NCBI RefSeq assembly: GCF_003862495.1 | Contig: NZ_RRCH01000014.1 | Location: forward strand, 124,001-188,000 | Length of the DNA stretch: 64,000 nucleotides | From: Halocatena pleomorpha | GTDB taxonomy: Archaea > Halobacteriota > Halobacteria > Halobacteriales > Haloarculaceae | Reading direction: 5' to 3' | Shown: positions 1 to 64,000 of the stretch, piece by piece | Layout: every line of letters starts with the position of its first letter | Position numbering within the stretch: the stretch's first letter is position 1 | The notes under the pieces: generated by a model | Told to the model about the DNA's origin: nothing | The model's input: the letters and a program-made list of their open reading frames with translations, nothing else | Databases searched by the model: none | Made by a program: the position numbers and the translations under genes

Positions 1-591
1 GCTAGTGAGACGATCACTTCTGATGACGTGACCGATTTTCAGGCGTACGTTCTCGAACGGATCGGTGAGCTGAACCGCGATACCGGTTGGGTAACGCAGT
101 TCCACATCGGTCCCGTTCGGGACTACCGCGACTCGTTGCACGATGAACTCGGTTCAGACGCCGGCGGAGACGTTTCAACACAGGACATCGAACTCACGGA
201 GAACCTGAAATATTTCCTCAACCGCTTCGACGCGGAGCTTGAGATTGTCCTCTACACGATCGATCCGACGCACTACCCAACCGTCGCAACGATCTCGCGC
301 GCATTTCCCAACGTCAGCGTCGGTGCGGCGTGGTGGTTCAACGACAGCCCAATCGGTATGCGCAGACAACTGGAGTACGTCAGTACTGTCGATCTGTTAG
401 CGAACCACGGCGGGATGGTGAGTGATTCCCGCAAACTGCTGTCGTTCGGCTCCCGGTTCGAGATGTTCCGGCGGTCGCTCGCTGACACCGCCGGATCGAT
501 GGTCGAGCAGGGACAGATCCCGCACGACGTGGCAGAGGATTTGGTTCACAACGTTGCACACGACCGACCCGCAGCCCTCTGGCAGTTCTAA
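1..591 (+). CDS. uxaC: Uronate (glucuronate/galacturonate) isomerase, C-terminal part
   Basis: The frame is open from base 1, so the gene begins upstream of the window and only about the last 196 residues are seen. The stretch around FPNVSVGAAWWFNDSPIGM and the following GGMVSDSRKLLSFGSRFEMFRR is typical of the C-terminal half of the UxaC family, which converts D-glucuronate to D-fructuronate (or galacturonate to tagaturonate) in the cytoplasm. It converges on the mannonate oxidoreductase and dehydratase genes that follow, which catalyse the next two steps of the isomerase pathway. The GTG at 28 is not the true start because coding similarity runs through it. The family call is firm; which uronate is preferred cannot be told. 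Confidence 0.85.
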   Translation, partial: ASETITSDDVTDFQAYVLERIGELNRDTGWVTQFHIGPVRDYRDSLHDELGSDAGGDVSTQDIELTENLKYFLNRFDAELEIVLYTIDPTHYPTVATISRAFPNVSVGAAWWFNDSPIGMRRQLEYVSTVDLLANHGGMVSDSRKLLSFGSRFEMFRRSLADTAGSMVEQGQIPHDVAEDLVHNVAHDRPAALWQF

Positions 592-613
592 AGCCCGAGT
601 CAAATTTCCCGTT

Positions 614-1450
614 TCAGACACCGCTGAACGCGGAAAACCCGCCATCGATCGGGATCACAGCGCCGTGAACGAACTCGGAACCGGGAGAGAGCAACCACAG
701 AACAGTCGTTGAGAGATCCTCCGGATCACCGAACCGGCCTTGTGGCGTGTGATCGATGATCGTCTGACCGCGGTCGGTGTATTCGCCCGTTTCCGCATCG
801 ATCAACAGATATCGGTTCTGTTCCGTGAGGAAGAATCCGGGTGCGATCGCGTTGACGCGGATGTCTGCGGAGTAATTGTGAGCCATATGGACCGCCAGCC
901 ACTCAGTAAAGTTCGACACGGCGGCCTTCGCACCCGAATACGCCGGGATCTTGGTCAGTGGCGTGAACGCGTTCATCGACGAAACGTTCAGGATGACGCC
1001 GTCACCTCGCTCAACCATATACTGCCCGAACACTTGGGACGCGAGCACGGTCCCCACGAAGTTGACGTTCAAAACCGTTTCAAAGCCGTCCTTTGGAAGA
1101 TCGAAGAAGGACGTTTCCGTATCCGTCGTCGCCTCAGGACTGTTTCCACCAGCCGCGTTGATGAGAACATCGATCCGACCGTATTCGTCGATTACTGTCT
1201 CGGCAGCCGCTTCTAACTCCGTTCTGTCGAGGACTGATGCCGGAACCGTGAGGTGATCGATATCCAACTCCGCGAGTTCGTCGCTGGTCGCCTGTAATCC
1301 GTCTCGGCCGCGAGCAAGGATAACGACCGTACCGCCGTTCATCCCGATCGCTTTCGCCATTTCTGAGCCGAGAACGCCCGATCCGCCCGTTATTACGCAC
1401 ACTTTCCCGCCGATATCGAATTCATTGGGTACGTTCATTGTTGACGCCAT
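614..1450 (-). CDS. uxuB: SDR-type D-mannonate oxidoreductase (fructuronate reductase)
   Basis: A 278-residue short-chain dehydrogenase. The Rossmann motif GGSGVLG lies near residue 20, NAAGG near 95, and the catalytic Ser...Tyr-x3-Lys is seen as NVSSMNAF and YSGAK. The C-terminal ending DGGFSAFSGV and the RVNAIAPGFFLTEQNR stretch are characteristic of the SDR-type mannonate oxidoreductases (YjmF/UxuD-like) rather than general SDRs. It would reduce D-fructuronate to D-mannonate with NAD(P)H. The frame stays open upstream to 1942, but that extension overlaps the mannonate dehydratase gene; ATG at 1450 or 1438 gives the normal length. It lies 73 bases after uxuA on the same strand, probably one operon. 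Confidence 0.85.
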   Translation of the reverse strand: MASTMNVPNEFDIGGKVCVITGGSGVLGSEMAKAIGMNGGTVVILARGRDGLQATSDELAELDIDHLTVPASVLDRTELEAAAETVIDEYGRIDVLINAAGGNSPEATTDTETSFFDLPKDGFETVLNVNFVGTVLASQVFGQYMVERGDGVILNVSSMNAFTPLTKIPAYSGAKAAVSNFTEWLAVHMAHNYSADIRVNAIAPGFFLTEQNRYLLIDAETGEYTDRGQTIIDHTPQGRFGDPEDLSTTVLWLLSPGSEFVHGAVIPIDGGFSAFSGV

Positions 1451-1523
1451 GGTGAGTCTGTCTCGTACACGGCAGTATGAAGCTTTTGTAATTTCGGTTA
1501 TGATCCTGTTGGACGCAACCGCA

Positions 1524-2486
1524 TCAGGCCGTTTTCGTTTGTTCGAGCAGTCCCCGCATGTAGCCGATAGCGAAGAGACGGCCCTTGGTGTGGTATCCCG
1601 GATTGGAATTGTCCTCACCAGCCATCGTCGGCACGTGGTCAGGACGCATTGGTCCCTCGTACCCGATTTCCTCGTAGGCACGCATCGCGGCGAGCATGTC
1701 TGTCGGACCGTTATCGTGCCAGGTCTCAACGAACCGGGAGGCATCACCCTCGACATCCCGGAAGTGAACGAAGTTGATCCGATCACCAAAATGACGGATC
1801 GTGTCCGGTATATCGACACCCATCGCTGCGAAGTTGCCTTGACAGAACGTAACGCCGTTGTATTCACTGTCGACGATGTTGAGAACACGATCGTACGCCT
1901 CGACGCTTCGGGCGAGGCGGGGAATACCCCGGACCGAATCAAGCGGGGGGTCTGCGGGATGAAGACCGAGTTTTACATCCGCCTCCGCAGCGACCGGCAC
2001 GACCTCGCGCAAAAAATATTCGAGGGCGTCCCAGAGTTGCTCGTGGGTCACGTCCATACACTCGGGATTCGGTCCACCGGACATCTTCTCCTCATCGTAC
2101 CCAGTGACGTACGATCCACCACGGGACTCGATGTGAGCCTCGGTTCGCGCCCACCGAATGCCTGCCATCCAGTCGTAACAGACGACTGGGATCCCGACAG
2201 CGCCACAATCGCGCAGAAATCGCTTAAACCGTTCGATATCTTCGTCCCGCCCGTCTCGCCCGAGTCGGATCCTATCCGTGAGTGGGACGGAACCCTCAAG
2301 CACGGCTACGTTCATGCCGATCTCCTCGAACCAGTTCACGACACCGTTGAGTTCGTCGTACGTCCAGTCAGTTCGATCGTCACCGATTTCGAGTGGGTGA
2401 ATGACGGCGTTAGTTACTCCTATCTGTTTTGCGAGCTGCCAGCGCGAGTCCGGCTCCGGGGGAAGGATCAACGATAGTCGCACCAT
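1524..2486 (-). CDS. uxuA: Mannonate dehydratase (UxuA family), copy 1
   Basis: A 320-residue TIM-barrel enzyme that dehydrates D-mannonate to 2-keto-3-deoxygluconate. Diagnostic stretches are LHPADPP, GVTFCQGNFAAMG, FVHFRDV and MRPDHVP, which carry the metal-binding Glu/His/Cys/Asp positions of the family. It is shorter than E. coli UxuA (about 390 residues) but matches the short form. The frame is open to 2537, but ATG 2486 aligns with the N-terminus of the second copy at 20215-21195 and lies about 25 bases from a TATA-like element, as expected for a leaderless haloarchaeal mRNA. Together with uxuB and uxaC it gives a complete isomerase route from glucuronate to KDG. Confidence 0.88.
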   Translation of the reverse strand: MVRLSLILPPEPDSRWQLAKQIGVTNAVIHPLEIGDDRTDWTYDELNGVVNWFEEIGMNVAVLEGSVPLTDRIRLGRDGRDEDIERFKRFLRDCGAVGIPVVCYDWMAGIRWARTEAHIESRGGSYVTGYDEEKMSGGPNPECMDVTHEQLWDALEYFLREVVPVAAEADVKLGLHPADPPLDSVRGIPRLARSVEAYDRVLNIVDSEYNGVTFCQGNFAAMGVDIPDTIRHFGDRINFVHFRDVEGDASRFVETWHDNGPTDMLAAMRAYEEIGYEGPMRPDHVPTMAGEDNSNPGYHTKGRLFAIGYMRGLLEQTKTA

Positions 2487-2504
2487 GTAACCCCAGTAGG
2501 CCGA

Positions 2505-2514
2505 TTTAATTAAA
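2505..2514 (-). promoter_or_regulatory. TATA-like element of uxuA copy 1
   Basis: TTTAATTAAA is centred about 25 bases upstream of ATG 2486 on the minus strand. This spacing predicts transcription starting at or next to the start codon (leaderless mRNA) and supports that start over the longer reading frame. Confidence 0.5.
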
Positions 2515-2597
2515 ATAATTTCTGTTTTCTCCGCCACGATCCGTTCGGTCGGCGGCTCAGTACCCTCGACAGAACCGGCGGTAGCGAGAGACAGAGC

Positions 2598-2616
2598 TGT
2601 TCAACAACGTTGAACA
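2598..2616. promoter_or_regulatory. Perfect palindrome TGTTCAAC-N3-GTTGAACA upstream of uxuA
   Basis: Two exact 8-base arms separated by AAC lie about 112 bases upstream of the uxuA start. The size and symmetry fit an operator for a dimeric regulator. A second site with the same CAAC-N3-GTTG core lies at 2692-2706. The cognate regulator is unknown; the IclR protein at 18976-19749 is one candidate by pathway. Confidence 0.45.
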
Positions 2617-2691
2617 TACTCGATCAGCGGAAAAACACTGCTGTGGCGATAGTTCTGATGAGATACCGGTTGTAGAAGGGAGAACAGTGCG

Positions 2692-2706
2692 TCCAACCTT
2701 GTTGGA
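2692..2706. promoter_or_regulatory. Palindrome TCCAAC-N3-GTTGGA upstream of uxuA
   Basis: Two exact 6-base arms around CTT share the CAAC-N3-GTTG core of the site at 2598-2616. The centres are about 92 bases apart. It could be a second operator for the same protein. Confidence 0.4.
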
Positions 2707-2830
2707 TCTCAGTCGGAGAGAGCGTCAGAACCGACGGCGAATACGGTGAGCAAACTCGAAGTTCGCTACTGTTCGTCACCGACGAATCGACTCATTCGAA
2801 CACGAACGATCGTCCCATCTCAAGTGTTCG

Positions 2831-2850
2831 TTACAAACGTACTTCTGTAA
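2831..2850. promoter_or_regulatory. TTACA-N10-TGTAA palindrome, site A
   Basis: TTACAAACGTACTTCTGTAA pairs at 8 of 10 symmetric positions and lies 345 bases upstream of uxuA copy 1. Similar 20-base sites occur at 19854, 26466 and 41481. It may be an operator of a shared regulator; this is inference from symmetry and recurrence. Confidence 0.4.
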
Positions 2851-3855
2851 AGAGCCGGTTGCGGACATCTCGGAACTCTGAACGCCCATCACATCTATAG
2901 GCCAATAATTTCAGAGTTAGATATCAGAAATTGATTGTGCGCGTTTCGAACGCGGTGTCGTTCGCTCTAACCACAACTGGGAGGTCGGAGTCGAAAATTC
3001 ATAGATTACCCATGCGTGTAGAAGATTGCGAGTGAAAGTACGTGATAACAGCACCGAATCGCTACAGCCACTACGAAGATAATAATGGAAATTGTATTTT
3101 GTAATAACGTAGCTATACAGAGTAGTTCGCTTGAGAACGTCGATGACTTCGGCAGGACACCCCAAATAATGTGTGGCATTCAGTCCTCGATATCCTACAC
3201 AGGGTAAGAACTGGTTCCTCCAACCACATATTACAATGTAACAATCAACTGCACGTATTTCAATCCATTATGTGATTAATATTACATATGCAATTACTTA
3301 TACGCGTTGTATGGCACACGAACAGTTCGGGAAAATCCATGTTTCCCCACTCGTGTCTGTACTCAGCAATTTCACCATCCGTAGTGAGATTCGATACGGG
3401 TCTCTCCGTGGCAAATCATCGAAGTCGGTTAACCGTTGCTGTCGTCTCCTAAACCAACAGTTCGACAGTAGTAGTGCCACACGTCCACATCCAGACGAAG
3501 TAGTTCACGCATCGAATCGCCCATTCTTTATCGATGATAAGGCACTGATCTCTCAAATGAATTTGCATAATTACTACAATACCACACGCAATGGTTTGGA
3601 CAGATATCAGTTCGCCCCCTACAATATCCGGCAGACTGAGCGCCTTCATAGTGATATCGCCAGACACAACACCTAATAACGATAACGTAGTATTGTGTGT
3701 TATGGCCTATATTCTAGGCAAAAGGGTGCTAAGAACCTTCGACGCTGTCGTAGAGGGAACGACCGATGCTGTGTCGGCCGAAAGATTCGGTGTCCATTGT
3801 GAAAAGGAACACCGGTTGCAGACACCTCCTAAACGATAATACGTGTACATTACTA

Positions 3856-4554
3856 ATGACACGACAATCAGCTAAGGAGATAGATCCGACCGACGCAGAA
3901 CACAGGGAGTTGGGGGCCGGCCTTCTAGAAGAGGATATGGGACCCAGTTCTGCGACAGCCCATCTCTACCGCGGTGAGATCCATCGCATGAAGTTCTGGC
4001 GGGAACGCCTCGACCGGACAACGAACTGGGCCGTGGTCGTGATCTCAGCAATCCTCACGTGGGGCTTCTCGCGGTTGGATACTCCCCACTACATCCTTCT
4101 GATCGGTATCGCAACACTCACAGTATTCTTGATAATCGAAGCCCGCCGGTACCGGGGATACGATATGTGGCGAAGCAGAGTCAGAAAGCTCCAAGAAAAC
4201 GTCTTCGCGTACGGGCTTGATCCCTCTGCTGGGATCCCAGATCCCGATTGGCGCGAAAATCTTGGTCGGGACTACCGGGAGCCGACGATCAAGATCAGCA
4301 TGGAGGAAGCCATCGCCCATCGTCTTCAACGGGTGTATCTCCCGCTGTTCACCGTCTTGCTCGCTGCGTGGCTCGTCCGCATCACGGTCATCGCTCCCGG
4401 ACCATGGGTAACGAGCGCAGCAGTTGGCATGGTTCCCGGAGAGGGTGTCATAGCAATAGTGACACTGTTCTACCTCGGGGCTGGTGGTATCGCAGTTCGC
4501 CCTCGGACGTGGCACGCAAAGGGAGAACTCCGCTCTAAAAACCTGCGAAAATAA
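3856..4554 (+). CDS. DUF2270 family membrane protein
   Basis: A 232-residue protein matching the DUF2270 family: the stretches SSATAHLYRGEIHRMKFWRERLD, TTNWAVVVISAILTW and IIEARRYRGYDMWRSR, with about 25 loop residues and the late SMEEAIAHRLQR, are typical. There are two membrane segments near residues 55-95 and two more near 170-215. The function of the family is not known. ATG 3856 is preferred because the family N-terminus starts close to the AHLYRGE block; the upstream extension to 3766 is not conserved in character. It stands alone, converging on the APC permease gene. Confidence 0.75.
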   Translation: MTRQSAKEIDPTDAEHRELGAGLLEEDMGPSSATAHLYRGEIHRMKFWRERLDRTTNWAVVVISAILTWGFSRLDTPHYILLIGIATLTVFLIIEARRYRGYDMWRSRVRKLQENVFAYGLDPSAGIPDPDWRENLGRDYREPTIKISMEEAIAHRLQRVYLPLFTVLLAAWLVRITVIAPGPWVTSAAVGMVPGEGVIAIVTLFYLGAGGIAVRPRTWHAKGELRSKNLRK

Positions 4555-4600
4555 GCTGTCTCGTAGGACTGTACGTCACGTAGAGGTCACGACTGAAACC

Positions 4601-6862
4601 TCATCTTTTGAACAGTCTCTCAGAAAGGGATTTCGTCTGTGGTCGTTCGGCAAGCAACACTGAACAGTCAACATCGTCGACAACATCTAACACCAAACTG
4701 CCCCGAACAAGCCGCGAGAGGAGTCCCCGCTCAGTTGCACCGATGATCATCATCGTGCTGTCGTTCGCTGCTCGCTCGATAGCAGTTTCGATATCACCGC
4801 TTTCGACCTGCAATGTTGCGTCCGTAAGATCGTGGGTCGCTGCCCAATCTTCAAGAAAGGTCACGCCCTCAGTCTCCGAGTCTGTCACGTGAAGAAGGGT
4901 GACATCCGAGTCATATTCCGACTGTAACAGTTTTGCGATCTCCGCAGAGAGATCCGAATCCGGACCGCCTGCCGTCGGCACGAGGATCTCGTCGGGATCG
5001 AATCCGCGATCTTTGAGGACCACGAAATCACACGGCAGCTCGTCGGTCAACTCGTCGAACGTACCTTCGACTCGGTCCGAGAAGCTGTTAGTGTCTGCTT
5101 CCCACCCCAAGACGACAAGCGCAGCTTGGTGGGATTCGGCTGCGTCGAAGATCCCCTCAAACGGCCGGTGTGAGTAGATCGTATGAGTTTCGACATCAAC
5201 ACCGAACGTTTCGGCGTCGCGTTCTGCTGCGTCGAGAATCGTACGGTGATCCGCTTCGAGATCGTCAACGTGATCGGCAGCGTATTCGAGTGGCGTCTGG
5301 TCAGGAGTCGGAACAATATGGACTGCGTCGACGGTGCCCCCTCGCTGTTTGGCGATTGCGCTCGCAAGTGTAATGAGATCCTTCTCCGTCTGAGGGTTTG
5401 CCAGCGGAACCATCACCCGGAACGTGCCGCCGTCCGGTTGCACTGTACTCGCCGCTGAAACCGCTGCGGGCGGCATCGTTTCCGATCGGTCGAGAATGTA
5501 CTGACTCAGGATACCTTTCTTCTCAGCTACATCTCGTGCATAAAGCAAATACCAGACGAGACCGCCAGCGACGAACACCAACGAGAGGGCGATTTCGATC
5601 GGTTTCATGAACGCGATCAATCCGAACGAAGAGAAAGCACCAACGACCGGCACCACTGGATACAGTGGCACCCGAAAGTCGGGCTGGTATCCCTCAACGT
5701 CAGCCTCGCGCATCACGATGAGTGCGACGTTGAGCAATCCATAGACGATGAGATGAAGGACGCTTCCGGCCTTTGCGAGGGTCTGTACATCTCCCGCGAC
5801 AATGAACACGAGGATGATCGCTCCCGTAACCGCGATGCTTCGATACGGCGTGGCAAAGGTGGGATGAATCGCGTTGAGTGTATCGGAGATGAGTTTGTCC
5901 CGACCCATCGCGAAGTTGATCCGCGAAGAGGCAAGGATACTCGCATTCGCGCTCGAAGCGGTCGCCAACAACCCCGCGAACGTCAGGAGTCCGACACCGA
6001 CTCCTGCGATACCAATCGTCCCGAAGGCGATCTCACCGACATCTAAAACGGGTGTCGTGGTGAACGATGGACCCAACTGCTGCCAGTTGATCACACCCAT
6101 CAGCACCACCATGATGATACCGTACATGACCGTCACAATCACCACGCTCCCGACGACGGCCAGCGGAAGGTTCCGACCCGGATTCTTTAACTCCTCAGCG
6201 ACAGTCGTGATTTTCGCAAATCCGAGAAACGAAACAAACACGAGACCCGTTGCAGGAAAGATAGCAGCCGCACCGCCCGTTTCGGCCGGGAAGAACGGCC
6301 GAAGCGTCGAGATGTCGGTCTGGAAAAGACCAAGAACCGAGAAGACAGAAAGGATACCGATGAGGAGTGTGACGATAACGATCTGGATGCTGCCGGTCTC
6401 TTTTGCGCCGATGTAGTTGACGGCGATGAACGCGATCGCTGCTAGGAGCGCGCCGACCTGAAATTCAGAGAGGCCGATAGGGCCGAGCATCAAAGCAGGA
6501 ATCGGAAGGAATGTGGCGAGGTATTCCCCGAAACCGAGGGTATAGAACGCCGAAGCGAAAGCCAGTCCCATCCAATTACCCCAGCCAGCGACGGAGCCGA
6601 ATAACGGTCCCAAGGCGTGATTCACGTAGTAGTAGCTGCCACCAGCCTTCGGCATTGCTGTTCCGAGTTCAGAGGCCGAAAGCGCGGTGAACAGGGAAAT
6701 GACGCCGCCGAGGATGAATGAGAGCGCGACGGCCGGGCCGGCTGCCGCAGCCGCCTCTCCCGGCAGTACGAAGATACCCGCACCGATCATCGTCCCGACG
6801 CCGATCGTCAGCACCGAGAGCAGTCCGAGGTCTTTCGCAAGCTCCTCATCGCTTTCCGTCAT
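4601..6862 (-). CDS. APC-family amino acid permease fused to two UspA domains
   Basis: A 753-residue protein. Residues 1-450 form the 12-helix APC transporter core, with the first-helix motif GVGTMIGAGIFVLPG and the helix-6 region before LLTFAGLLATASSANASILASSR. Residues about 480-615 and 620-745 are two universal stress protein domains, the second starting at ILVPTAGGPDSD. It should import amino acids or related cations, with the soluble domains acting as a cytoplasmic nucleotide-binding sensor. The start ATG overlaps the stop of the separate UspA gene upstream (ATGA type), so the two are translated together. The UspA pair is closely similar to the pair fused to the FNT channel at 41725-43536. 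Confidence 0.88.
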   Translation of the reverse strand: MTESDEELAKDLGLLSVLTIGVGTMIGAGIFVLPGEAAAAAGPAVALSFILGGVISLFTALSASELGTAMPKAGGSYYYVNHALGPLFGSVAGWGNWMGLAFASAFYTLGFGEYLATFLPIPALMLGPIGLSEFQVGALLAAIAFIAVNYIGAKETGSIQIVIVTLLIGILSVFSVLGLFQTDISTLRPFFPAETGGAAAIFPATGLVFVSFLGFAKITTVAEELKNPGRNLPLAVVGSVVIVTVMYGIIMVVLMGVINWQQLGPSFTTTPVLDVGEIAFGTIGIAGVGVGLLTFAGLLATASSANASILASSRINFAMGRDKLISDTLNAIHPTFATPYRSIAVTGAIILVFIVAGDVQTLAKAGSVLHLIVYGLLNVALIVMREADVEGYQPDFRVPLYPVVPVVGAFSSFGLIAFMKPIEIALSLVFVAGGLVWYLLYARDVAEKKGILSQYILDRSETMPPAAVSAASTVQPDGGTFRVMVPLANPQTEKDLITLASAIAKQRGGTVDAVHIVPTPDQTPLEYAADHVDDLEADHRTILDAAERDAETFGVDVETHTIYSHRPFEGIFDAAESHQAALVVLGWEADTNSFSDRVEGTFDELTDELPCDFVVLKDRGFDPDEILVPTAGGPDSDLSAEIAKLLQSEYDSDVTLLHVTDSETEGVTFLEDWAATHDLTDATLQVESGDIETAIERAANDSTMMIIGATERGLLSRLVRGSLVLDVVDDVDCSVLLAERPQTKSLSERLFKR

Positions 6863-7278
6863 GCCTCGCTCACCTCGTTCGGGAGTGCGATGACCGGGCG
6901 TTCCGCTTCGGTAATCAGCCGGAGCGACCGATCACCGGTGAGGAACTGCCGAAACCGGGACCCACCACGGGGGTGAAAGACGATCGCGCTCGCGTCGATC
7001 TCTCTCGCAACCTCACTGATAGCCGTGACCACGTCACGGCGATAGATGGTTTCTGTCTCAGCCGTGGGAAATGCTTCTCGAAAGGCAGCGAATGATTCAG
7101 TAGCAATCTGTTCAGACTGTTCGACAGGCGTTTTATCCGGAACGCCGTCGCCTTTCTCGACCACGTACATGACGGTAATCTCTCCGATATCGTACGGTTC
7201 GAGAGCGGCTGCCGTTGTCGTTGCGTCCGCTTGATTGGCGACTGGAACGACAATTGAATCGGTGAATAGCTGACTCAT
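6859..7278 (-). CDS. Universal stress protein (UspA family)
   Basis: A 139-residue single UspA domain: the N-terminal strand SIVVPVANQADATTTAAAL, the mid strand SAIVFHPRGGSRFRQFLTGDRSLRLITEAERPVIALP with a GG...G-D-R-S loop in place of the classical G2xG9xG(S/T) ATP loop. It overlaps the APC permease start by four bases and is in the same operon, and probably tunes the permease or responds to the same signal. ATG 7278 gives the usual domain length; the longer frame to 7362 adds a non-homologous tail. Confidence 0.82.
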   Translation of the reverse strand: MSQLFTDSIVVPVANQADATTTAAALEPYDIGEITVMYVVEKGDGVPDKTPVEQSEQIATESFAAFREAFPTAETETIYRRDVVTAISEVAREIDASAIVFHPRGGSRFRQFLTGDRSLRLITEAERPVIALPNEVSEA

Positions 7279-7363
7279 TTGCTTCTGCTCGTCTCCGTCA
7301 ATCGCTCTTCTTCGTTGTCGATACAACGCCGTCGCGGGACACGTGCTGAACCATGGTCCCATG

Positions 7364-8152
7364 TCATTGGACGACTGTCTCTATATCCGATCCCTGAAAG
7401 ACCTTGAACACGGTTCCGTCGGTGTGCTGTTGGGTGAGTACGGTAACGATATCATCAGACTGAACGACCGTATCACCATGGGGTGTAAGCTCCCGGTCGT
7501 CTCGCTCGATACTGATGATGAGCGTGTTCTCATCAAGGATATCGTTGTCGCTCGCCTCTTTGAGGGTCCGGCCTGTAATGGGTGCCTCGGATCGGACAGT
7601 CAGTTTCATGATATTAGCCTGCCCGGTGAGACTAATGAAGTCGTTCGGCTCGTGCGTTCGTTGGTCGTCGTCCGGACTGAACGATGAGTAGGGACTGAAA
7701 AACTCGTCTTCGACTAGATCTTCGTCTTCGATCTCAATACCGAGTTGCGACAGGGTCCGAGAGACGCGTTGGAGATCGTTAGTGTGTTCACCAACCGCTA
7801 CGATGTGGAGGTTCTTGCGACCGGTCATCAGCGTTCGAACGTTGATGACCTCCGGTATCGTGCGAGCCTTCTGTGCGAGTGCTTCGCGTTCTGGAACGGG
7901 AACGTTACACAAATAGAGGTTCGTGAGCTTCCCGTCCGTTCGTTCGAAATCGATGTGTGCAGTATAGCCACGGATAATACCCTGTTCTTCAAGGTTCTGA
8001 ATCCGGTTTCGAACCGTCGCTCCCGAGACGTTGACCGTCTCAGCGATCGCGGTCGCGGTCGTTTTGCGCCCGTCTTGCATGAGTGCATACAGGATACAAC
8101 GATCGATATCATCGATTCGGTAGTCCGTTTCTGGATGTGACATGGCTGGCAT
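7364..8152 (-). CDS. Lrp/AsnC-family regulator with C-terminal RCK_C (TrkA-C) domain
   Basis: A 262-residue regulator. Residues 10-65 are an AsnC-type winged helix (YRIDDIDRCILYALMQDGRKT...VSGATVRNRIQNLEEQGIIRGY), residues about 70-150 the effector-binding RAM region, and residues about 180-262 an RCK_C domain (APITGRTLKEASDNDIL...VVQSDDIVTVLTQ), which in potassium channels binds small ligands. It lies directly upstream of the uspA-permease operon on the same strand, so it probably controls it. A TATA-like stretch at 8173-8179 allows a leaderless start at 8152; ATG 8143 is an alternative. Confidence 0.85.
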   Translation of the reverse strand: MPAMSHPETDYRIDDIDRCILYALMQDGRKTTATAIAETVNVSGATVRNRIQNLEEQGIIRGYTAHIDFERTDGKLTNLYLCNVPVPEREALAQKARTIPEVINVRTLMTGRKNLHIVAVGEHTNDLQRVSRTLSQLGIEIEDEDLVEDEFFSPYSSFSPDDDQRTHEPNDFISLTGQANIMKLTVRSEAPITGRTLKEASDNDILDENTLIISIERDDRELTPHGDTVVQSDDIVTVLTQQHTDGTVFKVFQGSDIETVVQ

Positions 8153-8262
8153 ATGCTTCGATTATACAAATAAAATCGGGTCTAATTCACTTAATGCTTT
8201 CTATAAGGATGGTAGATTTCGATAATAAAAATCATTATCGATTTGTGTCCGTCTCTGAGACA

Positions 8263-9279
8263 CTACGTTTCCAGTCTAGATGTTGTAAATGGAATCGTGG
8301 CTGCAGTACGCTGTGTAACCGTCGCAATACGGATGATATACGAAAAGAGCAAGGCGAGCGGAAGCAGGCCGATCGTAACTGCGAGCGGGAACGCGAGGAA
8401 ATACAGCACGGAATCAGTAACTGCTGGTGTACTCGTTAAGACAATGAGAAACGCGATCGCTACTGTCTCGGCAGGAAGACCCGCATAAAGCAGTAGCCGC
8501 GAGACTGAAGAAAGTTCCTCTTGGAGGTAGATCGTCTTGAAATACTGGCGGGCGATATCGATCTCTTGCAATCGGTCAATCAACCGATCAAGCGCGTCTA
8601 TTGTTGTCTCTGAGAGATGGTCCTCATACTGTGATCGAATCCGTCGAGTATGATTGATCTGTCTCGCGTAGTTCGTTGTCAGCGTCGTCGATAGAACGTT
8701 GAACGTATTCATCTCCGGTTGATCCAAATGTTCTTGTATCTCCTCAATGTGATCGGCCAGTCCAACTACTAACCCATTGATATCCTTTGTAACAGATTTT
8801 AGTATCCTATTGGAATTATTATCTATCAGTTGTTCTTTATTCCGAGTGTTTTCGAACAGCAGTCGTAGAAACCCCAATGGTTGAACAGGAGCAATCTGAC
8901 CGGCAGCTTCTTCGACTTCTGATCGATACTCGATAATGCTTTAAAGTTGGGCTTGGAGTTCGACGGGAGTCTTGAACCCCTGAGAAAGTAGCAGTTGATT
9001 GATCGAAACGACGACCATAATGAGCGTTATATTTCCAGTAATGATAGAACTGAAGATGTAATACAACGGCTGTGGGTCCTGAAACGGCATTCGCAACACG
9101 TATTCAATCCCTACGATCGGAATGAAAATCGTAATTCCGACCGCAGCAGCGACGACGAATCGATTTCCATCGAGTAGAAACCATTCCTTCCATGTCCGCT
9201 TCTGTTCGTAAAATTTGAGAGATGAAAACGCTGATGTCGTGAGTAGATTTTCTTTATCGCTCATCGTACGCGTGGCCAT
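8263..9279 (-). pseudogene. Haloarchaeal membrane protein gene interrupted by one in-frame stop
   Basis: Two reading frames, 9279-8941 (112 codons) and from 8940 down to 8263, lie in the same frame and are separated only by one TAA at 8943-8941. Read through, they give a protein of about 338 residues that resembles a haloarchaeal membrane family: two N-terminal membrane helices after EWFLLDGNRF, the SINQLLLSQ segment, a long helical middle part (IEYRSEVEEAAG, TLTTNYARQINHTRR), and two C-terminal helices. No insertion or deletion is needed to join the halves. It is either a recent nonsense mutation, a sequencing error, or a read-through gene. The role of the family is unknown to me. Confidence 0.7.
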
Positions 9280-9430
9280 TATCTTTCATAGCACGTCCAC
9301 CATCATATTACAGACGCGGGGAACAACGTGTTCGGCTGTCGAGATCCGATCACAGTAGCGGTGATATCGGTGGTTGTCCTTTAAGTGATTCTAGCGATAA
9401 GGTGATGATATAGGCACGGTTGCGATCGTC

Positions 9431-10465
9431 GTGGAACCGAACTACAGACACCACGGAGCAACTGTTTTGCGCGAGGGTTACCTAGTAGAAAACGTGTTCC
9501 GATCAACTCGTCGACCGCGCGGACTCGCTCTATTAATTGGGGCGGGATTGCTCGCTCTCGCTGGAGTCGGCGTTCTCATCGGTACGCAAACAATCAGTGC
9601 CCTCCTCACCAGTAGCAGTCTCCCGGCAGTGCTCCTCGTTGGAGGCGGATTCTCACTAGTCGCCGGCTACCTGAGTTACCGGGTGAGTTCCATACGCCTT
9701 CTTTCACAACTCCAAGTGATCTCCCTCTCAGACATCCGAGCGCCGACGATCCACGCGAGCATCAACCGGTTGACTCACAGAATGCGTATCGACCGGCCAG
9801 AAGTTTATATTGCCCGCCTCGGTCAACCCACCGCGTTCGCGCTCGGAACTGAGACACTCGTCGTCGATCGTTCACTCATCCGTTTGCTGACATCCACGGA
9901 GCTAGAGGGCGTTCTGGCTCACGAACTCGCCCATCTCGAAGGCTATGACAGCCTCCTACGGACGCTGGCTGCGAGTCTCCTTCGGATGGTTGCCACCCTC
10001 GTGCTCGGGATAGTGCTCCCAGCTGTCGCCGTCGTCTCCCTGAGTTGCTGGGGTCTCTCGTTGGTTCTTGGTCGGCCAGTGCGAGGTCCGCGCAGTGTCG
10101 GGAGTCGTCTACGACGCGGTCTAAGAAAGGTGGTAATGGGTGTACTTATTGCTCCGACGGTGGCACTCCAAGCCTACTCCCGTCGCCGCGAATACGCTGC
10201 TGACCGGAGAGCGGTGGCGGTTCTCGATGACCCACTGGCGCTTGCCCGTGCGCTCGAAAAGATTCAACGCGTGAACGAGCCAGGTCGAGGGTTAGTTTCG
10301 TGGCTATTCCCAACCCGTGAACGAAAGACGGACCGAACGCCGCTCGAACAAGTGTTCGCAAGCCATCCACCGACTGATAAGCGTATTAGGCGTGTCCGAG
10401 ATATTGTGCGTGACAGTGAGACAAACAATGATTTGGGGCAATGGCGACGGATTGAGATCAATTAG
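9431..10465 (+). CDS. M48-family membrane zinc metalloprotease (HtpX-like)
   Basis: A 344-residue protein with two N-terminal membrane helices (about 28-90), the zinc site HELAH at residues 164-168, two further hydrophobic segments just after it, and the third ligand E254 in RREYAADRRAV. These mark an HtpX/Ste24-type protease that degrades damaged membrane proteins. The start is GTG 9431; a stop lies at 9398 in frame and no ATG is available before the conserved region. It stands alone, divergent from the interrupted membrane protein gene. Confidence 0.85.
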   Translation: MEPNYRHHGATVLREGYLVENVFRSTRRPRGLALLIGAGLLALAGVGVLIGTQTISALLTSSSLPAVLLVGGGFSLVAGYLSYRVSSIRLLSQLQVISLSDIRAPTIHASINRLTHRMRIDRPEVYIARLGQPTAFALGTETLVVDRSLIRLLTSTELEGVLAHELAHLEGYDSLLRTLAASLLRMVATLVLGIVLPAVAVVSLSCWGLSLVLGRPVRGPRSVGSRLRRGLRKVVMGVLIAPTVALQAYSRRREYAADRRAVAVLDDPLALARALEKIQRVNEPGRGLVSWLFPTRERKTDRTPLEQVFASHPPTDKRIRRVRDIVRDSETNNDLGQWRRIEIN

Positions 10466-10634
10466 CCAATTTTGGAAGACACGGTTCAACGCTCAGCCCG
10501 TCTCTAATATCGTCGTTTCCGTGGCGGTTCCAGCCCTATTTGAAGAGAGTTGCCAGTACGGTCCCGGCACCGTAGCCAGTGTTCGGTGAGTACAACAATC
10601 TATTTGATTCGCGTCCCTGTTGATACAGTGTACG

Positions 10635-11276
10635 ATGCACGTCGCAGTCATCGGCGCGAACGGTGGGATCGGTAGAGAATTACTTCCCCGACTCGTGGAT
10701 GCGGGACACGATCCGATCGGGGTGGTACGAGATGAGTCACAGTTCGACGCTGTCCGGGAGCGCGGTGGAGAGCCACGTTTGGGCGATCTCGAAGGTGAGT
10801 TCGCACCGGCACTCGAAGGGGCCGACGCCGTCGTTTTCACAGCCGGCGCCGGCGGAAACACCGGTTGGGATAAGACGCTTCTGATCGATCTATGGGGAGC
10901 ACGACGGAGTATCAAGGCGTCTGTCGAGCACGGAATTGATCGATTCGTGATGATAAGCGCGTACACAGCGAGCGATCCGCTGGCCGAACCAGACGCTCTT
11001 CGCCCGTATCGGGTTGCTAAGCGGTGTGCTGACGACTATCTCGAACGATCCACGCTCGATGCAACGATTCTCCGGCCAACATCGCTCACCGACGAGGAGG
11101 GGACCGGACACGTTTCGGCCGCCTTCGAACACCGCGACGAAAATGGAGACGCGATTCCGCGCGCCGACGTTGCCCAAACAGTCGTCGCCTGTCTCGGAAA
11201 CGACGAAACGATCGGGGAAACGATCAGGCTGTTCGGCGGCGACACACCCATCGAGAGCGCAATTGGTCGCGACTGA
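10635..11276 (+). CDS. NAD(P)-binding Rossmann protein (atypical SDR)
   Basis: A 213-residue protein with the N-terminal nucleotide-binding motif GANGGIGRELL and the strands DAVVFTAGAGG and FVMISAYTA found in the atypical SDR family of NAD(P)H-binding oxidoreductase-like proteins (YwnB/ flavin reductase-like). The substrate is unknown. ATG 10635 puts the Rossmann motif at the N-terminus, as usual; the longer frame from 10620 adds five residues only. Confidence 0.78.
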   Translation: MHVAVIGANGGIGRELLPRLVDAGHDPIGVVRDESQFDAVRERGGEPRLGDLEGEFAPALEGADAVVFTAGAGGNTGWDKTLLIDLWGARRSIKASVEHGIDRFVMISAYTASDPLAEPDALRPYRVAKRCADDYLERSTLDATILRPTSLTDEEGTGHVSAAFEHRDENGDAIPRADVAQTVVACLGNDETIGETIRLFGGDTPIESAIGRD

Positions 11277-11320
11277 CCAGTTCCCTGGCGTAAACTTCGA
11301 TCCAGACTCCTACAGTCTGC

Positions 11321-11328
11321 TTTTTTAC
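11321..11328 (+). promoter_or_regulatory. TATA-like element of the CPA2 antiporter gene
   Basis: TTTTTTAC is centred about 27 bases before ATG 11351, giving a leaderless transcript and supporting ATG 11351 over the GTG at 11342. Confidence 0.4.
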
Positions 11329-11350
11329 GACTGGGGGAAATGTGTTTTGT

Positions 11351-13651
11351 ATGCACCAACCGGCCGTAATAGAGCCGCTGACAGAACACGCGTTGCTCAT
11401 CCTGTTCGTTCAATTGTTCTTGCTCTTGTTGACCGCCCGTGGTCTCGGAGAGATCGCGCAACAAGTGACCCTTCCTGCCGTTGTTGGTGAGTTGCTCGCC
11501 GGAATCGTGCTCGGACCCTCTTTTTTCGGCGCGTTGGCGCCCAATCTCTTCACGATGATCTTTCCACAGCTCGCTGGACCGTACCACCTGATCGAAGTCG
11601 TTTCCTGGTTCGGCCTGCTCATGTTGTTAGTCGTCACCGGCTTCGAGACTGATCTCGAACTCATTGCCAGTCGGGCGCGGTCGGCTGTGCTTGTTTCAGC
11701 CGCCGGCATCGTTATTCCGTTCGTCACGGGTTTCGGTTTGGGGTACGTGCTGCCAGCGACGTTCCTCGCGGCCGACGGCCAACGGTTCGTGTTCAGCTTA
11801 TTCATCGCCGTTGCGATGAGCATCTCAGCGATCCCGGTGATCGCAAAAGTGTTGCTCGATATCGGTGCGATTCACCGCGACATCGGACAAATAACCATCG
11901 CGGCAGGCATGATCGACGATACCATCGGGTGGATCCTCCTGTCGATCGTCGCTGCGCTCGCCAAGGCGGGTACTGCTGGGAACGCGGTCGCAGCACTTGG
12001 CGCTACCGGCGAAACAATCCTCTGGCTGTTCGTGTTTTTACTTTTAGCGTTCACACTCGGGCGTCGACTAGCCGAGTCCGTCATCCGCTGGGTGGATTCG
12101 GCTATCGGCGGTCAAGCAGGAAAGATAACTACGTTGATGGTTCTCGCGCTTGGTGTCGGATCGATCACGCAGTACATCGGCGTAGAAGCGGTATTGGGTG
12201 CGTTCGTCGTCGGATTGCTCATCGGTCAGGTGAATCGCTTCGATCAGTCGACACGGAACACGTTCGAGACGATGACGCTCAGTGTATTCGCGCCGATCTT
12301 CTTTGCGATGGCTGGCCTTCGCGTCGACCTTACCACGTTAACCGACCCAGTGCTGTTTGGAGCCGGGCTAATCGTTCTCGGAGTTGCGACGGTGGGAAAG
12401 TTTGGTGGAGCGTTTATCGGCGCGAGAGCTGCTGGCCTTTCGCGGTGGGAAGGCATTGCGATGGGTGCTGGAATGAACGCCCGCGGCGCGATCGAGATCA
12501 TCGTTGCAACCATTGGACTGAGTATCGGCGTTCTCTCCATCCAGATGTACTCGATCATCGTCATGGTCGCGCTCGTCACCTCGCTGACTGCGCCGCCGTT
12601 GCTCCGGAAAACGCTCGCCAAAACCGACCTTTCTGCTGCGGAGAGCGAACGACTCGAACGCCGAACGTCCGAGCAACGGCGCTTTCTCGGTACTATCGAC
12701 CGAGTGCTGTTGCCGACGCGGTGTGGAGTGAATTCACTGATCGCTGCCCAACTCCTCGGGCACGTTGTTCGAGAGCGAGATATCGATGTCACGTGTCTGT
12801 ACGTGGATCGGGACCGAGCAGTAAACGGCGAAAGAGACCGAACGCTCCGGCAGCGAGCAATGAACGCTCTTTCCACGGTCAAGCGTCGCCTCCGTCGGAT
12901 GGACCGCCGGAGAGACAGTATTCCCTACGAACTGCAAGAGAATGATTCCGCGTCCGACTGCTTACAAACAATTGACGAGCAGCTCGCGCTCTCCGATGGA
13001 CCCGCTCGGTTGATGACCCGGACCGTCACAACGAGCGTGAGCGATCTGGTCCTCTCGGAAGCGGAGGACCGCTATGACCTACTTGTTCTCGGAATGAGTA
13101 ACCCCGCCCAAGCAGCCGATCGATCGCTGTTAGGCGGAGAACTTGATCGCATTCTTCGGGTGACACCGTGTCCGATACTGGCCGTCAGCTCAAACACTGT
13201 GTCGAACGATGGATCTGTAGCGGACCTATCGGTCCGTCGGATCTTGCTCCCAACGATTGGAACCCAATACAGTCGACACGCCGCAGAGGTGGCGTTTGCC
13301 ATCGGGGCAGATCGGAACGCCGTTGTAGAGATCATGCACGTGGTCACGCCGCCACAACCGGAGGAAACCCTCATCGAACCGAATCTCTCCGAAGCGGTCG
13401 ATATCGGAGAGGCGATCGTCGACCGGGAAGCCAAACTCGGACAGCAAATGGGTGTCGAGGTGCTGACGCACGTCTCGGTCGGGGATCGACCCGAACGCGA
13501 TATTCTCACACGCGCGACTAAGACAGAGACCGACGTGATCGTTATGGGTTGTGAAATTCGTCCAACCTCCCGCCGGGCGTTTCTCGGGCCTCGGGTGGAA
13601 CACGTTATCGAGAACGCATCGTGTCCCGTGGCAGTGGTGAGCTCGGTGTAA
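11351..13651 (+). CDS. CPA2-family cation:proton antiporter fused to two UspA domains
   Basis: A 766-residue protein. Residues about 10-420 form the 12-13 helix Na+/H+ exchanger core with the family stretches VGELLAGIVLGPS, AIPVIAKVLLDIGAI (discontinuous helix region), GMIDDTIGWILL carrying the two acidic ion-binding residues, and GMNARGAIEIIVA. Two UspA domains follow, at about 450-620 and 625-766 (ILLPTIGTQYSRHAAEVAF). It should exchange Na+ or K+ for protons across the cell membrane, with UspA domains as a cytoplasmic control module. It belongs to a series of UspA-coupled carriers in this window. Confidence 0.87.
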   Translation: MHQPAVIEPLTEHALLILFVQLFLLLLTARGLGEIAQQVTLPAVVGELLAGIVLGPSFFGALAPNLFTMIFPQLAGPYHLIEVVSWFGLLMLLVVTGFETDLELIASRARSAVLVSAAGIVIPFVTGFGLGYVLPATFLAADGQRFVFSLFIAVAMSISAIPVIAKVLLDIGAIHRDIGQITIAAGMIDDTIGWILLSIVAALAKAGTAGNAVAALGATGETILWLFVFLLLAFTLGRRLAESVIRWVDSAIGGQAGKITTLMVLALGVGSITQYIGVEAVLGAFVVGLLIGQVNRFDQSTRNTFETMTLSVFAPIFFAMAGLRVDLTTLTDPVLFGAGLIVLGVATVGKFGGAFIGARAAGLSRWEGIAMGAGMNARGAIEIIVATIGLSIGVLSIQMYSIIVMVALVTSLTAPPLLRKTLAKTDLSAAESERLERRTSEQRRFLGTIDRVLLPTRCGVNSLIAAQLLGHVVRERDIDVTCLYVDRDRAVNGERDRTLRQRAMNALSTVKRRLRRMDRRRDSIPYELQENDSASDCLQTIDEQLALSDGPARLMTRTVTTSVSDLVLSEAEDRYDLLVLGMSNPAQAADRSLLGGELDRILRVTPCPILAVSSNTVSNDGSVADLSVRRILLPTIGTQYSRHAAEVAFAIGADRNAVVEIMHVVTPPQPEETLIEPNLSEAVDIGEAIVDREAKLGQQMGVEVLTHVSVGDRPERDILTRATKTETDVIVMGCEIRPTSRRAFLGPRVEHVIENASCPVAVVSSV

Positions 13652-13761
13652 CAGCCCGGTGAGTGCTCGAAACACCCTCGTTCTAACCCCTTCACTCGTG
13701 AGACAGTTTACCTACACCACATATAATACATTATTATTTGAAGAAATTTATTTGATAGGGG

Positions 13762-13766
13762 AGGCG
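13762..13766 (+). promoter_or_regulatory. Shine-Dalgarno-like GGAGG
   Basis: GGAGG lies 11 bases before ATG 13778. Most starts here look leaderless, so this is one of the few genes with a recognisable ribosome binding site. Confidence 0.4.
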
Positions 13767-13777
13767 TACTTTCTGGT

Positions 13778-14749
13778 ATGGTCGTTCTACGAGTGGTGTT
13801 GTTCCTCGGTGGAATAGCGATTCTCATTTACAGCGTCGAAGAACTGATCGAAAATATCACAAAGGCGGCAATTCTCAGCGGTGTTTCTGCGTTTCTACTC
13901 GCGGTGTTTTTTACTGGACTGGACTTCGAAAACTGGGCGTTCGGCGTTGCGGCGATCGTTGGGGACCTTCCGGGCGTAGCGATCGGTTCGGCGTTCGGTT
14001 CCGCACTCTTTTTGGTCGGCGTGTCGGTTGCCCTAGCGGGAGTCCTCGTCCCATTCGAACCAAACCTTCCCACGGATTATCTCCTCTTGTTGGCGGTGTC
14101 GCCGCTACTCGCGTTACCGTTTCTCCTTGATAGACAGTTGTCACGGACTGACGGTGGTTTTCTCCTTGTGATCTTCGGGGGCGTCCTCGCTTATCTCTAC
14201 TGGCAGGAAGAGCGCGGTCGGGAGACATTTCGAGACGAAGAAACCGAAGAGGCACGGGCGGCACTTGCGGCGGACGAGCACGGACCCTGGTACTACATCG
14301 GATTCGTTGTCGTATTCACGATCGGGATGGTCATCGGTTCCGAACTGGCTGTTTACGGCGCGCGCGGGATCCTTGCAAACGTCGGTCTGAATGGCACGAT
14401 TTTCGGCATGACTGTTGTGGGATTCGTGATGTCGCTCGAAGAGATACTCCTTGTGGTTGAGCCGATCCGTAACGATCGGTCGAGCATCGCTGTTGGCAAT
14501 ATTATCGGCAGCTTGATCTTTTTCACCACCGGCAATATTGGTTTACTCGCCGTTGTTCGGTCGTTCCCAGTGGCTCAGTCGGTTCTCTGGTTTTACTGGC
14601 CGGCCGTGTTCGTGACCACACTACTGACGGCTGTGGTCCTTTATCGCGGGCGAATCAAACGGCCCGAAGGCGTTCTGTTTGGCGTTTTGTACGTTGCCTA
14701 CTGGGTAATCAGTTACGCCTATCTCCCTCGCTCACCGCTGCCACAGTAG
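13778..14749 (+). CDS. Sodium/calcium exchanger family (CaCA) membrane protein
   Basis: A 323-residue protein with about ten membrane helices in two repeated halves. The alpha repeats are seen as AVFFTGLDFENWAFGVAAIVGDLPGVAIGSAFGSALF and GSELAVYGARGIL...TVVGFVMSLEEILLVVEPIRNDRSSIAVGNIIGSL. In the second repeat the family's T-S-x-P-E is M-S-L-E-E, and in the first the acidic position is D in VGDLPG. It is likely to exchange Ca2+ or another cation for Na+ or H+. A Shine-Dalgarno-like GGAGG precedes the start. Confidence 0.82.
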   Translation: MVVLRVVLFLGGIAILIYSVEELIENITKAAILSGVSAFLLAVFFTGLDFENWAFGVAAIVGDLPGVAIGSAFGSALFLVGVSVALAGVLVPFEPNLPTDYLLLLAVSPLLALPFLLDRQLSRTDGGFLLVIFGGVLAYLYWQEERGRETFRDEETEEARAALAADEHGPWYYIGFVVVFTIGMVIGSELAVYGARGILANVGLNGTIFGMTVVGFVMSLEEILLVVEPIRNDRSSIAVGNIIGSLIFFTTGNIGLLAVVRSFPVAQSVLWFYWPAVFVTTLLTAVVLYRGRIKRPEGVLFGVLYVAYWVISYAYLPRSPLPQ

Positions 14750-15031
14750 CGACACGGCTGTATCGCTTTCCTGTGTCTCGCGTGCGCCGGACGCTCGTTT
14801 GGAACATCATCGTCTATTCCCCAATATTTATACAATTCATTATAGATAAAATAATTAACCATACTATTTTAAGTGATGTTAGGTACAGAAATGTGGAATT
14901 AGAGTAACCGTTAATCGGTAACGATATCCGCGACACATTTATCCTCAGTGAAGATTAATACATAGATGAATTCGTTGTAGTTGTTGAGGTTGCCGGGGCG
15001 GATATACAATTGATATGTACTATGAAAACAT
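14750..15031. other. AT-rich intergenic region before the Nramp-like gene
   Basis: No gene is seen. The part from 14815 to 15030 is AT-rich. An imperfect palindrome with ACCG and CGGT arms lies at about 14906-14920 (core ACCGTTAATCGGT). It could be a metal-regulator operator for the downstream Nramp-like gene, but nothing proves this. Confidence 0.3.
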
Positions 15032-15127
15032 ATGTCTGAAAGGAACGTATCGAATCGCTATCGGACGAGCGCTACCGGCACAGGATCAACCGATGTTTTC
15101 TCAAAACACCACGGGGATGAGTACTGA
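15032..15127 (+). CDS. Possible 31-residue upstream ORF in frame with the Nramp-like gene
   Basis: ATG 15032 opens a 31-codon frame ending at TGA 15125-15127, one codon before the ATG 15131 of the Nramp-like gene and in the same frame. The peptide is polar (MSERNVSNRYRTSATGTGST...). It may be a leader peptide, or the Nramp-like protein may once have had a longer N-terminus now cut by a stop, or it may be chance. I recognise no family. Confidence 0.25.
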   Translation: MSERNVSNRYRTSATGTGSTDVFSKHHGDEY

Positions 15128-15130
15128 AAC

Positions 15131-16441
15131 ATGACCGAGATGTTTCTCAAACAAATCGTTGAAGAGCGGCCGACATCAGTCTCAGAGTTTTTCGAGCGGT
15201 TCGGACTGGCGTTCGTGATGGTTGCTAGTTACGTCGGTTCAGGGACGGTGTTCATCATGAGTACAGCCGGCGTTCAGTTCAACTACGCGCTCATTTGGCT
15301 TGTTGGACTCGCCGTTCTGCTCGGCATCATGGCCCAGGATATGAGCGCCCGCGTCGGTATTTTCGGCAATTCGCTGGGCGAGTTCACTCGTCGAAAATTC
15401 GGTGAAAAAGGCGCGACAGGGCTGCTAGCGTTCATTTCGATCGGTTGTGTCTTATGGGGATTGGAACTGACGGCTGCTGTCGGTCTTGGTACGCAGATCC
15501 TACTTGAAAGTGTTCTCGGTGTCTCCATAAATTGGATGGTGATTGCCGTCGGAACTGCGGTACTCGCTGCCGGGATCGGAGTGCTTCACTATCAACTCAT
15601 CGAATATCTAATGACAGGGATGATGATCCTTCTATTCATTGCCTTCGGTATCGTCGCGGTTGTCAGCGATCCCGATCCAATCGCGGTCGCTGCCGGGTCA
15701 CTGCCGAATTCGGCCTTCCTTTCCCCCAACGGGTTGACGCTGGCGGCAGCCATTCTCGGAACAACGGCGCTGTGGCCGAACTTCTTCCTTGAATCGCTGT
15801 TCGTTGAGGAGAAAGGCTGGAAGGACTCCTCAGATCTCCTCGATATGCGCTTGGATCTCGTGATGGGATACGCGATCGGTGGGCTCGCGTCAGTCGCCAT
15901 TCTGATCGCAACTGCCACAGTGCTCCGTCCGGCGGGCATTACCGAGCTGAGTTCGTTTATTACGCCCGGCAGAGCACTGACTGACGTACTCGGAACGTGG
16001 GCAATGTTGTTGTTCCTTGGGGGAACGTTAGTCGCAGCGTTCAACAGCATCATCCCCATCCTCTGGTGTCCAGCCTACATCCTTCAGGAAGCCCGGGGCA
16101 AACGGATTCGATCGTCCGATCCGCAAAAGGCTCGGCGGTCGTTCCGCGTGCTGTTCGTCGGGGTATGCCTGCTCAGCGGTCTTTCCCCGCTGGTGCACGT
16201 CGTGGGGGGATTGAGTGTACTTGACATGATCGTCCTGTTCCCCGCCTGGAACGGCGTTTTCGGACTACCGATCTCTGCCGCCCTTCTCTTTTGGGCCGTC
16301 AACGACAGCGAAACGATGGGGGAACACCAAAACGACCGCTGGATAAACGTGGCTAACATCACGTTGGTTGTGCTCGCGATCGTACTCGCGGTTTCCTCCG
16401 CTCAGGATGTCATTGGTGCCATCTTCGGTGGTGGGTTGTAG
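15131..16441 (+). CDS. Nramp-family divalent metal transporter relative with altered ion-site motifs
   Basis: A 436-residue, 11-12 helix protein of the Nramp fold: GLAFVMVASYVGSGTVFIMSTAGVQFNYALIW corresponds to helix 1, and GTTALWPNFFLESLFVEEKGWK to helix 6 and the following loop. In true Mn/Fe Nramps helix 1 has D-P-G-N and helix 6 M-P-H; here these positions read G-S-G-T and W-P-N, so the metal-binding Asp, Asn and Met are absent. The substrate may be Mg2+, another ion, or a small organic cation. It is followed after six bases by a TauE-like gene on the same strand, likely one operon. Confidence 0.75.
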   Translation: MTEMFLKQIVEERPTSVSEFFERFGLAFVMVASYVGSGTVFIMSTAGVQFNYALIWLVGLAVLLGIMAQDMSARVGIFGNSLGEFTRRKFGEKGATGLLAFISIGCVLWGLELTAAVGLGTQILLESVLGVSINWMVIAVGTAVLAAGIGVLHYQLIEYLMTGMMILLFIAFGIVAVVSDPDPIAVAAGSLPNSAFLSPNGLTLAAAILGTTALWPNFFLESLFVEEKGWKDSSDLLDMRLDLVMGYAIGGLASVAILIATATVLRPAGITELSSFITPGRALTDVLGTWAMLLFLGGTLVAAFNSIIPILWCPAYILQEARGKRIRSSDPQKARRSFRVLFVGVCLLSGLSPLVHVVGGLSVLDMIVLFPAWNGVFGLPISAALLFWAVNDSETMGEHQNDRWINVANITLVVLAIVLAVSSAQDVIGAIFGGGL

Positions 16442-16447
16442 CTCACA

Positions 16448-17212
16448 ATGGTTCCAGTGCTGGCTATTGGGCTGATCGCCATCGCGCTGCTCGCTGGGCT
16501 CGGGATTACAACCGTGGGTCCCGGAGGAGTGTTTATCACTGCTGCGCTCTACGGACTGACGGACCTCTCCTCGGCAGCCGTTGCTGGAACCGCGAGCGCG
16601 ACGTTCATCGCAACCGGTCTCGTTGGGAGCGGCGTTTACATCCGTTCTGGTGAGCTAATGACTGGATCAGCCCGTGAAGCTGCGGCCGTACTGAGTGGGA
16701 CCGGGATCCTTGGCGCTCTTACTGGCAGCCGTGTGAATCTACTGATCGGTGATCAGTTGTTCGGTTATCTCTTGGCAACGTTTCTGGCTCTCGTCGGTGG
16801 GTTGATCGCGTATCGTGAATTCATCGGAATTGAGCCAGAAGGACTCGTAGGGCAAACCGACGGACGACGGCGCGTGATACTAGCGACTGTTGGAGGTGGT
16901 ATCGGCGTGTTGGGCGGACTACTCGGTGTTGGCGGACCGGTGATCGCGGTTCCCGCATTGGTTGCCCTCGGGATGCCGATGCTCCGAGCGGTTGCTGTCG
17001 CACAGGTTCAGTCGATATTCCTCGCGCTCTTTGCGACAATCGGGTATCTGACCGTCGGAGCCGTCGATATCACGATGGCTGTCATAGTCGGTGTTCCGCA
17101 GCTAATCGGCGTTATCACTGGGTGGCGCGTCGCCCATCTAGTTCCACCACATCGGCTCCGGATCGCCCTCGCTGGTGTTCTCGTCGTCGTTGCGGCTATT
17201 ATCACGCTCTGA
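16448..17212 (+). CDS. TauE/SafE-family membrane carrier
   Basis: A 254-residue protein with eight predicted membrane helices and the duplicated glycine motifs of TauE/SafE carriers: AGLGITTVGPGGVFITAALYG in the first half and GVLGGLLGVGGPVIAVPALVALG in the second. The family exports sulfite or organosulfonates or carries related anions. It lies six bases after the Nramp-like gene. Whether the two act together is unknown. Confidence 0.82.
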   Translation: MVPVLAIGLIAIALLAGLGITTVGPGGVFITAALYGLTDLSSAAVAGTASATFIATGLVGSGVYIRSGELMTGSAREAAAVLSGTGILGALTGSRVNLLIGDQLFGYLLATFLALVGGLIAYREFIGIEPEGLVGQTDGRRRVILATVGGGIGVLGGLLGVGGPVIAVPALVALGMPMLRAVAVAQVQSIFLALFATIGYLTVGAVDITMAVIVGVPQLIGVITGWRVAHLVPPHRLRIALAGVLVVVAAIITL

Positions 17213-17360
17213 CCCATTTATCACTTCTTTGAAGACTCAGGAAGTCATCTTTCCCTCGGATCTCCAAGACGATGAACGTGAGTACCAGATGTCGAACTCG
17301 TCCGAACACATCATTGTCACACACTGTTGACAATATTCCTGAACAACGTTTGCGCCAGTG

Positions 17361-17382
17361 GGTAGCAAATACTATTGCTACC
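17361..17382. promoter_or_regulatory. Perfect palindrome GGTAGCAA-N6-TTGCTACC at the SGNH hydrolase promoter
   Basis: Exact 8-base arms around ATACTA end six bases upstream of a TATA box at 17389-17395. This position fits an operator overlapping the BRE region, where a regulator would block or recruit the transcription factors. The regulator is unknown. Confidence 0.55.
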
Positions 17383-17388
17383 AAAACA

Positions 17389-17395
17389 TATAAAA
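17389..17395 (+). promoter_or_regulatory. TATA box of the SGNH hydrolase gene
   Basis: TATAAAA is centred about 28 bases upstream of GTG 17419, which predicts a leaderless mRNA beginning at or beside the GTG start. Confidence 0.55.
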
Positions 17396-17418
17396 TCTAT
17401 AACTAATATATTGATGTT

Positions 17419-18687
17419 GTGGATGACGAAAATACATATTCGACGAGACGTGACGTATTGAAGTTGGGTGGCACCGTAGCGGGGGTTGCTCTTGGTGGTT
17501 CAGCGGTCGGGGTTGGATGGGCTAAAGCCGACCGATCCCACGACTCAAGCCGACCAAAGGCGAAGCGAGAGTGGATCAGTACGTGGACCGCAAGCCCACA
17601 CGCGCCGTCTACTTCGCTCGGTGACTATCGGGAGGGATTCGTGGATCGAACCCTTCGATCGATCGTTCCAGTCAGTCGAGGGGGAGACGGGATTCGTGTG
17701 CGGTTGACCAACAGGTATGGTGATCAGGCAGCGAGGTTTTCGAACGTTACCGTCGGCATTCGTGAGGCAAGAGCAACACTTGCGCCGGGATCACTCCGCC
17801 CAGTAACGTTCAGTGGCAATCGTTCTGTCACCGTTCGAGCAGGGACGAAAGTGCTGAGCGACCCGATCGATCTCGCCGTGGCACCCGAACAGGACCTCGC
17901 GGTCAATCTGTACGCAGGAGAGTCGACAGGTCCCCCCACAGCCCATCAATCCGCGCGAAAAACGTCGTACATCGCAGCTGGTGATCACACGGCCCATCGG
18001 TCCGGAAGCGACTTCTCGGAGACGACCACGTCTTGGTTCTTTTTGGAAGGGATTGAGGTTACGGCGAAACAACGTGAGAGTACCGTCGTTTGTTTCGGAG
18101 ATTCGATTACGGATAGTTTGTACCCGAACTATTTAGCTCGTCGCCTCAACAATCATCCATCCATCCCGAAAGCCGTGGTGAACGCCGGAATCGGGGGAAA
18201 TCGCGTTCTGACCGACTCTCCGCCGGATTCCGGTTTCGGAGAGAGTGCAATCGCGCGGTTCGATCACGATGTCCTCGCCCAGACGGGGGCGTCCGACGTT
18301 ATTTTCCTCGAAGGAATCAATGATATCGGATTCGGTGCGAACAATCCAGCAGCCTCTGTCTCTGCTGAAGAAATAATTCGCGGTCATAAACAGATCATTT
18401 CGCGGGCGCACGCCGCCGGTCTTGACATTTTCGGGGCGACGCTGACCCCGTTTGTGGGTGCACCGTACTACTCCCAGCGTGGTGGCGAAAAGCGACGGGC
18501 GGTGAACGAATTCATACGAACCAGCAACGAATACGACGGAGTGATCGATCTCGATAAAGCGCTTCGTGACCCGGAACGACCGAGACGACTACGCCCGGAG
18601 TACGACAGCGGCGACCACCTCCACCCGAGCGACGCGGGCTACCGGGCGATGGCGAACGCCGTCGATCTGTCGTTACTGAAACGGTAG
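17419..18687 (+). CDS. Tat-exported SGNH/GDSL esterase
   Basis: A 422-residue secreted hydrolase. The N-terminus has a twin-arginine signal (STRRDVLKLGG followed by a hydrophobic stretch to about residue 33). A beta-rich N-terminal domain begins at WISTWTASPHAPS. The SGNH domain has block I GDSITDS with the nucleophile S229, block II Gly in GIGGNR, block III Asn in EGINDI, and block V D399-x-x-H402. This architecture is known for extracellular lipases and carbohydrate esterases; the substrate here is not known. The start is GTG 17419, 28 bases from a TATA box. A sugar-ester substrate is possible given the nearby uronate locus and xylanase. Confidence 0.83.
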   Translation: MDDENTYSTRRDVLKLGGTVAGVALGGSAVGVGWAKADRSHDSSRPKAKREWISTWTASPHAPSTSLGDYREGFVDRTLRSIVPVSRGGDGIRVRLTNRYGDQAARFSNVTVGIREARATLAPGSLRPVTFSGNRSVTVRAGTKVLSDPIDLAVAPEQDLAVNLYAGESTGPPTAHQSARKTSYIAAGDHTAHRSGSDFSETTTSWFFLEGIEVTAKQRESTVVCFGDSITDSLYPNYLARRLNNHPSIPKAVVNAGIGGNRVLTDSPPDSGFGESAIARFDHDVLAQTGASDVIFLEGINDIGFGANNPAASVSAEEIIRGHKQIISRAHAAGLDIFGATLTPFVGAPYYSQRGGEKRRAVNEFIRTSNEYDGVIDLDKALRDPERPRRLRPEYDSGDHLHPSDAGYRAMANAVDLSLLKR

Positions 18688-18944
18688 GAATATCCAAAAT
18701 CAATTGACTGCAATGGTGTTCTAACCAAGTTGTGCCAATACTCTGTCGTGTGTATCCATCTGTAGTCAGTGCCCAAATCTCAACCAATATCGATAGCAGA
18801 CTGTCTAAGACAACACAATCATGATCGTTCTACGCGAGAAAAATAGTGGATGTGTTTCGTGTTTGAACCGCCTGAATCCCCACATACTGAGTAGAACAAC
18901 AGCGACACGAGAGATCCATGAATCAGCGATCCACCCATAGTAGA

Positions 18945-18951
18945 ATTTATC
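18945..18951 (+). promoter_or_regulatory. TATA-like element of the IclR gene
   Basis: The ATTTATC stretch is centred about 28 bases before ATG 18976, consistent with a leaderless transcript. Confidence 0.4.
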
Positions 18952-18975
18952 TGTATGGCTAGTGGTGTTTGAAAC

Positions 18976-19749
18976 ATGGATTCCGGTGGCTCGAACAACG
19001 GTGGGAAACGAATCAACGCCGTCAAGCGTGCGTTTAGAGTTATCGATACACTACGAGGAGCCGGAACGATGCGTATCAACGACATCGCTGAAGCACTCGA
19101 CATCCCAACGAGTACGGCCCACGTCCATCTCAAGACGCTGGAAGATATCGGATACGTTATCAAAAACGATGATGGGTTCAGATTGGGATTACGGTTTCTC
19201 AGGGACGGCTCAGTTATCAGGAATGACTTGAGTGTTTACTCAGTCGCGGCGTCGGAGGTCGACAATCTTGCAGAGAGTACGGGTGAAGTTGCGAATCTCG
19301 GCACCGAGGAGAACGGCCAACGGGTTATCTTGTATCAGTCAGAAGGTAATGAAGCAGTCTATGACAACGCTCTCGTTGGCGAATACACGAATATGCATTG
19401 GACTGCGTTAGGGAAAGCAATCCTTGCCGAACGCCCCGACGACTACGTGCGGAAGGTCGTCGATCGGTACGGCTTCCCAGTCGCTACGGCGAACACCATT
19501 GCTGATTCGGACACGCTCTTCGACGAACTGGTGGAGATTCGCGAGCGTGGCTTTGCCCTCGAAGACGAGGAACGGCGTACAGGGATCCGATCGATCGGTA
19601 TTCCGATCACGATCGAAGATCAGGTTGTAGGAGCCATCTCGCTTTCGGGACCCAAAGAACGTTTCAATGACGATCGAATCGACAACGAACTACTGCCAGC
19701 ACTCAAAGATCACGCGAACGTCGTAGAAGTCAAAATCGCATACGAGTAG
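18976..19749 (+). CDS. IclR-family transcription regulator
   Basis: A 257-residue protein with an N-terminal winged helix (KRINAVKRAFRVIDTLRGAG...IAEALDIPTSTAHVHLKTLEDIGYV, residues about 10-75) and the IclR effector domain (residues about 85-255) with YVRKVVDRYGFP, EIRERGFALEDEERRTGIRSIGIPI and AISLSGPKERF. It probably senses a sugar acid and controls the TRAP carrier and dehydratase genes downstream. Candidate operators are the palindrome at 19854-19873 and its relatives. Confidence 0.87.
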   Translation: MDSGGSNNGGKRINAVKRAFRVIDTLRGAGTMRINDIAEALDIPTSTAHVHLKTLEDIGYVIKNDDGFRLGLRFLRDGSVIRNDLSVYSVAASEVDNLAESTGEVANLGTEENGQRVILYQSEGNEAVYDNALVGEYTNMHWTALGKAILAERPDDYVRKVVDRYGFPVATANTIADSDTLFDELVEIRERGFALEDEERRTGIRSIGIPITIEDQVVGAISLSGPKERFNDDRIDNELLPALKDHANVVEVKIAYE

Positions 19750-20214
19750 CCTCCAAAGGGATCGTTTAGCGCGAGGATAGCTTTCGAATGCGAAGCAACG
19801 CCACGAGACCGCCTCGATTCATCTCTCACCAAGCCGATCGACGTCCGAGCGTATTACACTGGTACGAGTGTAAAGCGTCCAGAACGCCGACGCGGCAAAC
19901 CCGTGATAGTCCGCAGTTCGGGTTCGATGGTGGCTCCAATCATGGTGGATGATCTCAGCAGAGGCCACCCGCCAAACCGAACGAATCACCGTTTGTATCC
20001 ACTATCAAACGGACGCATCGAATCAGTCGATCAGATTCTACTATCAGTAGCTTCCTGCAAGACGGTTCTCACTATCGAGAGCAACAGTTCGGTAGCCACT
20101 TCAGACGGGACCGGTGCACCGGACCCTCTGTCCGATGCCGTGTCGTGAGTCCATGCCATAGATGACGCGCAATAGTGTATAATTGATATGAGTTGACTAT
20201 GGTAAAGTTTACAT
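19750..20214. other. Intergenic region between iclR and uxuA copy 2
   Basis: No gene is seen in these 465 bases. It contains the palindrome at 19854-19873 and a TATA-like TATAAT at 20178-20183, about 34 bases from ATG 20215. Confidence 0.4.
19854..19873. promoter_or_regulatory. 20-base palindrome TTACA-N10-TGTAA, site B
   Basis: TTACACTGGTACGAGTGTAA pairs at 9 of 10 symmetric positions, the best of four related sites. It lies between the IclR gene and uxuA copy 2, about 340 bases before the latter, nearly the same distance as site A has to uxuA copy 1. A dimeric regulator such as the adjacent IclR protein could bind it. Confidence 0.5.
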
Positions 20215-21195
20215 ATGAAGCGGCTACTCACCCTCTCCCGTATGGATCCAGCACTGATATTGCCACCCTCTCCGGATAGACGGTGGACGCTCGCCAAGCA
20301 GATCGGCGTGAACTGTGGTGTCGCCCGCTTCTGGGGAATGGACGACTGGTGGGAGTACGACACGCTTCTCCGGACGCGTAACCGATTCGAAGATCATGAC
20401 ATCCCATTACGAGTGATCGAGGATCGGCCACCGATGACGCGCACCGTTCTCGGAAAGGACGGACGTGATGAAGAGATAGCAACGGTAAAGCAGTTACTCA
20501 GGAATATGGGGAAGCTCGGTATCGACACGTATTGTTGGGTTTGGACCGAGAATCCCGTCGGGGTCGTACGAACATCCGATTCGATACCTGATCGAGGAGG
20601 ATCTCGCCAATCCGGTTATGATCACGCTCGGAGCCAACAAGCCGACGATCATCCAGAGGCAGGCATCACTGAGACGGAACTCTGGGAGAACCTCGAACAC
20701 TTCCTCACTGAGGTCGTTCCGGTGGCAGAACAAGCCGGGGTGAAAATGGCACTCCACCCCGACGATCCACCGTTGTCCCCGGTTCGTGGCGTTCCTCGTC
20801 TCGTCACCTCGGTCGAAAAGTACGAACGCATTCTCGATCTCTACCCGAGTTCGAATCATGGGGTGACGTTCTGTCAGGGGAACTTCGCCGCAATGGAGAC
20901 CGACGTTCCAGCAGCGATCCGCCGTCTCGGAGACCGCATTCACTTCGTGCATTTCCGTGATGTCGCAGGGACCCCCGAGTCGTTCGTCGAGACGTGGCAC
21001 GACGACGGGCCAACCGATATGCGTGCCACCGTTGAAGCGTACCACGATATCGGGTTCGACGGACCGATTCGACCCGACCATGTTCCGAGAATGGTGGGAG
21101 AAGAGGATCGAGACGGAGCGCACGCTGGGTATACGGACATGGGTCGGCTGTTCGCTGTCGGATATATGAAAGGGTTGATCGAACAGACGGCGTAG
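20215..21195 (+). CDS. uxuA: Mannonate dehydratase (UxuA family), copy 2
   Basis: A 326-residue paralog of the protein at 1524-2486, sharing the LALHPDDPP-like, GVTFCQGNFAAME, IHFVHFRDV and RPDHVPRM stretches that hold the metal and substrate positions. It should dehydrate D-mannonate or a closely related sugar acid (for example a gluconate-type acid, as some family members do). Its place beside an IclR gene, a TRAP carrier and two dehydrogenases suggests a different substrate or inducer from copy 1. ATG 20242 would align better with copy 1, so the true start is uncertain. Confidence 0.85.
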   Translation: MKRLLTLSRMDPALILPPSPDRRWTLAKQIGVNCGVARFWGMDDWWEYDTLLRTRNRFEDHDIPLRVIEDRPPMTRTVLGKDGRDEEIATVKQLLRNMGKLGIDTYCWVWTENPVGVVRTSDSIPDRGGSRQSGYDHARSQQADDHPEAGITETELWENLEHFLTEVVPVAEQAGVKMALHPDDPPLSPVRGVPRLVTSVEKYERILDLYPSSNHGVTFCQGNFAAMETDVPAAIRRLGDRIHFVHFRDVAGTPESFVETWHDDGPTDMRATVEAYHDIGFDGPIRPDHVPRMVGEEDRDGAHAGYTDMGRLFAVGYMKGLIEQTA

Positions 21196-21328
21196 CGTTC
21201 CGATCTCCAACGGAACGGTTTCTCGATGAGCCCCACATCGCTAACGGTAGCTATTACGTTCAGTTACGGCCGTCAGCCGCCGCCCGCTGTTCTCAACAGA
21301 TGATGATTAAAATGGACGATTAGGAAAG

Positions 21329-21336
21329 ATATAAGT
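21329..21336 (+). promoter_or_regulatory. TATA-like element of the TRAP operon
   Basis: GATATAAG is centred about 29 bases before ATG 21360, supporting that start and a leaderless dctP mRNA. Confidence 0.45.
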
Positions 21337-21359
21337 GGTTGTGTACAAAGTTGCCGAAT

Positions 21360-22364
21360 ATGCCACAGCAGAGTCGGCGCGATTTCATTGGACAGCTCTG
21401 TTTGCTCGGGGGGACCGGTGCAGTCACATCGCTCGCGGGTTGTTCCAGTAACGGTTCGAATGACCAAGGGCAATCGATGCTTATTGGGAGCGTCTTTCCC
21501 AGTGGGCACGTCATCAACGAAATGGCGAAGTCCTGGGCGGACACTGTCGCAAAAGAGACCGACAGCCGTGTTTCTATTACCATCGAACCGGCGTTCGGCG
21601 GCGAACAGGAAGTGATGGAACAAACGCGCATTGGCTCGATCGATGGAACGATTATCGGTACGAGATGGGTTATCGACTACGATCCGAAGAACTTCTGGGT
21701 CGAATCACCGTTCGTGTTCGAAAACTGGGAGCAGCAGAAACGAGCGTTCGAGACGAAACACCTCGACGACGGGCGACAACGGCTCCGTAAAGAGGGCAAT
21801 CAGCGACTCGTCGGCCCGCCCATTTACCGGGGCTATCGCCACGTCTCCGGTAAGGGTGCCCTCAAAACTCCCGAGGCAATTCGCGGAACCAATCTCCGTG
21901 TCCCAGATCTCTCCCCGTGGGTGAACATTTGGGGGGGGATCGGTGCCAGTCCGACGACCGTTGCCTTCGATGAACTGTACAGTGCGCTACAGCAAGGCGT
22001 CGTTGAAGCCCAAGAGAACCCGGCAAAAACAGTCTTTTCATCGTCGCTGTATGAGGTACAGAGCCATTACACCCTGACCCAGCATCTAGCCTCGACGGGT
22101 TGGTTCACGCTCAATACGGATACGTTCAAGGCGCTGTCCGAAGGCGACCGGACTGTCATTTCCGACACGCTTACACAGCATATCGAAGATCTCAGCAGTC
22201 GCGTCGCAGATTCAGAATCAAAGACCATCGACAAACTGGAGAGTAAGGGGATGAACATAGTCGAACCGGACCGCGATGCGTGGTTGGCGGCAGCCGAAAA
22301 GCCGCTCCAAGCCCAGTTCGACAAGAACTGGGAGCCGTCGTTATCGGATGTGAGGAATATTTGA
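21360..22364 (+). CDS. dctP: TRAP transporter substrate-binding lipoprotein (DctP)
   Basis: A 334-residue DctP-type solute receptor. It starts with a twin-arginine motif (QSRRDFIGQL) and a lipobox LAGC with C28, so it is exported folded and tied to the membrane by lipid. The family stretches GAFGG-like EPAFGGEQEVMEQ, GTNLRVPDLSPW, LQQGVVEAQENP are clear, the central Arg in the RVP block being the usual carboxylate ligand. It would bind a sugar acid or other carboxylate. It begins a dctP-dctQ-dctM operon. Confidence 0.88.
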   Translation: MPQQSRRDFIGQLCLLGGTGAVTSLAGCSSNGSNDQGQSMLIGSVFPSGHVINEMAKSWADTVAKETDSRVSITIEPAFGGEQEVMEQTRIGSIDGTIIGTRWVIDYDPKNFWVESPFVFENWEQQKRAFETKHLDDGRQRLRKEGNQRLVGPPIYRGYRHVSGKGALKTPEAIRGTNLRVPDLSPWVNIWGGIGASPTTVAFDELYSALQQGVVEAQENPAKTVFSSSLYEVQSHYTLTQHLASTGWFTLNTDTFKALSEGDRTVISDTLTQHIEDLSSRVADSESKTIDKLESKGMNIVEPDRDAWLAAAEKPLQAQFDKNWEPSLSDVRNI

Positions 22365-22380
22365 ATAATACACTACAAAA

Positions 22381-22932
22381 ATGTCTGAAAACAGTAACAA
22401 GACAGTTGTCACTCGGTATTTCGACCGGACGATCACAGCTCTCGCTCTGTCCATGTACGTGTTGATGATACTGGTCGTCGGACTGCAAATAATAACACGC
22501 TGGATACTCGGATCGGTGATCGGCAGCAGTCTGCCGTGGACCGTCAATCTCTCGCAGATGCTCCTCGTCTACGTCACGTTCATCGGGGCGGCGGTAGCGA
22601 GTGGAAAACGCGAACATATTTCACTCGATCTCCTCGTCTCACGCCTATCAGATAGCACGATACGGGTGCTAACAGGCCTTCGAACGGTACTCGTACTCGT
22701 GTTCGTCGTAGTTCTTACTGCTGGTGCGTATCCGCTCTATCAGCAGAGCAGAGGCTCGGTCATCGGCGCATTGCCAACCCATCCGCCGTTCACACAAGCA
22801 TGGCTGTACGTCCCGGTGATCGTCAGCGGTGTCATCATCGCAATCTACAGCGTCCGCGACGTGTGGGCAGTGATCGTGTCTCCGGAGACGGTACTCACAG
22901 ATATCAAACGAGGTGGTGACGATGAGAGCTGA
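22381..22932 (+). CDS. dctQ: TRAP transporter small permease (DctQ)
   Basis: A 183-residue membrane protein with four helices; RWILGSVIGSSLPWTVNLSQMLLVYVTFIGAAVASGKREHISLDLLV is the usual DctQ region. It starts 16 bases after dctP and precedes dctM, forming with the large subunit the membrane part of a sodium-driven TRAP carrier. Confidence 0.85.
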   Translation: MSENSNKTVVTRYFDRTITALALSMYVLMILVVGLQIITRWILGSVIGSSLPWTVNLSQMLLVYVTFIGAAVASGKREHISLDLLVSRLSDSTIRVLTGLRTVLVLVFVVVLTAGAYPLYQQSRGSVIGALPTHPPFTQAWLYVPVIVSGVIIAIYSVRDVWAVIVSPETVLTDIKRGGDDES

Positions 22933-22983
22933 CGCGCGCGCCAATCGGTGCCGTCGATATCCGTTGTGGGGGGTGCGAATCTA

Positions 22984-24282
22984 ATGGCTGACGTTGGTCT
23001 CCTCGCGCTATTCGTCGGAATACTGCTCGCGCTCTATCTGATCGAAGTTCCAGTCGTTTACGCGCTCGGTCTCACGAGCCTTATTCTGATGTGGACGACA
23101 TCAATCCCGTTCGAACCACTCCTCGTTGCTCAAACGATGGTCCGGGGAAGCAACTCCTTCGTTCTTCTGGCGATTCCGCTGTTCCTCCAGACAGGACTCT
23201 TGATGAACGCCCTCGGTCTCACGGACGTTATTTTCGACTTCGCGAACGCCGTCATCGGACCGGTTCGGGGCGGACTGGCGCACGTCAACATCGTTGCAAG
23301 CATTATTTTCTCCGGAATGACGGGAACGGCTGCAGCCGACGCTGCCGGACTCGGTGCGATCGAGTATCGGGCAATGCGCGACGCGGGCTACGAAAAGGGA
23401 TTCAGTGTCGCAGTAACTGGGTCGTCCTCAATCATCGGACCGATCATTCCCCCGAGCGTCCCGCTGATCATCTATGGAGTCATCGCACAGGTCTCGATCG
23501 GGACCCTATTTATTGCGGGTCTCATACCGGGTCTCGTCATGGGGCTGGGTCTGATGATACTCTGCACGTTCTACGCCAACAGGCACGGATACGACCGTGG
23601 TGACTGGTGGTCTGTCGGTGAGATCGGTCGAACGTGTTACCGGGCACTCCCCGCTCTGGGCACACCGATACTCATCATCGGCGGGATCTTGGGCGGACTG
23701 TTTACCGCGACGGAAGCGGGAGCGATCGCTCTGTTCTACACGATTCTCATTGGAACCGTCTTCTACGATACGCTCAGTTGGGAAGAGCTGATAGCGAATT
23801 TCGAAGACGGGATGACGCGGACGGCGTCGCTCACGTTCATCGTCGCCGCCGCGTCGCTCTATGGTTTTCTCATCCAACGTGCGCAGCTTCCGGAAGTGCT
23901 GGCTCGGGCGGTCACGACAGTCTCGACCGATCCGCTCATCATCATGTTGGTGATAGCTGGCGTGCTGTTCATCGTCGGTCTAATGTTGGAAACGATAGCA
24001 GCCATCACCATTCTCACACCGGTCTTCCTGCCGATCATCGAACAGACGGCCATCGATCCGATCCACTTCGGCGTGGTGATGATTATCACCCTGATGATCG
24101 GGCTACTGACACCGCCGTTCGGTGTTATCCTGTTCGTACTTAATGCAGTCACCGGCGTCTCGCTCGAACGGATTACCAGACACATGATTCCGTTCTACGT
24201 TCCACTTCTTGTCGTTCTCCTACTCGTGATCGTATTCCCGAAGCTTGTGATGTGGCTTCCCAAAACGATGGGACTCGCATGA
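22984..24282 (+). CDS. dctM: TRAP transporter large permease (DctM)
   Basis: A 432-residue, roughly 12-helix protein with the DctM family stretches IPLFLQTGLLMNALGLTD, MTGTAAADAAGLGAIEYRAM, GSSSIIGPIIPPSVPLIIYG and LTPPFGVILFVLNAVTG. It is the elevator subunit that moves the receptor-delivered substrate with Na+. The frame starts at GTG 22948, but ATG 22984 just before the first hydrophobic helix is more likely. Confidence 0.87.
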   Translation: MADVGLLALFVGILLALYLIEVPVVYALGLTSLILMWTTSIPFEPLLVAQTMVRGSNSFVLLAIPLFLQTGLLMNALGLTDVIFDFANAVIGPVRGGLAHVNIVASIIFSGMTGTAAADAAGLGAIEYRAMRDAGYEKGFSVAVTGSSSIIGPIIPPSVPLIIYGVIAQVSIGTLFIAGLIPGLVMGLGLMILCTFYANRHGYDRGDWWSVGEIGRTCYRALPALGTPILIIGGILGGLFTATEAGAIALFYTILIGTVFYDTLSWEELIANFEDGMTRTASLTFIVAAASLYGFLIQRAQLPEVLARAVTTVSTDPLIIMLVIAGVLFIVGLMLETIAAITILTPVFLPIIEQTAIDPIHFGVVMIITLMIGLLTPPFGVILFVLNAVTGVSLERITRHMIPFYVPLLVVLLLVIVFPKLVMWLPKTMGLA

Positions 24283-24357
24283 GACCTGCGCGGCCGAGTG
24301 GTTTCGGGACCACGACGATCACAAGAGTAAGGTGTGTTGGATCGTTACCGGTGCTGT

Positions 24358-25128
24358 ATGGTTGATGTGTCAGATCAGACTGTCAGTGTCGCAGGGAAGA
24401 CAGCAGTCATCATCGGAGGGACGAGTGGCATTGGCCGCGCAATCGCGTTGGCGTTCGCAAACGATGGTGCAGACGTGGTCGCAGCGAGTCGACACGAAGA
24501 TGCGGTTAGCGCAACGGCAGAGGAACTCCAGTCCCGGGGGGCCGCTACAACGACGATCACCTGTGACGTTCGAGAGAGAAGCTCCATTGAGCAACTGTAC
24601 GACGCGGCCTCATCCGACCTCGGGAGCATAGACGTGCTGGTGAATTCCGCTGGATCAGTCGCAAAAGCTCCGATCACGGAGATGGATCCAACGGAATGGG
24701 AACGGGACATCGACACGAATCTCTCCGGCGTCTTCAGGGCGTGTCAAATCTTCGGGCACGAGATGGATACTGGGAGTATCATCAATATCTCCTCGATGTC
24801 TGCAGGACAAGCCCGTGAGCAACGACCGGCGTATTGCGCTGCAAAAAGCGGTGTTAATGGTCTTACACGCGCCGCAGCAGCTGACCTCGGTCCAGACGTG
24901 CGTGTGAATGCGATCGAGCCCGGATTCGTTGAGACACCGTTAGCTGGTGATGCTTTCGAAGCAGGGACGGAACTCCGGTCACAGATCGATGAGCGGACAC
25001 CCCTCGAACGGGTTGCACAACCGGACGAAATCGCAGGTGCTGCCGTCTATCTCGCAAGCGACGCAGCGGCGTTCACGACCGGTGAGATCCTCACCGTCGA
25101 TGGGGGCTACGACGACAGTTCGTTATGA
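24358..25128 (+). CDS. SDR-family sugar-acid or sugar alcohol dehydrogenase
   Basis: A 256-residue classical SDR with GGTSGIG at residues about 16-22, NSAGS near 90, the catalytic Ser in NISSM, the Tyr-x3-Lys as YCAAK, and the C-terminal ILTVDGGY. It lies 75 bases after dctM on the same strand. Gluconate 5-dehydrogenase-like or related keto-acid reductase activity is plausible because the convergent neighbour resembles idonate/sorbitol dehydrogenases, but the substrate cannot be read from sequence. Confidence 0.78.
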   Translation: MVDVSDQTVSVAGKTAVIIGGTSGIGRAIALAFANDGADVVAASRHEDAVSATAEELQSRGAATTTITCDVRERSSIEQLYDAASSDLGSIDVLVNSAGSVAKAPITEMDPTEWERDIDTNLSGVFRACQIFGHEMDTGSIINISSMSAGQAREQRPAYCAAKSGVNGLTRAAAADLGPDVRVNAIEPGFVETPLAGDAFEAGTELRSQIDERTPLERVAQPDEIAGAAVYLASDAAAFTTGEILTVDGGYDDSSL

Positions 25129-26163
25129 CTACTCGTTGACGCGGACGATACCTTTCACGCTCTCCGGTTCAGCGGCCCGGTCGAATGCTGCGTGCGTATC
25201 AGTAAACGGCTGTTCGAAACTCACGATGCCTTCGACGTCGATTCGTCCCGTCTGAATTGCTTCGATGGCGTCCGGATACGTGTTGCTGAAACGAAACGAC
25301 CCCTTCAGATCGTATTCTCCACCGATCAATCCGACAACGTCCGTCGGCAGGGACGCGTCGAACGGGATTCCAACGAAAACGATAGTCCCGCCACGTTTGA
25401 CGGTCGCCGTCGTCTGCTTGATCGCGCTTTCAGCGCCGGAGCTTTCGAGGACCACGTCGACGCCGTTGGAATCGATACGGTCATGAATCACCGCCGCTGG
25501 CTCTTCAGAGGAGACATCAACCGTATGACCGACGCCTCGTCGCTCGGCCAAGTGGAGTTTCTCCGTTACGACATCCGTCAGGACGACTTCCGCTGCCCCT
25601 TGGTCCATGGCGACTTCTGCAACCAGCTGCCCGATCGGACCACCACCTGTAACGAGGACTGTATCGCCTTCGGTGATGTCGGCCCGCTCACAAGCGTGCA
25701 TCGCAACACTCAGCGGCTCGACGAGCGCACCCGCCCGAAGCGAAACCGAATCGGGAAGTGAGTAGACGTATTCTGCTGGCCACGCGACGTACTCCCTGAG
25801 TGCCCCGTCGACTGGGGGCGAGGACATGTACTGCATTCGTTCACACAAATGGTATGTGTTTCCGATCGTACAGTGTGAACAGTCGCCACAGGGGATACCC
25901 GGTTCGACCGCGACCCGTTCCGATTTGGAAACAGTACTCACTGCACGCCCGGTCTCGACCACTGTCCCCGCGGCTTCGTGGCCTAGAACGTGCGGGAATT
26001 CGACGACGTTTCCGCTGTTTTCCCCGTGTTGATAGTAGTGAACGTCCGAGCCACAGATCCCGACGTGGTCGATCCGGACGAGAACTTCGTCCACCCCAAC
26101 ACTCGGGCGATTTCGCTCGACGAGTGAAAGCTCACCAACGTCCGATAATACACACGTCTGCAT
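25129..26163 (-). CDS. Zinc-dependent polyol/sugar-acid dehydrogenase (sorbitol/idonate type MDR)
   Basis: A 344-residue medium-chain dehydrogenase. Catalytic zinc ligands are in GICGSDVHYYQHG and LGHEAAG; the structural zinc Cys motif is seen as GIPCGDCSHCTIGNTYHLC; the NAD fold is VLVTGGGPIGQLVAEVA. The region FRFSNTYPDAIE near the C-terminus is typical of sorbitol/xylitol/L-idonate dehydrogenases. ATG 26163 lies about 27 bases from a TATA-like ATATAC, so it is preferred over ATG 26172. The stop adjoins the stop of the convergent SDR gene with no gap. Confidence 0.82.
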   Translation of the reverse strand: MQTCVLSDVGELSLVERNRPSVGVDEVLVRIDHVGICGSDVHYYQHGENSGNVVEFPHVLGHEAAGTVVETGRAVSTVSKSERVAVEPGIPCGDCSHCTIGNTYHLCERMQYMSSPPVDGALREYVAWPAEYVYSLPDSVSLRAGALVEPLSVAMHACERADITEGDTVLVTGGGPIGQLVAEVAMDQGAAEVVLTDVVTEKLHLAERRGVGHTVDVSSEEPAAVIHDRIDSNGVDVVLESSGAESAIKQTTATVKRGGTIVFVGIPFDASLPTDVVGLIGGEYDLKGSFRFSNTYPDAIEAIQTGRIDVEGIVSFEQPFTDTHAAFDRAAEPESVKGIVRVNE

Positions 26164-26186
26164 GGGTAGCATGTTAGCTCATATGT

Positions 26187-26194
26187 GTATATGC
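26187..26194 (-). promoter_or_regulatory. TATA-like element of the zinc dehydrogenase gene
   Basis: On the minus strand CATATACA lies about 27 bases before ATG 26163, which fits a leaderless transcript. Confidence 0.4.
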
Positions 26195-26465
26195 GTTTTG
26201 GTGATGGCCAGCCGAAACCATGGACCGATCAAGACGGGAACCGTAAATGATCGTTGTAACCGTTCGGTCTGAACTATCTGATCCTGTGGCCGGACGAGTG
26301 GATAACTGACGAACGTCTCGACATCGGAACCGCTCACCGTCAAGCAAACAGCTCCAATCATAGTGGAGCCACCGCTTCCGGACCAGAATCAAGCCGACGC
26401 TGGGTGAACCAAGGGAAACGCCGTTCGAACGTCGGTGGCTTGATTCGTGCCGCGATCGCTTGCAA

Positions 26466-26485
26466 TTACAGAAGCGCTTTCGTAA
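26466..26485. promoter_or_regulatory. 20-base palindrome TTACA-N10-CGTAA, site D
   Basis: TTACAGAAGCGCTTTCGTAA pairs at 8 of 10 symmetric positions, with flanking A and T extending the symmetry. It lies about 300 bases upstream of the zinc dehydrogenase and is related to sites at 2831, 19854 and 41481. Confidence 0.35.
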
Positions 26486-26842
26486 TGGAACGCGGTCGGA
26501 TCGAGCACGCCAGCCAGTCGTCGTGTGCTACAGCAATGTTGCGTGTTCGCTGAAACGGTTGTGGACATCATACATCATGCCGGAAGCGTTGTTATCTCCG
26601 ACCGAGTACGTTGACCGCTGTTCTGTTGCGTGATGTCGCACAGCGGACCACGGGTGGATAGCGTAATGCTTCGAATTCACGTTGTCAATAATTGCGACTG
26701 GAAAATTGAAGTATCAAAGTCATATCCTTCTCTCAACGTTGGTACGGTGATCCTAACCGTTTCTAAATTCCCACGTAACATATGTATTATCCATCGTGGC
26801 TTCGGAAGCTGACCGACCGCTTCGAAAGAGATCCAGCGATGT

Positions 26843-28171
26843 TCAAAAGAAGAGAACGAAGACCGCGTACGATCCGGTCGTAGAGATAATTGGCGTAAGC
26901 AACCAGAGAAAGACGACACGACCCGTCGCCACCCGGTCGAAAAGAACTGGCGTCTCTGCGAGCAGTTCCTCGGGAGATTCCTCTCCGATCTTCGGCACCT
27001 CGACAGACGCACGCTCGGCCTCCGCTTGCTCCACTCGGTCGTCGGCTTCTCCCGTTGCAAGTTCATCCACGGTCGGGCTACGCGCCGGGCCGTGATCTCC
27101 GTTGGTCACACCGCTTTCAGCGAGAATCGCGTCGGCAGAAAGCTCCGGGCGCTCCGCCTCTTCCTTTTTGAGCACTGCGTCGATCGCGTTTGGTCCCCGC
27201 TTTTCGAGGGCGGTGCTCGTCGCTTCTGAGAGGGTGACAGCGCGACTCGATCGGCCCCATCCCAATCCGATGATACACGAAGTCATGCTCACAGCGAGAC
27301 TCGCCGGGATCCCAAGATACGACAGACACGTGATGATCGTCGCGCCGACGAGTGAGACGATCATCGCCGCGAGGATCGGGAGGTCGGTTAGGCCCTCACC
27401 AATGGTGTCAAGCGTTCGACGAGCGATCGTAAAGCCACCGAGACCGATCGCAGCGATCGCCAGCAGAATTCCCTGACTCGGGGTGATTGATCCGTTTCCG
27501 ACGAGCGGCGCGATTGCGTTCGCCGCATTCGAGGCCCCGGCCGAGAACGCGTTATAACACGCGATGAGAACCACTATCAGACCACCGAGTGCGTCACGAG
27601 GTTCGGCCTGTTGATTGAGTGTCGGGAGTGGGATCCGCCTTGATCGGTCGATATGTATCAAATGGGTCTGAAAACGGGTGAACGAGAACCGAGCGTCCAA
27701 ATGTGGATAAAGATAGCGACCGATCACGAGTCCAGTACAGACCGCGACAAACGGAGCGATGATCCACGCCGCAACGATCGTGAACATCACCTGTTCGTCA
27801 AGGCTATTCGTTGCGACTCCGAGCCCGGCAATCGCCCCAACGGCCGTCATCGATGTCGAGGACGGGACGCCGAAAAAGTTCGAGACGAGCAATCCTCCTC
27901 CGGCGAAAAAGAGCACGATGATGCTCGCCGTGAGCGTGAACTGACTTTCAGGGACGATCCCTTCGCTCATCGTTGTGATGACGTTTCGACCGATGGTCCA
28001 CCCACCTCCGAACGCGAAAGCCGTGAAGATTCCAGCCGCGACAGCCTTCCCAACGATCCGACTTCCAACAACCGGGCCGAACGCGACGCCGGTCGAAGAT
28101 CCACCGATGTTGTACCCGACAAAGATCGCGACTAACACCCCAATAACGAGCAGAGCTGGTATAGCAATCAT
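26843..28171 (-). CDS. Inorganic phosphate transporter, PiT family
   Basis: A 442-residue, 11-12 helix protein. The two PiT signatures are GYNIGGSSTGVAFGPVVGSR near the N-terminus and CYNAFSAGASNAANAIAPLVGNG in the second half; the first is a divergent form of G-x-N-D-x-A-N-A that I recall as common in haloarchaeal members. A soluble acidic insertion (about residues 330-410) separates the last helices. It should take up phosphate with Na+ or H+ as a low-affinity carrier. Confidence 0.83.
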   Translation of the reverse strand: MIAIPALLVIGVLVAIFVGYNIGGSSTGVAFGPVVGSRIVGKAVAAGIFTAFAFGGGWTIGRNVITTMSEGIVPESQFTLTASIIVLFFAGGGLLVSNFFGVPSSTSMTAVGAIAGLGVATNSLDEQVMFTIVAAWIIAPFVAVCTGLVIGRYLYPHLDARFSFTRFQTHLIHIDRSRRIPLPTLNQQAEPRDALGGLIVVLIACYNAFSAGASNAANAIAPLVGNGSITPSQGILLAIAAIGLGGFTIARRTLDTIGEGLTDLPILAAMIVSLVGATIITCLSYLGIPASLAVSMTSCIIGLGWGRSSRAVTLSEATSTALEKRGPNAIDAVLKKEEAERPELSADAILAESGVTNGDHGPARSPTVDELATGEADDRVEQAEAERASVEVPKIGEESPEELLAETPVLFDRVATGRVVFLWLLTPIISTTGSYAVFVLFF

Positions 28172-28255
28172 AGACGTTACAAACGAAAGCGATCCGTTTC
28201 AAACCTTTCCAAACCCATTAGTGAAGAATCATATTGACCTAGCCATGGATTCGTT

Positions 28256-28277
28256 AGAGCGACCTGTACGTCGCTCT
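28256..28277. repeat. Hairpin AGAGCGAC-N6-GTCGCTCT
   Basis: An exact 8-base inverted repeat with a 6-base loop lies between the divergent PiT and CPA1 genes. It could be an operator or an RNA hairpin; the rest of the 28172-28510 gap holds nothing else I recognise. Confidence 0.35.
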
Positions 28278-28510
28278 CTTCAGAAAGATGCTGCTTGCCA
28301 TTGCCGGCACGCGATCACCGTCGCGCTCTTTGATCGAAACGCGGCTCCTCGTAGAACACAGTAATGCGGTTGGATTTCCTGCAATGAACAACTATTTTCA
28401 GCTTATCCATAATATCTGTTTCCACCCGATCTTTTTTCTTCAACCATACCATAGTAGTCCGTACACGATCGTGAGTAGTTTGACCGACTGTCCGGCGCGA
28501 TACATCGTTC

Positions 28511-29791
28511 ATGCAAGAGCTGAATATCTTCCTCGTTACGGTCGGCGGCTTGACGCTCGTGTTGAGTCTCATCGCTGGACTGATGCAAAACAAAGCGTAT
28601 CTCCCCTCAGAACCGATGGCCGCGGTGGCTCTCGGTATCCTTATCGGTCCGGCTGGGATGGGGTTCGCTCGACTCACTACATGGGGAGCTCCGTTACCGA
28701 TCATCGAGCAGGCTGCTCGATTGACCGTCGGGTTGGCAGTGATGGCCGCCGCGCTCAGGCTTCCACGGGGATATTTTCAAAACCACGCCCGCTCAATGAG
28801 CGTTGTTCTCTTACCGGGCATGATCGGCATGTGGCTGGTCAGCAGCGGACTCGTCTACGTGTTGTTGTCCGTTCCGTTCACGGTCGCCTTCCTTATCGGA
28901 GCGATCATCACGCCGACGGATCCAGTGCTTGCCGGAACGATCGTCATGGGACACACGGCCCAGCGGAGCATTCCGGCACCGATCCGGAACCTGCTGACGG
29001 GCGAATCGGGCGCGAACGACGGTCTGGCGTATCCGTTCGTCTTTTTACCGATCTTGCTTTTCGAACACGTTCCCGAACGGGCGTTCCTCAACTGGATTGT
29101 CGAGACGCTTCTCTGGGAAGTCGGTGCTGCCGTGGTGATCGGAGCCGCAGCCGGTGCACTTGCAGGGTGGATTGAACAGGTCTCCCATGAGTACCACTAT
29201 CTTGAAGAATCATCGCTTCTCAGTGTGACCGTCGCACTCACCTTTACGGTTCTCGGCGGGGTCAAGTTGGTCGGAAGCAATGGAATCCTCGCGGCGTTTG
29301 CCGCCGGATTGCTCTTCAATAGGCTGTCCAATGCGGGCGACGAAGCCGATGAGCAGAAAGTCCAGGAGACTGTGCTCCGTCTGTTCACGTTTCCGATCTT
29401 CGTGATATTCGGAATAGTGCTTCCAGTAGACCAATGGATCGCCCTCGGGTGGGCAGGCGTCGTTCTCCCGGCAGGCGTTCTCTTAGTCCGGCGTCTACCG
29501 ATGGTAGGCGTATTCCGCACATCCGTTCCCGCAATCAGCGACGATTACGACGCACTTTTTGCAGGATGGTTCGGTCCGATCGGAATCGCGGCCCTGTTCT
29601 ACGCTACAGTCGCACATCGGATCATCGGCGAGGAAATCATCTGGAGCGCAGCGACGCTGGTGGTCACGAGTTCGATACTCGTTCACGGCGTCACAGCGAC
29701 ACTGTTTACGAAGCTATACGGACGAATAGTCGATCCGAATCGGATACAGACTCCGGATGACGACAGGCAGTCGTCGCTTGACGAACACTGA
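28511..29791 (+). CDS. CPA1-family sodium/proton antiporter (NhaP-like)
   Basis: A 426-residue protein with 12-13 helices. The CPA1 ion site is seen in GAIITPTDPVLAGTIVMG and LLTGESGANDGLAYPFVFLPI (N-D pair of the N-D motif), followed by FGPIGIAALFYA near the C-terminus. It should expel Na+ for H+, important for pH and salt control. The start MQELN gives a first helix at once. The end is an acidic tail. Confidence 0.86.
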   Translation: MQELNIFLVTVGGLTLVLSLIAGLMQNKAYLPSEPMAAVALGILIGPAGMGFARLTTWGAPLPIIEQAARLTVGLAVMAAALRLPRGYFQNHARSMSVVLLPGMIGMWLVSSGLVYVLLSVPFTVAFLIGAIITPTDPVLAGTIVMGHTAQRSIPAPIRNLLTGESGANDGLAYPFVFLPILLFEHVPERAFLNWIVETLLWEVGAAVVIGAAAGALAGWIEQVSHEYHYLEESSLLSVTVALTFTVLGGVKLVGSNGILAAFAAGLLFNRLSNAGDEADEQKVQETVLRLFTFPIFVIFGIVLPVDQWIALGWAGVVLPAGVLLVRRLPMVGVFRTSVPAISDDYDALFAGWFGPIGIAALFYATVAHRIIGEEIIWSAATLVVTSSILVHGVTATLFTKLYGRIVDPNRIQTPDDDRQSSLDEH

Positions 29792-30099
29792 TGAGTAACA
29801 CATGCCACGCTCTGCGATCCGGAGGAACTGTCACAGCCGATCCGCCGGAATCTAGGGAGCGTGTTGCAGCACTCCCGCCGTAGCAGTCGTATCAGAAAGC
29901 GGGAGATCTTCACCAGCACTACCGGGAGCGGTCACCACTCGGCCACACGGGTTGCGCTGCCGTCACCAACAGTGATGGTCGGTGTCTTCCCCGTGGCCCG
30001 GGAACTGCTGATATCGGACTACCGTCAGGGGCAGGGTTCCGGTGTGCCGCCGCAGACGGAACCCCAACGTATGTTAAAACATCGCTCAAAGGGACCATA
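29792..30099. other. Intergenic region, no gene seen
   Basis: About 308 bases, comparatively GC-rich. The short open frames (up to 79 codons) look non-coding. A TATA-like TGTTAAAAC at about 30071-30079 lies 25 bases before ATG 30100. Confidence 0.4.
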
Positions 30100-30543
30100 A
30101 TGGAACTCGAACGGATCTTGTTTCTCACCCAAGCGCTTGCGACTCACGCCGTCGTCGGTTACGCTCTGGTTCGCGGATTCACAGGGATCGATCCACGGAT
30201 CGGAGCGATCATGGGTGTCGTTCCAGATCTAGACTTCTGTTTCCCACCGGAGTGGAGTTGGCCATTCGTCCACCGAGGGATCACCCATACGCCGTTGTTC
30301 GCGCTGACAGTCGTTCTCGGTGTCTACGCTGCTCGTCAGGATCGGGCGGTCGAACGGGCAGTGGGACTGGCGATCGGTTCTCATCTCGTAATCGATTCGC
30401 TGTCACCGAAAGGCATCGACTGGCTGTTCCCGCTCAGGACCGCTGTAAGCCCAGAGCTGCCCGTTCACGGACCGGTTGCAACAGTTCTGCTCTGGGCCGT
30501 GTCGGTCGGTATCCTCCTAGAAGACGTGCGATCGATCCGGTAA
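30100..30543 (+). CDS. YdjM-like membrane metal-dependent hydrolase
   Basis: A 147-residue protein of the YdjM/LexA-regulated inner membrane family. The metal motifs are H in THAVVGYALV, GVVPDLD, and HRGITHTP, with later GSHLVIDSLSPKGIDWLFP. Four hydrophobic segments. The biochemical role of the family is poorly known. It stands alone and is converged on by the zinc ribbon gene. Confidence 0.8.
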   Translation: MELERILFLTQALATHAVVGYALVRGFTGIDPRIGAIMGVVPDLDFCFPPEWSWPFVHRGITHTPLFALTVVLGVYAARQDRAVERAVGLAIGSHLVIDSLSPKGIDWLFPLRTAVSPELPVHGPVATVLLWAVSVGILLEDVRSIR

Positions 30544-30613
30544 CGGTCGTCCGGTTGGCAAGTAGTGGCCGTTCAGACATCCAGAACAGCCGTGTTTGAC
30601 GCCGGGGATTACA

Positions 30614-30892
30614 TCATGCTGCGGGTCCCTCTCTCGGGTATTCGCCCGTTATGATGTTGTAGACGATCGCAAATCCGGCTAGCACCATTACGAACAGCAG
30701 ATTGAACCGGGCGTTCGGCGTGGTCGTTTTGCGCCGGAAGAGTTGACTCTCACACTCAGGACAGATCGTCTCTGCGGTATCGAACTCCGTTCGACACACC
30801 GTACATTCGTGAACGGTTCGCTCGTGGCTCCCGATGCCCACCGGCGTCGGATCGAGTCCGAAAAGTCGTTTGAGCGTTATCGTGCGGTCCAT
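30614..30892 (-). CDS. Small zinc ribbon membrane protein
   Basis: A 92-residue protein with a rubredoxin-type zinc ribbon, C-x2-C (HECTVCRTEF) and C-x2-C (ICPECESQLF), followed by one membrane helix (FNLLFVMVLAGFAIVYNII). Such proteins are common in haloarchaea and their roles are unknown. ATG 30892 removes a non-homologous N-terminus. Confidence 0.72.
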   Translation of the reverse strand: MDRTITLKRLFGLDPTPVGIGSHERTVHECTVCRTEFDTAETICPECESQLFRRKTTTPNARFNLLFVMVLAGFAIVYNIITGEYPREGPAA

Positions 30893-30973
30893 ACCCTCTG
30901 TTCTCCGGAAACACACTTAATCGTTAGCCGTCGATTGGGTTTGGAACCAGACGAACGGATGTGTGATCTCCGA

Positions 30974-31309
30974 TCAGAGTTCAGATGGGTCGTCGTGACT
31001 CTCCTCCTCTGGAATTTCATCGTAGGTCACCGACTCGTGTTCGGCTTCAGCGGCGTAGGTCGGCCAGAAATGGATCTCATCATCAGTGACGTCCGCTACG
31101 GAGGCCCGTGCTGCTCCTGCGAGATGGTCTCCGTCGTCTTTGAGCCACGTTATCTCAGAGACTTTCATGTCACTGCGAAGCGCAGGATCGATGTCGTCCG
31201 CGATCTTGATGTACAGCGTCGGACCGTCCATTCCCCGCAGCGTGCCGATCTTGTGCTCTTCGGCAGTGAATATTGGTTTACCGATATCGGCCTCGGTTAC
31301 GTCTTTCAT
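30974..31309 (-). CDS. PRC-barrel-like protein
   Basis: A 111-residue acidic protein. VTEADIGKPIFTAEEHKIGTLRGMDGPTLYIKIADDIDP and the later MKVSEITWLKDDGDHLAGAARASVADVTDDEIHFW match the small beta PRC-barrel fold found in haloarchaeal regulators. It lies 70 bases downstream of the molybdopterin subunit of formate dehydrogenase 1 on the same strand and may be cotranscribed. The long reading frame to 31474 is not coding before ATG 31309. No catalytic role is evident. Confidence 0.65.
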   Translation of the reverse strand: MKDVTEADIGKPIFTAEEHKIGTLRGMDGPTLYIKIADDIDPALRSDMKVSEITWLKDDGDHLAGAARASVADVTDDEIHFWPTYAAEAEHESVTYDEIPEEESHDDPSEL

Positions 31310-31379
31310 GGCTAAAACTAGTCCGAGACGGCTCAGTATAACTGTTCGTACTCCTGTATGAAACTGGTGTGCATCCCGG

Positions 31380-33731
31380 TCAATCGTCCCCCGTCGCGGA
31401 TCGCTCGTCCGTCTCGGAGGGGGGAACGGCTGAAATCGGCCCAGCATCCGACTCGGCCACCGAGATCCGCACATCCGTCACTTTGTATTCGGGGGAGCGA
31501 CTGGGCCCATCAAGCGGCTTCTCCTTTGTCAGATTGTTCGCACCACCGTGGAGGTAATGCATCGGAATGAAGATCGTACCTGGGTTCGGTCGGGTTGTGA
31601 TTTCGGCCATCGCCTGTGTCTCGCCGTGGCGGGACGTGATATCGAGCATATCACCGTTCGACACACTGTACGCGTTTGCCGTCTCCGGATGGATCTCCAC
31701 GAAACTCCTGTCGGTGTAGGACATGTCTCCGGGCTCTCGAAACGTCATCGTGCCGGTGTGGTACTGATACAGCACTCGTCCAGAGGTCATCACCAGTGGA
31801 TAGTCGTCATCGGGCGTTTCGGACGGTTCGACGGTGTCAGCAGGATGCATGTGTGCCAGTCCGTCCGTTGTCTGGAACTGATCCGCGTACGTGTACGGAG
31901 TTCCCGGGTGGTCCTCGTCCCAAACCGGCCATTGAAGCCCTCCGTCCTCGCTGTGTCGTTCAAGGCGTTCATGTGTAATCCCGGCGTAAATCGGGGTGAG
32001 ACCGTTGATCTCCTCCATAATATCACTCGCGTGTGAGAACTCCCAGTCGTACCCGAACCGTTCTGCGAGCTGTTGAGTTATTTTCCAATCTGGCTTTACG
32101 TTCCCGATCGGATCGATGGCTCGTTTGACCAGTTGTACGTGGCGAGTTGAGGCCGTGTACGTCCCGTTCGACTCCAGAGAGGATGTCGCGGGCAGCACGA
32201 CATCGGCGTGCTCGGCGGTGTCGGTCAGGAAAATATCCTGTACTGCAAGGAAGTCGAGGGTTTCGAGCACCTCACGCGCGTGGCCGATGTTGGGTTCAGA
32301 GATCAACGGATTTTCTCCCTGAATAAACATCCCTCTGATATCACCCTGTTCGGCGGCGAGGAACATGTCCGTTATTCGGAATCCCTCCCTGTCGGGCATC
32401 TCTTCTACATCCATGTCGTACGCGTTAGCGAACTTTTTCCTGTTTTCTTCATCCGTGACAGGTTGGTAGCCAGGAAAGTTGTTCGGGACCGGACCCATGT
32501 CTCCCCCACCACCTTGTACGTTGTTCTGCCCGCGGAACGGTGACAGGCCGGCTCTGGGTTTACCGATGTGACCCGTGATAAGCGCGAGATTCGCCATCGC
32601 GTAGATGTTTTCAGTTCCATGCGCGTGTTCAGCCAGTCCGAGCGTCCAGCAAAACACGCACGAGTCGGCCGTCGCGATGGTTTCGGCCGCGTTTTTTAAC
32701 TCTTCGGGTGGAACGCCCGCTTTCTCCTCGACAAATTCCGGCGTGAATTTCTCGACAGTCTCTACCACTTGGTCAAAGCCAGTGGTGCGCTCTTCAATGA
32801 ACTCCTCGTCGTGGAGATCGTTGACGATGATACACCGGATCAGTCCGTTGATCCAGGTGGTATCGTAGCCGGGTTCGATGCGAGAGTACTGGTCCGCATA
32901 CTCGGCCATCTGTATCTTTCGAGGATCAAACACGAGGAGATCAGCGTCGTTATCCTTAACGTTCTGTTTGATCATCGTGGCAAAAACCGGATGAGACTCC
33001 GTCGTGTTCGAGCCGGTGATCAGATAACAGTCGGTCTCTTCGAGCGCCTCGACCCCGACCGAGGCAGCACCGAATCCGACGGTGCTCGAGAGACCTGAGA
33101 CCGTTGCTGCGTGGCACAGACGATTGCAGTTGTCAATGTTGTTCGTCCCGATCACCTCGCGGGCGAACCGTTGCATCACGTAGTTGGCCTCGTTGGTCGA
33201 TTTCGACGACGCGACCAGTCCGAGCGCGTTCGGTCCGTGCTCTGTCCTGATCCCATCGAGTCCCTCCACGACGCGGTCAAGCGCTTCGTCCCACGACGCC
33301 TCCCGAAACTCGCCGTCGTCTTTCAGGAGGGGCTGGGTCAGTCGATCCTCGTTGGTGGCGTACGAATGTGAAAACTTCCCCTTCACACAGGTCGAGATGC
33401 CGTTAATGGGTGCCTTCTCTGGATTCGGACGTGTACCGAGGACAGTACCATCCTTCGAGAGGACATCGTACCGACAGCCGACCGCACAGTACTCACAGGT
33501 CGTGTCGGTGACATTAATGTCGTTGAGCTGGTAGTCTCCGAGCGCGTCCGCGATGGAGAACAGTCGGCCTTCGGAGATGGCATTTCCCATGAATCCGGAG
33601 AACTCGTGTTCGAACGGACGTACGACACGCTCGTTCGCGGCTTTTTTCACCTGTTCGCCGGCCCGATCCTTCGCGCGGGCCATAAAGCCCGCGACGCCCT
33701 GCTGTCCGCTCGCTTGTGGTTCATCGCTCAT
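31380..33731 (-). CDS. fdhA: Formate dehydrogenase molybdopterin (catalytic) subunit, copy 1
   Basis: A 783-residue Mo/W-bis-MGD oxidoreductase. The [4Fe-4S] site is C79-x2-C82-x3-C86 and C115 (CEYCAVGC, ISTCVKGK). The active-site Cys and neighbour His are C206-H207 in NNIDNCNRLCHAATV, where other formate dehydrogenases have Cys or Sec followed by His. The C-terminal MGD domain has YHTGTMTFREP and VEIHPETAN. It oxidises formate to CO2 with the two genes upstream carrying electrons. The start overlaps the stop of the ferredoxin gene by four bases. The paralog at 43776-46190 has CHSPT where this has CHAAT. A homologous electron-bifurcating or NAD-linked form is likely. Confidence 0.86.
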   Translation of the reverse strand: MSDEPQASGQQGVAGFMARAKDRAGEQVKKAANERVVRPFEHEFSGFMGNAISEGRLFSIADALGDYQLNDINVTDTTCEYCAVGCRYDVLSKDGTVLGTRPNPEKAPINGISTCVKGKFSHSYATNEDRLTQPLLKDDGEFREASWDEALDRVVEGLDGIRTEHGPNALGLVASSKSTNEANYVMQRFAREVIGTNNIDNCNRLCHAATVSGLSSTVGFGAASVGVEALEETDCYLITGSNTTESHPVFATMIKQNVKDNDADLLVFDPRKIQMAEYADQYSRIEPGYDTTWINGLIRCIIVNDLHDEEFIEERTTGFDQVVETVEKFTPEFVEEKAGVPPEELKNAAETIATADSCVFCWTLGLAEHAHGTENIYAMANLALITGHIGKPRAGLSPFRGQNNVQGGGGDMGPVPNNFPGYQPVTDEENRKKFANAYDMDVEEMPDREGFRITDMFLAAEQGDIRGMFIQGENPLISEPNIGHAREVLETLDFLAVQDIFLTDTAEHADVVLPATSSLESNGTYTASTRHVQLVKRAIDPIGNVKPDWKITQQLAERFGYDWEFSHASDIMEEINGLTPIYAGITHERLERHSEDGGLQWPVWDEDHPGTPYTYADQFQTTDGLAHMHPADTVEPSETPDDDYPLVMTSGRVLYQYHTGTMTFREPGDMSYTDRSFVEIHPETANAYSVSNGDMLDITSRHGETQAMAEITTRPNPGTIFIPMHYLHGGANNLTKEKPLDGPSRSPEYKVTDVRISVAESDAGPISAVPPSETDERSATGDD

Positions 33732-34666
33732 GATCGGTCAGCTCTTGCGGTCGTAAACTGCTCGCTTGCTTGGGGCTCGTTTTGGGTTTCGAGTTCGCTT
33801 TTCATCGGTGTTCTCTGTGTCGGCTGATGGTCGTATTCCCTACCGACGATCTCCTCAGCGGAGTTCTTGTGTGTGAATCCAGGGACTGGAAGCGTCGTTG
33901 CGTCCACTAATCCTTGTTCGAGGAGTGCACCGGTCGGACAGACTGTCGCACAGTGGCCGCACGAGACGCAGGTCGATTCCATCATCGTCTCCGCCCCGTT
34001 CTGGAAACCGATGCGCGTGTCATCTCCAGATCCCTCCATCCGAAGCACACCCTCGACTTGCACGTCGTTGCACGCTTCGACACACCGATTGCAGAGGATG
34101 CACTTGTTGCGGTCGATCTGAATGAACGGCGACGAGTCATCGATGGGTCCGAGCTGGTCGCGGTCGTGCATCACTCCATAGCGCGGGTCAACCACGTTGT
34201 TCTCTATCGAAACGTCTTGCAGTTCACACCGTCCGTTTTTCCCACACGTCGTACACAGCAGGTTGTGGTTCGAGAGTAACAGATCGAGATTCACGTCGCG
34301 CGCCTCGCGCGCCCTCTCGGTGTCGGTGTGGACAGTCATTCCATCGCGCGGCGGGAAGCTACACGAGGGGACGACGCCGTGTCGTTCGGTTTCAACCATG
34401 CACGTTCGACACTCGCTTCGAGGGCCGATTTTGGCGTTTTCGTCGTACGAACAGAGCGCAAGCACGTCGCCGCTGGTCTCGATCGTTTGACACGCATCGA
34501 GCAGCGTCGCTCCGGCCTCGGTTTCGACTCGTTGGCCGTCGATCGTGATCGTCGCGCGCTCCGTTGCGCCAGCGTCGGGATCGTTTGCCGTTCCTGGTGC
34601 GATATCTTCAGCGAGCGGTACCTCCGGTTCGTTGTGGGACTGTTCCCAGATCGGATCAGTGCTCAT
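33728..34666 (-). CDS. Formate dehydrogenase ferredoxin-like subunit (NuoG N-terminal type), copy 1
   Basis: A 312-residue iron-sulfur protein. A [2Fe-2S] domain is seen as CSYDENAKIGPRSECRTCMVE...CSFP (residues about 75-115), a His/Cys cluster region as NLLCTTCGKNGRCELQ, and two [4Fe-4S] clusters as CILCNRCVEAC and CVSCGHCATVCPTGAL. It wires electrons between the molybdopterin subunit and the NuoF-like subunit. ATG 34666 removes a frame extension that overlaps the upstream gene. It overlaps fdhA by four bases. Confidence 0.86.
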   Translation of the reverse strand: MSTDPIWEQSHNEPEVPLAEDIAPGTANDPDAGATERATITIDGQRVETEAGATLLDACQTIETSGDVLALCSYDENAKIGPRSECRTCMVETERHGVVPSCSFPPRDGMTVHTDTERAREARDVNLDLLLSNHNLLCTTCGKNGRCELQDVSIENNVVDPRYGVMHDRDQLGPIDDSSPFIQIDRNKCILCNRCVEACNDVQVEGVLRMEGSGDDTRIGFQNGAETMMESTCVSCGHCATVCPTGALLEQGLVDATTLPVPGFTHKNSAEEIVGREYDHQPTQRTPMKSELETQNEPQASEQFTTARADRS

Positions 34667-34722
34667 GGTTGGTTCTGTTAATATCTGTCTGGACCAGACG
34701 GTCCGGGGTGACAGTACAGCGT

Positions 34723-36279
34723 TCACGACTGGTTGCAAATGCCAGTCGGACAGTGCCCCTTGGCGTGTGCGGCGAATTCGGTTTCGAACTCCTCCATCGC
34801 GGTCGTGATCGGGCGAGACGCATCGCGGCCGAATCCACAGAGACTGGTCGTACGCATGACGCGCGCGAGTTCGCGGAGTATTTCGCTCTTGTATTCACCG
34901 TCGTACACGCGGCGAAGGATGTACACCAACTGTTTCGTCCCTTCGCGGCACGGGACACACCGCCCACAGTTCGTCTCTTTTGCGAACGTCGCGCGCTCGC
35001 CAACAAGTGCCACCATGCAGGTCGACTCTCCGAGCAGTTCCACGACTCCGTTCGTTCCCAGATGTGCACTCCGCAAGCCGGGTGCGCTCGCGGGCACATC
35101 AAGCGAACGAGTCATCCCACCGAAGACACCGCCGACGCACGCACCATGCCAGCCGTTTTCGAGTTCAACGGCCGATAGCGCTGCATCGAGCGTCGCGTCG
35201 GTTGACAGTTCGGTCGTTGCCAGTGTAGAATCATCGTCCGCGACAGTGATCAGGCGCGTTCCGGGGTCTGACGACGCTCCGCTGGAACCGTTCCCCGCAA
35301 GGAGCGCCCCGATCTGTGCGAACGTTCTGGGCGTGTGGATCAGGGTCGGTCGGCCGTTAACGCCGTATTCGCTCGGGCCCGGCGGCTGGCGACGGGCCTC
35401 AATCCGATGGTTCCCTTCGATCGCTTCAAGCGCCATCGTCGGCTCACCCGCCGTGTACTCGTCTGGACCGGTAACGACTCGTATCGGTATTCCAGTATCA
35501 GTGACAGCGTCGAGTGCGCTAGCCGCCTCCTGTACGCGCTCATAGGCGATCGTTTCGGTTTCGCTCAGGTAGATGACGACATCGGTCGCCCTGAGTGCGA
35601 TCGCTGATGAGAGCGCCGCATCGACAACCGTAAGCGGTGCGCTTTCGAGGAGGAGTCTGTCACCGTCAGCGTGGTCGTCAGCCTCGTTTCCGTTTACGAC
35701 CACGAGCGGATCATCAGATGTCTCGTAAACGGTCGTCCACTCCGCCGCAATGGACGTGTCAGTACTCGCGTCCCCGCGTCCGCGTCCCCGGAGATCAGAC
35801 TGCATCACCGCCGTACGCACGCTTTCGGGATCGTCTTTAGCGCGGTCCGTGAAAAGATCGTCCCGGAGATCGGTGTACTCGTCAACGTTCGTCGGTGTCA
35901 ACCAGCCACAGCCTCCGAGGACACGGCGAGAACCCACGCTCAGCGGGCCGGTCTCGGGCGTCGGCAGAACGGGCGTTGCGGGATCGTGCTCGACAACTGC
36001 CATCGCCCCACCAGCCGGTGCGGTCTCCTCTTCGAGGGTTGTCGCTATCGTTTCCATCCGTTCGGTCGAGGGACGGCTGTAAAACGCTGTTTTCCCGTCG
36101 ACCGTTGCCATGACAAGCGGCTCTAAACCGACGTGGCCGACGGATCCGACCGCCGCTGTCGTGACCGACGTGTCGGCTTCGTTTGCCACGCGGAGAAGTT
36201 CCTGCCCACGGCCGTGACTCTTACTACCAGTAGCAACACGTACGGCCGGAGTGCCGTCGATAACCCTTCCATCAGCCAT
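34723..36279 (-). CDS. NuoF-like diaphorase subunit of formate dehydrogenase, copy 1
   Basis: A 518-residue protein. Residues about 10-80 align with the thioredoxin-like [2Fe-2S] domain of HndC/NuoF-type proteins, but the four Cys are gone (VATGSKS and GSVGHV where Cys is expected). The FMN domain begins at RGRGRGDASTD, a changed form of the usual GRGGAGFPTG loop, followed by VVVNGNEADD. The SLBB region and the final [4Fe-4S] motif CGRCVPCREGT with SLCGFG are kept. It would pass formate electrons to NAD+ or another acceptor. It heads the operon, with a TATA-like element 26 bases before ATG 36279. Confidence 0.84.
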   Translation of the reverse strand: MADGRVIDGTPAVRVATGSKSHGRGQELLRVANEADTSVTTAAVGSVGHVGLEPLVMATVDGKTAFYSRPSTERMETIATTLEEETAPAGGAMAVVEHDPATPVLPTPETGPLSVGSRRVLGGCGWLTPTNVDEYTDLRDDLFTDRAKDDPESVRTAVMQSDLRGRGRGDASTDTSIAAEWTTVYETSDDPLVVVNGNEADDHADGDRLLLESAPLTVVDAALSSAIALRATDVVIYLSETETIAYERVQEAASALDAVTDTGIPIRVVTGPDEYTAGEPTMALEAIEGNHRIEARRQPPGPSEYGVNGRPTLIHTPRTFAQIGALLAGNGSSGASSDPGTRLITVADDDSTLATTELSTDATLDAALSAVELENGWHGACVGGVFGGMTRSLDVPASAPGLRSAHLGTNGVVELLGESTCMVALVGERATFAKETNCGRCVPCREGTKQLVYILRRVYDGEYKSEILRELARVMRTTSLCGFGRDASRPITTAMEEFETEFAAHAKGHCPTGICNQS

Positions 36280-36300
36280 CGTTCAAACGATTCGAATCGA

Positions 36301-36308
36301 GATATAAA
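36301..36308 (-). promoter_or_regulatory. TATA box of formate dehydrogenase operon 1
   Basis: On the minus strand TTTATATC is centred about 26 bases upstream of ATG 36279, giving a leaderless operon mRNA. Confidence 0.5.
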
Positions 36309-36388
36309 TCTTCGTGGCTTGTATTTGAAACAGTATAGAACGTAATCATATTCAAGTAACAAGAGATCGAAGGGCGACCGCCGTCTCG

Positions 36389-37138
36389 TTATGTTGCGTC
36401 GGTGGCCTGTGGTCGATCGCTCTGCGTGCGTTTGTGTTGCTGAAGCCACTGCTGATACTCTGGTGGAGCGACGACCCGCACGGTTGCGAGCATCGTCGAG
36501 TGACCAACGCCACAGAACTCGGCGCAGTAAAGACGGTACGTGCCAGCCTTCGTAACATTTGTCTTAAACGTGGTCGTTCGACCGGGGAACGCGTCTTGTT
36601 TGACGCCGAGAGCGGGAATGTGGACGGAGTGAATCACGTCTGTCGAGGTGATTCTGAAGAGGATCGTTCGGTTCGCAGGAAGCACCAGCGTATTCGTCGT
36701 CGTCACTTCCTCGTCGGGGTACGTGAACTCCCAGAACCAATTTTGTCCCGTAACGTGAACGTCGACAGGCCGTGAAGAATTTGTCATGTCAGGACCAGCT
36801 GAAACCGTCAGATTTCCGAGCACCAGGTACGACGAGGTGCCAACGAACAACAGGATAAGTACGACGACGACAGTCCACGTGATTTCAAACGATGGACGTT
36901 CCTCCGTCGGCTTCGGATCGTTATTGGCGTGGAACGTTATCATAGCGTACAATATCGCCCCTTCGACGAGGAGGGTGAGCGGAACTGCGACCAGCAGTAA
37001 CCGTCGATGCAGCGTTCGAAGGAGTACCTCGCTCACGGAGTCGTAGCCGGGCGTCGGAAGCGGAACCACAGCAACGGTTATTACAATCAGTCCGACGAGC
37101 AGTACCACGAGGGGAAGTAGCCGCGACTGATTCATCAC
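36389..37138 (-). CDS. coxB: Cytochrome c oxidase subunit II
   Basis: A 249-residue protein with an N-terminal segment, two membrane helices (about 6-80) and an external cupredoxin domain. The CuA ligands are H in VIHSVHIPALG and CAEFCGVGHSTM (C-x3-C-x3-H-x2-M); the acidic residue E of CAEFC is also kept. It accepts electrons, probably from a blue copper protein, and passes them to subunit I. Its ATG overlaps the stop of coxA (ATGA). Confidence 0.9.
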   Translation of the reverse strand: MMNQSRLLPLVVLLVGLIVITVAVVPLPTPGYDSVSEVLLRTLHRRLLLVAVPLTLLVEGAILYAMITFHANNDPKPTEERPSFEITWTVVVVLILLFVGTSSYLVLGNLTVSAGPDMTNSSRPVDVHVTGQNWFWEFTYPDEEVTTTNTLVLPANRTILFRITSTDVIHSVHIPALGVKQDAFPGRTTTFKTNVTKAGTYRLYCAEFCGVGHSTMLATVRVVAPPEYQQWLQQHKRTQSDRPQATDAT

Positions 37139-38859
37139 TCATCCTCCCGTTCGAGTTGCGTCTCGAACCACTGCCACTCCCGCGTGAACTGACCGATGTC
37201 CTTCAAGTCCCAAACGTCGGCGTTTTCGATCCGCGGACCCATTCGGTAGGATTGAACCATGTTCCACAGCCAGATGAGCACTCCGAGACCGAGGAGATAC
37301 GCACCGCCAGTCGCGATCTGCTGAAGAAGCGTGAACTCGGCTGGATACGTCGCGTACCGTCGCGGAAGACCGAGATACCCCACGATGAGCATGGTGAAAA
37401 ACGCGATCCAGACGCCCGCGAACGTGAGCACAAGGTGGACGAGCGCCAGCCGTCTGTCGTACATCTTCCGGGTGAGAATCGGATACCAGTAGTAGCTTCC
37501 AGCGAACATCGCAAAGACGATCAGGCCCATGATAATGAAATGAAAGTGTCCCACGACGTACCACGTATCGTGCACGAGAAGGTCAACAGGGATAGACGCG
37601 AGGAACACACCGGTGATCCCGCCGACGGCGAACGTGCTAATGCCACCGATGCAAAAGAGCATTGGTGCGGCGAACCTGATCCGTCCGTTCCAGAGGGTAG
37701 CGATCCAGTTGAACATCTTTATCGAACTCGGCACTGCGATGGCGAGCGAGACGACCATGAACGACATGCGCAATCGTGGGTCGATACCGGTGGTGAACAT
37801 GTGGTGTGCCCAGACGCCAAACGAGAGGACACCGATCGCCAACGTCGTGTACACCATCGACCGAAAGCCGAACACTTCGCGCGCGGCGAACTTCGGGAGT
37901 ATCAAACTGACGAGCGTGAGACCGGGAAGGACGATGATGTACACTTCCGGGTGGCCGAAAAACCAGAACAGATGTTGCCAGAGCAACGGCCCACCGCTCT
38001 TGACCGCGAAAAAAGTCGTCCCGAAATTGCGATCAAGAAGGAGCATGACGAACGCGCTCCCTAGCAACGGAAACGCGAACAGGATGATCCCGCTCATAGT
38101 GAGCATCCCCCACGAGAAGATGTCGATATCAGCCCATGAGACGGAATCGCTGCGTTCAAGAATAATAGTGGTGATGAAGTTGATTGCGGCGATCGTCGTT
38201 GCGATGCCCGAAAGATGAAGCCCCACGAGAAGGATGTCCGTTTCGGGGTTCGTACTCACCACAGAGAGTGGAGGGTACAGCGTCCAACCGAGTTCAGGCG
38301 GTTGTATCGCAAACAGAAAACCAAGATCCAGATCTAATGCAAGGAACAACCGCCCAATCACTTCAGTGATGAGTCCTGCTCGAACGAGGACGAGTGCAGG
38401 CGGGAGCAACCAGAAGCCGATGGCGTTCAACCGGGGAAACGCCATGTCGTCCGCACCGAGCATGATGGGAATAAAGTAGTTTCCGATTCCTGTGAACACC
38501 GGCGTGACGAACAACAGCAACATCGTGAGCCCGTGGGTCGTAAAGAGAGCGTTGTACGTCCCACTGGTCCAAACGACCGCCTCGGGATTCAACAGTTCTG
38601 TTCTGATCATCATCGCGTCGGTCGCCCCCCACAGCCCAGTGAACGTTCCAAAGATGAGATACAGGATACCGATACGCCGATGATCGATGGTCAATACCCA
38701 CTCAAGAAGATCGACCACTCCTGGAAGTCCAACCTCATCGCTGACGGTCACAGTGCCACCGTCAGTCCACGGTGACGGTGACCGTCCGATCGACCGCAGC
38801 AGCCATGCTGTTCCTGCCGCGATCCCTACAACGAGCACCATGAACGGAACGACATCCAC
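37135..38859 (-). CDS. coxA: Cytochrome c oxidase subunit I (aa3-type)
   Basis: A 574-residue, 12-helix heme-copper oxidase. The low-spin heme His lies in YNALFTTHGLTM, the CuB His-Tyr region in WFFGHPEVYIIVLPG, the two CuB His in WAHHMFTTGID and the heme His pair in VGHFHFIIMG. This makes it the oxygen-reducing, proton-pumping subunit. The start is GTG 38859 (ATG at 38841 is possible); a TATA-like TTTTATATA lies at 38910-38918. Overlaps coxB by four bases. Confidence 0.92.
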   Translation of the reverse strand: MDVVPFMVLVVGIAAGTAWLLRSIGRSPSPWTDGGTVTVSDEVGLPGVVDLLEWVLTIDHRRIGILYLIFGTFTGLWGATDAMMIRTELLNPEAVVWTSGTYNALFTTHGLTMLLLFVTPVFTGIGNYFIPIMLGADDMAFPRLNAIGFWLLPPALVLVRAGLITEVIGRLFLALDLDLGFLFAIQPPELGWTLYPPLSVVSTNPETDILLVGLHLSGIATTIAAINFITTIILERSDSVSWADIDIFSWGMLTMSGIILFAFPLLGSAFVMLLLDRNFGTTFFAVKSGGPLLWQHLFWFFGHPEVYIIVLPGLTLVSLILPKFAAREVFGFRSMVYTTLAIGVLSFGVWAHHMFTTGIDPRLRMSFMVVSLAIAVPSSIKMFNWIATLWNGRIRFAAPMLFCIGGISTFAVGGITGVFLASIPVDLLVHDTWYVVGHFHFIIMGLIVFAMFAGSYYWYPILTRKMYDRRLALVHLVLTFAGVWIAFFTMLIVGYLGLPRRYATYPAEFTLLQQIATGGAYLLGLGVLIWLWNMVQSYRMGPRIENADVWDLKDIGQFTREWQWFETQLEREDE

Positions 38860-39026
38860 CGTTATGTCACCCCATCACCGTCCGCCCGAATGCTGATCGA
38901 AAACACGTATATAAAATAGCTACCTTAGATTATAAAATTTATTTTGTTCAGATATAGATTACACTGGCATGTCCGCGGCTGATGTCGTGTTCGTCGTGAT
39001 TCGTGTGGCGTTGCGCACGTGCGGCA

Positions 39027-39470
39027 CTACGCACGGTTATCCGTTGTGTCTGGAGATGGTGGCTGTCCAGTCCAGTTATACACCGCTCCGAGCGTGAATC
39101 CGTATGCAAGGTGTGTGAGAAGCGTTACGGCGAGATAGAAGAGTACAACCGACGTGTCGATCTGGGCAGTTCCGACGAGAACGAAGCCGATCCACAACAC
39201 GGTGGCAAGCAACATTCCTTTCACGGCGGGATCGTGTTGCGGTGGGAGGTAGGGAAAGAGGAGAGCGAACAGAAGCGGCCAAACGACGATACCGAAAAAA
39301 AAGAAGATGAGCAGTCCCCGCCCCACCCGTCCGGGCATTCCGAAAAACCTGGCGAGAGCGTCGAACAAGGACAGTTCCGACCGCGTCTGGACATCAACGA
39401 TTAGAAGGGCCATGCTCATAACGGTCGTGCTCGCAACACCGGCGGTGATCGCGCGTTGTACTTTGTGCAT
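39027..39470 (-). CDS. Small membrane protein, cytochrome oxidase associated (DUF6789-like)
   Basis: A 147-residue protein with four hydrophobic helices. The N-terminus VQRAITAGVASTTVMSMALLI and the middle FFGIVVWPLLFALLFPYLPP resemble a haloarchaeal family often found beside oxidase genes. The role is unknown; it lies 167 bases after coxA promoter region, on the same strand. The C-terminus is cytoplasmic and acidic. Confidence 0.65.
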   Translation of the reverse strand: MHKVQRAITAGVASTTVMSMALLIVDVQTRSELSLFDALARFFGMPGRVGRGLLIFFFFGIVVWPLLFALLFPYLPPQHDPAVKGMLLATVLWIGFVLVGTAQIDTSVVLFYLAVTLLTHLAYGFTLGAVYNWTGQPPSPDTTDNRA

Positions 39471-39637
39471 GGTTGTATGGTGGACATCGACTGTCTACTT
39501 GCGTTACTAGATTCGTTTCAATGTATGGCCCGTATAGATATCAGTCCTTCGGACCACAGAACGAAAGGATTGGACGACCATTCCGGCCACAGACAGGACG
39601 CCAATAATTTTTGCGCGTTGATTGGCTACTCATAATA

Positions 39638-40069
39638 ATGAACCGGCGAACGATGCTCAGGCTGGCTGCCAGCAGTTCGATCGCTTCGCTCACTGGCTGT
39701 ATCAACGCTCGCTTTACCGTTCCGCCGGATCCCGCCTCTGGAGCGTACTCCCACGACTTCTACGCGCTCGGAGCCAAGACGACAGGGTGGCGGGGCATCG
39801 CTCCCCAAGAGATCCGCAGTAATTTGAACCCGGAACTCAAGTTCCGTCCCGGCAGATCCATCCGTCTTCGGTGGACAGCCCTTGATAGTGCACGGCACAA
39901 GATCATCATCGAAAGCAGTCTGGGAAAGACGCTCTATGAATCAGAGGAACTCTCTAATCGTGGTGAGACACGGACGATCACCTTCGAATCGTCTCAGGAG
40001 ATGACGACGTACTACTGTCCGTACTACCCGATACAGATGCGCGGGAGCGTGCTCTGCACTGAATACTAG
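39638..40069 (+). CDS. Tat-exported cupredoxin-like lipoprotein with a lost His ligand
   Basis: A 143-residue protein. The N-terminus MNRRTMLRLAASSSIASLTGC has a twin-arginine motif and a lipobox ending at C21, so it is membrane-anchored outside the cell. The core resembles a blue copper protein: H87 in ARHKI, then C127, Y130 and M134 in YYCPYYPIQMRG, where a functional copper site would have His at 130. It sits in the oxidase cluster and could be a variant electron carrier or a copper-free relative. ATG 39638 is chosen because the Tat motif starts there. Confidence 0.65.
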   Translation: MNRRTMLRLAASSSIASLTGCINARFTVPPDPASGAYSHDFYALGAKTTGWRGIAPQEIRSNLNPELKFRPGRSIRLRWTALDSARHKIIIESSLGKTLYESEELSNRGETRTITFESSQEMTTYYCPYYPIQMRGSVLCTEY

Positions 40070-40389
40070 TGATTCGATGACGATTCGTCGCGGTCGTCCT
40101 CACCGGTATACGCCGCTGGTTCCGAGAGCATGAACCGTGATTGTATCCGGTCTGCCGTCTCCGAGTGACCATCACTCGACTCAGTGAGAAACGTGAAGAC
40201 GAGATACGTGATAGGGGCGAGTGTGAGTATTGGGACGAGATGAAGGCCGAAGATTTCCAGTATCAGAAACCAGTTCTCCCAGCCCCACGGGTTGTACGCG
40301 ATGAACAGTCCGGTGAGCACGAGAATGATCAGCAGGGGTGCTCCGTTTGGAACGCTGTCGACTAGTCGCGTGTCGTCGAATCCGAACAT
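40066..40389 (-). CDS. Small membrane protein (DUF6684-like), oxidase-linked
   Basis: A 107-residue protein with two hydrophobic segments around VPNGAPLLIILVLTGLFIAYNPWGWENWF and LHLVPILTLAPITYLVFTF, ending in an acidic tail. The N-P-W-G-W motif fits a haloarchaeal family that often accompanies cytochrome oxidase. Its stop codon and the stop of the cupredoxin-like gene share the bases CTAG at 40066-40069. No enzymatic role is evident. Confidence 0.6.
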   Translation of the reverse strand: MFGFDDTRLVDSVPNGAPLLIILVLTGLFIAYNPWGWENWFLILEIFGLHLVPILTLAPITYLVFTFLTESSDGHSETADRIQSRFMLSEPAAYTGEDDRDESSSNH

Positions 40390-40458
40390 GGAGCGTCTAC
40401 CGATTGCCTGTTCGTCGACCAGCGTTAATACTCTGCTGGCAGCACCACGCTAGTTCAA

Positions 40459-41346
40459 CTACGGCGCACTGATCGAGGCACCGATATACACGGCTGTGAC
40501 GAGGAAGAGCCAAACCCCATCGACGAAGTGCCAGTACATCGAAACGGTACTGATTGATGTCATCCGGGTCGCTGAATACTGCTCAAGCAACCAGCCACGG
40601 ACGAAGACGATACTCAAAAGCACCACGCCGAGTGTGACGTGGAGTCCGTGGAGTCCGGTCAGTCCATAAAACGCGCTTGCAAACAGTCCACTCGAAAGCG
40701 TGTACCCTTCTCTGACGACGAACTCGTAGTACTCGTACAGTTGTCCAATGAGGAACACTGCGCCGAGAGCCACTGTGACACCGAGCAACCGGAGAAAACG
40801 CGTGCGATCGTTCTCATGAAGCGCCCGGTGGGCGAAATGCACCGTCACGCTGCTCGTGACGAGCAACACCGTATTCACGAACACCACCGGACTGAGAAGT
40901 TCCGGTATCACCCCTCGGGGCCAGGGGTGTGCCCGAATGTAGAAGTAGTACGTGAACCCTGCGCTGAACGTGGCAACCTCCGTTATGAGAAACAGAAGCG
41001 TCGTTGATCGAAGCGTCAATTGGGCGTGGATATCGGTTCCGTACTCCCAGTACCGATAAACGAAGGCGTGATACAACCACCCGAGCAGTCCACTCACAAA
41101 AAGACCCAAGCCAACGAAAAAGAGCACGAAACCGGGCCACTGGGGGACAAACGAATTGACGCCATATCCGAGTCCGTATCCGATAATGATAGTAGCCACG
41201 CCCACGTACAGTAACCCGACGCCGACAGCGCTCATCACCGGCCATAGACTCGTTTCTTCGATTGTCGTCGGCCAATCGTACACGCCCGGCGTCTCCTCAG
41301 ATCGTGGCCGTCCATCCCCTCCTTGCGTCGTTCGTTCATCGGTCAT
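40459..41346 (-). CDS. coxC: Cytochrome c oxidase subunit III
   Basis: A 295-residue protein with seven predicted helices. Typical stretches are LLFLITEVATFSAGFTYYFYIR, GLTGLHGLHVTLGVV and MYWHFVDGVWLFLVTAVYIG. The acidic and His positions of subunit III are seen in these. The long frame upstream to 41643 is not coding; ATG 41346 begins the acidic N-terminus MTDERTTQGG. It is separated from coxBA by three non-cox genes. Confidence 0.88.
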   Translation of the reverse strand: MTDERTTQGGDGRPRSEETPGVYDWPTTIEETSLWPVMSAVGVGLLYVGVATIIIGYGLGYGVNSFVPQWPGFVLFFVGLGLFVSGLLGWLYHAFVYRYWEYGTDIHAQLTLRSTTLLFLITEVATFSAGFTYYFYIRAHPWPRGVIPELLSPVVFVNTVLLVTSSVTVHFAHRALHENDRTRFLRLLGVTVALGAVFLIGQLYEYYEFVVREGYTLSSGLFASAFYGLTGLHGLHVTLGVVLLSIVFVRGWLLEQYSATRMTSISTVSMYWHFVDGVWLFLVTAVYIGASISAP

Positions 41347-41480
41347 ACGTATAGTCCTCAGTAGTTCCCCATCCGTGACGAACGGGTCAGTCCGACATCG
41401 CTTGGGTACTCGCCCTTCGGCGGCATAACGTCTTGCCCGGCGTATGGTTAGCAGACCGAACGTAGCTGCATCGTATGGGA

Positions 41481-41500
41481 TTACAAGCATACGTTTGTAA
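41481..41500. promoter_or_regulatory. TTACA-N10-TGTAA palindrome, site C
   Basis: TTACAAGCATACGTTTGTAA lies between coxC (minus) and the FNT-UspA gene (plus). The outer six bases are exactly symmetric. It is related to sites at 2831, 19854 and 26466. The remainder of the 41347-41724 gap holds nothing I recognise. Confidence 0.35.
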
Positions 41501-41724
41501 TGATGATTCGACGAGCAAATACGGCTATCACTGGGTGGTGCCTTTCGTACGGCGTTACCAAACAGTGTGGAGGGTCTCAGTTCGACACACCGGTGTTCGA
41601 ACAGTCGGCTGATGTACGTCGAAGCGTACGGCTGCACGCTCAACTGATCGAACAGGTCGTGGTCCGTGCTCTCGAATAACAGACAGATACGAACTGCTTA
41701 GTTTCTCTACGGACACATTCCAGC

Positions 41725-43536
41725 ATGGACGAGGGAGACGACTCCGACTCCGAGAGGGCAGTTCGAGACGCGATCGAACGGTCTAGAAGCGGTGCCCCTG
41801 CAGTCGGAGCGGTTGTTCGTGACCGGTTCTCCGCGGACGAGGTCTTTCAGAGAATCGTTGCCGCTGCCGACGAAGAGATCACGTCAGGCACCCGTGAACT
41901 GTTTTTCAGCGCGCTCGCTGGTGGCTTTGCCATCACCATCACGTTTCTGCTCTATTCCTCGATGACAGCTACGACGGGTGATAACCCGGTGATGAGTGCC
42001 CTCCTGTATCCCCTTGGCTTCATCTACATCATCATCGGTGGGTACCAACTGTACACCGAAAACACGGTCCCGCCGGTGACGCTGACGTTGGAACGGTTAG
42101 CGAGTCTTCCGGCATTGTTGCGCCACTGGTCGACCGTCCTCGCTGGCAACTTCATTGGGGGAGCCATCGGGGCAGCAGCACTCACGTGGGGGGACGTGTT
42201 CTCCTCCGGTGCAACGACTGCGGCACTACGCCACGCCCGGCACGGCGTCGAAACACCGGTGACTGCGTTGTTTTTCAAGGCCGTGTTTGCCGGATTAATC
42301 GTCGCCGGGGTCGTCTGGATTGTGTACGCCGCGCGTGACACCATTTCCCGCCTCGTTGTCGTGTATCTAGCCTTTCTTGCGATCCCGCTTGGAAACCTCT
42401 TTCACGTGGTCGTCTCGTTCACTGAAATGATGTATTTGGTGTTTGCCGGTAACCTTAGCTTTACCGTCGGATTGATTCAGTTTATCGTCCCAGTCCTTGC
42501 CGGTAACACACTCGGAGGCATCGTGCTGGTGACGGTTATCAATTACTTTCAGACGACCGAACGTCGTCTCGAATCCGCGCGGTTCGAGGGGGTAGATCGG
42601 CAGCTTTCGATCAGGGAGTGGACAGTCGGAAGCCTCGCGGGTCGTTCATACGTCTCCATGATCGACACGGCTGACGAGCCTGTGGCCGATGACGCCTCCT
42701 ACCGAGTGCTTGTCCCAATCGGTAATCCCCGCACCGAATCCGGTGTTGTCGATCTCGCTTGTTCGATCGCCAGCGAACGAGAGCCTGCGACCGTTCACGC
42801 GGTTCACATCGTCCAAACGCCACGAGTGTCAGTGGGATACGAGCGCAACCACAGGGAGCAAATCGTTGCCGAGTCCAATGAACTCATGGCAGATATCGAC
42901 GAGACCACGCAGTCGTATGGGGTCTCCTGTGCAACCTCGACGATCGTTTCCCACCGCTCCTTCGAGGAGATTTTCGACACGGCGGCGCGGGAACGTGCGA
43001 ATCTCGTGGTAATGGGATGGGGTCCCGACCGGCCGTGGGGGGCTGGCCACACGGATCGTCCGATCGCCGAGCTGACCGGACAGCTCTCTAGTGACGTTCT
43101 CGTCCTCAAAGATCGTGGGTTCGACGCTTCGCGGATCCTCCTTCCAACGGCAGGGGGACCGCACTCTGATCTGAGCGCTGAAGTCGCGCGGGCACTCCGC
43201 GCGACTGCCGGCTCCGAGATCACACTTCTCCACGTCGTCGACGGACCCCAAGAGCGTGAGGCAGGCAAGCAGTTCCTCACTGACTGGGCAGTGGACCACG
43301 ACTTAGACGACGCCGTTCAGGTTGTCGATGACTCTAACGACATCGAAGGTACGATCGGTCGTATGGCAACCGATCATACTCTCATACTCATTGGGGCCAC
43401 CGAAGAGGGACTGCTCTCACGACTCGTTACTGACTCGTTGTATTTCGATGTCATCCACGAAGTCGATTGCTCGGTCCTTCTCACCGAACGACCGGGCGGA
43501 CGAACGATTCTCGAACGGTTGATCGGACGAACATGA
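41725..43536 (+). CDS. FNT-family (YfdC-like) channel fused to two UspA domains
   Basis: A 603-residue protein. Residues about 50-300 form the six-helix formate/nitrite transporter core; LGNLFHVVVSFTEMMYLVFAGN and VPVLAGNTLGGIVLVTVINYFQ match the YfdC-like subgroup rather than FocA. Residues about 325-455 and 460-600 are UspA domains (ILLPTAGGPHSDLSAEVARAL). The second UspA has DS where the APC-fused paralog has GS in the nucleotide loop. Its position between two formate dehydrogenase operons suggests that it moves formate, but YfdC-like proteins are not proven formate carriers. The UspA pair is closely similar to that of the APC permease at 4601-6862. Confidence 0.83.
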   Translation: MDEGDDSDSERAVRDAIERSRSGAPAVGAVVRDRFSADEVFQRIVAAADEEITSGTRELFFSALAGGFAITITFLLYSSMTATTGDNPVMSALLYPLGFIYIIIGGYQLYTENTVPPVTLTLERLASLPALLRHWSTVLAGNFIGGAIGAAALTWGDVFSSGATTAALRHARHGVETPVTALFFKAVFAGLIVAGVVWIVYAARDTISRLVVVYLAFLAIPLGNLFHVVVSFTEMMYLVFAGNLSFTVGLIQFIVPVLAGNTLGGIVLVTVINYFQTTERRLESARFEGVDRQLSIREWTVGSLAGRSYVSMIDTADEPVADDASYRVLVPIGNPRTESGVVDLACSIASEREPATVHAVHIVQTPRVSVGYERNHREQIVAESNELMADIDETTQSYGVSCATSTIVSHRSFEEIFDTAARERANLVVMGWGPDRPWGAGHTDRPIAELTGQLSSDVLVLKDRGFDASRILLPTAGGPHSDLSAEVARALRATAGSEITLLHVVDGPQEREAGKQFLTDWAVDHDLDDAVQVVDDSNDIEGTIGRMATDHTLILIGATEEGLLSRLVTDSLYFDVIHEVDCSVLLTERPGGRTILERLIGRT

Positions 43537-43546
43537 CCGGCACACC

Positions 43547-43645
43547 TTATTCTTCCGTGTCGGCGTGTTCTTCCATAACGTGATCCCTCAGATCTGCTTC
43601 GTTATCGAACGATGCGTCACACATGTCGCACTCGTGCTGTTTCAT
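43547..43645 (-). CDS. 32-residue C2H2 zinc finger protein
   Basis: A tiny protein with one complete zinc finger: C6-x2-C9-x3-F13-x5-L19-x2-H22-x4-H27, including the hydrophobic positions of the classical C2H2 fold. ATG 43645 gives a compact finger; the longer frame to 43903 has no further features. Similar single-finger proteins are frequent in haloarchaea and some affect transcription. It lies beside the second formate dehydrogenase operon on the same strand. Confidence 0.6.
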   Translation of the reverse strand: MKQHECDMCDASFDNEADLRDHVMEEHADTEE

Positions 43646-43775
43646 AGACTGATCACTCAGTCGCTGTCGGTGATGTCTTCGTTCGTCGATCACCTGGAAC
43701 GACCGGTACCACACAATCGATTTGTATCGCGTTTGATTTAAGTATGCGGTCGTCGTATGCGGGGCTCGAACGCAC

Positions 43776-46190
43776 TCACCAACGATCCGACTGTGAATGT
43801 CCGGTACCGGGACGGGGGGACGGTTCCGCGTCTGAGACATCGAAATCGGCAGGAGTCGCTGCCTGACCGACGGTCGATCTGCTGGCCGGCGTTCGTCGTC
43901 CACCTGTTTCAGGTTCGATCCGCACAGGTGTCGCCTTGTACTCGGGACACCGAGCGCTCGGATCGAGTGCCTCCTCGTTAGTCAACAGATTGACCTGTGC
44001 GTCGTCAAGATAGTGCATCGGAACGAAAATCGTTTCGGGGTTCACCCGCTTTGTGACCTGCGCTAGTACTCGTGCCGATCCGTTCGGTGACGTTACCCGG
44101 ACGTACTCGCTGTCCCCGATGTTGTGGTCGGCCGCAGTTTCGGGGTGGATCTCAGCGAAGGCTTCCCCTGCAATCGACATGAGACCCTCTTCACGATGGG
44201 TCATCGTCCCCGTGTGGTACTGATACAGCACCCGACCCGTAGTCAGTGTCAGGGGATACCGGTCGTCGGGTTTTTCTTTCGGACCATCCGTGTCAGTCGG
44301 GATCAAAAACGCCTTCCCGTCGGGCTGATTGAACTTCTCAAGATACACCGTCTCGGTACCGGAGTGCTCTTCGTCCCAGCACGGCCAGCAGATACCACCG
44401 TCCTCTTCAAGCCGCTTGTGACTGATTCCGCCATAGATCGGGGTGAGACTCGCAATTTCGTCCATGATCTCTGCTGAGGATTCGTACCCCCACTCGTGAC
44501 CGAAGCGTTCGGAGAGTGCTTGGACGATCCTCCAGTCCTGTTTGGCGTTGCCTTTCGGCTCTATCGCTTGTTTAACCAGCTGTACCCGACGCGTCGAACT
44601 CGTGAACGTGCCGTTCGATTCGACGAACGACGTGGCCGGCAGCACGACGTCGGCGTACTCGGCGGTGTCGGTCAAAAAGATGTCTTGAACACAGAGGAAA
44701 TCGAGATTTTCCAAAATCTCCCGTGCGTGAGCGACGTTCGGCTCCGAAACCGCAGGATTCTCGCCCATGACGAACATCCCCTTGATATTCCCCTCATCGG
44801 CAGCGAGGAACTGTTCAGTGATCGTTAATCCGTCCTCATCGGTGAGTTCGACGCCGTACGCGTTCTCGAATTTCTGACGGACATCGTCGTCGGTCACTTT
44901 CTGGTAGCCCGGGAAATTCCCCGGTACGGGTCCCATATCACCGCCACCACCCTGAACGTTGTTCTGCCCACGGAACGGTGAGACACCCGAGTTCGGCGTT
45001 CCCACGTGACCAGTGACGAGTGCGAGATTCGCCATCGAAATCACGTTTTTCGTTCCGTTGACCTGCTCTGTGAGTCCGAGCGCCCAGCAGAACACGCAGC
45101 TGTCGGCGGCAGCGATCCCTTCGGCGGCCTGCTTGAGTTCGTCCGGTGGGACACCGGCTTTCTCCTCGACGTATTCGGGGGTGAACTTCTGGACGGAGTC
45201 CGCTAACTCCTCGAAACCGACGGTTCGCTCGTCGATGAATTCGGTGTCGTGCAGGTCGTTTTCAATGATGTGGCGGATCATCCCGTTGATCCATACCGCG
45301 TCGTATCCCGGTCGGACACGGGTGTACTGTGAACGGGTGAATTCAGCGATCTTCACCACCCGCGGATCAAACACGTAGATGTCTGCCCCCTGAATGACGT
45401 TCTGCTTTATGAGCGTCGCAAGCACCGGATGCTGCTCGGTGGTGTTCGATCCCGTGACCAAGAAACAGTCGGTGTTTTTGAGATCAGTGCGACTGATCGA
45501 ACTCGCACCGTAGCCGAGCGTTTGTGAGAGCGCTTCGACCGTGGGAGAATGACACAAGCGGTTACAGTTATCGACGTTGTTCGTCCCGATCGACTGCCGG
45601 ACGAACTTCTGCATCACGTAATTGGCCTCGTTGGTCGCTCTCGAAGACGAGACGAATCCGAGCGCGTTCGCTCCGTGCTTCTCTTTAATCTGCCCGAGTC
45701 GATCTGCAACGAAGTCGAGGGCCTCGTTCCAGGAGGCTTCCTGAAATTCGCCGTTTTTCCGTATCAGGGGCTGTGTAAGTCGATCGTCACTGTTCAAGAA
45801 TCCATAGCTGAACTTGCCTTTGACGCAGGTCGAAATGCCGTTGATCGGCGCGTTGTCCGGATCGGTGGGCCGTGAGGCGAGCACTTCCCCGTTTTTCGTG
45901 TAGAGATCGAACCGACAGCCGACAGCGCAGTATCCGCATGTCGTATCAGTCACGTCGACCTCCGAAAGTCGGTAATCATACAGGACCTTCGACAACTGGA
46001 ACAGTTTCCCCTCACTGATCGTGTCTGCAGCGATCGAGGCGGCGCTTTGTTCGAGGAACTGTGCTGGGCTCCGACCGAGGCCCCGCCGTTTCAACCTCGA
46101 TCTTGCCTGTCCTTTCGCGCGTTGCATGAATCCAGCAACGCCGTCTAACTCCGTGCTGCCGTCGTTCGTCGTATCGTTACTCATCGTCAC
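43776..46190 (-). CDS. fdhA: Formate dehydrogenase molybdopterin subunit, copy 2
   Basis: An 804-residue paralog of the protein at 31380-33731. The [4Fe-4S] ligands are C85, C88, C92 and C122 (CGYCAVGC...STCVKGK). The active site is C213-H214 in NNVDNCNRLCHSPTV, the canonical formate dehydrogenase form. The C-terminal MGD domain includes YHTGTMTHREEG and EIHPETAADH. It oxidises formate, using the two upstream gene products. ATG 46190 or 46184; the start overlaps the stop of the ferredoxin-like gene. Confidence 0.87.
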   Translation of the reverse strand: MTMSNDTTNDGSTELDGVAGFMQRAKGQARSRLKRRGLGRSPAQFLEQSAASIAADTISEGKLFQLSKVLYDYRLSEVDVTDTTCGYCAVGCRFDLYTKNGEVLASRPTDPDNAPINGISTCVKGKFSYGFLNSDDRLTQPLIRKNGEFQEASWNEALDFVADRLGQIKEKHGANALGFVSSSRATNEANYVMQKFVRQSIGTNNVDNCNRLCHSPTVEALSQTLGYGASSISRTDLKNTDCFLVTGSNTTEQHPVLATLIKQNVIQGADIYVFDPRVVKIAEFTRSQYTRVRPGYDAVWINGMIRHIIENDLHDTEFIDERTVGFEELADSVQKFTPEYVEEKAGVPPDELKQAAEGIAAADSCVFCWALGLTEQVNGTKNVISMANLALVTGHVGTPNSGVSPFRGQNNVQGGGGDMGPVPGNFPGYQKVTDDDVRQKFENAYGVELTDEDGLTITEQFLAADEGNIKGMFVMGENPAVSEPNVAHAREILENLDFLCVQDIFLTDTAEYADVVLPATSFVESNGTFTSSTRRVQLVKQAIEPKGNAKQDWRIVQALSERFGHEWGYESSAEIMDEIASLTPIYGGISHKRLEEDGGICWPCWDEEHSGTETVYLEKFNQPDGKAFLIPTDTDGPKEKPDDRYPLTLTTGRVLYQYHTGTMTHREEGLMSIAGEAFAEIHPETAADHNIGDSEYVRVTSPNGSARVLAQVTKRVNPETIFVPMHYLDDAQVNLLTNEEALDPSARCPEYKATPVRIEPETGGRRTPASRSTVGQAATPADFDVSDAEPSPRPGTGHSQSDRW

Positions 46191-47166
46191 TGTATTGCCA
46201 GATCGAATCGGTTTGTTCGTCGATCTTCGGTTCCGCTTCGGTGTGTTCTTCAGTGTACATCGGCGTCATCCGTCGTGGGCGGGACGTGTACTCTTCACCG
46301 ATCGTTTTTCCGACCGAGTTGGTGTGTGTGAACCCTGGGATCGGCAGCGTTGCTGCTTCGACGAGGTTCTGTTCGACGAGCGCACCGGTCGGACACACCG
46401 TCACACAGTGTCCACAGGAGACACACGTCGATCCCATCATCGTCTCCGCGCCGTTCTGAAAGCCGATACGCATCTCTCCGGCTTGTCCCTCCATTCGGAG
46501 TACGCCGGCGACTTGGATGTCGTTGCAAGCCTCGACACAGCGGTTACAAAGGATGCATTTGTTCCGGTCAATCTGAATGAACGGTGATGACTCATCGATC
46601 GGTTCTAACGCATCGCGGTCATGGACCACACCGTAGCGCGGGTGTTCGACTTCGGCCTCGATCGACGCTTCCTGAAGTTCACACCGTCCGTTTTTCCCAC
46701 AGGTCGTACACAGAAGGTTGTGTCCACCTAACACGAGATCGAGATTCACGTCTCGCGTCTCGGAGGCAGCGGGTGTATCAGTCCGGACGTTCATGCCCTC
46801 TCTCGCGGGAAAGCTACACGAGGGGATGAGTCCGTACTCGTCGCTGTCGACCATACACGTCCGGCACGTGCTTCGTGGACCGATGCGGTCGTCTTTTTGG
46901 TAGGAACACAGCGCTGGAACGTTTTCGTTCGTCTCCGCCGTGACGAGACCGTCGAGTACCGTCGATGACGGCCCCAACGTGACTGACTGACCGTCAACAG
47001 TGATCGTCGTCGTCTCATCGGACGTTACGTCCGGGTCGGTCGCCGTTCCCGTGGCAAGCACCGCATTGATCTCCACCTGTCCCTCCCTAACGCGCCGGCT
47101 TTTCTTCCATATCGGCTCCGCTTCTGGCGTGTCTTGTGTGTTGTCCCAGATTGGATCTGAACTCAT
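46177..47166 (-). CDS. Formate dehydrogenase ferredoxin-like subunit, copy 2
   Basis: A 329-residue paralog of 33728-34666. It keeps the [2Fe-2S] Cys set (CSYQKDDRIGPRSTCRTCMVDSD...CSFP), LLCTTCGKNGRCELQ, and two [4Fe-4S] clusters (CILCNRCVEAC, CVSCGHCVTVCPTGAL). Its acidic N-terminus is longer than copy 1. It connects the molybdopterin and NuoF-like subunits. The end overlaps the start of fdhA copy 2 by 14 bases. Confidence 0.86.
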   Translation of the reverse strand: MSSDPIWDNTQDTPEAEPIWKKSRRVREGQVEINAVLATGTATDPDVTSDETTTITVDGQSVTLGPSSTVLDGLVTAETNENVPALCSYQKDDRIGPRSTCRTCMVDSDEYGLIPSCSFPAREGMNVRTDTPAASETRDVNLDLVLGGHNLLCTTCGKNGRCELQEASIEAEVEHPRYGVVHDRDALEPIDESSPFIQIDRNKCILCNRCVEACNDIQVAGVLRMEGQAGEMRIGFQNGAETMMGSTCVSCGHCVTVCPTGALVEQNLVEAATLPIPGFTHTNSVGKTIGEEYTSRPRRMTPMYTEEHTEAEPKIDEQTDSIWQYSDDE

Positions 47167-47248
47167 ACCTTCTGTCTCCGTTCATTGGATCGCATTCGGT
47201 TTCCTGTACAACCGTCGTGGATCGCTTGCGTGGTTCGTCTTATCGCGG

Positions 47249-48814
47249 TCATGGTGTACAAACGCCGTTCGGACAGCGCCCGTCGGCGTGAGCGCGAAAT
47301 TCTGATTCGAATTCGTTCATAGCAGTTGCGACCGGTCGTTGTGCGTCGCGACCGAACTGGCAGATGCTTGATCTATGCATTACGCGTAACAGCTCTCGGA
47401 TCTTTTCGGCGTCAAACGTGCCATCGTAGATGTCACGAAGCATATCTGCGAGCTGTTGGGTCCCGCCACGGCAGGGAAAGCACCGACCGCAGTTCTCCTT
47501 CTCAGCGAACGACGCACGGTGGCCGACGACCGACAACATACACCGGTCTTGGTCGAAGAGTTCGATGACGCCGTTCGTTCCGAGATTCGCAGCCGCAAGC
47601 GCGTTCGTGTGGGCCGGCACATCGAGCGTACGCGTCATCCCTCCGAAGACGCCACCGACGCAGGCAGCTTTCAGTCGGCCGTCGAGCTTAACAGCGTGTT
47701 CAACGACGGAAAGCGTGTCATTCGTCGCAAGTTCGAGCGTCATCGGTGTCTCAACATCTCCAGCGACGGTGACGAGACGGGTGCCTGGATCGGAATCGTT
47801 TCCGATTCCATCGCCGCCATCAACGAAGAAAGCACGAATCTGTGCCAACGTTCTGGGCGTGTGAATCAGCGTTGGCCGTCCGTAGAGACCCTCCTCGCGC
47901 GGGAACGGAGGCCGGAGGCGTGCCTCAAGGCGATGATTGCCCTCAAGGGCTTCGATCGCCATCGTCAACTCACCGGCCGTGTACTCGTCTGGCCCGGCGA
48001 TGGCTTCGATCGGGATGTCGGCACCAACCTTGTTCGTCAGTTCGGCAGCGGCCTCGTTGACACGATCCCTCGCAAGGTCTTCTGTCTCATTGAGATAGAC
48101 GAGAAGGTTCGTCGCGCCGATGATCCGAGCCGCCGCCAGTGCCGCATCAAGCACGGCTAATGGATTCGATTCGAGTAGCAATCGATCCATCTCCGCGTCT
48201 GGGTCGGCTTCGTTCCCGTTCACCACGACGACGGGATCGGCGTCACGCTCGCGGCTAATCTCTCGGACCGTCCGCCACGCGTCTGCGATCCGTGTATCAC
48301 ACGACCCGTCACCACGACCACGACCGCGTAGGCCGGTGTCATCAAGTGTAGAAAGCCATTCGGTGGCCTGATCAGCAACGGTAGCCGCAAGAAAATCCCT
48401 CGACGCCACGTAATCGTTCGTGTTTGCTGGGAGTATCCATCCGCTTCTGTCGAGCACTCGCCGCTGACCGAGTGCGAAAACCCCTTCGTCCGGCGTCGGC
48501 AGCGTCGCCGTCGCCGGATCGTGTTCGGTGACTGCCATCGCTCCTGTCGTCGGTAGCGATCCATCGTCAAGCGCGACCACGAGATCGCGGACCCGCATAA
48601 GCGAACACTGGGGATAAAACGCTGTCTCCCCCTGATACGTCGCCAGTATGAGTGGTTCCAACTCCTGAATACCGGTCGGTCCCACCTCTACGATCGGGAC
48701 TGACGCCTTCGGCTCGCAAGCCGCATGGAGCACCTCTCGGCCTCGTATCCTGTTTTTTCCGCCCGTGGATACGCGAATAATCGTGTCTTCTTCGATCGAA
48801 CCGTTCTGCGCCAT
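47249..48814 (-). CDS. NuoF-like diaphorase subunit of formate dehydrogenase, copy 2
   Basis: A 521-residue paralog of 34723-36279. As in copy 1, the thioredoxin-like [2Fe-2S] domain has lost its cysteines (VSTGGKN, GPTGIQ), the FMN loop reads GRGRGDGSCD, and the [4Fe-4S] motif CGRCFPCRGGT with SICQFG is kept (G and F differ slightly: CQFG for CGFG). This points to a stable variant, not recent decay. It heads operon 2; the TTTATTA stretch at 48841-48847 on the minus strand is about 30 bases before ATG 48814. Confidence 0.84.
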   Translation of the reverse strand: MAQNGSIEEDTIIRVSTGGKNRIRGREVLHAACEPKASVPIVEVGPTGIQELEPLILATYQGETAFYPQCSLMRVRDLVVALDDGSLPTTGAMAVTEHDPATATLPTPDEGVFALGQRRVLDRSGWILPANTNDYVASRDFLAATVADQATEWLSTLDDTGLRGRGRGDGSCDTRIADAWRTVREISRERDADPVVVVNGNEADPDAEMDRLLLESNPLAVLDAALAAARIIGATNLLVYLNETEDLARDRVNEAAAELTNKVGADIPIEAIAGPDEYTAGELTMAIEALEGNHRLEARLRPPFPREEGLYGRPTLIHTPRTLAQIRAFFVDGGDGIGNDSDPGTRLVTVAGDVETPMTLELATNDTLSVVEHAVKLDGRLKAACVGGVFGGMTRTLDVPAHTNALAAANLGTNGVIELFDQDRCMLSVVGHRASFAEKENCGRCFPCRGGTQQLADMLRDIYDGTFDAEKIRELLRVMHRSSICQFGRDAQRPVATAMNEFESEFRAHADGRCPNGVCTP

Positions 48815-48922
48815 AGATAATTATAGTATATTTGTTGTAGTAATAAATGTTGGTTACGCCTCCTTATATCACATATTTCGACGTAAACTTCCGCGGAATT
48901 GTTCGAGAATCGAACGGTGCGT

Positions 48923-49099
48923 TCAACTCAGTTCGATATCCTTCTCTCGGGGAGTCGTGGGGACGTATTCCACACCCGGCGTTGGTATCGGTCGTGTTCG
49001 GTCGTCCCGCAACCCCCGGGCAACGGTGGCGATCACCGTCAATCCGTAGACCGCAACGACGCCGCTTGCGGTTTGAAGCGTCGGTTTGTCGATGACCAT
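48923..49099 (-). CDS. Possible 58-residue single-helix membrane protein
   Basis: A short frame from ATG 49099 to TGA at 48925-48923. It has one hydrophobic helix (ASGVVAVYGLTVIATVARGL), an acidic/basic flank and a Pro-rich tail (PIPTPGVEYVPTTPRE). The composition is more protein-like than competing frames here, and it lies just upstream of formate dehydrogenase operon 2 on the same strand. It could be a small membrane protein of that complex. No family is recognised. Confidence 0.45.
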   Translation of the reverse strand: MVIDKPTLQTASGVVAVYGLTVIATVARGLRDDRTRPIPTPGVEYVPTTPREKDIELS

Positions 49100-49276
49100 C
49101 ACGCGTCTGTTCTCTGGCTGTAGCCATATGCCTGCTCATTCCGTCCGGTCTACGACAAATATCGGTTGAGTAGATTTCATCGTTCGTTGTCAGTCACACG
49201 GACAACTGATATCGCCAACGAGGGCGCGATGGCCGCCGGCTGTGTTCTGGACCAGCTCAGGACACCAGCGACTGAT

Positions 49277-49310
49277 AATGAGGTGTGTGGCCGATTTGGA
49301 ATGAGGTGTG
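49277..49310. repeat. Direct repeat AATGAGGTGTG, two copies
   Basis: The 11-base unit occurs at 49277-49287 and 49300-49310, with a 23-base period (about two helical turns). It lies about 190 bases upstream of the ZIP gene. It could bind a regulator as a direct repeat. The rest of 49100-49495 has no gene. Confidence 0.35.
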
Positions 49311-49463
49311 CGACCACCATCTGATCCGTGAAGCGACGAAAGAACCGTTCGTGTCGGCTGAGAATCCGTTTCACACCGGTCGATAGTCATTGAATCAATC
49401 GCCGCTACGGCGGATGGTGGCGACTCCGTTCGGTGAAGGCAGATCATTCGGGGTTACAAGCGA

Positions 49464-49469
49464 TTTATA
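49464..49469 (+). promoter_or_regulatory. TATA box of the ZIP gene
   Basis: TTTATA is centred about 29 bases before ATG 49496, giving a leaderless mRNA and supporting that start over the GTG at 49433. Confidence 0.5.
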
Positions 49470-49495
49470 CGGATGGCTTGAAGAGTACCATTCGG

Positions 49496-50293
49496 ATGGG
49501 ACTGTTCGAAAATCTCGTGTTCGTGTTCGTTGCCGGATTCACCACGGCCCTCGCAACCGGTCTCGGTGCAGTCCCGTTTTTCTTCTTCGACGCGATCAGC
49601 GAGCGTCGAAACGTCGCTCTGTGGGGGTTTTCATCGGGAATCATGATTTCAGCGTCGGTGTTCGGACTCATTGATGAGGGATTGGCGAACGGAACGCCGT
49701 TGGATCTCGCCATCGGGATGGCCGTCGGCGTTCTGCTCGTTGTTACTGCTCACGATGTTCTCATCGACGCTGAGATCGATCCCCGCAACTACGAGGAGGC
49801 GGATTTCAAAAAACTCGTGCTCATTCTCGGAGTCCTGACCGTCCACAGCTTTCCCGAAGGCATCGCTGTTGGCGTCTCGTTTGCTGATCTCGGGTTCGGG
49901 AACGGTGTACAAATTATCGGCGTCTCCGTTCCGCTACTGGCTGTCTTCATGACGATCGCAATCTCGATTCATAACGTTCCGGAGGGCACCGCGATCTCGA
50001 TCCCTCTGACATCGATGGGGGTTTCCAACTGGAAGGCGGTCTGGTGGGCGATCTTCTCAAGTCTTCCACAACCGATCGGAGCCGTTATCGCGTTCGTTTT
50101 CGTCCGGATCGCTCGGGACTTCCTTTCGTTCGGATTCGGATTTGCCGCAGGAGCGATGATCTATCTCGTGCTCACCGAGTTCGTTCCTGAAGCTCTTAGC
50201 ATCGGAGCGGAACTGCCACACGGGGGAAAGAAAGAACTGATCGGCGGAATGACCGCGGGTGTCCTGTTGATGCTACCGCTCGCGTTCGTTTGA
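49496..50293 (+). CDS. ZIP-family metal transporter
   Basis: A 265-residue, eight-helix ZIP protein. The metal motifs are in HSFPEGIAVGVSFAD (helix 4) and HNVPEGTAISIPL (helix 5), each with the His/Glu positions of the family. An acidic stretch (LIDAEIDPRNYEEADFKK) lies in the cytoplasmic loop. It should carry Zn2+ or related ions. ATG 49496 is preferred over GTG 49433 by promoter spacing and the immediate first helix. Confidence 0.88.
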   Translation: MGLFENLVFVFVAGFTTALATGLGAVPFFFFDAISERRNVALWGFSSGIMISASVFGLIDEGLANGTPLDLAIGMAVGVLLVVTAHDVLIDAEIDPRNYEEADFKKLVLILGVLTVHSFPEGIAVGVSFADLGFGNGVQIIGVSVPLLAVFMTIAISIHNVPEGTAISIPLTSMGVSNWKAVWWAIFSSLPQPIGAVIAFVFVRIARDFLSFGFGFAAGAMIYLVLTEFVPEALSIGAELPHGGKKELIGGMTAGVLLMLPLAFV

Positions 50294-50392
50294 TCGCGGA
50301 ATGTGACTGCATAGCTACCATCATTGAGCCTTCATCAACTGTTATTAATACTAAATCACACGTTTCATATACTTCGCCACGAATCTTACAGT

Positions 50393-51070
50393 ATGAAGCG
50401 ACGGCAAGTCTTATCCGGACTCGCCGCGGGGTTTGCTCTCGGACCTGGCTGTTTGAAAACGTTCGACAGCGACGGCGGAGGAACTCCGTCTACTGATTCA
50501 GGCGGAGAGACGCCGACAGCGAACGGAACGAATCGGTCGACGAATTCCCAGACAGCAACGCAGAACAACTCATCGTCGACCGGGTCACCATCTCAGGGAG
50601 CACTCATCGACACGGGGAACCTTGCAACGTATACGAACAATACGTACTCCTACAGTATCAACTATCCCGCTGACTGGCGGCTTACAACGAACGACCCAAA
50701 GACCGTTCGGATCAGAGATCCCGACAGTCCGGCCCGAATGCTCGTTCGAGTGAAAGACGGCGTCGCAAGCTTCATTCCTCGTGAGACGATCATCGGGATT
50801 GCCATCCAGCAGGCCAAACGCAGGTACTCCATTGATAAGGTTACTCGGCTGGGTCAGCGAGAGACGACATTACCGAACGGCACGCCCGCCACGCTGGTCA
50901 AAACGCGATTGCAACGGTCAGGAACCGGTATGGTACTACGAGGAACGTTCATCATCGCCCACGTTGCTGATACGGTGTACGCGGCGGGGGTTTTCGTTCC
51001 TGAACGGGCAGTCACCCCGTCCCTTACGCGGGCGATGACGGAAATTGTCACTTCACTAACTATTCAGTGA
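50393..51070 (+). CDS. Predicted Tat-type lipoprotein (PsbP-like core)
   Basis: A 225-residue protein. It begins MKRRQVLSGLAAGFALGPGC, a twin-residue signal and lipobox with C20. A Ser/Thr-rich linker follows, then a compact domain TYTNNTYSYSINYPADWRLTTND that resembles the PsbP/DcrB fold. No enzymatic motif is seen. It should sit outside the cell. ATG 50393 is used because the signal starts there. Confidence 0.62.
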   Translation: MKRRQVLSGLAAGFALGPGCLKTFDSDGGGTPSTDSGGETPTANGTNRSTNSQTATQNNSSSTGSPSQGALIDTGNLATYTNNTYSYSINYPADWRLTTNDPKTVRIRDPDSPARMLVRVKDGVASFIPRETIIGIAIQQAKRRYSIDKVTRLGQRETTLPNGTPATLVKTRLQRSGTGMVLRGTFIIAHVADTVYAAGVFVPERAVTPSLTRAMTEIVTSLTIQ

Positions 51071-51167
51071 CGACCGGTTACCCGCCGCGTCTTCAACTAC
51101 TTAGTGAGCCGACGCATCGCAGTGGAGTCCGAACCAATATGAAACAGGCACTTGTAGCGTCGTCCGT

Positions 51168-51365
51168 ATGACGACGACCATCGATGTCGAAGGGATGAGT
51201 TGCGAACACTGTGAACAGACCGTGGAGAAAGCGCTTTGTGATGTCACCGATGTCGTGTCGGCTAACGCGAAGCACGAAACGGAGACCGTCACCGTTGAAG
51301 GAACCGTCGACACGACTGTTCTTGTTCAGGCGATCGAAGACGTGGGGTACACCGCCAACGCGTAG
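51168..51365 (+). CDS. copZ: Heavy-metal-associated (HMA) copper chaperone
   Basis: A 65-residue protein with one HMA domain: GMSCEHCEQTVEKAL with metal Cys C12 and C15, and the end VLVQAIEDVGYTA. It should bind Cu(I) and pass it to a P-type ATPase or other partner; no ATPase is in the window. A TATA-like stretch about 28 bases upstream fits a leaderless gene. A hairpin GCCACG-TGTT-CGTGGC follows at 51374-51389 and may be a terminator. Confidence 0.83.
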   Translation: MTTTIDVEGMSCEHCEQTVEKALCDVTDVVSANAKHETETVTVEGTVDTTVLVQAIEDVGYTANA

Positions 51366-51373
51366 TGGAGAGA

Positions 51374-51389
51374 GCCACGTGTTCGTGGC
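51374..51389 (+). terminator. Hairpin after the copZ-like gene
   Basis: GCCACG-TGTT-CGTGGC lies nine bases after the stop. The stem is exact, but no T-run follows, so a terminator is only possible. Confidence 0.25.
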
Positions 51390-51851
51390 AGAATATCCAC
51401 GGGGACTGATGCCAGCCCCACCAAGGTGATCCGTCCACGCCGATAACCGTAACGAGTAACAGAACGGAATATTTGATGTGATCAACCCGAAATAACAAAA
51501 TATTGCTATAGTTGTAACTCGTATGGGTCGCTACCCGGGGTCGTTTCTCAACGACACCAAGTTCGTTTGAATAGAAGTAATCAAATATATTGTTGTTATT
51601 TTCAGAATAAAATATATCGGACGCGCTCTACGGAATCTCGTTCTCGATTCCGATAATACCGGAAGACAGATTGATGCGTCAGTCCGGATCAAGTCGGTTC
51701 GGGCCGACGTTCCACTCCGGACGACAAGAACTCATGTCTACGTCGGTGATCGGCTTGAGTAGGATCGGATCCCGAATTCGGCACCGTTATTTCATGATTG
51801 TTAATATCTCCCATCTAAACGGTAGAAAATCAGGAGATAGATACCGACTGA
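51390..51851. other. AT-rich gap between copZ and the xylanase gene
   Basis: About 460 bases without a convincing gene. The part 51480-51620 is AT-rich. Both neighbours end here, since the xylanase is on the other strand. Confidence 0.4.
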
Positions 51852-53867
51852 TTAGGAGATGGTAATCGTGAGTTCGTGCGTCGTGGTGTCCCCTTCGTTG
51901 TCGGTCGCTGTCAACGCGACGGTGTAGTTGCCGGGAGCGTCATACGCGTGGGCGTTCCACCACCCAGTGGCGGTAGTGCCGTCACCGAACGTCCAATTTA
52001 ACGACGTGATCCACTGTCCACTTCCAGACGTGTCCGTTACTTGGAACGTGATCCGTTCGCCCACCGACGCCGTCGTCGTGCTCGGATTCAACTCCGCGAG
52101 TACGGTCCCCGACCCGTCATCGTCCGTAGTTGTTGCCGTAACGGTAGTCGTTGTCGACTCGTTACCCGCGCCATCGACTGCCTGAACGCCGATTTCGTAA
52201 GTGCTCCCTGCGGACAAGCCCGATACCGTCGTCTGGGTCATCCCCGCCGCGACGGTCTGGTCTTGGCTCCCATCGACAGACACCACGTAGTGGTCCAGTC
52301 CGGAGCCACCGGTGTCCGAGGCGGCATCCCAGGCGACAGTCACCGAAGAGTTCGTTGTCGAATTTATTGACAGGTTCGTGGGTGTACTCGGAGCCGTCGT
52401 GTCGTCACTCCCACCACCACTGCCGTCAACGGTGATCGTCACGGTTGTCGTACCCGCAGCGTCAGTCACCACCGTGGTTGTTGTCGCTCTATCGCTGTCG
52501 GTTTCGGCAGCGATCTCGTACTCACCGAGGAACGCCGATGTAGTGTAGGTGCCACTGCCGTCGGTTGTGGCGGTTTCATCGGTCCACCACTCATCAAACA
52601 CCAGACCAGTCCAGACATCGTATGCCGGTTTCTGCGACCAATCATCGTAGAACAGCGGGGCTTCATTCTCCCAGTGACGGGCGTCCCAAAAGCCCCACAT
52701 GATGAAGCTATCGACACCCGGATGACTGAACGCTCCCCGGAGATAGTTGTCCAACATGTCCGCCCGTTCTTGGTCGCTGTTCCAATCGTCGCCGTTGTAG
52801 GTGTCGAACTCGGTGATCTTCACCCGAGCGCCGTGGTCGGCCCACTTGTTGATCTCGCTGACGACCTGGCTGGCACTGATCCGTCCATCCGGATTGGAAT
52901 TGGAGTTGAAACTCCCAGTGCGGGCGGCCACGTGAGCCTGCAAACCAACCGTATCTAGTTGGACAGCATTGTTGTTGATGTGGTCGATCTCGGTCTCATA
53001 ACGACTGTCAGTGTACGCATACGGGAACTGATTGAAGTCGTTGACGCCAATGCCGACATCTAACCCGTTTGTGCTGATGACTGACGCGGCGTGGTCATAC
53101 CAGTCGGCCAGCAGTTGGGACGTCCACGGGACGACATCGCCAGTCCACGGTTCGTCGGTGTTGATCTGATCGCCGTAAACACCTAACTGAAGCTGATAGG
53201 TGTGCATCACTTCGTTGACAATCTCCCATTCGGTAATATCCTCGCCGTAGTGAGTGATGATGTCCTCGATGTGCTGCATCGATCGGTCTCGGATGGTTTG
53301 GGCGTCCTCGTTGTCAATGGCCGTTTGGACATCGTCAGGAATAGCACTCACACCGTCCCGGCCCCAGACGCAGACGTGCCCGCGCACATCCAACCCCTGA
53401 TCGAGAAGCCACTGAGTGGCTTGGTCAGCAAGCTGCTGTTCGTTCTCCCAGAACCGCCATTTGTGACGATTTTCTAACACTGTCGTGTTAAACAGTTCCG
53501 GGATGTAAGTACGGTAGTTGTCACCGGCGCTGGAGTTGTTGATCAGTGTATTGGCGTTGACGGCGGTACCGAAGTTGAAGGCGTGGGTCTGTTGGGTTAT
53601 GGAAACGTCGGCGTCCGCGACGGGCGAGCCGTCGGCGTTCTCGACGACGATTTCTACGGTTCCCGTACGATGCTCTTGGATCCGTTCGTCGATCGTCTTG
53701 GAGGTATCCGCCGGCTGGGCCGTCGCTGGACGGGCACCGAGACCACCTAACGCGCCGAGAACACCGAGTCCCCCGAGCACACGCATGTACTCACGGCGGT
53801 TGAGGCGACTCCCTGATCGCTCGTTCGATGCACCTGTCAGACTCGATCGCTCATGCTCGCTTGTCAT
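51852..53867 (-). CDS. Secreted GH10 endo-1,4-beta-xylanase with FN3 and PKD domains
   Basis: A 671-residue protein. The N-terminus has a Tat-type signal (SRLNRREYMRVLGGLGVLGALGG). A beta-rich domain (about 60-100, TVEIVVENADGSPVADADVSI) precedes the GH10 catalytic barrel (about 105-410). The acid/base E219 lies in EWEIVNEVM and the nucleophile E353 in VKITEFDTY. A Ser/Thr-rich linker leads to a fibronectin type III domain (about 490-585) and a PKD-like domain (about 600-671, SLNWTFGDGTTATG). It should cut xylan outside the cell. A TATA-like TTTTATAG at 53907-53914 (minus) suggests a leader of about 18 bases. Confidence 0.86.
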   Translation of the reverse strand: MTSEHERSSLTGASNERSGSRLNRREYMRVLGGLGVLGALGGLGARPATAQPADTSKTIDERIQEHRTGTVEIVVENADGSPVADADVSITQQTHAFNFGTAVNANTLINNSSAGDNYRTYIPELFNTTVLENRHKWRFWENEQQLADQATQWLLDQGLDVRGHVCVWGRDGVSAIPDDVQTAIDNEDAQTIRDRSMQHIEDIITHYGEDITEWEIVNEVMHTYQLQLGVYGDQINTDEPWTGDVVPWTSQLLADWYDHAASVISTNGLDVGIGVNDFNQFPYAYTDSRYETEIDHINNNAVQLDTVGLQAHVAARTGSFNSNSNPDGRISASQVVSEINKWADHGARVKITEFDTYNGDDWNSDQERADMLDNYLRGAFSHPGVDSFIMWGFWDARHWENEAPLFYDDWSQKPAYDVWTGLVFDEWWTDETATTDGSGTYTTSAFLGEYEIAAETDSDRATTTTVVTDAAGTTTVTITVDGSGGGSDDTTAPSTPTNLSINSTTNSSVTVAWDAASDTGGSGLDHYVVSVDGSQDQTVAAGMTQTTVSGLSAGSTYEIGVQAVDGAGNESTTTTVTATTTDDDGSGTVLAELNPSTTTASVGERITFQVTDTSGSGQWITSLNWTFGDGTTATGWWNAHAYDAPGNYTVALTATDNEGDTTTHELTITIS

Positions 53868-54943
53868 GCTAACATACCACCTGCGTTCAACTGATATCTG
53901 TCTAATACTATAAAAGTTGTGTTAACACTGAATTTCACCACCAAATAGATGTAGCTATTTCTGGCGCACATATCAAGGCGTGCCGATCGATTGCGGATCG
54001 ATCGTGTATCACTCATGGTGATATCCGTCGAATTCTGCTTCTATCGATAGTAAGGACAGATTTTAACTTTCTCTTCAGTTATATTCTATTTTTATTAAAA
54101 TTACTCAATTTATGAAGTAGATAGTATGGTATTGCTCGTTTGTGTATATTCTTCCATATGGAAAACGTTAGTGGAAAATACACGGCAAACGTATACCATC
54201 TCGGCGGAGTGGGAACGATGTCGGTGTCATGGCGATGGATATCGCGGTTGACACCGGTGAAGTCGTACTACCGCGTCGTTCTTAGTCGTCTATAACGGTA
54301 TCTTTTACATCAGTACAACTGTAATGTCACACTGGACAGACAGTACTGGAGATCACTCCGACGGATCTGTCGATCTGATCACGGGACTCGTTGTACGGAG
54401 TCAAGCCGACATCGAGACGAGGCCGTCCGTGAGCAAGCAGCGGGGGATCAGGATGAGCAAGGTAGGCTAACGCTACTGGAACAAGAGCGGTGCCGGTGGG
54501 AGAGGTCCGGCGAGGTGTCGTGCTCACAGCAACGAGACAGGTCGACAGGGTAGTCCGTTCGACAGTATGTTACCTGTGGACTATCAGCGGACAGTTTGAC
54601 ATCACCGTCATGGGGAGATTCAGAGCGATATCATACATCTGTGAAACGGACCGCCGTTCATTCCCACACGTGTCGTATTCGCGGAGTCGAACAGTTTCCA
54701 GTCACCATTTCCGTCCAAAAGACCCAGATCATCGGTGGTGAAGAATCACCAAACGAGTCCTTACCCAAAGGCGGTTCCTCTATTCGACACTTGATGTACT
54801 ATCGGAATTAATCTCTAAATTACAATGTTGCGTCCCGGTGTCGTAGTACACGTTGTGTTACTGGCGAGGGGTCGTATCGGGGTTCGCTGAACGATCCTCG
54901 GTGAGTGATCGCGGGCAGTCCGGGATAACCGGGGGAACCAGTC
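53868..54943. other. Long intergenic region upstream of the xylanase and ATP-grasp genes
   Basis: About 1.08 kb. It holds the xylanase promoter, the palindrome at 53984-54004 and an AT-rich stretch at 54060-54160. A 44-codon frame at 54159-54293 and longer frames to 54741 have no recognisable features. I see no RNA gene. Confidence 0.4.
53984..54004. repeat. Palindrome CGATCGAT-N5-ATCGATCG
   Basis: An exact 8-base inverted repeat with a 5-base spacer lies 117-137 bases upstream of the xylanase start. It may be an operator for the xylanase gene or an RNA hairpin. Confidence 0.35.
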
Positions 54944-56152
54944 ATGAATGAAGTGCTCGTCCTCGACAGTAATGGGCAGGCGGCCCTTAGCATCGTTCGG
55001 TCGCTTGGCAGACACGGCGTCCGCGTTACCGCTGGAACGGAGCGGCGGTTCGCCCTCGGACCGGTATCAAGGTACGCGACGGACACGTACATCCACCCGG
55101 ATCCAGCTGACGACTGTTATGCCTTTCTCGACCACCTCCGGGCGCATTTAGTTGACAACGACTATTTCGCGGTCGTTCCGGTCACGGGGAAGACGACGAC
55201 GCTTTTATCCCGTCATAAAGACGAGATCGAACGAACAGGAACGGTCGTTGCTGCCGAGGACTGGGAAACACTCTCACTCGTGTATGACAAGGCGAACACG
55301 TTCGAACTCGCCGCAGAGCTCAATGTTCCGGCCCCTGGGACCTTCACCCCAGAGTCACAGACCGATCTCGATCGGATCCGAAACGAGTTGTCGTATCCGG
55401 CGGTGATCAAATCACGGAGCAAGAGCATGTGGACTGAGAACGGAGAACACGAATTGAGCCGCGTCAACGATTCCTATTACGTCCGCTCGCCGGATGAACT
55501 CTCATCGACCTACGAAATGATTCGCACATCGAACGACGTGTTTGAGGAGTACCCACCCCTGGTTCAGGAATACGTCCCAGGGGAAACCCAGACAACGGTC
55601 GTTTTGGCTGACGAAGGTGAGATTCTCGCGCACTTCCAAGAGCGACGACTGCGGACCGATCCACCGAGTGGTGGGAACTCGACGCTTCTCGATGGTGTCC
55701 GAAACCAGCGGATGTTTGAGTCTGCTCGGACGCTGATCGAGCGACTGGAGTGGACAGGTCCAGCGCAGGTCGAGTTCATGAAGCGTCCCGACGGAGAGTT
55801 TCAGCTCATTGAGATAAATGGTCGGTACTGGGGATCGCTCCCGCTTGCGATAAACAGCGGGGTCGACTTCCCGTGGCTCCACTATCGGCTGCTGCGTGGC
55901 GATCGGCCGAGGGCGGTCGGGAGCTATCGGACGGATGTCGTCCAACGGCGCTTGCTGTATGGAGACCTCAACTGGCTCCACCACCATCTCGCAGACGGTG
56001 ATCTCCGTGCGGTTGGACCGTTCTGCCGGGCATTCGTCGGACCGAAGCATACGTTCGTGTCGGTCGACGATCCACGGCCCACCGGTATCGCCCTCCTCCA
56101 AGCAGTTGAACTCGGTACTGGACAGCTTTTGAAAATGCTTCACCTGACGTAG
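54944..56152 (+). CDS. ATP-grasp superfamily ligase (carboxylate-amine ligase-like)
   Basis: A 402-residue protein. An N-terminal Rossmann-like domain (VLVLDSNGQAALSIVRSLGRHGV) is followed by ATP-grasp: the nucleotide Lys in YPAVIKSRSKSM, the QEYVPGE block and the metal site QLIEINGRYWGSLPLAINSG. This resembles PylC/carbamoyl-phosphate type ATP-grasp proteins that act on small acids. The product is not known. It stands alone, converging on a GNAT gene. Confidence 0.75.
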   Translation: MNEVLVLDSNGQAALSIVRSLGRHGVRVTAGTERRFALGPVSRYATDTYIHPDPADDCYAFLDHLRAHLVDNDYFAVVPVTGKTTTLLSRHKDEIERTGTVVAAEDWETLSLVYDKANTFELAAELNVPAPGTFTPESQTDLDRIRNELSYPAVIKSRSKSMWTENGEHELSRVNDSYYVRSPDELSSTYEMIRTSNDVFEEYPPLVQEYVPGETQTTVVLADEGEILAHFQERRLRTDPPSGGNSTLLDGVRNQRMFESARTLIERLEWTGPAQVEFMKRPDGEFQLIEINGRYWGSLPLAINSGVDFPWLHYRLLRGDRPRAVGSYRTDVVQRRLLYGDLNWLHHHLADGDLRAVGPFCRAFVGPKHTFVSVDDPRPTGIALLQAVELGTGQLLKMLHLT

Positions 56153-56162
56153 TGTACTACCG

Positions 56163-56642
56163 CTACATTTTCTTTTGCATTCTAATTGCTGGTATGTCTG
56201 GACTCCCGGCTTCGTTCGCGTCGATCTCCTCTTTTACTTCAAATCCACACGATTCATAGAACCCGACGGCGTTCATTGCTGCGTACGTTTCGAGTAATTG
56301 TATGTTCTCTCTACAGCAGTGATTTTCGACATGTCTGAGAAGGTCCGTTCCAACCCCGTTTCCAGCGTGGTTTGGATCGACGAAGATGCCAGAAAGGTAC
56401 CGTTCATTCAAATGAACAACGGAGAATCCGACCGTCGTATCATCATTCTTCGCTATGACAGAATAGTAACTATTATCATCAAAAACTGCATGACTGATGT
56501 TCTCTGATCCATGATCGGACGGTGCTAGATGTTGCATCTGCTCGTCGGAATAGTAGTCACCGGCGTGGCGTCGGATTGCAGCGACTTGTATCCGGGCCAT
56601 CTCCGGTGCATCGTCGGCCTGTGCAGGGCGAATCTCTACCAT
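56163..56642 (-). CDS. GNAT-family N-acetyltransferase
   Basis: A 159-residue GNAT protein with motif A GIFVDPNHAGNGVGTDLLRHVE (acetyl-CoA pyrophosphate loop) and the late NAVGFYESCGF. It transfers an acetyl group from acetyl-CoA to an unknown amine or protein N-terminus. The stop lies ten bases from the stop of the ATP-grasp gene. It diverges from the DsbA-like gene. Confidence 0.8.
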   Translation of the reverse strand: MVEIRPAQADDAPEMARIQVAAIRRHAGDYYSDEQMQHLAPSDHGSENISHAVFDDNSYYSVIAKNDDTTVGFSVVHLNERYLSGIFVDPNHAGNGVGTDLLRHVENHCCRENIQLLETYAAMNAVGFYESCGFEVKEEIDANEAGSPDIPAIRMQKKM

Positions 56643-56850
56643 ACCTATTAATTGATCATCTATGAGAGTTATACGTTATGTTCATTTTTGAACGCGGGAT
56701 TGGACACCAATCGTGATTGAACAGGTAATGTGGCGTGTTCGTCCACGCTATATCCGCAACCGATTCCGACATCAAAAAGGAATGAACGCAGTGAAGAATC
56801 GGTACAACCATATGTACGAAGCAGTAGCATCTATCAACAGGAACGTTACA

Positions 56851-57630
56851 ATGGATCAGAAGCTAGGAAGCCGAACACGACGGGCACTTCTCCGGAGTGG
56901 AGCGCTTGCGCTCGCTGGCGGGATGGCAGGATGTACTGAAGGCCCAACGAACGCCAATAACCAACCATCCACATCGACGGAAACGACGACGCCCCAGCCC
57001 ACTTCGACGGATAGCTCTGGTCGTTCGTTTCCCTACCTCCACACTGCGTCAGGAACGACTGCATACGGCATTGCACTCGACGGGAAGCCGGTGTTCGGGA
57101 AAGAGGATGCCCCCGTCGATATGTATTACTGGAGTGAACTGAACTGCGAGTACTGTAGTGAGTTCGTGAAGAAGATCTTCCCCCAGATCCTCAAAAACGA
57201 AGTGGCAAACGGAACCCTCCGTGTCGTTGCGCTCGAATTACCGTACAAGACAGAGAACTCGTGGCCGGCCGCTATTTTAACCACGTGTGTGTGGAAGCAG
57301 GTCTCTGATACCAATCCGAACAAGTTTTGGGAGTGGTACCGCACTATGTACGAGAAGCAAAAGAAGCCGGGGAGTGGCTGGGCCGATCAAGAAAACCTCC
57401 TCCAGATCACGGAAAACGTCGGAATAGATCCCGCACCCGTCAAATCGTGTGTCGATTCACAGGGCGACCAGATCAAACAAAAGATCGAAGAAGAGATCCC
57501 CTCCAAATCGAAGATACCTGCAACACCGGGATTCATTCTTTTCAACCGAGAATCGGAACAATCGTCGAAGATCATCGGTACACAACCATACGAGACGTTC
57601 AAAGCTAAGATCAGTGGAATGCAAGGGTAA
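56851..57630 (+). CDS. DsbA-like thioredoxin-fold lipoprotein
   Basis: A 259-residue protein. The N-terminus has a twin-arginine motif (RTRRALLRSGALAL) and lipobox GMAGC with C28, then a Ser/Thr linker. The thioredoxin fold has C99-E-Y-C102 (LNCEYCSEFVKKIFPQI) and the cis-Pro region ATPGFILFN. It probably makes or isomerises disulfides outside the cell. ATG 56851 is used because the signal starts there; the upstream frame to 56713 is basic and not signal-like. Confidence 0.8.
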   Translation: MDQKLGSRTRRALLRSGALALAGGMAGCTEGPTNANNQPSTSTETTTPQPTSTDSSGRSFPYLHTASGTTAYGIALDGKPVFGKEDAPVDMYYWSELNCEYCSEFVKKIFPQILKNEVANGTLRVVALELPYKTENSWPAAILTTCVWKQVSDTNPNKFWEWYRTMYEKQKKPGSGWADQENLLQITENVGIDPAPVKSCVDSQGDQIKQKIEEEIPSKSKIPATPGFILFNRESEQSSKIIGTQPYETFKAKISGMQG

Positions 57631-57974
57631 TAGACCCATCTCCCATATAAAATGATGTGTGTGACACAGTCATAAAGTGATACAAGATTGTCACCACACC
57701 ATTGTCAGTTCCTACGTCCGGCTGAGAGTAACGGGCCGCTGTAGCGTTCATGGTCGTACAACTCAGATTTGAGTTCGGATTCTGAGATATATCATCGCTG
57801 TCTGTAGGACGGCCGACGCTCCACAGGTGGACCGGAGATCCGCATTAGCGGGGATCACCCGAGTTATCGGTCTTTCGAAATGTACAATTAGTTGTAGCTG
57901 AAGAGCTGAATCGATGTCGTGTTCCGTGTAGCGTCATCCGCTAGTATAACAGGCGCGCAACCGATCTGTTGGAT
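57631..57974. other. Intergenic region before tetR
   Basis: No gene is seen. It contains the TATA-like AGTATAAC at about 57940-57947, about 30 bases before ATG 57975. Confidence 0.4.
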
Positions 57975-58619
57975 ATGACTGCCTCGGGTTCGGATTCTTC
58001 TGCGGAAACTCGTACAGCGATTATGGAAGCCACGTTCCGGGCGCTCAGCGAACACGGTTACTCGGAGCTCCGGATGCGCGATATCGGTGAAGAACTAGAC
58101 GTGAGTCGGTCACTCATCCACTACCATTACGACAGCAAACACGATCTCATCTCCGCGTTCTTGGAGTACATCGTCGAACAGTACGAGGGGAGCGTCGACG
58201 TGACTGAAGAAACTGATCCGTGGTCGGAACTCGACCGTCGGATCGACCAGTGTCTCTTCGGTCCCGAGTTCGACGACGGATTCGGTCACTGGGAACGGAT
58301 GCGTGTTTATCACGAACTGTTCTCCCAAGCACAACACGACGAGCGCCATCAAGAGATATTCAACAGACACTACGAACGGATTCGGGGGAGCATCACACAG
58401 GTGATCGAGCGCGGAATCGAAGAGGAGATGTTCCGTACCGTGAACGCCGACGAGATAGCTCAGCTCATCACCGACATCATCCACGTTGCCCGAGAGCGAA
58501 AGATTTCGCTTGGGCAGGATGACGCACCCGAACAGGCACGGCGTGCCATCGATACGTTCGTCCTCGCATCGCTCGTGAATCCTGAATTCGTCGTCACCTC
58601 GATGAAATCCTCGAACTGA
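57975..58619 (+). CDS. TetR-family transcription repressor
   Basis: A 214-residue protein. The N-terminal helix-turn-helix is seen as AIMEATFRALSEHGYSELRMRDIGEELDVSRSLIHYHYDSKHDLISAFL (residues about 15-65), followed by the helical ligand domain. It probably represses the dioxygenase gene downstream; two copies of a TTGACCA-N2-TGGTCAA-like palindrome lie between them. ATG 57975 is preferred to the TTG at 57969. Confidence 0.88.
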   Translation: MTASGSDSSAETRTAIMEATFRALSEHGYSELRMRDIGEELDVSRSLIHYHYDSKHDLISAFLEYIVEQYEGSVDVTEETDPWSELDRRIDQCLFGPEFDDGFGHWERMRVYHELFSQAQHDERHQEIFNRHYERIRGSITQVIERGIEEEMFRTVNADEIAQLITDIIHVARERKISLGQDDAPEQARRAIDTFVLASLVNPEFVVTSMKSSN

Positions 58620-58669
58620 GACACTGACACTCTAAACAGTGCATCCTCCCGGTGTGGAACAGCACCCTG

Positions 58670-58685
58670 TTGACCAGATGGTAAA
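58670..58685. promoter_or_regulatory. Candidate TetR operator, site 1
   Basis: TTGACCAGATGGTAAA is a 16-base near-palindrome with one mismatch. The enclosed TGTTGACCAGATGG at 58668-58681 is the exact reverse complement of CCATCTGGTCAACA at 58899-58912. It lies 51 bases after the tetR stop. Confidence 0.55.
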
Positions 58686-58883
58686 AAGAAGTAGTTTCTG
58701 AAAAATCTCGTGGGCCGATCAGGTGACGGCTGGCAACCACGGGTGGCGTGAGGAAGAACGATCTACGCCTGCTGAGAGCAAGGAGTGACAGTGCTCAACC
58801 GCTACAGTCGTCAGATTCGCCACCGATAGGCCGAGTGGCGCCGATTTCGATCCGTTCCGGAAGGGACGAAAATTTGTCCATAG

Positions 58884-58892
58884 TTTTTTATA
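58884..58892 (+). promoter_or_regulatory. TATA box of the dioxygenase gene
   Basis: TTTTTTATA predicts transcription from about 58914, leaving a leader of about ten bases. The operator at 58895-58910 lies between it and the start, a place where a bound repressor would block initiation. Confidence 0.5.
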
Positions 58893-58894
58893 CA

Positions 58895-58910
58895 TTGTCC
58901 ATCTGGTCAA
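58895..58910. promoter_or_regulatory. Candidate TetR operator, site 2
   Basis: TTGTCCATCTGGTCAA has one mismatch in its symmetry. It is the inverted partner of site 1 and sits between the TATA box and the expected transcription start of the dioxygenase gene, just after tetR. Confidence 0.6.
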
Positions 58911-58923
58911 CAGTGGTGACACC

Positions 58924-59871
58924 ATGGGAGAAATCAACGGACTACACCACATAACCGCGTTCGCTAGCAATCCCCAAGAGAATCTCGACTTCTTTCAGAA
59001 CGTTCTCGGGATGCGATTTATCAAACGGACAGTTCGATTCGACGTTCCCGAGGAGATTTATCACCTCTACTATGGGGACGAGGTCGGTACCGCAGGTTCG
59101 ATTGTCACGTTCTTTCCGATCCGAGATATGCCCGACGGCGAGGTCGGCAAAGGCCAGATCAGCGGGTGCGGTCTCATCATCCCCGAAGGGTCTGTCAGTT
59201 ACTGGGAAGCTCGATTCGATGAACACGGTGTCGAGTACGTAACGACCGAACGGTTCAATGAAACTGCGATCGAGTTCACCGATCCCGACGGGACGCCGTT
59301 CGAACTCGTAACAGGAGAATCAGAGATCGATCCGTGGGACGGTAGTGATGTACCCCCCGAACACGGTGTGCAAGGGCTTCATAGCGCGACTATCCACTCG
59401 AACGATCCCGCCGGGACGTTCCGCGCACTGAAGACGATGGGGTGGGAACGGGTCGGCCGACAGGACTATCCCCAGACGGGTGATCGGGTCCGCTTCGAAG
59501 CCCCCGGTGCTCGGACGGGAGCCGACTTCATCGACGTTCTGATCCGACCGAACGCCTCTCAAGGGGTCACGGGAACCGGGACGTTCCTCCACGTCGCGTT
59601 TGACGCTGGCGAGAAAGAAGAACAGAAAGAGTGGAGTGACCGGTTCAGGGACGCCGGTCTGATTACGACCTCACGGAAGGACCGCGATTACTTCTGGTCG
59701 ATGTACTTCACGGAACCCGGCGGAGCGGTCTTCGAGTTCGCAACGACCGGGCCGGGTATGACGCTCGACGAGAACATCGACGAGCTCGGTGAACACCTCC
59801 GTGTTCCAGACTGGCTCGATGTCGATGTCGAGTACATTGACGAACAGCTTCCGGATCTCACGCTCGACTAA
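58924..59871 (+). CDS. Ring-cleaving dioxygenase (VOC/glyoxalase family, MhqO-like)
   Basis: A 315-residue protein made of two vicinal-oxygen-chelate repeats. The start GEINGLHHITAFASNPQENLDFFQNVLGMRFIKRTV and the later GVQGLHSATIHSNDP...HVAFDA are typical of MhqO/LinE-like enzymes that open quinols or catechols with oxygen and a divalent metal (His in LHHIT and LHSAT, Glu near the end FEFAT). Induction by a quinone or aromatic through the TetR protein is plausible. It is followed after 56 bases by a TatD-like gene. Confidence 0.82.
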   Translation: MGEINGLHHITAFASNPQENLDFFQNVLGMRFIKRTVRFDVPEEIYHLYYGDEVGTAGSIVTFFPIRDMPDGEVGKGQISGCGLIIPEGSVSYWEARFDEHGVEYVTTERFNETAIEFTDPDGTPFELVTGESEIDPWDGSDVPPEHGVQGLHSATIHSNDPAGTFRALKTMGWERVGRQDYPQTGDRVRFEAPGARTGADFIDVLIRPNASQGVTGTGTFLHVAFDAGEKEEQKEWSDRFRDAGLITTSRKDRDYFWSMYFTEPGGAVFEFATTGPGMTLDENIDELGEHLRVPDWLDVDVEYIDEQLPDLTLD

Positions 59872-59927
59872 TAGGATTCGGAGATCGAATCGGTGATTGA
59901 ATAGCACAGAAAGCGGACTCAAGCACG

Positions 59928-60923
59928 ATGGACACCCACTATCCGACGAACCGACCGATCGACGCTGAACAAGGAGCAACGACGACGTTTCCGACAGAGC
60001 TGACGAACATCCCGTGGATCGATGTTCACAACCATGCTCACACCCTTTCGTGGAACGACCGCGAGAAATTCGCGTTGAGCGGCTGCGAATCGATGGTAAT
60101 GATGGCAGCCGCCTACTACTGGACGCCGTACAAGCCGGTCAAGCCACAGGATGTCCAGTACCTCTGGGACGACGCGCTCAATCGCCTCGGCCAGATCAAA
60201 CAGGCCCACGTCTTTGACGCGAAACTCGGAATTGGGATTCACACCGGTGCGCGGGTCGATGAGTATGAAGTCCTGTTGGAGCGGCTGCCAGCCTACTGCA
60301 CACTCGACGACGTTGCTGCTGTCGGAGAGATCGGGATCACTGCCGAACAGCACGTGGCGCAGTGGCCGCTTGACGATCAAAAGCACGTGACGCGGCGGCA
60401 GATGGAGATCGCCGACGACAACGACATCCCAGCGATCGCCCACACGCCGCCGGATCTCAGTGACGTTGAAATCCCCTTCCGCGAGCGGGGGATGATTCCC
60501 GGATACGAACTCGACATGGAACAGCAACAGCCGTCTGTCATCGACGCGGCGGACGAGCGCCGAGCCGCGATCGAACTCGACATCGAATGTAAAGACGAAG
60601 CAGGGCTCCCAGATGATCGCCTTGTTCTTTCACACGCCGATCAGGAAGCGGCCTCGTACGTGATGGAGAGCACGGACTGTTATCTGAGTTTCACGGTGAG
60701 CTATCCGTGGCTACTCGGCGTGACACCACAGGATGTCGCCGCAGTCATCGAGAAATACGGCCCGGATCGCGTTCTAGTAGAGACCGACAGCGCGGGGATC
60801 CTCCGGAGCGACGTGTTCGCGTTCAAGCGGACCATCTTCGAACTCTATCGACTCGGGATCGATGTCGATACGATCAGACAAGTCGTTTATGAGAATCCAC
60901 GGGACGTTTTACGCACCGACTGA
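59928..60923 (+). CDS. TatD-family metal-dependent hydrolase
   Basis: A 331-residue TIM-barrel hydrolase. The metal motif is PWIDVHNHAHT, the carboxylate in VGEIGITAEQH, later His in IAHTPPDL and LSHADQEA, and the D in VETDSAG. It lies in the TatD superfamily, whose members are nucleases or hydrolases, but is divergent. It lies 56 bases after the dioxygenase gene and may share its operon. The substrate is unknown. Confidence 0.78.
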   Translation: MDTHYPTNRPIDAEQGATTTFPTELTNIPWIDVHNHAHTLSWNDREKFALSGCESMVMMAAAYYWTPYKPVKPQDVQYLWDDALNRLGQIKQAHVFDAKLGIGIHTGARVDEYEVLLERLPAYCTLDDVAAVGEIGITAEQHVAQWPLDDQKHVTRRQMEIADDNDIPAIAHTPPDLSDVEIPFRERGMIPGYELDMEQQQPSVIDAADERRAAIELDIECKDEAGLPDDRLVLSHADQEAASYVMESTDCYLSFTVSYPWLLGVTPQDVAAVIEKYGPDRVLVETDSAGILRSDVFAFKRTIFELYRLGIDVDTIRQVVYENPRDVLRTD

Positions 60924-61369
60924 TCGCTCGGTGTGGCCCTCGCGCCGACGCCGCGCTACTTGATGAATCGACAACGGCTCCGTGTGGCTGATTCCCAGGA
61001 TTTGAGAATCGGCCCATCTTATTTACCCTTTCATTCAGAAAATTAGCCATTGAAATCCCATATTGTGAGGGGATGAACTGTATAACGTTCCACGAAAACC
61101 ATGATCGAAATCATTCGCAGATACGACAGTCCCTACCGTCGATCCACACGGAATGGGAACGAGGAACGATTCGACGCCGTTGATCAGATTCACAGTCAGT
61201 GTACGTACCGCTGTCTGACGCGTGAAAATGAATTCCCATGTGTAGCTATTTACCTCAACGCTCCACCGAAGTGGACAAATAAAACAGGTGAACCGAGTGA
61301 CGATCCGCGCGCGGTATCAAGAACTCAGCAAGGCGCGTGGCACCGCAAACGAAAAACAGTGATTGCGTG
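60924..61369. other. Intergenic region, weak ORF only
   Basis: An 89-codon frame (61101-61370) overlaps the next start as TGATG, but its translation is basic and unlike haloarchaeal proteins, so it is left out as a gene. A stem GGCTGATTC...GAATCGGCC lies at about 60986-61014 with one mismatch. Confidence 0.35.
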
Positions 61370-61594
61370 ATGGACCACACTACTGAGACAGATAACGCGT
61401 TCGAGATTCTTGTGACTCTCGACGAACGAGGCCCGTGTCGTGTGACAGAGGTCGCAAAGGTTTTAAATGTACATCCAGTTCCGGTCGATCGAACATGCAC
61501 TCGTCTTCAACAGGAGGGATTACTCCAGCGACAGCACGGAGGCACGTATCGCGTCACTGAGACCGGGCGCGTCGCGATCGAAAACCATCCGTGA
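61370..61594 (+). CDS. Small winged-helix DNA-binding protein
   Basis: A 74-residue acidic protein with a winged-helix fold: FEILVTLDERGPCRVTEVAKVLNVHPVPVDRTCTRLQQEGLLQRQHGGTYRVTETGRVAIENHP. It resembles small haloarchaeal MarR/ArsR-type regulators. ATG 61370 places the helix directly after a short N-terminus. No partner is evident. Converges on the DUF488 gene. Confidence 0.7.
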   Translation: MDHTTETDNAFEILVTLDERGPCRVTEVAKVLNVHPVPVDRTCTRLQQEGLLQRQHGGTYRVTETGRVAIENHP

Positions 61595-61611
61595 ACGATC
61601 CGACTGGCGGA

Positions 61612-62037
61612 TCACAGTTTGGCCGCGAGGGAGTTTTGCAAAAGCGTTCGGTGACATCGTTTGCGGTCAGTGTTTTCATAACAAACGAGGACGAGTCGTT
61701 CATCGGTCTGGAGTCGGTCGGTGAGTTCAGCGAGTGCTTTGCGGGCGTCGGAATCGGTTGTGAGATGTGATCGGTAGCGATCCGCGAATCCAACAACGTC
61801 CCAAGCAGCATTGTGAGCACCGTCATCACACATCCCTTGCATTTTGAAATCTTCATACAGCTGCTTGAATTCGTTTGAGAGGTCAGGTGGCGGACCGAGT
61901 GAAGGACAGTTCTCATCGATCACCGACCTGAGCCGGTTCGTCGGTCGTCGAACGACGCCCACAAACGTGGTATCCTCCGGAAAATTTACGAGTTCGTGTC
62001 GGAGGGCTGTGATATACGTGTCTCGGGTGGTGTGCAT
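61612..62037 (-). CDS. DUF488-family protein
   Basis: A 141-residue protein. The start TYITALRHELVNFPEDTTFVGVVRRPTN, the middle FKMQGMCDDGAHNAAWDVVGFADRYR and the end LVLVCYENTDRKRCHRTLLQ match the DUF488 family in haloarchaea. The Cys-His-Arg end motif is conserved but its role is unknown. ATG 62037 is chosen because the extension to 62139 is not conserved in character. Confidence 0.78.
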   Translation of the reverse strand: MHTTRDTYITALRHELVNFPEDTTFVGVVRRPTNRLRSVIDENCPSLGPPPDLSNEFKQLYEDFKMQGMCDDGAHNAAWDVVGFADRYRSHLTTDSDARKALAELTDRLQTDERLVLVCYENTDRKRCHRTLLQNSLAAKL

Positions 62038-62107
62038 ACGCCTGTCTGACTGTTCGACGCCCAGGATAGTCAAGTCTTGGCAAGCAGTTCGAACCGATGA
62101 AGACCAG

Positions 62108-63742
62108 TCACGAAGAGGGAAGAATATCGACGGTGTCACCCGGTTCGACGTTTATCTCTTCGTCGAGACGCAGAATCGTCACCCCATTTTGTACGTCGAG
62201 GACCCGAGCGGAGCGACGTCCCTGTTCGGGAAACTGTCGGTCGATCATCGATTCGAGTTCAGCGATCCGGTCGTTCAACACCTCGAGACGCTCGACGACC
62301 GTCGACGATGGTTCTGTCGCTGCATCGTCGGTCTCTTTCGCCCGGTATTTTTCGTCGACCGTATCCGTCCGTCCCATAGCTGTCTCTCTTGAAATCGCTT
62401 GCGTGGCAATGCCTTCCCGTTCGAGATCAGGGGTTTCACACCGGTCATTCGACGGAAACTCAGATTCGGCATCCGCTGTGAGGACATCGCTACTGATCGG
62501 TTGTCGGGGATCGATCCTCTGTCGAGTAACGTAGCGTTCGACCTGATCAGAGACCCACGGCGGTGGGGTCCACCCCGTCTCGTTGAGGAGCGTATGATTG
62601 AGCCTGTCGTTTGTGGCCCAGACGTAGCTACTGTAGTGGTCTTTGTACTGATCGGCTGCCGAACCGGTTTCATGGAGGATGATGAGATGGATCGGTGCGA
62701 GCGACTTGATGACGCGATCGATCGTAGACCGACGCGGGTGATTTTTAAGCGGGAACGAATAGACGGTACAGGTGGCTGCCGTAACGGGTGGACCACCACC
62801 GGCAGGGATCTGGACGAGGGTCGCCGCGTCATCGGTCCGGATCTGCTCAAAGAGGCGAGCGGCACTCGTCGCGCTATCGGCGGTTGGTACGTCAGGCCCA
62901 GCGATCGTTACCTCACCGGGCGCGAGTACAGCCGATGGCGAATCGAATTCGGGCACTGTCGAGACGCCGGGCAGATCGTAGTTAAGACGTTCTGCCAGGA
63001 TCGCTGTCTGTCCGACAAGCGTGATCGGAAACTCTCGCCCATACTCAGTGGAGACGCGGCTGAGCAGATAACCGAGGTGGAGTCCCATCTGTCCACCCGC
63101 CGTAACGAGGACGGTCGAGCCAGCGGTTGCACGGTCGGAGATCGTCTTCACAGTACGTGTCGCAGCCGATTCGAAATCTTCGCTCGCCGTTGCTGAGAGC
63201 AGGCACACGTCAATGTCGAGCGGCAGATCCGCATCAAACCCTGAATATCCCGCTGTCCGTCGCAGCGTGAAATCCCCCGTCGCAAGGACGGTTCGTGTCT
63301 GGTTCCCATCGTCAATCGCGAACAGCAAACTCGCCGCGCCTGGAGCGTGGCCTGCGGGCAATGCTCGGACGCGCAGCCCATCAACGATCGTGGTCCATCC
63401 GTCGATCGGCGTTACAGCAGAGAGAACGCTGTCGTGATCGACAGCCGAATGGGGCTTTCCAACCTGATAGGACGCTTCTAACAATTGTGTGGTGTCCGGT
63501 GTTGCATACACGGGGGCACCGTCCCGGAGATTAGAATCGAGGGATTGGTAGTGATCGTAGTGGGCGTGGGTGAGACAGATTGCGGTCAGATATTCATCCT
63601 CATCGAGGAGTTCATCGACATTCACATCGTCACCTGAATCGATTAGAATGCAGACAGTTTGGTGAGGAAGAAGGCCCTCGATTCGAAGCAAAACAGATTC
63701 ACAACCGGAGTATGGATTCGCATGTTGATAACTCAGTTTCAT
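62108..63742 (-). CDS. MBL-fold hydrolase with beta-CASP-like region and coiled-coil tail
   Basis: A 544-residue protein. The metallo-beta-lactamase motif T-H59-A-H61-Y-D63-H64 binds two metals; later HAPGAASLLF, TGDFTLRR supply other ligands. The middle resembles beta-CASP nucleases (VLVTAGGQMGLHLGYLL, GP). The C-terminus has a helical stretch (VVERLEVLNDRIAELESMIDRQF) and a small beta domain (ARVLDVQNGVTILRLDEEINVEPGDTVDIL). RNA processing or a related hydrolysis is possible. ATG 63742 is used because the MBL fold starts at once. Confidence 0.75.
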   Translation of the reverse strand: MKLSYQHANPYSGCESVLLRIEGLLPHQTVCILIDSGDDVNVDELLDEDEYLTAICLTHAHYDHYQSLDSNLRDGAPVYATPDTTQLLEASYQVGKPHSAVDHDSVLSAVTPIDGWTTIVDGLRVRALPAGHAPGAASLLFAIDDGNQTRTVLATGDFTLRRTAGYSGFDADLPLDIDVCLLSATASEDFESAATRTVKTISDRATAGSTVLVTAGGQMGLHLGYLLSRVSTEYGREFPITLVGQTAILAERLNYDLPGVSTVPEFDSPSAVLAPGEVTIAGPDVPTADSATSAARLFEQIRTDDAATLVQIPAGGGPPVTAATCTVYSFPLKNHPRRSTIDRVIKSLAPIHLIILHETGSAADQYKDHYSSYVWATNDRLNHTLLNETGWTPPPWVSDQVERYVTRQRIDPRQPISSDVLTADAESEFPSNDRCETPDLEREGIATQAISRETAMGRTDTVDEKYRAKETDDAATEPSSTVVERLEVLNDRIAELESMIDRQFPEQGRRSARVLDVQNGVTILRLDEEINVEPGDTVDILPSS

Positions 63743-64000
63743 ATTGATAGAGAAGATAGTATAGCGAAGCAAAAAACAGTCTCGATCGATTAACAGGTAC
63801 GATCTCCCGGAATTCCTCGTACCAAATCAATATTTTTTAAGTCTATTTACATCATGTAGAATTATAAAATGGTTACAATACACTCAGCAGTGAATGACAC
63901 GTTAAAGCCATCAAGTAAAAATATTTATATGATGTTCAGGTAGCGATCCTGTCGATCGAACGAAATAGGTGTTCTCACGAAAAACTGGTGGGCTATCAGG
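63743..64000. other. AT-rich end of the window
   Basis: No gene begins before the end. An inverted repeat GGTACGA-N14-TCGTACC lies at about 63797-63824, and a TATA-like AAATATTTATA lies near 63918-63930, possibly for a gene just past the end. Confidence 0.3.

Follow-up and report, generated by a model that had tools for sequence, protein, structure and literature searches.

A formate dehydrogenase subunit derived from NuoF but lacking NAD-site residues in Halocatena pleomorpha and other haloarchaea

Formate dehydrogenases (FDHs) with NuoF- and NuoG-like partners are easily assumed to be linked to NAD. A 64,000-nt stretch of the genome of the haloarchaeon Halocatena pleomorpha (the window: contig NZ_RRCH01000014.1, positions 124,001 to 188,000) holds two FDH operons of this general design, with genes for a haem-copper oxidase and an FNT channel between them. 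The locus raises the question of where such enzymes deliver the electrons of formate, and whether the neighbouring genes belong to the same pathway. What emerges extends beyond the window: haloarchaea in which FdhD is undetectable carry a NuoF-derived FDH subunit that has lost the NAD-site residues.

Two operons and the genes between them

An earlier note on this DNA had recognized the gene order NuoF-like (F), ferredoxin-like (G) and molybdopterin (A) subunit twice on the minus strand, and both operons are indeed located there. The genes, together with a small ORF that follows the first operon, are:

fdhF1, 34723..36279, minus strand: NuoF-derived Fe-S subunit, 518 aa, without the canonical NAD/FMN loop residues (PF10589 and PF01512, motif comparison)
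fdhG1, 33728..34738, minus strand: NuoG-N-terminal-like Fe-S subunit, likely start at 34666 (Fer2_4, NADH-G_4Fe-4S_3, Fer4)
fdhA1, 31380..33731, minus strand: molybdopterin catalytic subunit, 783 aa (TIGR01591 and motifs)
111-aa conserved protein, 30974..31309, minus strand: downstream of fdhA1; homologues in two congeneric genomes (G392 and G393), 76-77%
fdhF2, 47249..48814, minus strand: NuoF-derived Fe-S subunit, 521 aa, without the canonical NAD/FMN loop residues
fdhG2, 46177..47166, minus strand: NuoG-N-terminal-like Fe-S subunit (Pfam)
fdhA2, 43776..46190, minus strand: molybdopterin catalytic subunit, 804 aa (TIGR01591, 795.2 bits, and motifs)

The F subunits carry the Pfam domains Complex1_51K and NADH_4Fe-4S and the G subunits the three domains listed for fdhG1, whose motifs are those of a 2Fe-2S, a His-Cys3 4Fe-4S and a 2x4Fe-4S set. 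Looked at for a counterpart of the FdsD subunit of FdsABGD, the 111-aa protein 3' of fdhA1 has no Pfam match, and no comparable ORF was seen beside fdhA2. The two copies are 59% (A), 61% (G) and 54% (F) identical to each other.

The identification of the catalytic subunits as FDHs stands: FdhA1 (758.8 bits) and FdhA2 both score above the 666.25-bit cut-off of the Fdh-alpha equivalog (NCBIfam TIGR01591, Mo/W-bis-PGD formate dehydrogenase). The Cys-His pair and the Arg of RGxNN, which are conserved and required in classical FDHs (PMC8808070), are kept in all of the F-G-A catalytic subunits examined, and the motifs DNCNRLCH and SPFRGQNNVQG are present in A1, in A2 and in A3, the catalytic subunit of a third operon that is described below. 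The best solved relative of FdhA2 is Bacillus YjgC/ForC (8rqz, E 5.6e-186). To judge by these features, both window operons look functional. FDHs of this family are reversible and the substrates of the two copies could differ, which leaves some room for Mo subunits that act chiefly as CO2 reductases or on a different small substrate; against the equivalog scores of both FdhA proteins and their intact formate active-site motif, that is very improbable.

Between the operons lie:

coxB, 36389..37138, minus strand: oxidase subunit II with CuA ligands (DVIHS, CAEFCGVGHSTM; TIGR02866, alignment to 2gsm)
coxA, 37135..38859, minus strand: haem-copper oxidase subunit I (PF00115, 466 bits)
DUF6789 membrane protein, 39027..39470, minus strand (PF20587)
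small lipoprotein, 39632..40069, plus strand: lipobox LTGC, possible cupredoxin
DUF6684 membrane protein, 40066..40389, minus strand (PF20389)
coxC, 40459..41643, minus strand: oxidase subunit III, true start probably internal (PF00510)
FNT-UspA, 41725..43536, plus strand: FNT channel fused to UspA domains (PF01226, PF00582)

The coxBA, coxC and FNT genes are thus as the earlier note had them, the oxidase being of the CuA-containing aa3 type. CoxB exceeds its TIGR02866 cut-off (176.8 against 147.7 bits); CoxA is far above the cut-off of Pfam COX1 but, at 608.6 bits, under the 670.75 bits of the CtaD_CoxA equivalog (TIGR02891). Since CoxB retains the CuA ligands, the oxidase is predicted to take its electrons from a copper protein or cytochrome and not from quinol. 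Of the cupredoxin-like lipoprotein that had also been proposed, the lipobox is confirmed and the cupredoxin label lacks a direct Pfam match: the protein shows 30-33% similarity to proteins of 655-705 aa, the one of these that was scanned having a sub-threshold Copper-bind match. The FNT domain (PF01226, 162.1 bits against a cut-off of 34.6) falls far under the cut-off of the FocA equivalog (TIGR04060; 62.7 against 290.1 bits). Among solved structures it matches LCIA best and other FNT channels next, and alignment to solved FNT channels suggests that the central His is kept (GNLFHVVVS). With several other COX1 genes and five FNT matches in the genome, neither the window oxidase nor its FNT channel is the sole one of its kind. 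UspA domains are fused to three transporters of the window, an amino acid permease (4601-6862), an Na+/H+ exchanger (11342-13651) and the FNT channel, and a short C2H2 zinc-finger-like ORF (MKQHECDMCDASFDNEADLRDHVMEEH; 43547-43645, minus strand) lies between FNT-UspA and fdhA2.

The NAD site of the F subunit

Whether F can serve as an NAD-reducing subunit was approached by comparing 51 haloarchaeal FDH F sequences, which a branch with SH-aLRT 100 sets apart in the F tree, with a canonical set of 14 (NuoF of E. coli, the HydB of 7q4v and 12 homologues from genomes of archaea, three of these haloarchaeal). At G64, G66, F67, K72, D92, N217, N218 and E220 (E. coli numbering) the residues of the two sets do not overlap at all. 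Haloarchaeal FDH F lacks the NN residues and the canonical loop, GRGG[AG]GF.TG.KW; at no place in the loop does any of the 51 have a Lys or a Phe, while both are present in 14 of 14 canonical sequences, and E183 (same numbering) is likewise gone from all 51. The three canonical homologues of haloarchaeal origin retain F67 and K72, like the rest of their set. The replacements are nearly uniform: G64 is R in 42 of the 51, G66 is D, N217 is H and N218 is T in 50 each, and E220 is R in every one. The window copies do retain other parts of the FMN pocket (GRG, N90, E182, T221), so that F may still bind a flavin, and all four N3-type cluster cysteines. The third of these cysteines is Gly in 11 of the 51 F subunits (NCGRCVPGREG), which suggests further decay or an altered cluster; loci with this variant are L018, L022, L024, L025, L026, L042, L050, L053, L061 and L075.

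The bearing of these losses on function comes from the Rhodobacter capsulatus enzyme. The loop Lys157 of its FdsB subunit is essential for NAD+ activity, K157R and K157S being inactive (PMC10671435), Glu259 contacts the ribose of NADH and Phe152 stacks on its adenine (PMC10671435, PMC7171172). We equate FdsB K157, E259 and F152 with E. coli K72, E183 and F67 by motif position, a matching of our own. With these NAD-site residues lost from F, NAD+ is an unlikely acceptor. The earlier note had taken the enzymes to be soluble and NAD-linked; F would then bind FMN and reduce NAD+, and the NADH would enter respiration. The homology of F to FdsB, HydB and NuoF speaks for such a pathway, as do the pocket residues and N3-type cysteines that the window copies retain, but Lys, Phe and Glu are absent from all 51 sequences, NN has become HT in 50, a change of the one Lys suffices to end NAD+ activity in the Rhodobacter FDH (PMC10671435), and no NuoE/FdsG ORF was seen in the operon neighbourhoods of F1, F2 or F3, the latter being the F subunit of the third operon. 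We regard NAD linkage as quite improbable and do not retain it. A different fate for F would be a retasked pocket, in which GRGRGD and HTPRT bind another ligand or cofactor (another flavin, for example, or F420) and provide a new electron output. The conservation of the substituted residues themselves across the 51 sequences, complete in the case of E220 to R, is what one would then look for; F nevertheless evolves faster than its partners (dN/dS of 0.14-0.18, against 0.07-0.10 for A and G), and the Gly at one N3-type cysteine position in 11 of the 51 fits a structural role, so that retasking also appears unlikely.

Two other approaches to F were set aside. The missing [2Fe-2S] cysteines of its N-terminal thioredoxin domain were dropped as a diagnostic, since the NAD-linked Rhodobacter FdsB is also without this cluster (PMC7171172), and an AlphaFold2 model of FdhF2, for which the alignment consisted of the two window sequences, had a mean pLDDT of 38.7, too poor for inspection of the pocket. 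These F subunits did not come up in literature searches that combined FDH with Haloferax and NuoF, or haloarchaea with FdhD.

Set beside known systems, the window operons recall FdsABGD of R. capsulatus and Cupriavidus necator in their parts: an FDH catalytic subunit with Cys-His-Arg, a NuoG-type Fe-S chain and a NuoF-derived subunit whose N-terminal thioredoxin-like domain carries no cluster. They differ in having the NuoG-like part as a protein of its own, in the loss of the NAD-site Lys, Phe and Glu from F and in the lack of an FdsG (NuoE) gene in the operon; FdhD/FdsC, moreover, is not detected in this genome. The NADH-linked hydrogenase HydABC and the NuoEF module of complex I have an F subunit homologous to that of the window (HydB of 7q4v, E 4e-52), but with the loop and NN residues that the window F has lost. 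The FdhA proteins of Halodesulfurarchaeum and the natronoarchaea are also cytoplasmic haloarchaeal FDHs, and strain HTSR1, like the window, has two fdhA genes near each other; these FdhA were described without partner subunits and with EtfAB as the proposed partner, whereas the window provides F and G (PMC5437934, PMC6176080).

Relatives of the operons and conservation of their linkage

Two FDH operons is the right count for the window but not for the genome. A whole-genome search finds five molybdopterin oxidoreductases, two of them in one further operon, on contig C21:

third FDH operon, L006:4933-12923 on contig C21: F3, G3, A3, DUF1641 and a second FdhA-like gene, in that order

With 56-59% identity to A1 and A2, A3 is roughly as distant from either as they are from each other. 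The second FdhA-like protein of this operon (651 aa) is about 36% identical to A3 and keeps Cys-His and Arg; another DUF6789 gene adjoins the operon. The fourth Complex1_51K protein of the genome, which also has an RnfC_N domain, has kept the loop (AGGAGFPSYAKW).

In what follows, G360, G392, G393 and G277 are congeners, G337 is a genome of the same family and f8 is another family. In a catalytic-subunit tree with 56 members, A1 joins G337 and f8 genomes before it joins A2, close orthologues of A2 are confined to two congeners (G360, 92%; G392, 83%), A3 falls into a third clade, and a fourth clade consists mostly of G-A fusion proteins. The F tree places F1 beside G337 and f8 genomes and F2 beside G304 (f8). 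By these topologies A1 and A2 are deep paralogues rather than sisters, each with nearer relatives in another family. Since each copy groups with its own relatives in both trees, a recent tandem duplication in this lineage is ruled out as the origin of the pair; of the old duplication that had been suggested, the old divergence holds and the local duplication does not. F-subunit homologues are found in 155 of the 391 genomes sampled from the class Halobacteria (about 40%), and in most of the 155 they are much closer to the window type than to canonical NuoF. A MoaA-like gene, of molybdenum cofactor synthesis, lies near an A1-type operon in two f8 genomes (L049:8359-9420, with a similar ORF in L046).

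The whole 18-kb stretch might be a single selected module for formate-oxidizing respiration, comprising the channel, two FDHs and the oxidase; the earlier note had suggested a formate-driven respiratory module and looked to conservation of the pair in relatives. In G360 the gene order is the same, within a block that is alignable over 30055-56507 and in which the main pieces have 78-85% DNA identity. Relative to G360, dN/dS is 0.07 (A1), 0.10 (G1) and 0.18 (F1) for the first operon and 0.09 (A2), 0.10 (G2) and 0.14 (F2) for the second, ratios that show purifying selection maintaining both; at 0.08 to 0.16, the cox and FNT genes are under purifying selection as well. But the fdh-cox-FNT linkage is confined to two of seven congeneric genomes, this one and G360. 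G392 has its A1, A2 and A3 operons scattered over separate stretches with cox and FNT not nearby, and the A1 operon of G393 is likewise without cox or FNT nearby. Within the genus, the window coxA has an orthologue (91%) only in G360, the remaining congeners reaching at most 69%. The search of gene neighbourhoods that had been proposed as a check went against the linkage: among the ORFs compared, no FDH or cox gene lies within about 10 kb of FNT-UspA at any of the 80 GTDB loci fetched (the FNT gene itself being masked by a longer ORF in a minority of these). The further oxidases and FNT matches of the genome also count against a dedicated module, as does the upstream region of the first operon:

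conserved upstream element of fdhF1, 36280..36340, minus strand: CAAATACA...TTTATATCTCGATTCGAATC, probable own promoter

In four genomes with differing preceding genes, the 60 nt upstream of fdhF1 are 63-74% identical and the next 60 nt only 39-51%. Conservation of this stretch whatever gene precedes it suggests a promoter that belongs to operon 1 itself, and disfavours a dependence on cox through co-transcription of coxAB-fdhFGA1, which the 109-nt gap had made a candidate. A single selected module is, on balance, doubtful; the position of the FDH genes beside the oxidase and FNT is a local arrangement.

Some observations on the compared genomes may be recorded here. G360 has an extra FdhA-like gene (A4-like) beside fdhF2; the window was searched for a remnant of this gene, without success. 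The stretch conserved in G360 includes, at 51852-53867 of the window, a secreted GH10 (xylanase-like) protein with fn3 and PKD domains. For the congeneric species G277 and G393, matches fall at the same contig coordinates; G393, which is 9% contaminated, may include the other assembly.

Electron acceptor, maturation and wider meaning

The reading that best accommodates these sequences, and which we think probable, is that the window encodes cytoplasmic Mo formate dehydrogenases whose electrons go to ferredoxin or menaquinone rather than to NAD+. The two enzymes would follow the plan of the complex I front end: A would oxidize formate, G would provide a chain of Fe-S clusters, and F, a descendant of NuoF, would no longer reduce NAD+. 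The Fe-S chain would hand the electrons to ferredoxin or, in the manner of Bacillus ForCE, to menaquinone, and they could then reach oxygen by way of a copper protein and the aa3 oxidase. The adjoining oxidase and FNT-UspA may serve formate respiration and uptake, and the two operons probably serve different conditions. Formate-driven aerobic respiration is a plausible, if putative, outcome, tempered by the finding that natronoarchaea did not use formate aerobically (PMC6176080).

The menaquinone-linked ForCE (YjgC-YjgD) of Bacillus subtilis shares with the window enzymes, as proposed here, an output other than NAD. Its active site is Cys-Gln, in contrast with the Cys-His of these FdhA proteins (PMC8808070), and ForC is fused to a NuoG-like domain and, unlike the window operons, has no NuoF-like subunit. 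Menaquinone use by ForCE needs ForE, a member of the DUF1641 family (PMC8808070). A DUF1641 gene accompanies each of the nine A3-type operons in the tree as well as that of G392; among the operons of A1, A2 or fused type that were examined, the two of the window included, none has one alongside. Since the DUF1641 protein that adjoins it belongs to the ForE family, a quinone link of the third operon is plausible by analogy. The window operons could share the DUF1641 protein of C21, use ferredoxin or have a partner of their own, such as the 111-aa protein.

Maturation presents a separate puzzle. In E. coli, FDHs are reported to require FdhD for activity (Thome et al. 2012, as cited in PMC8808070), but FdhD/NarQ (PF02634) has no match in the H. 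pleomorpha genome nor in any of the 391 sampled haloarchaeal genomes; the same model is positive in 8 of 14 control genomes, three archaea among them, and a second FdhD model (TIGR00129) has no match in 20 of 20 relatives. With FdhD undetectable in all 391, although F-G-A FDHs whose active sites are intact are common among haloarchaea, enzymatic activity of these FDHs is not assured. Formate oxidation is nonetheless documented in Halodesulfurarchaeum (PMC5437934), and an alternative sulfuration route therefore probably exists, unless a divergent FdhD escapes both models.

That no FdhD is detectable where FDH active sites are intact and some haloarchaea are documented to oxidize formate would point either to a sulfuration route that is as yet unknown or to FDHs that are independent of FdhD, and FdhD-less FDHs also bear on the engineering of CO2-reducing enzymes. 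If F cannot use NAD+, the NAD-linked reading would be wrong for most of the Halobacteria that bear F homologues (155 of 391), and the entry of formate electrons into the respiratory chain at high salt becomes testable. More broadly, and tentatively, since we put it at somewhat less than even, these operons may exemplify a widespread haloarchaeal type of FDH in which the diaphorase subunit derived from complex I has become a flavin-free or retasked outlet, matured without FdhD and coupled to the quinone/ferredoxin pool rather than to NAD+.
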